Shown piece by piece: positions 1 to 22,967 of a stretch of DNA of 22,967 nucleotides (positions are counted from its first letter, which is position 1; the number at the start of each line of letters is the position of its first letter). The stretch is taken from the NCBI GenBank assembly GCA_024278555.1, contig JAJRSX010000051.1:1-22967 (forward strand). The letters are read 5' to 3'. The position numbers and the translations under genes were made by a program. This DNA comes from a bacterium (lineage in GTDB: Bacteria; CG2-30-53-67; CG2-30-70-394). The notes beneath the pieces were generated by a model. The model saw only the letters and a program-made list of their open reading frames with translations. It was not told the DNA's origin and did no database searches.

Positions 1-949
1 CGGTGCCCCCCTCCTTGGTGGTGAAAAAGGGGGTGAAGAGGGAGGCTCGTGCCTCCTCCGTCATCCCGGCGCCGCGGTCGAGGATGGTGACGCTGAGGCG
101 CCGGGCAGCGGTCTCGCCGCGGCGCACGCGCACCGGTGAGAGGCGGGTACGGAGGACCACCGGGACCCCCGCCGGGCTCGCGTCGATGCCGTTCTTCGCC
201 AGGTTGAAGAAGAGCTGCACCAGCCGGTCCTCGCTCCCGGCCACCGCCGGCAGCGACGGGTCGAACTCGCGCGCCGCCACCGCCATCGGGTCGATCCCGA
301 GCTCCAGGGTGAGGAGCTCCACCACCCGGTCGAGGACCCGGTGGATGTTCACCGGCCGGCGCGCCGTGCGCCCACCACGCGCCACCCCGAGGACCTGATC
401 CACGAGGCGGGCGAGGCGGTCCGCCTCGCGCAGGATCACCGCGATCCCCTCGCAACCATCGGGGTCGTCGCACATGCCGTCGAGAATCTGGGCGGCGCCG
501 CGGATCGCCCCGAGGGGGTTGCGGATCTCGTGGGCGAGGGTGGCGGCCATGGTCCCCAGGGCCTCCAGCCTCCCCGCCTGGCGGGTCCGCTCCACCTCCC
601 GTTGGACGCCGCTCTCGTCGTCGAGGAGGAGGATCGCCCCGGGCGCCGGACCGGCCAGCGGCCCGATGCGCACCGCCACCAGCCGCTCACGTCCCGGACC
701 GAGCAAGAGGCGGGCGTTGCGGCGCACAAGGGGGCTCTCGTCGGCGACCACCTGGGCCACCGCCGCGGCCACGTCGAAGTCGAGGGGCAGGGCGGCGGCC
801 AGCCGCCGTCCGGGGCCGAGGCGTCGTGACGAGCCGACCAGGTCGACCGCCGCCTGGTTGCGCGCGGTCACCTTTCCGGCCGCGTCCACCACCACCAGCG
901 GTGCCGGCACCCCGTCGAGGAGCGCCGCCCACCGGCCGCCGTCGCTCAC
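1..949 (-). CDS. ntrB: NtrB-type sensor histidine kinase (3' end outside window)
   Basis: A two-component kinase of the nitrogen-regulation NtrB/GlnL kind, which phosphorylates an NtrC-type sigma-54 activator in the cytoplasm. I translated the reverse strand directly. No membrane segment is visible. Residues about 8-100 look like a PAS sensor domain (LLDGVPAPLVVVDAAGKV). The H-box LAHEIRNPLGAIRG has the phospho-accepting His at residue 140. The ATPase N-box reads FFNLAKNGIDA, then the G1 box DRGAGM and the F-box FTPFFTTKEGG at the window edge. The chosen GTG start at 949 overlaps the dusB stop as GTGA, so the two are surely co-transcribed. The order dusB(nifR3)-ntrB, usually followed by ntrC, is well known in alphaproteobacteria, which supports NtrB over other soluble kinases. 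The downstream ntrC would lie outside the window. About 316 codons are present. Confidence 0.85.
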   Translation of the reverse strand, partial: MSDGGRWAALLDGVPAPLVVVDAAGKVTARNQAAVDLVGSSRRLGPGRRLAAALPLDFDVAAAVAQVVADESPLVRRNARLLLGPGRERLVAVRIGPLAGPAPGAILLLDDESGVQREVERTRQAGRLEALGTMAATLAHEIRNPLGAIRGAAQILDGMCDDPDGCEGIAVILREADRLARLVDQVLGVARGGRTARRPVNIHRVLDRVVELLTLELGIDPMAVAAREFDPSLPAVAGSEDRLVQLFFNLAKNGIDASPAGVPVVLRTRLSPVRVRRGETAARRLSVTILDRGAGMTEEARASLFTPFFTTKEGGT

Positions 950-1968
950 GCCGCCGTCTCCACCGAGGCCTCTCGCCCCGCGGCGAGGCGGTCGAAGTAG
1001 GCCTCGATCGCCGCCACCACGTCGGCGGCGGAGTCGAGTCGCTGGATCGCCTCCTTCGCCCGGTGGGCGTCGCGCAGGCCGTGGAGGTACCACGCCAGGT
1101 GCTTGCGCATCCGCCGCACCGCCAGGTGCTCACCGTGGACCTCGACCGCCCGGTGCAGGTGGCGCAACAGCGCCTGTCGCCGCGCCTCCGGGGTCACCAC
1201 CGGCGGTGGGTCGCCGCGCAGGGCGGCGCGGATGGCAGCGAAGATCCAAGGGTTGCCGAGGGCCGCGCGCCCCACCATCACCGCGTCGCAGCCGTAATCG
1301 GTGAGGAGCTGTACCGCGATCTCCGGGGTATCGATGCCGCCGTTGCCGATCACCGGGATGGAGAGGGCCGCCTTCACCTCGCCGAGCAGGGCGTAGCGTC
1401 GGGTCGGACCAAAGCCGTCGCCGCGGGTACGGGCGTGGAGGCAGACCGCCGCCGCCCCGGCCGCCTCGCAGGCGCGTGCCACCGCCACCGCGTTCATCGA
1501 CGCTGCGTCCCAGCCGGCGCGCATCTTCACGGTCACCGGCCGGTCGGAGGCACCGACCACCGCCTCCACCACCGCCGCCGCCTGGGCCGGCTCGCGCATG
1601 AGCGCCGCCCCCGCCCCCGACTTGACGATCTTGCGCACCGGGCAGCCCATGTTGATGTCCACCACGTCGACCCCGTGGTCGCAGAGGATGCGCGCCGCCT
1701 CCGCCATCGCCGCCGGGCGGGCGCCGAAGAGCTGCATGGAGATCGGCCGCTCCCCCTCCTCGTAGCGCATGAGGTGGTGGGTCTTGCCGGAGCGGCGCAC
1801 CAGGGCCTCGGCGCTCACCATCTCGGCGCACACCATCGCCGCCCCGTGGTCGCGCGCCAGCTCACGAAAGGGGAGGTCCGAGACCCCCGCCATGGGCGCG
1901 GCGACCAGCCGCCCGGGGAGGGTGACCGAGCCGATCCGCACCGGGTGGTCGAGCGCTCTGGGTTCCAT
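946..1968 (-). CDS. dusB: tRNA-dihydrouridine synthase, DusB/NifR3 family
   Basis: A flavoenzyme that reduces specific uridines in tRNA to dihydrouridine using FMN and NADPH. The 340-residue product starts with the TIM-barrel signature APMAGVSDLPFRELA (residues about 24-38). It carries NMGCP with catalytic Cys109 followed by VRKIVKSGAGAALM, then HARTR (178-182), and the FMN-phosphate loops IGNGGI (207-212) and VGRAALGNPW (232-241). Length is close to the usual 320-340. I chose the ATG at 1968 because it is 6 residues before conserved sequence. An alternative in-frame ATG at 1998 would add 10 residues, and neither has a good Shine-Dalgarno sequence. The gene is first in the dusB-ntrB transcript and divergent from the deacetylase gene, with an 87-bp gap that must hold both promoters. 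Confidence 0.93.
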   Translation of the reverse strand: MEPRALDHPVRIGSVTLPGRLVAAPMAGVSDLPFRELARDHGAAMVCAEMVSAEALVRRSGKTHHLMRYEEGERPISMQLFGARPAAMAEAARILCDHGVDVVDINMGCPVRKIVKSGAGAALMREPAQAAAVVEAVVGASDRPVTVKMRAGWDAASMNAVAVARACEAAGAAAVCLHARTRGDGFGPTRRYALLGEVKAALSIPVIGNGGIDTPEIAVQLLTDYGCDAVMVGRAALGNPWIFAAIRAALRGDPPPVVTPEARRQALLRHLHRAVEVHGEHLAVRRMRKHLAWYLHGLRDAHRAKEAIQRLDSAADVVAAIEAYFDRLAAGREASVETAA

Positions 1969-2055
1969 CCCCGGATGATGCCGGAGAACCGCGCTCATCA
2001 GTAGAGAGCAGAGGCGCGTTGACACCCCATCCCCCCTTCCCCACCCTCGCGGGTC

Positions 2056-2982
2056 ATGGGCGTCGGCTGGGTCTACTCGCAGCGGTTTCTCGACCACGAC
2101 ACCGGCGACCATCCGGAGTCGGCGGCGCGCCTGGAGGCGATCGTCGCGGCGGTGGAGACGGCCGGCCTCGGCCTCATCCCCCTCGCTCCGCGCCCCGCCA
2201 CCTGGGCGGAGGTGGAGCGGGTCCACGAGCGGGGCTACATCCAGTCGGTGGAGGCGGCGTGTCTGAAGGGGCGTGAGCGTCTCGATCCGGATACCGCCAT
2301 CTGTGCCGACTCCTTCGACGTGGCCCTGCTCGCCGCCGGCGCGGCGATCGTGGCGGTGGAGGCGGCAGTCGGCGACGGACCCACACGGAGCTTCTGCGCC
2401 GTGCGTCCCCCCGGCCACCATGCGGAGCGCGCACGGGCGATGGGGTTTTGCCTCTTCAACAACATCGCCATCGCCGCGTCACACGCCCTCGACGCCCTCG
2501 GCCTGGCGCGGGTGGCGATCGTCGACTGGGACGTCCACCACGGCAACGGTACCCAGCACTGCTTTGAGGGGGAGCCGCGCATCCTCTATTGCTCGGTCCA
2601 CCAGTACCCCTTCTATCCGGGGAGCGGCGCCGCCGAGGAGCAGGGCTCGGGCGCGGCCAGGGGGACGACGGTCAACTGCCCCCTGCCCGCGGGGAGCGGT
2701 GACGGGGCGTACCGTCTCGCCTTCGACAGCCGCATCCTCCCCGCCCTGGAGCGGTTCCGCCCCCAGCTCCTGTTGCTCTCCGCCGGCTTTGATGCCGCTG
2801 ACGATGATCCCCTTGCCGGCCAGCTCGTCTCCGGTGCGGGATTTCGCTGGATGGGGGAGCAGCTCGTGGCGGTGGCCGAACAATACTGCGGTGGCCGTTT
2901 GATCTCCCTACTCGAGGGGGGGTACAACACCGCCTCCCTGGGAGCGCGGGTGTCGGACCATCTGCGCGTCCTCGGGGCCTAA
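2056..2982 (+). CDS. Histone deacetylase family zinc amidohydrolase (AcuC/AphA-like)
   Basis: A zinc hydrolase of the arginase/deacetylase fold that removes acyl groups from amines (acetyl-lysine, acetylpolyamines or similar) in the cytoplasm. The 308 residues contain RPPGHHAE with the active-site His pair at 121-122, GFCLFNNIAIAA, DWDVHHGNGTQ with zinc ligands Asp159 and His161, SAGFDAADDDPL with the third ligand Asp246, and LLEGGYN with the catalytic Tyr290. All catalytic residues are present, so it should be active. The bacterial class II-like spacing suggests acetoin-utilisation-like or acetylpolyamine amidohydrolase relatives, but the substrate cannot be read from sequence. The ATG at 2056 lacks a clear Shine-Dalgarno sequence; it is chosen because the conserved N-terminal strand begins at once. 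The next gene follows after 37 bp. Confidence 0.93.
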   Translation: MGVGWVYSQRFLDHDTGDHPESAARLEAIVAAVETAGLGLIPLAPRPATWAEVERVHERGYIQSVEAACLKGRERLDPDTAICADSFDVALLAAGAAIVAVEAAVGDGPTRSFCAVRPPGHHAERARAMGFCLFNNIAIAASHALDALGLARVAIVDWDVHHGNGTQHCFEGEPRILYCSVHQYPFYPGSGAAEEQGSGAARGTTVNCPLPAGSGDGAYRLAFDSRILPALERFRPQLLLLSAGFDAADDDPLAGQLVSGAGFRWMGEQLVAVAEQYCGGRLISLLEGGYNTASLGARVSDHLRVLGA

Positions 2983-3019
2983 CAAAAGGGTTCGCGAAAA
3001 AAACCGAGAGGGAAAAATC

Positions 3020-3751
3020 ATGGCCAAGACCAAACGCCGGACGAAGATCGACAAAGAGATCGCCCGGGAGCTGAAGCAGCCGGACGAGTTCGTCACTACC
3101 ATGGGCCAGCTCCAGGAGTGGGCGAACAACCATCGGCCCGCGGTGATCACCGGCCTGGTGGCCATCTTTGCCGTGGTGGCGCTGGCCAACGGCGTCGCCT
3201 CCTACGCCAAGGGCCGCGCCGAGCAGCACCGCGCCGAGGAGTATCAGGCGCTCAAGGGGGCGAGCCAGACCCTCTTCGACGCGAAGGACAAGACGGCGGC
3301 GATCGCCAAGATGGACGCCCTCATCGAGAAGGCCTCCAACCGTGGTGATCGCAGTCGCCTCTACCTCACCAAGGGCGAGATGCTCATGGAGGTGGAGGAC
3401 TATGCCGCCGCCGCCGAGGCGTTCGAGGGGGCCCTGGCCCACGCCCGCAACGACCTGGTCCGTAACCTCGCCGCCACCGGCCTCGCCTCGGCGGAGATCG
3501 CCCAGGGCAAGGGGGCGGAGGCGAGCAAGCGCCTCGCCGGCATCGACGGGGTCCTCGCCGAGGTGGCGCGGGTGGAGCAGATCCGTCTGGCCCTCGCCCA
3601 GCACAATGAGGGGGAGGCGCGCGCCCTGTTCAACCAGCTCGAGGGCGACAGCCCCGACTCTCCGACGGTGGCCACCGCCCGCCAGCTCCTCGAAAGCCAC
3701 GGCATCGTCCTGGACGGCCCACAGCCGGCGGTCGACGCCGCGGCAGGGTGA
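3020..3751 (+). CDS. Membrane-anchored tetratricopeptide-like protein (YfgM type)
   Basis: A single-pass inner-membrane protein with a periplasmic TPR-like helical domain; relatives such as YfgM act with SecYEG and periplasmic chaperones. Of 243 residues, the first 40 are charged and cytoplasmic (KTKRRTKIDKEIARELKQ). A hydrophobic segment spans about 41-60 (AVITGLVAIFAVVALANGVA). The rest is Ala-rich amphipathic helices with TPR-like pairs (RSRLYLTKGEMLMEVEDYAAAAEAFEGAL). A good Shine-Dalgarno GAGAGGG lies 8-14 nt before the ATG. It is the middle gene of a closely spaced trio, but its neighbours give no functional hint. Family assignment rests on architecture and length; the exact role in this organism is unknown. 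Confidence 0.78.
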   Translation: MAKTKRRTKIDKEIARELKQPDEFVTTMGQLQEWANNHRPAVITGLVAIFAVVALANGVASYAKGRAEQHRAEEYQALKGASQTLFDAKDKTAAIAKMDALIEKASNRGDRSRLYLTKGEMLMEVEDYAAAAEAFEGALAHARNDLVRNLAATGLASAEIAQGKGAEASKRLAGIDGVLAEVARVEQIRLALAQHNEGEARALFNQLEGDSPDSPTVATARQLLESHGIVLDGPQPAVDAAAG

Positions 3752-3761
3752 GGCCCCGCAG

Positions 3762-4766
3762 GTGTGCGCAGCACTCCCTGACCCCGCGCCGATCCTCCAG
3801 CTCGCCACCGGCTACTGGGGGAGTCAGGCGCTGCTCACCGCCAACCGGGTCGGCCTCTTCGCCGGCGCCCCCGCGGGCGGGGAGACGGCGGCGGAGGCGG
3901 CGGCGCGGCTCTCCACGGCGGAGCGGCCCACCCTGCTCCTCCTGAACGCCTGCGTCGCCCTCGGCCTGCTTGCCCGTGACGGAGATCGCTACACCCCCAC
4001 CCCGACAGCCGCCGCCTTCCTCTCTCCCGCCTCCCCCGCCTACCTCGGCGACGCCCTGCGCTACAGCGACGACCTCTACGGACCGTGGGGGAGGCTGGAG
4101 GAGGCGGTGCGCCACGACCACCCGACCCTGCCGCCCACGGACATCCTCGGCGGCGACCCGGCCCAGACGCGCCACTTCGTCCGCGCCATGCACCAGCGGG
4201 CCCTGGGGATCGCCCGGGGGCTGGTGGAGGTGATCGACCTCACCGGCCGCACCCGGCTCCTCGACGTGGGCGGCGGCCCGGGGACCTACTCGGCCCTCCT
4301 CACCGACCGCTTCCCCGGGCTCCGCTCCACCGTCCTCGACCTCCCCCCGGTGGTCGCCATCGCCGGGGAGATCCTCGCCGAGCTCGGCGCCTCCGAGCGG
4401 GTCGCCACCCTGGGCGGCGACTGCCACACCACTACGTGGCCCGGCGGCAACGACTGTCTGCTCATCTCCGGCTTCCTCCACCGGGAATCGGAGGCGGGCT
4501 GCCGGGCGCTGTTGGAGCGCGCCCGCGCCGCCCTGGCACCCGGCGGCCTGCTCATCGTCGCCGACGTCTTCACCGGCGAGGGTGGCGACGGCCCGCCGTT
4601 CGCCTGCCTCTTCGGCCTCAACATGCTCCTCTCGGCCCCGGGCGCCGGCGTCCACCCGGCCCCGGCCATGGCCGAATGGATGGCGGACGCGGGCTTCACC
4701 GCCGTCGCCACCCACCCCCTGCCACCGCCCATGCCCCACACCGCCCTGGTGGCGGTGCGCGGCTGA
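3762..4766 (+). CDS. SAM-dependent O-methyltransferase (hydroxyindole/acetylserotonin-OMT-like)
   Basis: A class I methyltransferase of the Methyltransf_2 kind, which methylates hydroxyl groups on small aromatic or secondary-metabolite substrates as a dimer. Residues about 10-90 form the N-terminal winged-helix dimerisation domain (ILQLATGYWGSQALLTANRV). The SAM-binding motif LLDVGGGPGTYSALL lies at 166-180, followed by VLDLPPVV at 191-198 and the late strand GGLLIVADVF. The region around LISGFLHRES (234-243) sits where plant-type enzymes carry the catalytic His. The GTG start at 3762 is preceded by GGTGAGG 8 nt upstream, which overlaps the stop of the TPR gene, so translation is probably coupled. 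The product is 334 residues, normal for the family. The substrate is unknown. Confidence 0.87.
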   Translation: MCAALPDPAPILQLATGYWGSQALLTANRVGLFAGAPAGGETAAEAAARLSTAERPTLLLLNACVALGLLARDGDRYTPTPTAAAFLSPASPAYLGDALRYSDDLYGPWGRLEEAVRHDHPTLPPTDILGGDPAQTRHFVRAMHQRALGIARGLVEVIDLTGRTRLLDVGGGPGTYSALLTDRFPGLRSTVLDLPPVVAIAGEILAELGASERVATLGGDCHTTTWPGGNDCLLISGFLHRESEAGCRALLERARAALAPGGLLIVADVFTGEGGDGPPFACLFGLNMLLSAPGAGVHPAPAMAEWMADAGFTAVATHPLPPPMPHTALVAVRG

Positions 4767-4848
4767 CCGGCGGTCTGCCGCTCTCGAGGGGCGCCGCCCA
4801 GAGGCGGTCGACGGCGCCGGTCCCACCGGCAGCAGGTACCTCCGGGAT

Positions 4849-4865
4849 TGTCTCGAAATGAGACA
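4849..4865. promoter_or_regulatory. Upstream activator site 1, TGTCTC-N5-GAGACA
   Basis: A perfect inverted repeat TGTCTC GAAAT GAGACA, 17 bp. Its centre is about 155 bp upstream of the predicted sigma-54 start site and 45 bp (about four helical turns) from a second copy. The size and geometry are those of an NtrC-class enhancer-binding-protein site, although the sequence differs from the NtrC consensus TGCACC-N5-GGTGCA. The binding protein is not identified. Confidence 0.75.
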
Positions 4866-4892
4866 TCTTCCTGCGGTGCGTCCGCAACGATA

Positions 4893-4911
4893 GTGTCTCA
4901 AGGTGAGACAC
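4893..4911. promoter_or_regulatory. Upstream activator site 2, GTGTCTC-N5-GAGACAC
   Basis: The second perfect inverted repeat, GTGTCTC AAGGT GAGACAC, with 7-bp arms and the same 5-bp spacer. The core TGTCTC-N5-GAGACA spans 4894-4910. Its centre is about 110 bp upstream of the predicted sigma-54 start site. The paired sites on the same face of the helix fit cooperative binding of activator dimers. Confidence 0.77.
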
Positions 4912-4942
4912 GTGCCTCATGTTGAAAATTCACCATCATACA

Positions 4943-4955
4943 CAACTAATTGATA
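4943..4955 (-). promoter_or_regulatory. Putative IHF-binding site
   Basis: The minus strand reads TATCAATTAGTTG, an exact match to the IHF consensus WATCAANNNNTTR. It lies in an AT-rich stretch between the activator sites and the sigma-54 promoter, about 65 bp before the predicted start site. This is where IHF bends DNA to bring a bound activator to sigma-54 polymerase. The surrounding AT-rich stretch (about 4918-4980) is unusual in this GC-rich window. Confidence 0.62.
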
Positions 4956-4985
4956 CGACTGTATTCAAACGCGATTCTCAATGGT

Positions 4986-5001
4986 CGGCATGGCCATTGC
5001 G
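4986..5001 (+). promoter_or_regulatory. Sigma-54 (RpoN) -24/-12 promoter
   Basis: The sequence cGGCATGgccaTTGCg matches the consensus TGGCACG-N4-TTGC, with the invariant GG at 4987-4988 and GC at 4999-5000 at the required 12-bp phase. The predicted start site is near 5012, giving a leader of about 45 nt before the lipoprotein gene. Two inverted repeats and an IHF match upstream support it independently. Confidence 0.78.
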
Positions 5002-5056
5002 TGCTGCCGTGTGGGCACCAAGTGTCACTTCCTCCGACCCCGCACGAGGCCACCCC

Positions 5057-5476
5057 ATGACCCCCTCCAGGATCGTCCTCACCCTCCTCCTCGCCCTTCC
5101 CCTCGCCTGTGGTGGCGGCGGTGGTGGGAGCAGCAGCTCACCGGCCGACACCCAAGACAACGGCACCGCCGCAGCACCATCGCCCACCTCGACCCAGGTG
5201 GTCGTGGTCCAGCCGGGCGGCGGGGCGCCCACCGCCACCGACCCGGCGATGGGGGGGGCGACCGCCCCCACCCGCGAGGTCACCCCCTCCTCCATGCAGG
5301 TGGACCTCGAAGGCCGGCGGGTCTTCCTCCCGAACGAGGGGTGGCTCACCGAGGATGAGTTCTGGCGCATCTACTACGAGGAGCCCCAGCGGCTGCCGGC
5401 CGGCCTCGACTTCGAGGCGCTGAAGCGCCTCGGCTACCCGACCGAGCCGCCCACCAACGCGGGGGGGGCGGGATAA
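5057..5476 (+). CDS. Small predicted lipoprotein with Gly/Ser linker
   Basis: A 139-residue secreted protein of unknown function. The first 18 residues are a signal sequence ending LLLALPLAC. The following run GGGGGGSSSS is the flexible linker typical of lipoproteins, so Cys18 is the likely lipidated residue, although Pro rather than Leu at -3 makes the lipobox imperfect. A low-complexity Pro/Thr/Ala region follows. The folded part is residues about 75-139 (QVDLEGRRVFLPNEGWLTE and EDEFWRIYYEEPQRLP). I chose the ATG at 5057 because the in-frame ATG at 4919 lies upstream of the sigma-54 start site, and GAGG sits 7 nt before this one. It is the first gene of the transcript that continues into the giant protein 48 bp later. 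It may help anchor or export that protein, but this is inference. Confidence 0.8.
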   Translation: MTPSRIVLTLLLALPLACGGGGGGSSSSPADTQDNGTAAAPSPTSTQVVVVQPGGGAPTATDPAMGGATAPTREVTPSSMQVDLEGRRVFLPNEGWLTEDEFWRIYYEEPQRLPAGLDFEALKRLGYPTEPPTNAGGAG

Positions 5477-5524
5477 ACCGCACCCTGCCCCGGCGAACCA
5501 ATCTTTCGACCTGAGAGAGACCCC

Positions 5525-8500
5525 ATGAAGACCTCCGCCACCCTCCCCTCCCCCTCCCCGAGATGTCACACCGCTTTCCAGGCCGGCTGGCTGGTGCTCC
5601 TGGCGGCGCTGCTGGTCGTGCCGCACGTCGCGCGCGCCAACTCCATCGTCGCCAACCACTGCGACTGGAGCTTCAACCACATCACCCAGTTCGACGTGGC
5701 GGACACCATCTGTGTCGACGGCGACATCGACAACTTCAGCTTCGTTCAGTTCTTCGCGGACGCCTACATCGTCCCGAACCAGGTGTGGTCCGGCGGCGAG
5801 GCCCTCCACGACATCACCAGTGAAAATCGTCTCGTCAGCAGCATCACCGGCGGTGGCTTTTTCGGTGAGACCATCGGTCTGCCCGGTGGTACTCCGCGTG
5901 GCGAGTACGACCTGATCCTCGATGACCCGCCTAATGGCCACTACGACCCGGGCTTTGACGCGATTATCGGTGCCGGCCCTGAGTTTGCCTTCCGCGTGGT
6001 GGAGAGCGGCCGGCCGGTCCCCGACGTGAGCCAGATCAAGCTCCGTGCCGCCGGGCTGGAGACCCATTACTCCAACATGGCCATCTACTGGTCGCAGCTC
6101 CTCGACCTCGCCGATGCCCTCAACATGGCGTCCGCGGTGGCCGGCGGGCCGCTGGGCATCCTCGAGTACTACATATGGAAGCCGTACAACGATCTGACCG
6201 GCGACTTTGCCCGCAAGATCATCGGCGGCTACGGACCGAACCCCACCCCGCCCCCGGAACGTCAGGCCTTCGGCGTCGCGGGCAACGCCGCCAAACACTG
6301 GGGAGACCTGGCGCGTGACCCCGCCGATCCTCTCTTCCAGGTACTCGTCCCCCTCGACCTTGCGACAGTGGCCTCCGAGACGGCCGCCTTCTCGGGTCCG
6401 TACACCTACCCCTTCACGCCGATCGGCACGAGTCAGCGTGAGGCCGACTTGGTCGCCTGGGGCAACCTCTCGATGGAGCAGGCCGCCCTGGTGAAGGCCC
6501 TGCGCCGAACCTTCGAAAAGTTCCAGGGCGCCGACCAGGCTTTCGACGACCCCTACGCCTATCTCCAAGCGCGGCAACTCAAGAAGTATGCCGACCTCCT
6601 GGCGACCAACCTCACGGCCACCATCGCCGCGGCCCAGGCGGCCCGGGCCAACCTCATCGCCACCGGTGACGATGCCCTCTTCGATGTCACCGCCCTCGCC
6701 GCCTTCCAGCAGCGGGTGATCAACAGCGGCCTGACCGCGGACGAGATCAACAATATCCTCGCCCTCGGCTTCACCGCCGCGGACATCACCGAGATCGAGC
6801 TGCGCATCGCCGGCTGGCAGCTCCCCGCGGCCGACGGCCGAGTCTCCGACCAGATCGACGCGGTGGTGGCCGACATGACCGCCGGCGTGGCCGACTTCCA
6901 GGCGCTCGCCACCACCAGCCAGGCGTTGATGGACTTCCTCGCCCCGAAGATCACCCTCACCGCACCCACCGCTGCCGCGGGCGGGCCGTACACCGGTGTT
7001 CAGGGGAGCGCCATCGCCCTTGATGGCTCCGCCTCCAGCGACCCGAACGGCGACGCACTCGCCTTCGCCTGGGACCTCGACGGCGACGGCCTCTTCGATG
7101 ACGCCACCGGCGCTTCGGCCACCTTCCAGTCAAACGTGGAGGGGAGCTTCCCCGTCGGCCTGAAGGTCAGTGACCCCAGCGGCAACAGCGACATCACCTA
7201 CGCCCAGGTGACCGTCACCAGCGCCAACGACCCGCCACAGATCACCGCCTTCGCGCCCGCCTCCACCACCCCGGTGGCCACCGCCGCCGCACCGCTCGCC
7301 TTCTCGGTCACCGCCAACGACCCGGACGGCGACCCCCTCACCTACGAGTGGACCGTGGACGGCACCGTCGTCTCCACCGCGACCTCCTTCACCTACACCC
7401 CGGCGATCACCGACGCCGGCCACGTGCTGGTGCAGGTGACGGTGAGCGACGGCAGCCCCTTCAGCGTCGACGTCAAGGCGAGCCGCAACGTCACCGTCTA
7501 CTCCGACGCCGACGGCGACACCTACTTCTCCGATGTCGACTGCAACGACGGCGACGCCGCCATCCACCCGGGCGCCCCCGAGGTGTGCGACAACGCCGAC
7601 AACAACTGCGACGGCACCACCGACGAGGGGTTTGACGGCGACGGAGACGGCTTCACCACCTGCGCCCTGCCCACGCCCGACTGCGACGACGCCGACCCCG
7701 CCACCTACCCCGGCGCCCCCGAGGTGTGCGACTCCAAGGACAACAACTGCAACGGCACCATCGACGAGGGGCTCTTCGTCGACCTCGACGGTGACGGCGT
7801 GACCGCCTGCGGCGGCGACTGCGACGACAACGACCCAAACAACTTCCCCGGCAATGTCGAGGTGTGTGACAACCAGGACAACGACTGCGACACCCTCATC
7901 GACGAGGGGTTCGACGCGGACGGCGACGGCTTCACCACCTGCGCCCTCCCCACCCCCGACTGTGACGACACCAACGCGGCGATCAAGCCGAGCGCCGTCG
8001 AGGTGTGCGACCTAATTGACAACAACTGCGACGGCGCCATCGACGAGGGGTTCGACGGCGACGGTGACGGCGTCACCACCTGCGGCGGCGACTGTGACGA
8101 CGCCGACCCGAACAACTATCCCGGCAACGTGGAGGCGTGCGACCACGCCGACAACGACTGTGACGGGGTGGTCGACAACGGTTTCGACCTCGACGGTGAC
8201 GGCTTCACCACCTGCGCCCTGCCCGCCCCCGATTGTGACGACGGGGACGCCACCACCTACCCCGGCGCACCCGAGCTGTGCGACTCCAAGGACAACAACT
8301 GTGACGGCGCCATCGACGAGGGGGTCACCGCCGACGCCGACGGCGACGGGGTGACGATCTGCGCCGGCGACTGCGACGACACCGATCCGGCCATCTTCCC
8401 CGGCAACCCCGAGGTATGCGACGCCAAGGACAACGACTGTAACGGCCTGGTCGACGACGGCCTCGACGGTGACGGCGACGGCTTCACCACCTGCGCGGGT

Positions 8501-11500
8501 GACTGCGATGACACCAACCCCCTGGCCCACCCGGGCCGGGTAGAGATCCGCCACAACGGCTTCGACGACGACTGCGACACGGCCACACCGGACGACTACG
8601 CCGACACCTTCATCGTCGCCACCGACGACTCCGGCCGGGTCTACGTCGCCTCCTCCAACGGCGACGGCACCTGGTCCAACTACCGCCAGGAGGCAGCCCT
8701 CTCCAGCACCCTCCGCGGCGTCGCCATCGAGGACTTCGACGGCGACAACGACCTCGACTTCCTCATCCCGGAGATCTCCGACAACCGCAACCTGAAGATG
8801 CACCTCTTCGCCAATGACGGCGCGGAAAACTTCACCGACCTCGGGGTGGTGGCGGAGAGCGGCGTCTCCACCGGCCGCGCCTACGGCATGGCCGCGGGCG
8901 ATTTCAACCACGACGACCACGCCGACTTCATCGTCAGCCGCAACGGGCGCTACGTCATCATCGGCCTCGGCGACGGCGCCGGCGGCTTCACCGTGACCGA
9001 GACGGACACCGGCCTCTCCTCCGGCCGCGGGATCGACGTGGCCGACTTCGACCACGACGGCCACCTCGACTACGTGCGGGCGGTCTACTCCTCCGGTCAG
9101 ATCACCCTCTTCCACGGCAACGGCGACGGCACCTTCACCTCCCTCGGGGTGGTCGCCGACGCGGGTAGCGACCCGTACGGCGTGGCCGCCGCGGACTTCA
9201 ACGAGGACGGCCACATCGACATCCTCGCCAACGCCGGCGGCTCCGGGGATGCCACCTTCTTTGCCGGCAACGGCGACAACACCTTCCAGGCCGGTGTCGC
9301 GGTCCCCTCGATCGACTTCAACAACTACGGCAAGTACGGCGCCTACGACTTCAACCGCGACGGCCACCAAGACCTGATCACCGTCAGCCATACATCCAGG
9401 GTCATCCGCTATTACCCGGGCAACGGTGACGGCACCTTCGGCGCGGCGGTCCAGGTGAACACGAGCAACACCGCGAGCAACGTCCTCGGCGTGGCGGCGC
9501 CGCCGGGACCGAATCGTGCCGGGGGACCGACGGCGATCGCCCTCCCCTATTCGACCGTCGACACGATCGGCGCCACCGTCGCCTTCGACGGCTCCCTCTC
9601 CTACGACGACGGCGCCATCGTCTCCTACGGGTGGGACTTCGATGACACCACCAGCGACACCGGCGCCACCCCGAGCCACGCCTTCCCCTCGGTAGAGGGC
9701 GACTACGGGGTCGAGCTGTCGGTCACCGACGACGTGGGTAACGTCGACATCGACCGCGCCTTCGTGCGCCTCCTCGGGGCGCTGCCGGTCGCCGTGGCCG
9801 GGGGCCCCTACACCTTTGGCGAGGCCTTCGCCAACGGCGGCATCTACACCGTGCCCCTGGACGGCTCCGGCTCCTCCGATGACGGCGCCGCACCCCTCCG
9901 CTACCAGTGGGATCTCGGTACCGAGGTCAACGAGACCTTTGCCGGTGGCGCCATCGATAGCTCCGTGTGGACCGCCTCCAGCAATGTCAGCGTGGCTGCC
10001 GGCGAGGCAGTGGTGGTCGGCGCCGGCGGCTGGGGGAGCCAGTACCTGGTCACGAACGGCACCATCACGCGCAGCGCCGGCCGTTCCGTTACCGGCCGCA
10101 TGCAGGTCGACGCCGGCGGCAACCGCTATGTGATGTGGGGGTTGAAAAACACCAACAACGACTACAACTACACCCAGTTCTATTACGCGATCTACTTCGC
10201 CAACAACGCGATCCAAATCTATGAGGGGGGCGCGTACCGAGGCCAGTTCGGGAGCTTCGCGGACAACACGAGCTACGACGTGCGCATCGACACCAAGGGG
10301 GCTGCGGGTGCGACCTACTACTTCCGCCCCACCGGCACCACCGCGTGGACCCGCCTCTACGACTCGACCTACTCGAACGCGACCACCTTCCGTTTTGGCG
10401 CCACCGTCCATAGCGGCACGATCCACCTCGACGACTTCCTCGCCCGGCAGAGCTCAACGGCGGAGCAGCCCAACGCCGTTTACAGCGACCTGGGCCTCCA
10501 CAATATATCTCTGACGGTGACCGACGGCGTCGGCCAGACCGACACCGACACCACCACCGTCACCCTCGTCGCCGGCGCCCCGCCGGTGGCCGATCCGGGC
10601 GGGCCGTACACCCCGGGTGAGGCGGCGGCGAGCTGCAACCAGTGGACCGTTGCCTTCGACGGCACCGGTTCCACCGACGACAACGCGATCTACACCTACA
10701 CGTGGGACTTCGGCGACGGCTCCACCGGGACCGGCGCGACGCCGACCCACACCTACGCCGCCCCCGGCACCTACACCGTCACCCTCACGGTGACCGACCA
10801 CGCCCTGCAGACGGACACCGCCACCACCACGGTGACCACCACCCCCGGTGCGCCCCCGGTGGCCGACGCCGGCGGTCCCTACACGGTGGACGAGACCGCC
10901 GCCAGCGGCGGCCTGTGGACGGTGACCCTCGACGGCACCGGCACCACCGACGACAACGGGATCTGCGACTACCAGTGGGACTTCGGCGACGGCGCCACCG
11001 GCAGCGGTCCGACGCCGAGCCACCAGTACGCGGCGGCGGGTGACTACACCATCACCCTGACGGTGCGTGACCATGCCCACCAGGCGAACAGTGCCACGGG
11101 CATCGTCCACGTGACCGTGAACGACCCGCCGGTGGCGGCCCACGGCGGGCCGTACGCGGTCGACGAGAACCAGGCGAGCGGCGGTAGCTACACCGCCACC
11201 TTCGACGCCGGCGCCTCCACCGACGACTTCGGGATCTGGAAGTATGAGTGGGACTTCGGCGACGGCGCCACCGGCAGCGGCGCCACCCCCACCCACGTCT
11301 ACACCGCCCCCGGCACCTATACCGTGACCCTCACGGTGACCGACAACGGCCGCCAGGCAACCACCACCTCCACCCTCATCGCGGTGACCACCAACGGCGC
11401 GCCGATCGCCGACGCCGGCCCGGCACAGACCACCGAGGTGGGCTTGCCCGTGACCCTCGACGCCACCGGCTCCACCGACGACGTGGGGATCTTCTCCTAC

Positions 11501-14500
11501 CTGTGGGACTTCGACCTGCCACCCTTCGCCGAAGGCTTCACCTCCGGCATCCTCGATACCGAAACCTGGAGCGCGTCGACCGGCGCGGCCGTCACCGGTA
11601 ACGAGGCCGTGGTGACAGGCGCCGGCTCCTGGGGCAACCGCTACCTGGTCACCACCGACACCTTCTCCCGTACCGCCGGTGACTCCTACACCGGCCGCAT
11701 CATGGTGGAGAGCGGCGGCAATCGTTACGTCATGTGGGGGCTGAAAAACACCAGCACCACCTACAGCTACACCCAGTTCCCCTACGCGATCTACTTCAAT
11801 AACGGCTCCATCAACATCTACGAGGACGGTAGTAACCGCGGTAGCTTCGGCAGCTTCACCGACGGCACCAGCTACGACGTGCGCATCGACCTCAAGGCGG
11901 CCGGCGCCACCTACTTCGTCCGCGAGACCGGGGCCCCCGCCTGGACCCAGCTCTACGACTCGACCTACTCGTCGACGACGCCCCTGCGGCTCGGGGCGAC
12001 GGTCCACAGCGGCATCATCCATCTCGACGACTTCGTCGGACCGCCTCCCGGCAGCGCGAGAAGCCACCTGCCGGCGACAGAGATCGCCTACCCGGCCGCG
12101 GGGACCTACCACCCGTCGGTGACGGTCACCGACAACGCCCTGCAGACGGACACCGACGCCACCGTCATCACCGTGGTAGTCGGCGCCGCGCCGGTGGCAA
12201 ACGCCGGTGGGCCGTACAGCACCAACGAGGATGTCCCCACCCGCTTCAACGGCCGCGCCTCCACCGATGACTTCGGCATCGAGTGGTACACGTGGGACTT
12301 CGGCGACGGCACCACCCTGACTACCCGCAACCCCTTTGCCGACCACCGATACACCGTGGCAGGCAGCTACACCGCTACCCTCACGGTGACCGACTTCGCC
12401 GGCCAGTCGGCGAGCGACTCGGTGACCGTCAACGTCTCCGCCGACCCGGTGGTGGCGTGCGTGCCGTGGCAGTTCACCGGCGGCGTCGAGGTGCCCCACG
12501 ACACCTGGTCGGGCAAACAGATCACCCTCAAGGGCGTGGTCTGGTCCCTGCACGGGCCCCTCACCTACACATGGGACTTCGGTGACGGCTCGGCCACAGT
12601 GAGCGGTACGGTCACCGACAACCGCCACATCCAGGCGAAGCATACCTACAGCGGTGTCGACGGCGCGCCGTTTGTCGCCACCCTCACGGTGACCGACGCC
12701 AACGGCCAAAGCGCCTCCGACTCATACCTCGTACGCATCCGCGCCAAGTCCCTGGAGATCGAGACCAACGTCGCCATCGACGAGGGGCTGTGGTACCTGC
12801 AAGGGGTCCAGTCCCGTTCGGAGACGAGCGGCCTCCTCTACGGTTCGTGGACCTACGGCGGCTACATCGCACACGCCACCGGCTCCGCGGTCCAGGCCTT
12901 CGAGATCAACGGACACCTCGAGTTCGGCGATGTGCGCGAAGACCCCTACGTGGAGACGGTCTCCCGTGGCCTCCACTCCCTCTTCTCACTCTTGCGGCCG
13001 GTCGGTATCGGCACGCAGACCTACGGCGACCCCGACACCAACGGCAACGGGATCGGGATCGAGGTGGCGAGCAGCCGGCCGATCTACGAGGGCGGCATGG
13101 TGATGGACGCCATCGCCTCCTCGGGGGCGGCGGCCAACTTTGCGGACAGCGGACCGTCAGGGGTTAAGGACCGAACCTACAAGCAGGTTATCCAGGACAT
13201 GGCCGACCAGTACGCCTGGGGCCAGTACGACCACGCCACCGTGGGCGGCGGCTGGCGCTATAGCTGGAACAGTGGGCCGGACAACTCCGCCTGCCAGTGG
13301 GCCGCCATCGGCCTGCACGCGGCCAAGGAGATCTTCGGTCTCGACACCCCCCAGTGGGTGAAGGATCGCAATGATGTCTGGCTCTCCTACAGCTTCAACG
13401 GCGCCGGCTTCGGCTACACCGGCGCCGGCAACGGCATCGCCCAGACGCCATCAGGGCTGGTGCAGATGTCCTTCGCCGGCAACGACACCACCGACCCGCG
13501 CTGGATCGCGGCGGAGAACACCATCACCAATAACTGGAGCTCCTGGTACCGGGGCACGAACAACTACTACGCCCTCTTCGCGGTCACCAAGTCGATGCGC
13601 CTGGCGCTCCCCAACCCGGTAGTCAACCTCACCGGTACCGGCGCCAACAACGGCCTCGACTGGTTCAATGATCCGGTGAGCGGCGTCGCCCGCACCCTGA
13701 TCGACGACGCCTTCGCCAGCTCCGACGGCTCCTTCTCCGGCAGCGGCTCGTGGGTACGGCAGCCGACGCGCACCGCCTGGGGGATCATCATGCTCACCCC
13801 GACGCTCTTCGTGCAGCCGCCGGTGGCCGACGCCGGCTCCGACCGGGTGTGGGGGGTCGACGTGCCGCTGACCCTGGACGGCTCGGGCTCCTTCCACCTC
13901 GACCCCTTCCGGTCGATCGTCAAGTACGAGTGGGACCTCGACGGAGATGGCGTCTTCGACACCACCTCCACCGACCCGACCACCACGGTGACCTACTCCT
14001 CCGCCGACTATCCGGCCGCGACCCTGCCGACCAACGTCACCGTCCGGCTGTGGGTCACCGACAACAACGTGCCGCCGAAGACCGACACGGACACGGCGGT
14101 GATCACCATCGCCGTGCCGCCGCACCCGCCGATCGCCGACGCGGGCGGCCCCTACACCTGCACCGCGGGCCTGCCCTGCACCCTCGACGGCTCCGGCTCG
14201 TTTGATATCGACCCCACCGACTTCATCACCGCGTGGGAGTGGGACACGAACAACGACGGGACCTTCGGCGACACCACCGGCAAGCTGCCGGTGATCACCT
14301 TCACCACCCCGGGCATCCACAACGTCGGCCTGCAGGTGTGGGATAACGCGGTCCTCAACGACACCAACGGCAACGGCGTCCAGGATCCGGAAGAGCGGCT
14401 CAACGACCACGATTTCACCACCGTGACCGTGGTCGCCAACCAGCCGCCGGTGGCCGACGCCGGTGGGCCGTATGCGGTGGATGAGGGGTCCAGCGTCACC

Positions 14501-16138
14501 CTCGACGGTTCCGCCTCCTCCGACCCGAACGGCGACGCCCTCACCTACAAGTGGGACCTCGACAACGACGGCGCCTACGACGACGGCAGCGGTGCCACCG
14601 CCCCCTTCGCCGGGATCGACGACGCCACCGCCACGGTCGGCTTGTGGGTCTCCGACGGGGCGCTCATCAACACGACGACCACCACGGTGGTGGTCAACAA
14701 CGTCTCCCCGGCGGTCATTGCCGGTCCCGACCAGGCGATCGACGAGGGCTCTACCGCCTCGGTCACCGCCACCTTCACCGACCCGGGGGTGCTCGACACC
14801 CACACCGCCGCCGTGGACTGGGGTGATGGCTCCGCTCCCGAGGCAGCGTCCGTCACCGAGGCGGGCGGCAACGGCTCCATCGCCGCTGGCCACGCCTATC
14901 CCCAGGACGGCACCTACACGGTGACGATCACCGTCACCGACGACGACTCCGGCGTGGGTCAGGCGACCCTGAAGGTCACCGTGCGCAACGCCGCCCCGGT
15001 GGTCGACGCCGGGCCGGACCAGGGCGCCGTCGCCGGCCAGACGGTGACCCTGCCACCCGCCACCTTCACCGACGCAGGCGTGCTCGACACCCACACCGCC
15101 ACGGTGGACTGGGGCGACGGCTCGGCCGTCGACACCGCCCCGGTCACCGAGGCAGGCGGCAGCGGCACCGCCTCGGGCGCCCATGCCTACTCCGCGCCGG
15201 GGCTCTACACGATCACCGTCACCGTCACCGACGACGGCGGCGCCTCCGGCTCGGATACCGCCAAGGTCCAGGTGGGCAATGGCAACGGACCTCCCACCGC
15301 GGACGCCGGCGGACCGTACACGGTGGACGAGGGGAGCGACGTGACCCTCGACGCCAGCGGCTCGACCGATCCGAACAGCGATCCGCTCACCTACGGGTGG
15401 GATCTCGATAACGACGGCGTGTACACCGACGCCACCACCGCCACCACCCTCTACCACGGCGTCGACGACGGCACCTATCCGGTGGCGGTGGAGGTCTCCG
15501 ACGGCGCCCTCAGCGACACCGCCGCGAGCCAGGTGGTGGTGAACAACGTGGCGCCCACCGTCACCGCCGGCCCCGACCTGACGATCACCGAGGGCGACCC
15601 CGTCGCCCTGGCGCCCGCCACCTTTACCGATCCGGGTACCAGCGACACCCACACCGCCACCCTCGATTGGGGTGATGGATCGCCCGTGGAGGCGGGTGCC
15701 GTAACCGAGGCCGGTGGCAACGGCTCGGTGGCCGGGAGCCACGCCTATCCCACCGCCGGTACCTACACGGTGATCGTCACGGTCACCGACGATGATGGCG
15801 GCGTGGGCTCGGCGAGCTTCCAGGTCGATGTCCGAATGGCGCAGCAGAAGCCCATCGACGACCTCACGGCGAGGCCGAAGCTCAACCAGGTACAGCTCGT
15901 GTGGACCTGTGCACCGGGTGCGGTGAGCTACAACATCTACCGCGGCAACACCGCGGGCGGCCCCTACACCCTCCTCGCGGCGGGTCACACGACGACCTAC
16001 TGCACCTATCTCGACCAGGGGCTCATTACCGGAACCACCTACCACTATGTGGTCACGTGGATCGACGCCTCGGGTCGCGAGTCGGCCTTCTCGAACGAGG
16101 CCGTCGCCAGCCCCACCACCCGCAGACGGGCCCGGTAG
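5525..16138 (+). CDS. Giant secreted multi-domain PKD/MopE/FG-GAP surface protein
   Basis: A 3537-residue exported protein, probably a surface or matrix adhesin. Residues 1-38 are a signal peptide ending HVARA. Residues 39-475 are an unrecognised N-terminal region, partly beta and then helical. Two PKD/Ig-like domains follow (478-655), eight MopE-type Cys/Asp repeats (658-1019), and an FG-GAP/VCBS propeller (1025-1317) with DFDHDGHLDY-type calcium loops. PKD domains then occupy about 1332-2406; two of them are interrupted by a duplicated module of about 175 residues (1468-1644 and 1999-2174). An alpha/alpha helical domain resembling terpene-cyclase repeats covers about 2409-2762 (GGWRYSWNSGPDNSACQWA). 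Seven more PKD-like domains (2765-3437) and a fibronectin-III domain (3439-3529) lead to the tail RRRAR. GAGAGAG precedes the ATG by about 5 nt. The protein has no PEP-CTERM tail and no visible type I secretion signal. A role in adhesion is inferred from domains. Confidence 0.9.
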   Translation: MKTSATLPSPSPRCHTAFQAGWLVLLAALLVVPHVARANSIVANHCDWSFNHITQFDVADTICVDGDIDNFSFVQFFADAYIVPNQVWSGGEALHDITSENRLVSSITGGGFFGETIGLPGGTPRGEYDLILDDPPNGHYDPGFDAIIGAGPEFAFRVVESGRPVPDVSQIKLRAAGLETHYSNMAIYWSQLLDLADALNMASAVAGGPLGILEYYIWKPYNDLTGDFARKIIGGYGPNPTPPPERQAFGVAGNAAKHWGDLARDPADPLFQVLVPLDLATVASETAAFSGPYTYPFTPIGTSQREADLVAWGNLSMEQAALVKALRRTFEKFQGADQAFDDPYAYLQARQLKKYADLLATNLTATIAAAQAARANLIATGDDALFDVTALAAFQQRVINSGLTADEINNILALGFTAADITEIELRIAGWQLPAADGRVSDQIDAVVADMTAGVADFQALATTSQALMDFLAPKITLTAPTAAAGGPYTGVQGSAIALDGSASSDPNGDALAFAWDLDGDGLFDDATGASATFQSNVEGSFPVGLKVSDPSGNSDITYAQVTVTSANDPPQITAFAPASTTPVATAAAPLAFSVTANDPDGDPLTYEWTVDGTVVSTATSFTYTPAITDAGHVLVQVTVSDGSPFSVDVKASRNVTVYSDADGDTYFSDVDCNDGDAAIHPGAPEVCDNADNNCDGTTDEGFDGDGDGFTTCALPTPDCDDADPATYPGAPEVCDSKDNNCNGTIDEGLFVDLDGDGVTACGGDCDDNDPNNFPGNVEVCDNQDNDCDTLIDEGFDADGDGFTTCALPTPDCDDTNAAIKPSAVEVCDLIDNNCDGAIDEGFDGDGDGVTTCGGDCDDADPNNYPGNVEACDHADNDCDGVVDNGFDLDGDGFTTCALPAPDCDDGDATTYPGAPELCDSKDNNCDGAIDEGVTADADGDGVTICAGDCDDTDPAIFPGNPEVCDAKDNDCNGLVDDGLDGDGDGFTTCAGDCDDTNPLAHPGRVEIRHNGFDDDCDTATPDDYADTFIVATDDSGRVYVASSNGDGTWSNYRQEAALSSTLRGVAIEDFDGDNDLDFLIPEISDNRNLKMHLFANDGAENFTDLGVVAESGVSTGRAYGMAAGDFNHDDHADFIVSRNGRYVIIGLGDGAGGFTVTETDTGLSSGRGIDVADFDHDGHLDYVRAVYSSGQITLFHGNGDGTFTSLGVVADAGSDPYGVAAADFNEDGHIDILANAGGSGDATFFAGNGDNTFQAGVAVPSIDFNNYGKYGAYDFNRDGHQDLITVSHTSRVIRYYPGNGDGTFGAAVQVNTSNTASNVLGVAAPPGPNRAGGPTAIALPYSTVDTIGATVAFDGSLSYDDGAIVSYGWDFDDTTSDTGATPSHAFPSVEGDYGVELSVTDDVGNVDIDRAFVRLLGALPVAVAGGPYTFGEAFANGGIYTVPLDGSGSSDDGAAPLRYQWDLGTEVNETFAGGAIDSSVWTASSNVSVAAGEAVVVGAGGWGSQYLVTNGTITRSAGRSVTGRMQVDAGGNRYVMWGLKNTNNDYNYTQFYYAIYFANNAIQIYEGGAYRGQFGSFADNTSYDVRIDTKGAAGATYYFRPTGTTAWTRLYDSTYSNATTFRFGATVHSGTIHLDDFLARQSSTAEQPNAVYSDLGLHNISLTVTDGVGQTDTDTTTVTLVAGAPPVADPGGPYTPGEAAASCNQWTVAFDGTGSTDDNAIYTYTWDFGDGSTGTGATPTHTYAAPGTYTVTLTVTDHALQTDTATTTVTTTPGAPPVADAGGPYTVDETAASGGLWTVTLDGTGTTDDNGICDYQWDFGDGATGSGPTPSHQYAAAGDYTITLTVRDHAHQANSATGIVHVTVNDPPVAAHGGPYAVDENQASGGSYTATFDAGASTDDFGIWKYEWDFGDGATGSGATPTHVYTAPGTYTVTLTVTDNGRQATTTSTLIAVTTNGAPIADAGPAQTTEVGLPVTLDATGSTDDVGIFSYLWDFDLPPFAEGFTSGILDTETWSASTGAAVTGNEAVVTGAGSWGNRYLVTTDTFSRTAGDSYTGRIMVESGGNRYVMWGLKNTSTTYSYTQFPYAIYFNNGSINIYEDGSNRGSFGSFTDGTSYDVRIDLKAAGATYFVRETGAPAWTQLYDSTYSSTTPLRLGATVHSGIIHLDDFVGPPPGSARSHLPATEIAYPAAGTYHPSVTVTDNALQTDTDATVITVVVGAAPVANAGGPYSTNEDVPTRFNGRASTDDFGIEWYTWDFGDGTTLTTRNPFADHRYTVAGSYTATLTVTDFAGQSASDSVTVNVSADPVVACVPWQFTGGVEVPHDTWSGKQITLKGVVWSLHGPLTYTWDFGDGSATVSGTVTDNRHIQAKHTYSGVDGAPFVATLTVTDANGQSASDSYLVRIRAKSLEIETNVAIDEGLWYLQGVQSRSETSGLLYGSWTYGGYIAHATGSAVQAFEINGHLEFGDVREDPYVETVSRGLHSLFSLLRPVGIGTQTYGDPDTNGNGIGIEVASSRPIYEGGMVMDAIASSGAAANFADSGPSGVKDRTYKQVIQDMADQYAWGQYDHATVGGGWRYSWNSGPDNSACQWAAIGLHAAKEIFGLDTPQWVKDRNDVWLSYSFNGAGFGYTGAGNGIAQTPSGLVQMSFAGNDTTDPRWIAAENTITNNWSSWYRGTNNYYALFAVTKSMRLALPNPVVNLTGTGANNGLDWFNDPVSGVARTLIDDAFASSDGSFSGSGSWVRQPTRTAWGIIMLTPTLFVQPPVADAGSDRVWGVDVPLTLDGSGSFHLDPFRSIVKYEWDLDGDGVFDTTSTDPTTTVTYSSADYPAATLPTNVTVRLWVTDNNVPPKTDTDTAVITIAVPPHPPIADAGGPYTCTAGLPCTLDGSGSFDIDPTDFITAWEWDTNNDGTFGDTTGKLPVITFTTPGIHNVGLQVWDNAVLNDTNGNGVQDPEERLNDHDFTTVTVVANQPPVADAGGPYAVDEGSSVTLDGSASSDPNGDALTYKWDLDNDGAYDDGSGATAPFAGIDDATATVGLWVSDGALINTTTTTVVVNNVSPAVIAGPDQAIDEGSTASVTATFTDPGVLDTHTAAVDWGDGSAPEAASVTEAGGNGSIAAGHAYPQDGTYTVTITVTDDDSGVGQATLKVTVRNAAPVVDAGPDQGAVAGQTVTLPPATFTDAGVLDTHTATVDWGDGSAVDTAPVTEAGGSGTASGAHAYSAPGLYTITVTVTDDGGASGSDTAKVQVGNGNGPPTADAGGPYTVDEGSDVTLDASGSTDPNSDPLTYGWDLDNDGVYTDATTATTLYHGVDDGTYPVAVEVSDGALSDTAASQVVVNNVAPTVTAGPDLTITEGDPVALAPATFTDPGTSDTHTATLDWGDGSPVEAGAVTEAGGNGSVAGSHAYPTAGTYTVIVTVTDDDGGVGSASFQVDVRMAQQKPIDDLTARPKLNQVQLVWTCAPGAVSYNIYRGNTAGGPYTLLAAGHTTTYCTYLDQGLITGTTYHYVVTWIDASGRESAFSNEAVASPTTRRRAR
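7498..8580 (+). repeat. Tandem MopE-type metal-binding-motif repeats inside the giant gene
   Basis: Eight imperfect repeats of about 135 bp, each encoding a DCDDxDPxxxPGxxEVCD..DNxCDGxxDEG unit, as in Cys/Asp-rich MopE-type putative metal-binding motifs. After the first repeat, two versions of the linker partly alternate: TTCALPTPDCDD-type (repeats 2, 4, 6) and CGGDCDD/CAGDCDD-type (repeats 3, 5, 7, 8). The last repeat loses its final Cys pair (RVEIRHNGFDDDCD). DNA identity between repeats is high enough for recombination or assembly collapse. Confidence 0.85.
9926..10455 (+). repeat. Duplicated inserted module, copy 1 (within a PKD domain)
   Basis: Encodes about 175 residues (NETFAGGAIDSSVW to LDDFLARQSS) that split a PKD domain after YQWDLG and before the closing HNISLTVTD strand. 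It shares blocks GGNRYVMWGLKNT, SYDVRID, LYDSTYS and GATVHSG.IHLDDF with copy 2 at 11520-12045. The beta-rich sequence resembles a LamG/concanavalin-like carbohydrate-binding sandwich, but I cannot confirm the family. Confidence 0.75.
11520..12045 (+). repeat. Duplicated inserted module, copy 2 (within another PKD domain)
   Basis: The second copy of the beta-rich module (AEGFTSGILDTETW to HLDDFVGPPP), inserted at the equivalent place of a different PKD domain, after YLWDFD and before YHPSVTVTD. I estimate by eye well over half identity to copy 1. Three uninterrupted PKD domains (about 10576-11390) lie between the copies. Confidence 0.75.
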
Positions 16139-16145
16139 ACCACAC

Positions 16146-16189
16146 CCTCGGGGGGGCGGACGGGAGACCATCCCGTCCGCCCCCCGAGG
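16146..16189 (+). terminator. Strong hairpin terminator after the giant gene
   Basis: Arms CCTCGGGGGGGCGGACGGGA and TCCCGTCCGCCCCCCGAGG pair over 19 bp with one bulged G around a GACCA loop, starting 8 bp after the stop codon. There is no U-tract downstream (CCAATCTTG), so it is either an atypical intrinsic terminator or an RNA-stabilising 3' hairpin. Confidence 0.75.
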
Positions 16190-16254
16190 CCAATCTTGAC
16201 ATCGGCCATCCGCATCGGGAGCCTCTCGGCTCACCCCACGCAGGAGGAGATGCC

Positions 16255-17007
16255 ATGGCTCAGCTCACTCTCGTCTTCGTCACCGCCCTCTGCACCCTTC
16301 CCGCGGTCGCGTTGGCCGCCGGCGATCCCGCTGGCAGCCTGCCGGATGCACGCCAGTCCAGATCCACCGCGGAGGCCGCCCTGCGCAACCCCAAGGTCCA
16401 GGACCTGGGCAACGGCCGCTTCCGCGTCGGCCTGATCGCGGTCGATCGGAACCGGCACCGCTTCACCGTCCCCGCGGTGGTCCACCAGAGCGAGGGGACC
16501 CAGGAGTTCATCCTCGCCACCAAGGGTGGATACAAGGGGTATGAGACGACCCTTGAGGCGGGCGCCACCGCGTACGAGTTCAACGTCGCCTGCCTGCTCA
16601 TCGGCCTCGACCCGAAGCACGCCCGCGCCTCGCGCTACCACTTCGACCCGAACAAGGCCGAAGGCGACCCCGTGGCCGTCTCCATCTCCTGGCAGGATGG
16701 GAAAAAGACCCGCCGTCTGGACGCCAACCAGATCGTCGTCGACAGCCGAACGGGCAAGCCGCTGGCCGATACCGGGTGGGTCTACACCGGCTCCACCTTC
16801 ACCCCGGACGGCTCCTTCCTGGCGCAGATGGACGGGGTCCTCATCGGCTTCGTCCACGACCCGGCGGCGATCATCACCACCGGCATGGGCGCGGGTCAGG
16901 GGGACTACGGCAGCATCGTCCCCAACACCAAGGCGCTGCCGCCCAGGGAGAGCCGGGTCACCGTGGAGGTGAAGGCGATCTCCGCACCGACTGCCTCGGC
17001 CAAGTGA
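16255..17007 (+). CDS. YdjY-domain secreted protein
   Basis: A 250-residue exported protein with a YdjY-like domain. Relatives occur in periplasmic proteins near redox or ferredoxin-type genes; the biochemical role is not established. Residues 1-22 form a signal peptide (LVFVTALCTLPAVALA, then AG). From about residue 55 the sequence follows the domain pattern: VPAVVHQSEGTQEFILATKG, YETTLEAGATAYEFNVACLL, IGLDP, then VAVSISWQDGKKTRRLDA, GWVYTGSTF, FLAQMDGVLIGFVHDPAAII and NTKALPP near the end. A consensus AGGAGG lies 7 nt before the ATG, so expression is probably strong. It is the first of three tightly packed genes; the next starts 2 nt after its stop. It follows the giant gene's terminator hairpin by 65 bp, so it should have its own promoter, which I could not identify. 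Confidence 0.83.
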   Translation: MAQLTLVFVTALCTLPAVALAAGDPAGSLPDARQSRSTAEAALRNPKVQDLGNGRFRVGLIAVDRNRHRFTVPAVVHQSEGTQEFILATKGGYKGYETTLEAGATAYEFNVACLLIGLDPKHARASRYHFDPNKAEGDPVAVSISWQDGKKTRRLDANQIVVDSRTGKPLADTGWVYTGSTFTPDGSFLAQMDGVLIGFVHDPAAIITTGMGAGQGDYGSIVPNTKALPPRESRVTVEVKAISAPTASAK

Positions 17008-17009
17008 CC

Positions 17010-17276
17010 ATGCACTTCATGGTGATCAACCGTACCCGGAGCGATCTTACCCCGGAGGAGTATCGGAAGCTCGGCAAGCTGGCGCAGGCCTTCTACACGG
17101 CGCCGCCGGAGGGGATCGTCCTGCACGGCGACTGGGCGGCCACGGACGGGTCGTGCACCTACGCCATCCTTGAGGCGCCGAGCCGGGCACGCCTCGACGC
17201 GGTCCAGGCACCCTTCCGCCCCTTCGTGGCCATGGAGGTGGTGGAGGTTCGCCCCCTCTCCGGATGGGGCCGATAG
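17010..17276 (+). CDS. Small DUF3303-like (dimeric alpha-beta barrel) protein
   Basis: An 88-residue cytoplasmic protein with no signal peptide. It begins MHFMVINRTRSDLTPEEYR and continues GIVLHGDWAATDGSCTYAIL, FRPFVAMEVVEVRPL. This is the strand-helix-strand pattern of the DUF3303/ferredoxin-like Dabb folds, small proteins of unknown function that usually dimerise. The family call is from pattern memory and is moderate. The ATG lies 2 nt after the YdjY gene stop and the radical SAM gene begins 9 nt after its end, so the three genes are surely one transcript. It could serve as an accessory or substrate-handling subunit for the radical SAM enzyme, but nothing in the sequence proves that. Confidence 0.75.
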   Translation: MHFMVINRTRSDLTPEEYRKLGKLAQAFYTAPPEGIVLHGDWAATDGSCTYAILEAPSRARLDAVQAPFRPFVAMEVVEVRPLSGWGR

Positions 17277-17285
17277 CCGCGCTCC

Positions 17286-18536
17286 ATGGGCCGCCTCGAC
17301 CATCTCGCCGAGCAGTACCCCGACATCCCCGCGCGGGCGCTGTTGAAGGCGCACCTCCTCTTCGAGGGGGTGCGCTTCAACGACACCGTGGGGGAGGCGG
17401 GCGGGTGGGCGCTACCGTCGTTCCAGCCGTACAGCCCGACCGAGGAGGAGCGGGCCGCCGGCCTGCCCGCGTCGGTACCGATCCCCTACCTCATGGTCCT
17501 CGCCGGCGGCGAGCTGGTGCGGCTGAAGTGCGACCCGGAGAGCCCCTACGAGGTGGTGACCGACGGCGAGACGCGGCAGCTCCTTCTCGACGGCGAGCCG
17601 GTGGAGGCGGTGACCTTCCAGCCGCGGCCGCGCTGGAGCGAGGGGACCACCGCCGATGGTCGGTCGATGGCGAACGTCGGCCTCTCCCAGCACGGCGACA
17701 TGCTGGTGATCAACGCCGCGCCCGGGTGTGAGTTCTTCACCGAGCGCGACGCGGCGGGCCGCTCCCTCCACTGCAGCTTTTGCGCCTACGGCCGCCCGGA
17801 CCGGCGCACCCGCGACCTCGGCCAGCGCATCGGCCGCGGTCGGATCCTCCCCGAGAGCCTCGATCGGGTGGTAGAGACCACCCTCGCCGCCCTCCCCGAG
17901 GTCCGCCACATCTACCTGGTGGCCGGCTCCCTGGCCGACTCGCGACAGGAGGGGCAGCGGTACCTGCAGCTCACCGAGGCCCTGGAGGCCGCCGGTGTGG
18001 AGCTGCCCATCACCGCCGGCCCCTCCGCCCTCTGCCGCGAGGACACCAAGGCGCTCAAAGAGGCGGGCGCCGCGGCGGTCTCCTACAACCTGGAGGTGTG
18101 GGGCCGGGACCTCTTCGCGGCGGTCTGTCCGGGCAAGGAGCGGTTCATCGGCTATGAGATGTGGCGCAGCCGTCTGGTCGACGCGGTGGAGGTCATGGGG
18201 CGTGGCAACGTCCTCACCGCCATGGTGGCGGGGATCGAGGTCGACCACCCCGCCGGCTTCACCTCGGTAGACGAGGCCCTCGACTCCGCCGAGGCGGGCG
18301 CCGAGTGGCTCCTCTCCCACGGCATCGCCCCGGTCTACTCGCTGCACTGGTCGACCCGCCACGCCACCTACGGCCACGTCTCCTCCCCCGCCTTCGACTA
18401 CTTCCTGCGCCTCAACGAACGCGTCGACCGCCTGCGCCGTCGCCACCACGCCGCCGTGCCGGGCCACATCGTCTGCCGCGCCTGCGCCTACATGCAGCTC
18501 GACCCGGACCTCTGCGCCACCCGCGAGGTCGGATGA
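17286..18536 (+). CDS. Radical SAM protein with CX14CX2C cluster motif
   Basis: A 416-residue protein that I read as a radical SAM enzyme of unknown specificity. The cluster-binding candidate is Cys148, Cys163 and Cys166 (APGCEFF, then SLHCSFCAYGRP). The spacing is CX14CX2C instead of the usual CX3CX2C, but an aromatic-rich CSFCAYG and a following barrel pattern (IYLVAGSLADSR, ELPITAGPSAL, AAAVSYNLEVWG, VLTAMVAGIEV) fit the fold. An N-terminal domain of about 130 residues precedes it. A C-terminal CRACAYMQLDPDLC could hold a second metal site. It ends the YdjY-DUF3303-radical SAM operon. The ATG at 17286 lacks a good Shine-Dalgarno sequence and may rely on translational coupling. I do not recognise the exact subfamily. 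Confidence 0.78.
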   Translation: MGRLDHLAEQYPDIPARALLKAHLLFEGVRFNDTVGEAGGWALPSFQPYSPTEEERAAGLPASVPIPYLMVLAGGELVRLKCDPESPYEVVTDGETRQLLLDGEPVEAVTFQPRPRWSEGTTADGRSMANVGLSQHGDMLVINAAPGCEFFTERDAAGRSLHCSFCAYGRPDRRTRDLGQRIGRGRILPESLDRVVETTLAALPEVRHIYLVAGSLADSRQEGQRYLQLTEALEAAGVELPITAGPSALCREDTKALKEAGAAAVSYNLEVWGRDLFAAVCPGKERFIGYEMWRSRLVDAVEVMGRGNVLTAMVAGIEVDHPAGFTSVDEALDSAEAGAEWLLSHGIAPVYSLHWSTRHATYGHVSSPAFDYFLRLNERVDRLRRRHHAAVPGHIVCRACAYMQLDPDLCATREVG

Positions 18537-18920
18537 ACCACGAAGGGACACGCGGCCACGGCGAGGCCAAGCGACCCGGGCGCCGCCTCGCCCGCTTCGG
18601 CACCGCTCTCTCCACCACCCCCACGGCCCTCCCCCTCTTCGCCAGCCGCCCGCTCCCGCCCCTGGCCGGGGCCGACACCCCTACCACCGGCGCCGACCGC
18701 ATGCACCTCCTCCCCTTCTTGCTCGCCGCCGCCGGCAACCTCCTCGACGCCCTCGCCCTGACCGCCAACGGCGCCGCCCCGCCGCCCGATCGCCTCCTCG
18801 GCCCCGGACGCCCGGTCCCCATGGGGCCACCCGTGGTGGGTCGAGAGGCAAGAGCCGACGGGACGGTATAGGCCGTGCAAACCGAAAGCTCCATCCGACG
18901 GAAAGGCCAAACAAAGCAAG
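18537..18920. other. Intergenic stretch without a convincing gene
   Basis: About 380 bp between the radical SAM gene and the terminator. An open frame from the ATG at 18533 (product starting MNHEGTRGHGEAKRP) covers most of it, but the translation is low-complexity Arg/Pro/Ala and has no domain. The opening DNA AACCACGAAGGGACACG resembles widespread non-coding intergenic repeats that are often mis-annotated. No RNA gene or promoter stands out. Confidence 0.5.
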
Positions 18921-18954
18921 CGAGGCCGTTCCCCCCGCGGGGGGAACGGCCTCG
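18921..18954 (-). terminator. Perfect palindromic terminator of the PEP-CTERM operon
   Basis: CGAGGCCGTTCCCCCC, a GC centre, then GGGGGGAACGGCCTCG form a perfect 34-bp palindrome, so the stem is up to 16 bp. Read on the minus strand it is followed by CTTGCTTTGTTTGG, a T-rich tail, as expected of an intrinsic terminator for the leftward PEP-CTERM gene, which ends 36 bp before it. It may also stop rightward transcripts, though that side is not T-rich. Confidence 0.85.
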
Positions 18955-18989
18955 AGAACCTTCTCTATGCGGGGTGTATGCCCAATTTT

Positions 18990-19700
18990 CTACCCCTGCT
19001 TTCTCCGCAGTCCGGTGAGGGCCGCAAGGCCGAGCCCCAGACCATACAGGGCGAGGGTGGTCGGCTCGGGGATCGCCGGGCCGCCGCCCGCCGGTTTCTT
19101 CAGCAGGTTGCTGGTGAGGTAGAGGGTGTAGTCGTTGCTGTCCGGGTCGGTCTGCGACAGGACGAGGCCGGAGGTCGGCTGAACGTCGGAGATCAGGAAG
19201 TCGACGATCCCCAGCTCCCCCGCGGCGAGGGTGAAGTCCCAAGCCATGGCCATGGAGACGTCATCGGGAAAGGTGGTGTCACCGTAGATGCTGGTGCCGA
19301 CGCCGTTGTCGAGAGCGCCGGCCTGGAGGTTCTCGAAGATGTCGCCGTTGAAAAACCCGGGCTCGTCGACCTCCCACGTCTGGCCCGGCGCGGCAGTGCC
19401 GCCCTGGGCGCCGATCTCGTTGAAGAAGGTGTTGGCGAGCTGATCGATCTCGTGGTCGAAGAAGGCGCCCACGTAGTGGGACCCGGCGCCGCTGACGGTG
19501 ATTCGGAGCGTACCGAGACCGGTGGTGGCGTTGAACGCGCCGGTGTTCACCCCGGCCGGGAGGGGATCGCCTAGGGTTGGGTCGGCGAACGTACTGTCGA
19601 CGTTTACCGCCCAGTCGAAGAGGTCAACGGTGACCGCCTGGGCGGGGAGGGCTGCGAGCGGCAAGGCCGCCCCCAGCAGTAGAGCCATCAAGGTGCGCAT
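18990..19700 (-). CDS. PEP-CTERM sorting-domain protein
   Basis: A 236-residue exported protein carrying the PEP-CTERM tail recognised by exosortase in Gram-negative bacteria. Residues 1-22 are a signal peptide (LMALLLGAALPLAALPAQA). The C-terminal 27 residues (210-236) contain the IPEPTTLALYG motif, a hydrophobic segment GLGLGLAALTG and a basic end LRRKQG, which is the complete tripartite signal. The middle is an acidic beta-rich domain (VDLFDWAVNVDSTF, GVGTSIYGDTTFPDDVSMAM) of the sort seen in matrix-associated PEP-CTERM proteins. AGGAG lies 8 nt before the ATG. I see no terminator or promoter in the 108 bp after the upstream gene, so the two probably share the sigma-54 transcript. No exosortase is in the window; its gene must be elsewhere. 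Confidence 0.93.
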   Translation of the reverse strand: MRTLMALLLGAALPLAALPAQAVTVDLFDWAVNVDSTFADPTLGDPLPAGVNTGAFNATTGLGTLRITVSGAGSHYVGAFFDHEIDQLANTFFNEIGAQGGTAAPGQTWEVDEPGFFNGDIFENLQAGALDNGVGTSIYGDTTFPDDVSMAMAWDFTLAAGELGIVDFLISDVQPTSGLVLSQTDPDSNDYTLYLTSNLLKKPAGGGPAIPEPTTLALYGLGLGLAALTGLRRKQG

Positions 19701-19808
19701 GGTGTTTCTCCTTTCACGGAAGGCAGGTGGGTGAGCTCCCTCCTCCGGGTGTCGCTCGTGGTTGTGGATCGGGTTCGTCGGATTGAGTAGCGCTTTCTTT
19801 GTTGTCGA

Positions 19809-22030
19809 TTACCGCCGCCGGCGCCGCCGGACCACCGGCTTGGCAGACGCCTCGTTCGACTGGCAGAACTCGGCGTTGTTGGCGGCCGCCGGCCTCACCA
19901 CGTAGTAGTAGGTGGTGCCGTTGGTGACCGCCCTGTCGAGGTAGGTCGAGTAGCGCGAGGTGGTGGTGGCGAGGAAGGTGTACGGGCCGCCCGAGGTGGT
20001 GGAGCGGTAGACGTTGTAGTGGTCTGCCCCCGTATCACCCCAGACGAGCTGCACCTTGCCGCGCTTCGCTCGCGCCCGCAGATCCTTGATGCACGCGGCG
20101 CAAGCGGCGTCGTTGGCGCTCTTGACCGAGACCTGGGCCGAGTCGGTGTCGCTCAGGTCGCCCATGCCGCTGCTCGGGAAGGAGGTCGCCGTGGTGTCGG
20201 TGACCTGGAGCCGGATCAGGTAGTCCCCGACCCCCGCGGCGGTGAAGATGGCGGTGACGTCGGGCTGGCTGCCCACGGCGTCGCCGAAGGTGCCGTCGCC
20301 GTCGAGATCCCAGAGGTAGCTCTGGATCGTGTCGCCGGGCAGGCCGGGCTCGTGGAGCCCCTCGTCCGGGTTCACCGAGCCGGTGCCGTCGAGGGTGATG
20401 GTCTGCCCGACCACCGCCGGGTTGGGGATCGCCTGGGCGACGGCCACCGGGCCACCCGCCTGGAAGATTACCGGATTGAACATAAGGATCGCCCACGCGG
20501 TCTCGAAGGGGTATTGGGTACCGGTGAAGTTGTGGGCGTACCAGTGGCCGTCCGTCGCCTGGCCGTTGAGAAGCGTCCGCGCCACACCGTCGAGGGGGTC
20601 GCCCATGCTCACCTGGGCCGCGTACCAGTCGACGTCAGCGACACCGGCAGTCTGGGACTGAAGCATGACGATGGGCGGTGTCTGCAAGACCATCGACTTC
20701 ACGAAGGAGAACATCCCGTAGTAGTAGCTGCGGATGGCGCTCCCCGCACCACCGGTGTTGCCGAAGCGGTCGCGGATATAGGTCTCGGCCTTGTCCCAGC
20801 GGGCATCGCCGCGGCCAATCCCGTCAAGGCCATCTGCACCATCCCCGACGGAGCCACGGCGTAAGGCCCCCACGGGAAGGAGCCGTTGGAGGTGTACCCG
20901 AAGGCACCGTTGCTGTTCTGGCTACAGCCGAGCCACACCTCATTCTCGGTCTTCACCCAGCCAGGGACGGTGACACCCGCCCAGCCGGCCCGCTCCGCCG
21001 CCAGCAGCCCAATCGCCGCCCACTGACAGGCGGAACCGTCCGGCCCCTGGTTCCAGACATACCGCCAGCCGCCGCGAGCGGCGCCCGGGTCGTACTGGCC
21101 GTAGGCGTACGAATCCACCATGTCCTGAACGACGTCGGCGTAGGTGCGACCGAGGATCCCCGGGTTCGCACCCGCGGGGGCCTGGCCGGTGGTGGTGACG
21201 GCGCTGGGGGTCCCCGAGGCGATGATCGCGTCCATAAACATCCCGCCCTGGTAAACATAGTTACTTTGATTCACACGGACGCCGTAACCGTTGCCGTTGG
21301 AATCGGGATCGACCACGCCGGTGCCATTGGTCTGGTTGGAGATCCCCTCGGTCGTCAGAAATTGGAAGAGCCGCCGCATACCGCGCGCGACGTCCTCCGT
21401 ATACGGGTCGGAGGTGGGGCCGGACTCGAGGTGGCCGTTCGCCTCGAAGGCGTTGAGGTTCGTGGGGGTGATGCCGTAATAGCCGGATGATGCACAGCGG
21501 CTCCCGCACGAGGTTCCCTGGTTCCAGTCGCCGAACTCCTGGCCGCCGCTGGAGAACCGCTGCATCGTCTTGTGGAGGTACCAGAGCCCCTCGTCGATGG
21601 CCACGTTGACCTCGGTCTCGAGGGTCTTGTCGCGGATCTCCACCAGGTAGATCTGACTATCACTCTCGCCGGTGCTTGTATCCGTTACCGTCAGGCGAGC
21701 GGTAAAGATGTCGTTTGGGCTCCCGACGTAGGCGTGGGTGGCGTCGATCACGTACTGATTGGTCACCGTCCCCACCATCGGGGCGGTGCCGTCACCGAAG
21801 TCCCAGGTGTACTCGATGGTCGCTCCGGCCACACCCGAGGTTCCCTTGAGGGTGATGCTCTTGCCGCTCGACGTGTCGTGGGGGATGAGGCTGTTGGTCG
21901 CCACCCACGGCACCGTCTTCACCGTCGGCTGGACCGCCAGCGCCGGAGAGGCAAAGACGAAGGTAAGGAGGAGGGCCAAAAAGGTCGTCGTCCAACTGCG
22001 TGCTGGTTTATTGATTTCTACCTTGGCCAT
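19809..22030 (-). pseudogene. PKD/helical-toroid/FN3 secreted protein, frameshifted near 20816-20833
   Basis: A shorter paralogue of residues about 2309 to the C-terminus of the giant protein, exported by a signal peptide (residues 1-32, ending ASPALA). It holds a PKD domain (EYTWDFGDG), a terpene-cyclase-like alpha/alpha domain (NVAIDEGLWYLHKT, GGWRYVWNQGPDGSACQWAA), another PKD domain (YLWDLDGDGTFGD), an FN3 domain (YNVYRSTTSGGPYTF) and the tail VVRRRRRR. The first frame runs from the ATG at 22030 to GMVQMALTGL (about 20816) and the rest continues in the frame giving GRGDARWDKAETY. One missing base would restore a product of about 740 residues that aligns with the giant protein across the junction. 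This may be a real mutation or an assembly error; the rest shows no decay. GGAGGA precedes the ATG by 4 nt. Confidence 0.8.
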
Positions 22031-22158
22031 GTCGTCCTCCGGGGAGGATGGGTGGCTTCGCTGACAGCGTCACTGCGCCGGAGTCAGAGGGGTGCGAACG
22101 GGAGACCTTCCCGAGGACCTGACCATTCGCACCGGCATTTGTCACTTCTTCTTCTTTT
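22031..22158 (-). promoter_or_regulatory. Structured 5' leader with Shine-Dalgarno hairpin
   Basis: The predicted transcript leader of about 128 nt from the sigma-54 promoter. On the transcript it holds GGTGCGAA paired with TTCGCACC (8 bp, plus-strand 22126-22133 and 22091-22098), enclosing a 5-bp CGGGA/TCCCG stem. Just before the start codon, TCCTCC-CC-GGAGGA folds the Shine-Dalgarno sequence into a short hairpin. It does not match any riboswitch consensus I know, but it could regulate translation or stability. Confidence 0.5.
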
Positions 22159-22168
22159 CCGGATTCAA

Positions 22169-22184
22169 TGCAATTATCGCGCCA
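22169..22184 (-). promoter_or_regulatory. Sigma-54 (RpoN) promoter of the paralogue/PEP-CTERM operon
   Basis: On the minus strand TGGCGCGataaTTGCA matches the consensus TGGCACG-N4-TTGCW at every position but one, with GG and GC correctly 12 bp apart. The predicted start site is near 22158. An inverted repeat like the two upstream of the giant operon lies at 22406-22422, about 256 bp upstream. Confidence 0.8.
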
Positions 22185-22340
22185 CCCCTACCCGAACTCC
22201 CGAATGCGTCGTAGGCTACGCTGTAACACATTGTTTTCATTCTTATTTGTATCCAGTAGAGAGAGGGAGATCGACCCCTCCGACCGATCTTGGGTTGAAA
22301 AAAATGCTGACAGGAAAGTTCTCTCTACCTCTCGACACTG

Positions 22341-22362
22341 TGCACAAACCTTGATGCACAAA
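22341..22362. repeat. Short direct repeat TGCACAAA x2
   Basis: TGCACAAA occurs at 22341-22348 and again at 22355-22362, a 14-bp period, in the AT-richer stretch between activator site 3 and the sigma-54 promoter. It may be a second regulator's site or chance. Confidence 0.4.
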
Positions 22363-22405
22363 GGACTTATGACGATGTAAATATCTTCGACACCCCTTTG
22401 TTGTG

Positions 22406-22422
22406 TATCTCATCCTGAGACG
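22406..22422. promoter_or_regulatory. Upstream activator site 3, TATCTC-N5-GAGACG
   Basis: TATCTC ATCCT GAGACG keeps the 17-bp layout of the two perfect repeats at 4849 and 4894, with one mismatch in each arm. It sits between the leftward sigma-54 promoter and the rightward kinase gene, 27 bp before the latter's likely start. It could activate the first and repress or autoregulate the second. This role is inferred. Confidence 0.6.
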
Positions 22423-22449
22423 CCTCTGATCGCCCCACCACGAGCCCCC

Positions 22450-22967
22450 TTGCCCCTCTCCTCCGCCCCCCTCTTTCACCGCCTCGCCCCCCGTCTCGCC
22501 CTCGCCTTCGGGGGGATCGTGACGGTGGCCCTGCTGGCCACCGGGTTGCTCACCTACTCTCTGGTGGCGCGGGCGGCGGAGGCGCGGCTGGCGCACGATA
22601 TGGAGCGGGCGGCGGAGGTGATCGCCCGCTTCGGCCCGGGGCTCAACGACCGGCTGCTGCACCGCCTCGCCGACCTCCTCGGGAGCGAGGTCGTGGTGGT
22701 GGACACCACCGGCGAGGTGGTCTCCGGGTCGCTCCCCGCCCCCACCTGGCCGGCGGTGGAGGTGGCGGTCGCCGCCCGCATCTCGCCTACGGCGCGACAC
22801 GCACCGCCACAGCGGCTCACCCTCGCGGCCGGCGACTTCACCGCCCTCATCCGCCCGCTCGGGTCGACCACGGCGCCGCGCCACTGGCTCGCCCTCCTGC
22901 GACCGGTGGCGGCGGAGGCGGCGTGGCGGCGGCGCATCGCCACCGGCCTGGCGGTGATCGCCCTCGC
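22450..22967 (+). CDS. Membrane sensor histidine kinase, N-terminal part (3' end outside window)
   Basis: The open frame to the right edge encodes a membrane sensor layout. A transmembrane helix (FGGIVTVALLATGLLTYSLV, about residues 24-43) is followed by an Arg/Ala-rich segment, then about 100 residues of extracytoplasmic domain (DLLGSEVVVVDTTGEVVSGS) and the start of a second helix (ATGLAVIALA) at the edge. This is the usual N-terminus of a periplasmic-sensing histidine kinase; the catalytic part lies outside, so the call is inferred. I find no in-frame ATG before the helix. The TTG at 22450 is the best start, with CTG at 22426 possible and the GTG at 22519 unlikely because it falls inside the helix. 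It diverges from the paralogue operon and begins next to activator site 3, so it may be the input kinase for that regulon. Confidence 0.68.
   Translation, partial: MPLSSAPLFHRLAPRLALAFGGIVTVALLATGLLTYSLVARAAEARLAHDMERAAEVIARFGPGLNDRLLHRLADLLGSEVVVVDTTGEVVSGSLPAPTWPAVEVAVAARISPTARHAPPQRLTLAAGDFTALIRPLGSTTAPRHWLALLRPVAAEAAWRRRIATGLAVIAL

Follow-up and report, generated by a model that had tools for sequence, protein, structure and literature searches.

A recurrent dyad upstream of sigma-54 promoters probably places two distant operons in one regulon with a non-PrsR activator

Within the window (the whole stretch of DNA that was analysed, 22,967 nucleotides), an operon for a giant secreted protein and, on the opposite strand, an operon for a paralogue of its C-terminal region are both preceded by a dyad that we refined to YGTCTCA-N3-TGAGACR and named the T-box; in both operons, a sigma-54 promoter lies downstream of it. 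Because the T-box recurs genome-wide, is conserved in a second genome of the same genus (G001) and is distinct from the PrsR box, we consider it probable that the two operons belong to one T-box-defined sigma-54 regulon with an activator other than PrsR, an estimate that leaves aside which protein reads the box. The sites, their enrichment, their conservation in two species, their non-PrsR-box identity and the presence of rpoN, prsK, prsR and candidate activators were all computed. The original prediction of a single sigma-54 regulon is therefore supported computationally, both genome-wide and by the conservation of both promoters' T-boxes in the second species.

Promoters and genes of the two operons

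Upstream of the giant operon, T-box 1 (4849-4865, TGTCTCGAAATGAGACA) and T-box 2 (4894-4910, TGTCTCAAGGTGAGACA), 45 bp apart, are exact TGTCTC-N5-GAGACA dyads, and the sigma-54 promoter (4985-5001, forward strand, TCGGCATGGCCATTGCG) lies 74 nt after T-box 2. The paralogue operon has a T-box at 22406-22422, with two mismatches to TGTCTC-N5-GAGACA and a perfect TCTCA-N3-TGAGA core, and a promoter at 22169-22185 on the reverse strand (GTGGCGCGATAATTGCA). A site of this type had been proposed for each operon, and each indeed has one. The exact dyad occurs at three sites in the whole 3.06-Mb genome, and the reversed pattern at none; dyad matches with three mismatches are at chance level in the window (12 seen, 8.85 expected). 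A candidate second T-box of the paralogue operon (22248-22264; two mismatches) was rejected as probably due to chance, being without the conserved inner A/T and outside the blocks kept in G001.

With our own simple scoring method, the promoters reached 13.5 (giant operon) and 14.4 (paralogue operon) of 15.9. They are the window's top two sigma-54 sites and the sole intergenic ones scoring at least 13.2; both carry GG at -24 and GC at -12, and rpoN is present in a single copy. Both promoters had been described as near-consensus, which is apt for the paralogue operon, whereas the giant-operon promoter is fair rather than near-consensus. In G001, GGTGGCGCG..ATTGCA is conserved at the paralogue promoter, and the sigma-54 site of the giant operon is weaker and shifted.

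Genes were called by a simple method of our own. The giant operon starts with a small lipoprotein (5057-5476, forward strand; lipobox-like start), whose G001 orthologue is 56-59% identical and has two T-boxes before it. Next comes the giant secreted protein (5525-16138, forward; 3537 residues), with PKD, MopE and FG-GAP repeats and without a PEP-CTERM signal; its residues 73-999 are 39.5% identical to the G001 orthologue. A YdjY-domain protein (16345-17007, forward; NF040466, 112 bits) is, from its position, possibly the third gene. On the reverse strand, the paralogue (19809-22030) is split between two reading frames, 20699-22030 and 19809-20873; the apparent frameshift, near 20800, had previously been missed. 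The second gene of that operon (18990-19700, reverse) encodes a protein whose C-terminal PEP-CTERM signal was confirmed by both PF07589 (21.6 bits) and TIGR02595 (19.5 bits), above cut-off. Also overlooked before was a gene divergent from the paralogue operon (22450-22967, forward), encoding the N-terminal part of a HAMP histidine kinase that continues on the adjoining contig, C118; the T-box at 22406-22422 is common to this gene and the paralogue operon.

The paralogue is 47% identical to residues 2304-2668 of the giant protein and 49% identical to its C-terminus, and both proteins end in a common C-terminal domain followed by an Arg-rich tail; neither gave a PF07589 or TIGR02595 match for a PEP-CTERM signal. 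These identities, together with PKD domains confirmed by Pfam, bear out the proposal that the two operons' proteins have a module and C-terminal architecture in common. The 'toroid' part of the proposed PKD-toroid module did not hold up: Pfam and PDB gave no match for such a fold, and the AlphaFold model (mean pLDDT 36) was too poor for a fold search.

The T-box in this genome and its relatives

The comparison set comprised this genome, one same-genus genome (G001) and six sister-family genomes. Exact 12-of-12 T-box cores numbered 7 in this genome and 12 in G001, versus 0 for the reversed pattern and 0 in the six sister-family genomes; for cores with one mismatch, the comparison was 27 in G001 versus 0. 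Among the 46 T-boxes counted in the genome stretches examined, 43 were intergenic, where the intergenic share of bases is 20%, and 32 were followed by a sigma-54 site and a gene, compared with 386 of 3480 intergenic points drawn at random (p = 4e-20). For most, a sigma-54 site follows 60-240 bp downstream, and the spacing of tandem boxes keeps them in helical phase. The T-box is thus real; among the genomes searched it is confined to one genus, and its conservation, spanning two species, is shallow. G001 retains at least 11 of the T-box/sigma-54 promoters, including both from the window: the orthologous giant operon keeps a tandem pair upstream, 43 bp apart, and the paralogue operon has an exact T-box in the same place.

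A genome search for further PEP-CTERM genes with the same upstream motif, suggested along with the original prediction, yielded eight outside the window (0.08 expected). Very large lipoproteins and a sugar transferase for exopolysaccharide are also among the targets, which lie on contigs such as C48, C52, C56, C83, C79 and C27, and the regulon is much larger than the two window operons. At least five T-boxes sit near start codons without a clear sigma-54 site, which means that the T-box is not solely a sigma-54 enhancer. Conserved examples, 20-100 bp from the start codon, precede a kinase gene (contig C33), an export protein gene (C151), hisA (C162) and tgt (C97).

The PrsR box and the reader of the T-box

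The PrsR box, TGTCRA-N5-TTTACA, was calibrated on a Vibrio alfacsensis plasmid with an annotated prsR; its different half-sites rule out that the T-box is the PrsR box. Nevertheless, the paralogue operon has both. An exact PrsR-type box, not noticed in the first reading, lies at 22376-22392 (reverse strand, TGTCGAAGATATTTACA) and is kept in G001 with one mismatch, and a degenerate one (22296-22312, reverse, TGTCAGCATTTTTTTCA; two mismatches) corresponds in position to TGTCAATGATCTTATCA in G001. Their distances to the sigma-54 site, about 190 and 110 nt respectively, are outside the 32-92 nt range of Haft et al. At the giant operon, no PrsR box was found at 4700-5100 within four mismatches. The inputs of the two operons accordingly appear to differ, being the T-box only for the giant operon and the T-box plus a PrsR box for the paralogue operon. 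The earlier caution that the regulator may not be PrsR was right as regards the common site.

Could PrsR itself nonetheless read the T-box, through a drifted DNA-binding domain recognising both TGTCRA-N5-TTTACA and YGTCTCA-N3-TGAGACR, so that all these promoters would form the classical PrsK/PrsR regulon? PrsR, at C106:432-1766, and PrsK are encoded beside exosortase genes (TIGR02915, 580 bits, and TIGR02916, 440 bits, above cut-off), the recognition helix reads TSRPTLHHLLNKYEI versus ISRVTLHDMLKKYGI in the sister family, and the T-box targets are largely PEP-CTERM genes. We find this improbable, however, given that the canonical box persists in this genome (6 matches versus 0 for the reversed pattern) and coexists with T-boxes in single promoters kept across both species, that the half-sites of the box as calibrated in Vibrio and the sister family are not those of the T-box, and that the prsK-prsR genes have no T-box before them in the stretch examined. 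It also seems unlikely that the reader is something other than a sigma-54 activator, e.g., a repressor or a global surface-gene regulator, with PrsR or others driving the sigma-54 promoters. While the conserved start-codon-proximal boxes are what such a reader would explain, most T-boxes occupy the classical enhancer position, and for the giant operon and many PEP-CTERM genes the T-box is the sole recognisable enhancer box.

For the preferred reading, a T-box regulon with a non-PrsR activator, we infer regulator binding, activation and a matrix function along the following lines. An NtrC-family activator other than PrsR would bind T-boxes about 60-240 bp upstream of promoters, often in tandem with a spacing of about 2, 3 or 4 helical turns, and would drive RpoN polymerase at the -24/-12 promoters through looping of the DNA. 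The output would be extracellular matrix, namely PEP-CTERM proteins, the exopolysaccharide sugar transferase, giant secreted proteins and lipoproteins. At the paralogue operon PrsR would act as well, via that operon's own box; at the giant operon it would not.

As the likeliest reader we tentatively put forward the kinase starting at 22450 and the NtrC-type activator that follows it (C118:967-2394), the latter 80% identical to its G001 orthologue. C118:2-922 continues the kinase and matches the G001 kinase from residue 195 (74%), and this divergent pair adjoins a T-box in both species. A close rival, albeit a more doubtful one, is the HDOD-GAF-PAS kinase/activator pair on C33, with its activator at C33:4937-6334 and likewise with a conserved T-box; among 84,980 species genomes searched, orthologues of its kinase were found in the same genus only, which gave no discrimination. 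Assigning the reader by presence or absence in the sister family was abandoned, since several activators have the same profile. For the NtrB-like kinase at the window's left edge (2-1093), no T-box link was seen.

Relation to known systems

The cis-element described for PEP-CTERM/exosortase systems with PrsK/PrsR is a 17-nt motif 1 ending in TTTACA, 32-92 nt before a sigma-54 motif (Haft et al. 2006, PMC1569441). Our case is similar in combining a sigma-54 promoter with an upstream 17-bp dyad at PEP-CTERM genes, in a genome with PrsK, PrsR, exosortase and exopolysaccharide genes; moreover, the paralogue operon, unlike the giant operon, carries a Haft-type box. The T-box differs in its half-sites (GTCTCA/TGAGAC versus TGTCRA/TTTACA), in its confinement to one genus among those searched, and in being found also on genes that lack PEP-CTERM, those of the giant operon for instance. 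Precedents for sigma-54-dependent PEP-CTERM genes and for PrsR-type promoter binding are the RpoN-dependent pepA of Aquincola tertiaricarbonis (PMC9850573) and the PrsR-type DVUA0057 of Desulfovibrio vulgaris, which binds PEP-CTERM promoters and was studied along with two other regulators having a few targets in common (PMC3333781). Neither study deals with the T-box or with a promoter that has a second activator site, and a literature search for the dyad sequence found nothing relevant.

Biofilm bacteria have many PEP-CTERM proteins, and the literature found ties, as a rule, one activator family (PrsR) to their promoters. A second, lineage-specific activator site, which these promoters have in common with exopolysaccharide genes and giant secreted proteins, would give a defined list of candidate matrix components and testable regulators.

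NtrC-type upstream activating sites, e.g., TGCACC-N5-GGTGCA, resemble the T-box in being 17-bp dyads, in the placement of tandem sites on one helical face and in their enhancer-like distance from sigma-54 promoters; the half-site sequence differs, and the T-box targets are putative matrix genes, not nitrogen genes. The T-box regulon would be a variant, specific to this genus, that is built on top of the known PEP-CTERM/PrsR scheme. We think it an even call whether, in this genus, control of the PEP-CTERM/exopolysaccharide matrix regulon has largely passed from PrsR to an NtrC-type activator that is lineage-specific and reads a new dyad, with a minority of promoters retaining the canonical PrsR box and others carrying a third dyad, GGAAACnCGAGTTTCC; three separable sigma-54 activators would then set matrix composition, and a conserved regulon would have switched its control site between sister families.

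Promoters and proteins of the two operons

Upstream of the giant operon (+ strand; small lipoprotein, 5057-5476; giant secreted protein, 5525-16138) lie two exact dyads of the TGTCTC-N5-GAGACA type (4849-4865 and 4894-4910) and a single sigma-54 site (4985-5001). Three elements lie upstream of the paralogue/PEP-CTERM operon (- strand; 19809-22030 and 18990-19700): a looser dyad of this type at 22406-22422, a TGTCRA-N5-TTTACA box matched exactly at 22376-22392, and at 22169-22185 a sigma-54 site. A dyad at each operon had been foreseen by the original prediction, as had a near-consensus sigma-54 promoter at each. No other sigma-54 site in the window scores as high as these two, and no other intergenic one reaches 13.2. 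Taken alone, the giant-operon site is only fair: composition-matched random sequence yields 3.6 sites of ≥13.2 per window, although the giant-operon intergenic stretch is shorter than 300 bp.

In G001, a second species of the genus and the nearest relative compared, the dyad, the PrsR-type box and the sigma-54 site of the paralogue operon are kept, while the rest of the intergenic DNA has diverged. The orthologous lipoprotein-giant pair likewise stands behind two dyads, spaced 43 bp, with a weaker and shifted sigma-54 site. On G001 contig C162 (region L206), the paralogue and PEP-CTERM genes are directly followed, past a terminator-like hairpin, by a second giant-protein homologue that reads in the same direction.

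The proteins had been predicted to share a PKD-toroid module and their C-terminal architecture. The giant contains 14 PKD stretches and 8 MopE stretches (PF11617; putative copper-binding), and the paralogue is 47% and 49% identical to its C-terminal region; but the helical portion of the module they share had no match in Pfam or the PDB and no usable model, so that "toroid" stays a guess. A PEP-CTERM signal is absent from both proteins. The paralogue gene is split into two overlapping frames (20699-22030 and 19809-20873, - strand), broken within 20740-20900; since homology to the giant continues across the break, a frameshift or an assembly error is indicated.

The T-box and the genes behind it

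The genome of the window (3.06 Mb, 211 contigs, of which the window is one complete contig of 22,967 bp) was compared with G001 and with six genomes of another family of the same class (the sister family). Sites pooled from the two same-genus genomes refined the dyad to YGTCTCA-N3-TGAGACR with an A/T-rich centre, hereafter the T-box. This genome has 7 exact 12-of-12 cores and G001 has 12; the reversed pattern had no exact match, and no exact core was found in the six sister-family genomes. With ≤1 mismatch allowed, the counts (T-box vs reversed pattern) were 27 vs 0 in G001 and 1-5 vs 0-9 in the six sister-family genomes. In the fetched regions, 43 T-boxes were intergenic and 3 genic by our own simple codon scorer, with intergenic DNA making up 20% of the bases. 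Of the 46, 32 stood ahead of a sigma-54 site and the start of a gene, as compared to 386 of 3480 random intergenic points in the same regions (p = 4e-20). Tandem spacings (18, 22, 22, 23, 24, 32, 33, 33, 43, 43, 43 and 45 bp) fell mostly near whole helical turns (Rayleigh p = 0.0006, or 0.005 after removal of orthologue duplicates).

The proposed genome search for further PEP-CTERM genes with the same motif returned eight outside the window (contigs C4, C26, C48 (two), C52, C56, C83 and C116), against 0.08 expected. The T-box regulon would also include an exopolysaccharide sugar transferase (TIGR03025, C79), a doubled-CXXCH cytochrome-like protein (C27), lipoproteins of 945 and 1860 aa (C70, C74) and small conserved proteins (C81, C175). 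G001 retains at least 11 of the T-box/sigma-54 promoters. Two small conserved families of ~83 aa (L076 on C81, 3460-3711; L195 on G001 C78, 5173-5424) each stand behind a T-box and a sigma-54 site, one being convergent with prsR in G001. Start-codon-proximal T-boxes without a clear sigma-54 site precede the genes for the XrtA export protein (TIGR03027, C151) and a histidine kinase (C33), hisA (L080 on C162, 2162), tgt (L064 on C97, 4539) and sat (sulfate adenylyltransferase; L289 on C143, 6458); those at the first four are kept in G001.

These counts, the frequency of sigma-54 sites and genes behind T-boxes, and the presence of T-boxes at both window promoters in G001 make a single sigma-54 regulon covering both operons, as originally proposed, well supported at the sequence level; regulator binding, rpoN dependence and the other regulatory steps are predictions.

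Relation to the PrsR box and a third dyad

At proteobacterial PEP-CTERM genes, a 17-nt motif ending in TTTACA occurs ~63 nt upstream of sigma-54 sites (Haft et al., PMC1569441). For calibration we used a Vibrio alfacsensis plasmid carrying an annotated prsR: TGTCRA-N5-TTTACA occurred with 0-1 mismatch at three promoters, at a distance of 61-91 nt from sigma-54 (two of these promoters belong to PEP-CTERM genes), and at one more PEP-CTERM gene without a recognised sigma-54 site; the plasmid contained no T-box. In the sister family, this box lies beside PrsR and PEP-CTERM genes, often in tandem at a spacing fixed at 76-78 bp in several genomes (G005:C109:1615/1691, G005:C214:19906/19982, G007:C10:56225/56301 and, as three copies, G006:C104:33098/33176/33254). 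In the genome of the window it precedes the paralogue operon, one PEP-CTERM gene on C116 and one on C164 (twice; tandem boxes, again spaced 76-78 bp, upstream of 61820, - strand). Judged by sequence, the T-box is a site different from the PrsR box.

A third dyad, GGAAACnCGAGTTTCC, occurs upstream of the sigma-54 promoters of some PEP-CTERM genes, often as two copies exactly 34 bp apart, on C84 (L083; 8301, 8335, 9749), C125 (L090; 6327, 6361) and partly C52 (L066; 5194, 5228); on C84, the gene of an orphan sigma-54 activator has one copy 310 bp upstream of it. The PEP-CTERM promoters of this genome thus appear to be divided among three activator sites.

Candidate readers of the T-box

The kinase gene starting at 22450 resumes on C118: from its base 2, that contig aligns to the G001 kinase beginning at residue 195, and from this interrupted frame we infer that the window's contig (C20) and C118 join. 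After the kinase comes an NtrC-type activator (receiver, sigma-54 interaction and Fis-type HTH domains) that shares 80% identity with the orthologue in G001, so that in both species the paralogue operon and the kinase/activator pair would diverge around the T-box. Divergence is a usual arrangement for a regulator and its target, and this pair is the leading, if tentative, candidate reader of the T-box. Its rival, less probable, is the kinase/activator pair on C33; a T-box precedes the kinase there and is nearly the sole conserved stretch of the upstream DNA. Among the sister-family activators fetched (a partial set), neither the C118 nor the C33 activator had a close orthologue.

PrsR, encoded with PrsK on C106 adjoining exosortase genes, is a rather improbable reader: the T-box is unlike the calibrated PrsR box, and no PrsR box was found upstream of the giant operon, which bears out the initial caution against naming PrsR. 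Besides the divergent pair, C33 and PrsR, the reader might be some other activator, or a protein with no action on sigma-54.

A DNA-affinity assay showed a PrsR-type regulator of Desulfovibrio vulgaris binding to five predicted PEP-CTERM targets (PMC3333781), and a PEP-CTERM gene of Aquincola is RpoN-dependent (PMC9850573). The kind of system described here is already known; what is new is the T-box site, its genus-restricted spread and its layering with PrsR.

Follow-up and report, generated by a model that had tools for sequence, protein, structure and literature searches.

We found a family of secreted proteins in which one kind of PKD domain always precedes a helical toroid. The toroid is predicted at high confidence to be an extracellular representative of the squalene-cyclase/prenyltransferase fold group, and the gene encoding it is usually paired with a gene for a PEP-CTERM protein of one of two families, here called partners A and B. 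The window, meaning the whole 22,967-nt stretch of contig JAJRSX010000051.1 (assembly GCA_024278555.1) that was analysed, holds two copies of the toroid and one partner A gene. In the literature searched, no paper dealt with this combination of toroid and PEP-CTERM partner, and the pairing suggests a two-protein unit of bacterial surface matrices that has not been described before.

Two PKD-toroid genes in the window

Copy 1 lies in a giant protein on the plus strand, and copy 2 and the partner A gene lie on the minus strand:

5525-16138, + strand: open reading frame of the giant secreted protein, 3537 aa
12443-12742, + strand: PKD domain fixed ahead of the toroid, with motifs VPW..PHDTWSGKQITLKG...WDFGDGS
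12743-13804, + strand: predicted (alpha/alpha)6 toroid, copy 1, from the AlphaFold2 model, the match to 2sqc and the helix pattern
13028-13051, + strand: D-x-N-x-N loop DPDTNGNG, between outer helix 2 and inner helix 2
13247-13312, + strand: GGWRYSWNSGPDNSACQWAAIG, a QW-like turn and the N-terminal end of inner helix 3
15851-16135, + strand: FnIII-like C-terminal domain and terminal basic tail of the giant protein
18990-19700, - strand: partner A, a 236-aa exported protein with a predicted beta-sandwich and a PEP-CTERM sorting signal, 109 bp downstream of copy 2
19809-20873, - strand: second open frame of copy 2, with the remaining toroid, a PKD-like domain, an FnIII-like domain and an RRRRRR tail
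20699-22030, - strand: first open frame of copy 2, with the signal peptide, PKD and toroid helices as far as the frameshift
20806-20828, - strand: interval inside the copy 2 toroid where the homology changes reading frame
21643-20460, - strand: copy 2 toroid
about 21937-21644, - strand: copy 2 PKD domain

The giant protein runs from a signal peptide through a PKD array, MopE-type repeats, FG-GAP repeats, the PKD-toroid and further PKD domains to an FnIII-like end and a basic tail, RRRAR; Pfam matched 17 PKD_4 stretches, eight MopE-type repeats and FG-GAP repeats along it. The PKD domain directly ahead of the toroid matched Pfam PKD_4 above cut-off (PF18911 score above the gathering threshold), forms a beta domain in the structural model and is conserved in the 39 aligned rows. 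Both motifs quoted by the earlier note are present in this reading frame, and since the predicted structure gives the PKD domain at 12443-12742 and the toroid helices at 12743-13804, the position proposed there for the toroid (12750-13810) was right to within a few residues.

The earlier note also placed the same domain after a PKD domain in a single gene at 19809-22030. The copy is real, with 52% identity to the copy 1 domain, and a search of the window's genome with the domain returned two further pieces, both within copy 2; the gene itself is split by a frameshift, which is either an error in the assembly of this MAG or a real lesion. In the toroid tree, copy 1 falls with giant and RHS-linked toroids and copy 2 with short forms. 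A giant form and a second copy also share a genome in Halochromatium (L008, L031) and in a Desulfobacterales genome (L006, L017).

Fold and conservation of the toroid family

An AlphaFold2 model of the PKD-toroid, built from an alignment of 39 units, had a mean pLDDT of 93.7 and a pTM of 0.93. It comprises a beta domain (residues 1-103) followed by twelve main helices (107-454) in a ring of six outer and six inner helices, the arrangement that defines the (alpha/alpha)6 toroid fold group. The best solved match of the helical part was squalene-hopene cyclase (SHC; 2sqc, Z 24.1, 287 residues, 3.4 Å), followed by drimenyl diphosphate synthase, GH76, a polysaccharide lyase, farnesyltransferase beta and the thioester domains of complement and alpha-2-macroglobulin (A2M), with Z of 17.7-18.6 for GH76 and the polysaccharide lyase and about 16 for the thioester domains. 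Structure prediction and a fold search had been proposed as the check on the earlier note, with a different fold or an explanatory enzyme family as grounds against it; the predicted fold is an alpha/alpha barrel, and the domain is not accounted for by any enzyme family that has been characterised.

Profile comparison with hhalign matched the toroid to a secreted squalene-cyclase-like protein (probability 90.8, E 1.2e-6, 308 columns) that occurs in the window's own genome (contig C118) and in a sister genome (C145), where its gene lies about 6 kb from a PKD-toroid gene. These proteins resemble the PKD-toroid in export and in a match over the whole toroid, and differ in lacking a PKD domain and, within the region that aligns, a PDxNGNG loop, with no partner gene seen adjoining. 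True SHC was also considered as sequence kin and was rejected (hhalign probability 2.4). The end of the window, 22450-22965 (+), enters a sensor kinase gene of which contig C118 seems to be the continuation (L087; L088); C118 carries a regulator, an inositol-phosphate synthase-like gene and the secreted SQHop-like toroid, and a similar set lies about 6 kb from the PKD-toroid gene in the sister genome. A further SQHop-like toroid protein of the window's genome (L086:9217-10434, - strand) is encoded on contig C106, not far from an exosortase gene.

Searches of genome contigs yielded 50 toroid loci in at least six phyla: Pseudomonadota, Thermodesulfobacteriota, Verrucomicrobiota, Acidobacteriota, Planctomycetota and Myxococcota. 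One contig (L033) is filed as a Halobacteria archaeon, groups with bacterial short forms and is likely misbinned. Family members range from 70% to about 31% identity to the window domain, and the 39-unit alignment shares both PKD and toroid motifs, which bears out the suggestion of the earlier note that the two form a reused unit. Pfam, NCBIfam and PHROGs have no model for the toroid domain; the isolated copy 1 toroid stretch had no Pfam match even at E 1, and neither the window domain nor the 39 relatives reached the gathering score of PF13243 or PF13249. Scanned singly, the 39 members gave PKD matches and otherwise isolated weak matches to unrelated families, and a PDB sequence search with the PKD-toroid returned PKD-type domains only.

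The alignment contains 24 invariant columns, spread over the PKD domain (G50) and the toroid, where they include D116, W120, P171, Y172, D201, N203, N205, D255, D258, Q264, W274 and D283; His161 is nearly invariant. The best conserved parts on average are the inner helices, which start with TA, YQGGM, DNSAxQW, TPSGMVQ, YYG and TAW, and many invariant residues lie at these starts and in the loops preceding them. Outer helices carry VAIDEGLWYLHK, YxETVxRG, QDMVDxYAWGQ and similar motifs, with QW-like turns (Q..G.W) after outer helices 1, 3 and 6. The loop residues D201, N203 and N205 are invariant across the 39 units, and the wider pattern [DE]xNxN is present in 43 of 44 toroids, which suggests a possible metal-binding site.

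The catalytic signatures of the known fold relatives are missing from these conserved positions. DxDD, the acid motif of class II terpene cyclases and SHC, was seen in 4 of 44 toroids and never in a conserved column; among the same 44, no Cys column that could correspond to the prenyltransferase zinc site is conserved above 40%; the thioester motif GCxEQ was found in none of them, with a loose pattern in one; and a GH76-type adjacent pair of invariant Asp is absent, DD itself occurring in 27 of 44. Since the DxDD of the cyclases, the zinc Cys of the prenyltransferases and the CxxQ of the thioester proteins are not conserved, the fold is held in common and the known chemistries are not. "Terpene-cyclase-like", the wording of the earlier note, thus suits the fold, on the strength of the prediction, the solved structures and the profile match, and does not extend beyond it. 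Compared with SHC (2sqc; PF13243/PF13249), with which it shares the (alpha/alpha) toroid and QW-like turns, the PKD-toroid is a single toroid, exported, PKD-linked, without DxDD and below the Pfam cut-offs. Complement and A2M thioester domains are likewise extracellular toroids of this fold beside beta domains, and the PKD-toroid differs from them in lacking the CxEQ thioester and any conserved Cys. The squalene-cyclase fold appears to be employed outside the cell without its known catalytic residues.

Pairing with exported PEP-CTERM proteins

Partner A of the window matched PF07589 above cut-off and its genome has two exosortases above the TIGR02602 cut-off, which together place it among PEP-CTERM proteins (PF07589/TIGR02595 with an exosortase in the genome). 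It shares 29-49% identity across the aligned length with 20 relatives, and scored E 1.4e-90 against a family HMM built from all relatives with the window protein included. Most short-form toroid genes have a gene for such an exported PEP-CTERM protein of about 230 aa directly upstream. By hand tally, sequence upstream of the toroid gene was available for 36 short-form or RHS-type loci, and a partner lies there in 30 of them, 22 from family A (partial matches in L014 and L049) and eight from family B, whose signals are of the PEP-CTERM or VPDSG-CTERM type; neither family was found in the other six (L026, L027, L047, L048, L051 and L052). Partner stop and toroid start are separated by a median of 483 nt, about 400 nt of which is the signal peptide and PKD domain. 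The window departs from this arrangement, its partner A sitting downstream of copy 2. The earlier note makes no mention of this gene. Upstream of giant genes no partner was seen in the stretches read from three genomes, one stretch being partly masked; in several of these genomes partner A is encoded at another site, and for most giant genes no partner adjoins.

Among 396 Acidobacteriota genomes that were not selected for the toroid, the toroid was found in seven and partner A in five, and all five carry the toroid, with the two genes adjacent in each. The hypergeometric probability of this overlap is about 3e-10, or about 1e-6 without two genomes that were already known, for genomes that are not fully independent and of which only the best candidates were scored. 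One of 288 Verrucomicrobiota genomes has partner A, and it carries the toroid. Partner and toroid distances correlated in a mirror-tree comparison (r = 0.41, reached by 2 of 5000 permutations), a value for which shared ancestry alone could suffice. The two proteins have no sequence homology to each other.

A single reading frame encodes partner A and the toroid protein in Aquabacterium (L053), and partner B and the toroid protein in three genomes of Opitutia (L022-L024); the order is partner, PEP-CTERM-like segment, arginines, second signal-peptide-like segment and PKD-toroid. Two of these frames with an internal PEP-CTERM-like segment are:

L053:4945-8085, partner A fusion, its internal segment just under the Pfam cut-off
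L022:4888-8403, partner B fusion

The fused loci fall in different parts of the toroid tree, so fusion arose at least twice. Judging from the order of the segments, the fused product is possibly a polyprotein processed by exosortase and signal peptidase.

The C-termini of the toroid proteins follow the type of partner. B-type genes and L026 form one group in the toroid tree (support 84/97, drawn as an open fork), and all toroid proteins of this group, plus L045, carry an extra C-terminal domain X of about 110 residues (L021, L022-L024, L026, L028, L030, L036 and L045) that is present in no A-type locus. Complete A-type toroid proteins end in Arg in 14 of 16 cases, with Lys and Leu in one each. 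That partner type accords with C-terminus suggests that this end of the protein may be tied to the partner or to how it is sorted; the plain alternative is that members of the B group simply share their ancestry. Short tails with a C-terminal Arg recur at many loci, both window copies among them (RRRAR in copy 1 and RRRRRR at 19812-19829 (-) in copy 2), with no membrane segment seen.

Exosortases were matched in 42 of 47 toroid genomes, above cut-off in 38. The comparison sample of Verrucomicrobiota had matches in 212 of 288 genomes, above cut-off in 131, so the enrichment in toroid genomes is moderate, the phyla being unmatched; with so high a base rate, exosortase co-occurrence by itself was set aside as weak proof of a link.

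A proposed matrix role and its alternatives

We tentatively favour, at somewhat less than even chances, a reading of the PKD-toroid as an exosortase-linked module of the extracellular matrix. The toroid, rigidly joined to its leading PKD domain, would form the head of a secreted matrix protein and handle its ligand. In the compact form it would be made together with the small exported partner, whose PEP-CTERM tail would take it through the exosortase pathway to the surface, where the partner, through physical contact, may keep the PKD-toroid-PKD-FnIII protein within the exopolysaccharide layer or direct it there; the giant form would present the same head within a long adhesin-like chain of PKD and FG-GAP domains. 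The toroid mouth, formed by the N-termini of the six inner helices together with the preceding loops, is rich in conserved Trp, Tyr, Asp and Asn, and would bind, or possibly process, a matrix ligand. We infer that polysaccharide is the likeliest one, given the association with PEP-CTERM proteins and the presence of aromatic and acidic side chains at the mouth.

A precedent for the partner's side of this role is PepA, a PEP-CTERM protein of Aquincola that promotes floc formation through exopolysaccharide retention and whose overexpression converts released into bound exopolysaccharide and restores flocs (PMC9850573). Partner A resembles PepA and other exosortase-dependent surface proteins in its sorting signal, and differs from PepA in scoring below the NF033554 cut-off and in being paired with a toroid gene, where PepA is paired with prsT. 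Only the L033 partner resembled the PepA model (39.3 bits against a cut-off of 80 bits, E 6e-10), and the window partner was not among the matches of this search. This sub-cut-off likeness counts against the matrix-module reading, as do the commonness of exosortases in these phyla, the six partnerless loci among 36, the many partnerless giants and the downstream partner in the window. To our knowledge, neither function nor partner is known for many PEP-CTERM proteins, and a toroid family without a Pfam or NCBIfam model, found across several phyla and genetically tied to two PEP-CTERM families, offers a concrete pair with which to approach the function of exosortase cargo.

The invariant Asp residues D116, D255, D258 and D283 could equally signify catalysis, which counts against a reading confined to binding. 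The likeliest alternative, still an unlikely one in our estimation, is a two-chain glycan-active enzyme that forms extracellularly from the toroid and the beta-sandwich of the partner and cuts or modifies exopolysaccharide. GH15, GH65, GH94 and GH116 enzymes pack a super-beta-sandwich on an (alpha/alpha)6 barrel. The partner A model (pLDDT 86.7) is mainly beta with a C-terminal helix, and nearly all of its best 25 solved matches were N-terminal beta-sandwich regions of GH94, GH116 and GH15-type enzymes; as those enzymes join such a sandwich to an (alpha/alpha)6 barrel, the matches fit a split enzyme, at Z of 5.3-7.4, which lies within the range reached by unrelated models. Foldseek gave nothing for the partner model at E below 0.1, and no credible solved relative was found by sequence. 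The invariant acids, the nearly invariant His161, the tight pairing and fusion of the two genes and the toroid's matches to GH76 and polysaccharide lyase agree with an enzyme, whereas the toroid is nearer to squalene cyclase than to either, has no invariant adjacent acid pair and, in giant forms, is surrounded by PKD, Ig-like, FG-GAP, RHS and REJ domain types, adhesin-like or Ig-like, among which the scans recognised no catalytic domain, glycan-active or other. A broader speculation, also doubtful, is that an exosortase-sorted beta-sandwich protein and a squalene-cyclase-fold toroid form either a two-chain glycan-processing enzyme or a polysaccharide clamp, sometimes made as a polyprotein that is cut at the internal PEP-CTERM site.

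The embedding of toroids in long PKD, FG-GAP, RHS and Ig-like chains would also suit a purely structural or adhesive block, with the toroid as a rigid spacer or protein-protein docking domain of a surface fibre and no small ligand to bind, and complement-type proteins bear the same fold among beta domains. We regard this as improbable: conserved inner helices, with invariant residues at their starts and preceding loops, exceed what a spacer needs, and this invariance is maintained across several phyla. A secreted terpene or lipid cyclase or transferase, suggested by the nearest solved fold and the QW-like turns, is already largely refuted and very improbable given the unconserved DxDD and zinc Cys, the failed profile match to true SHC, the export signal and the PKD context.

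Two further features were seen elsewhere in the giant protein. Eight MopE-type metal-binding repeats occupy 7505-8578 (+) and are found too in L004, its nearest relative. Inserts of about 175 aa each at 9923-10456 and 11525-12052 (+), 63% identical (NETFAGGAIDSSVW..., AEGFTSGILDTETW...), interrupt PKD domains and look like binding modules.
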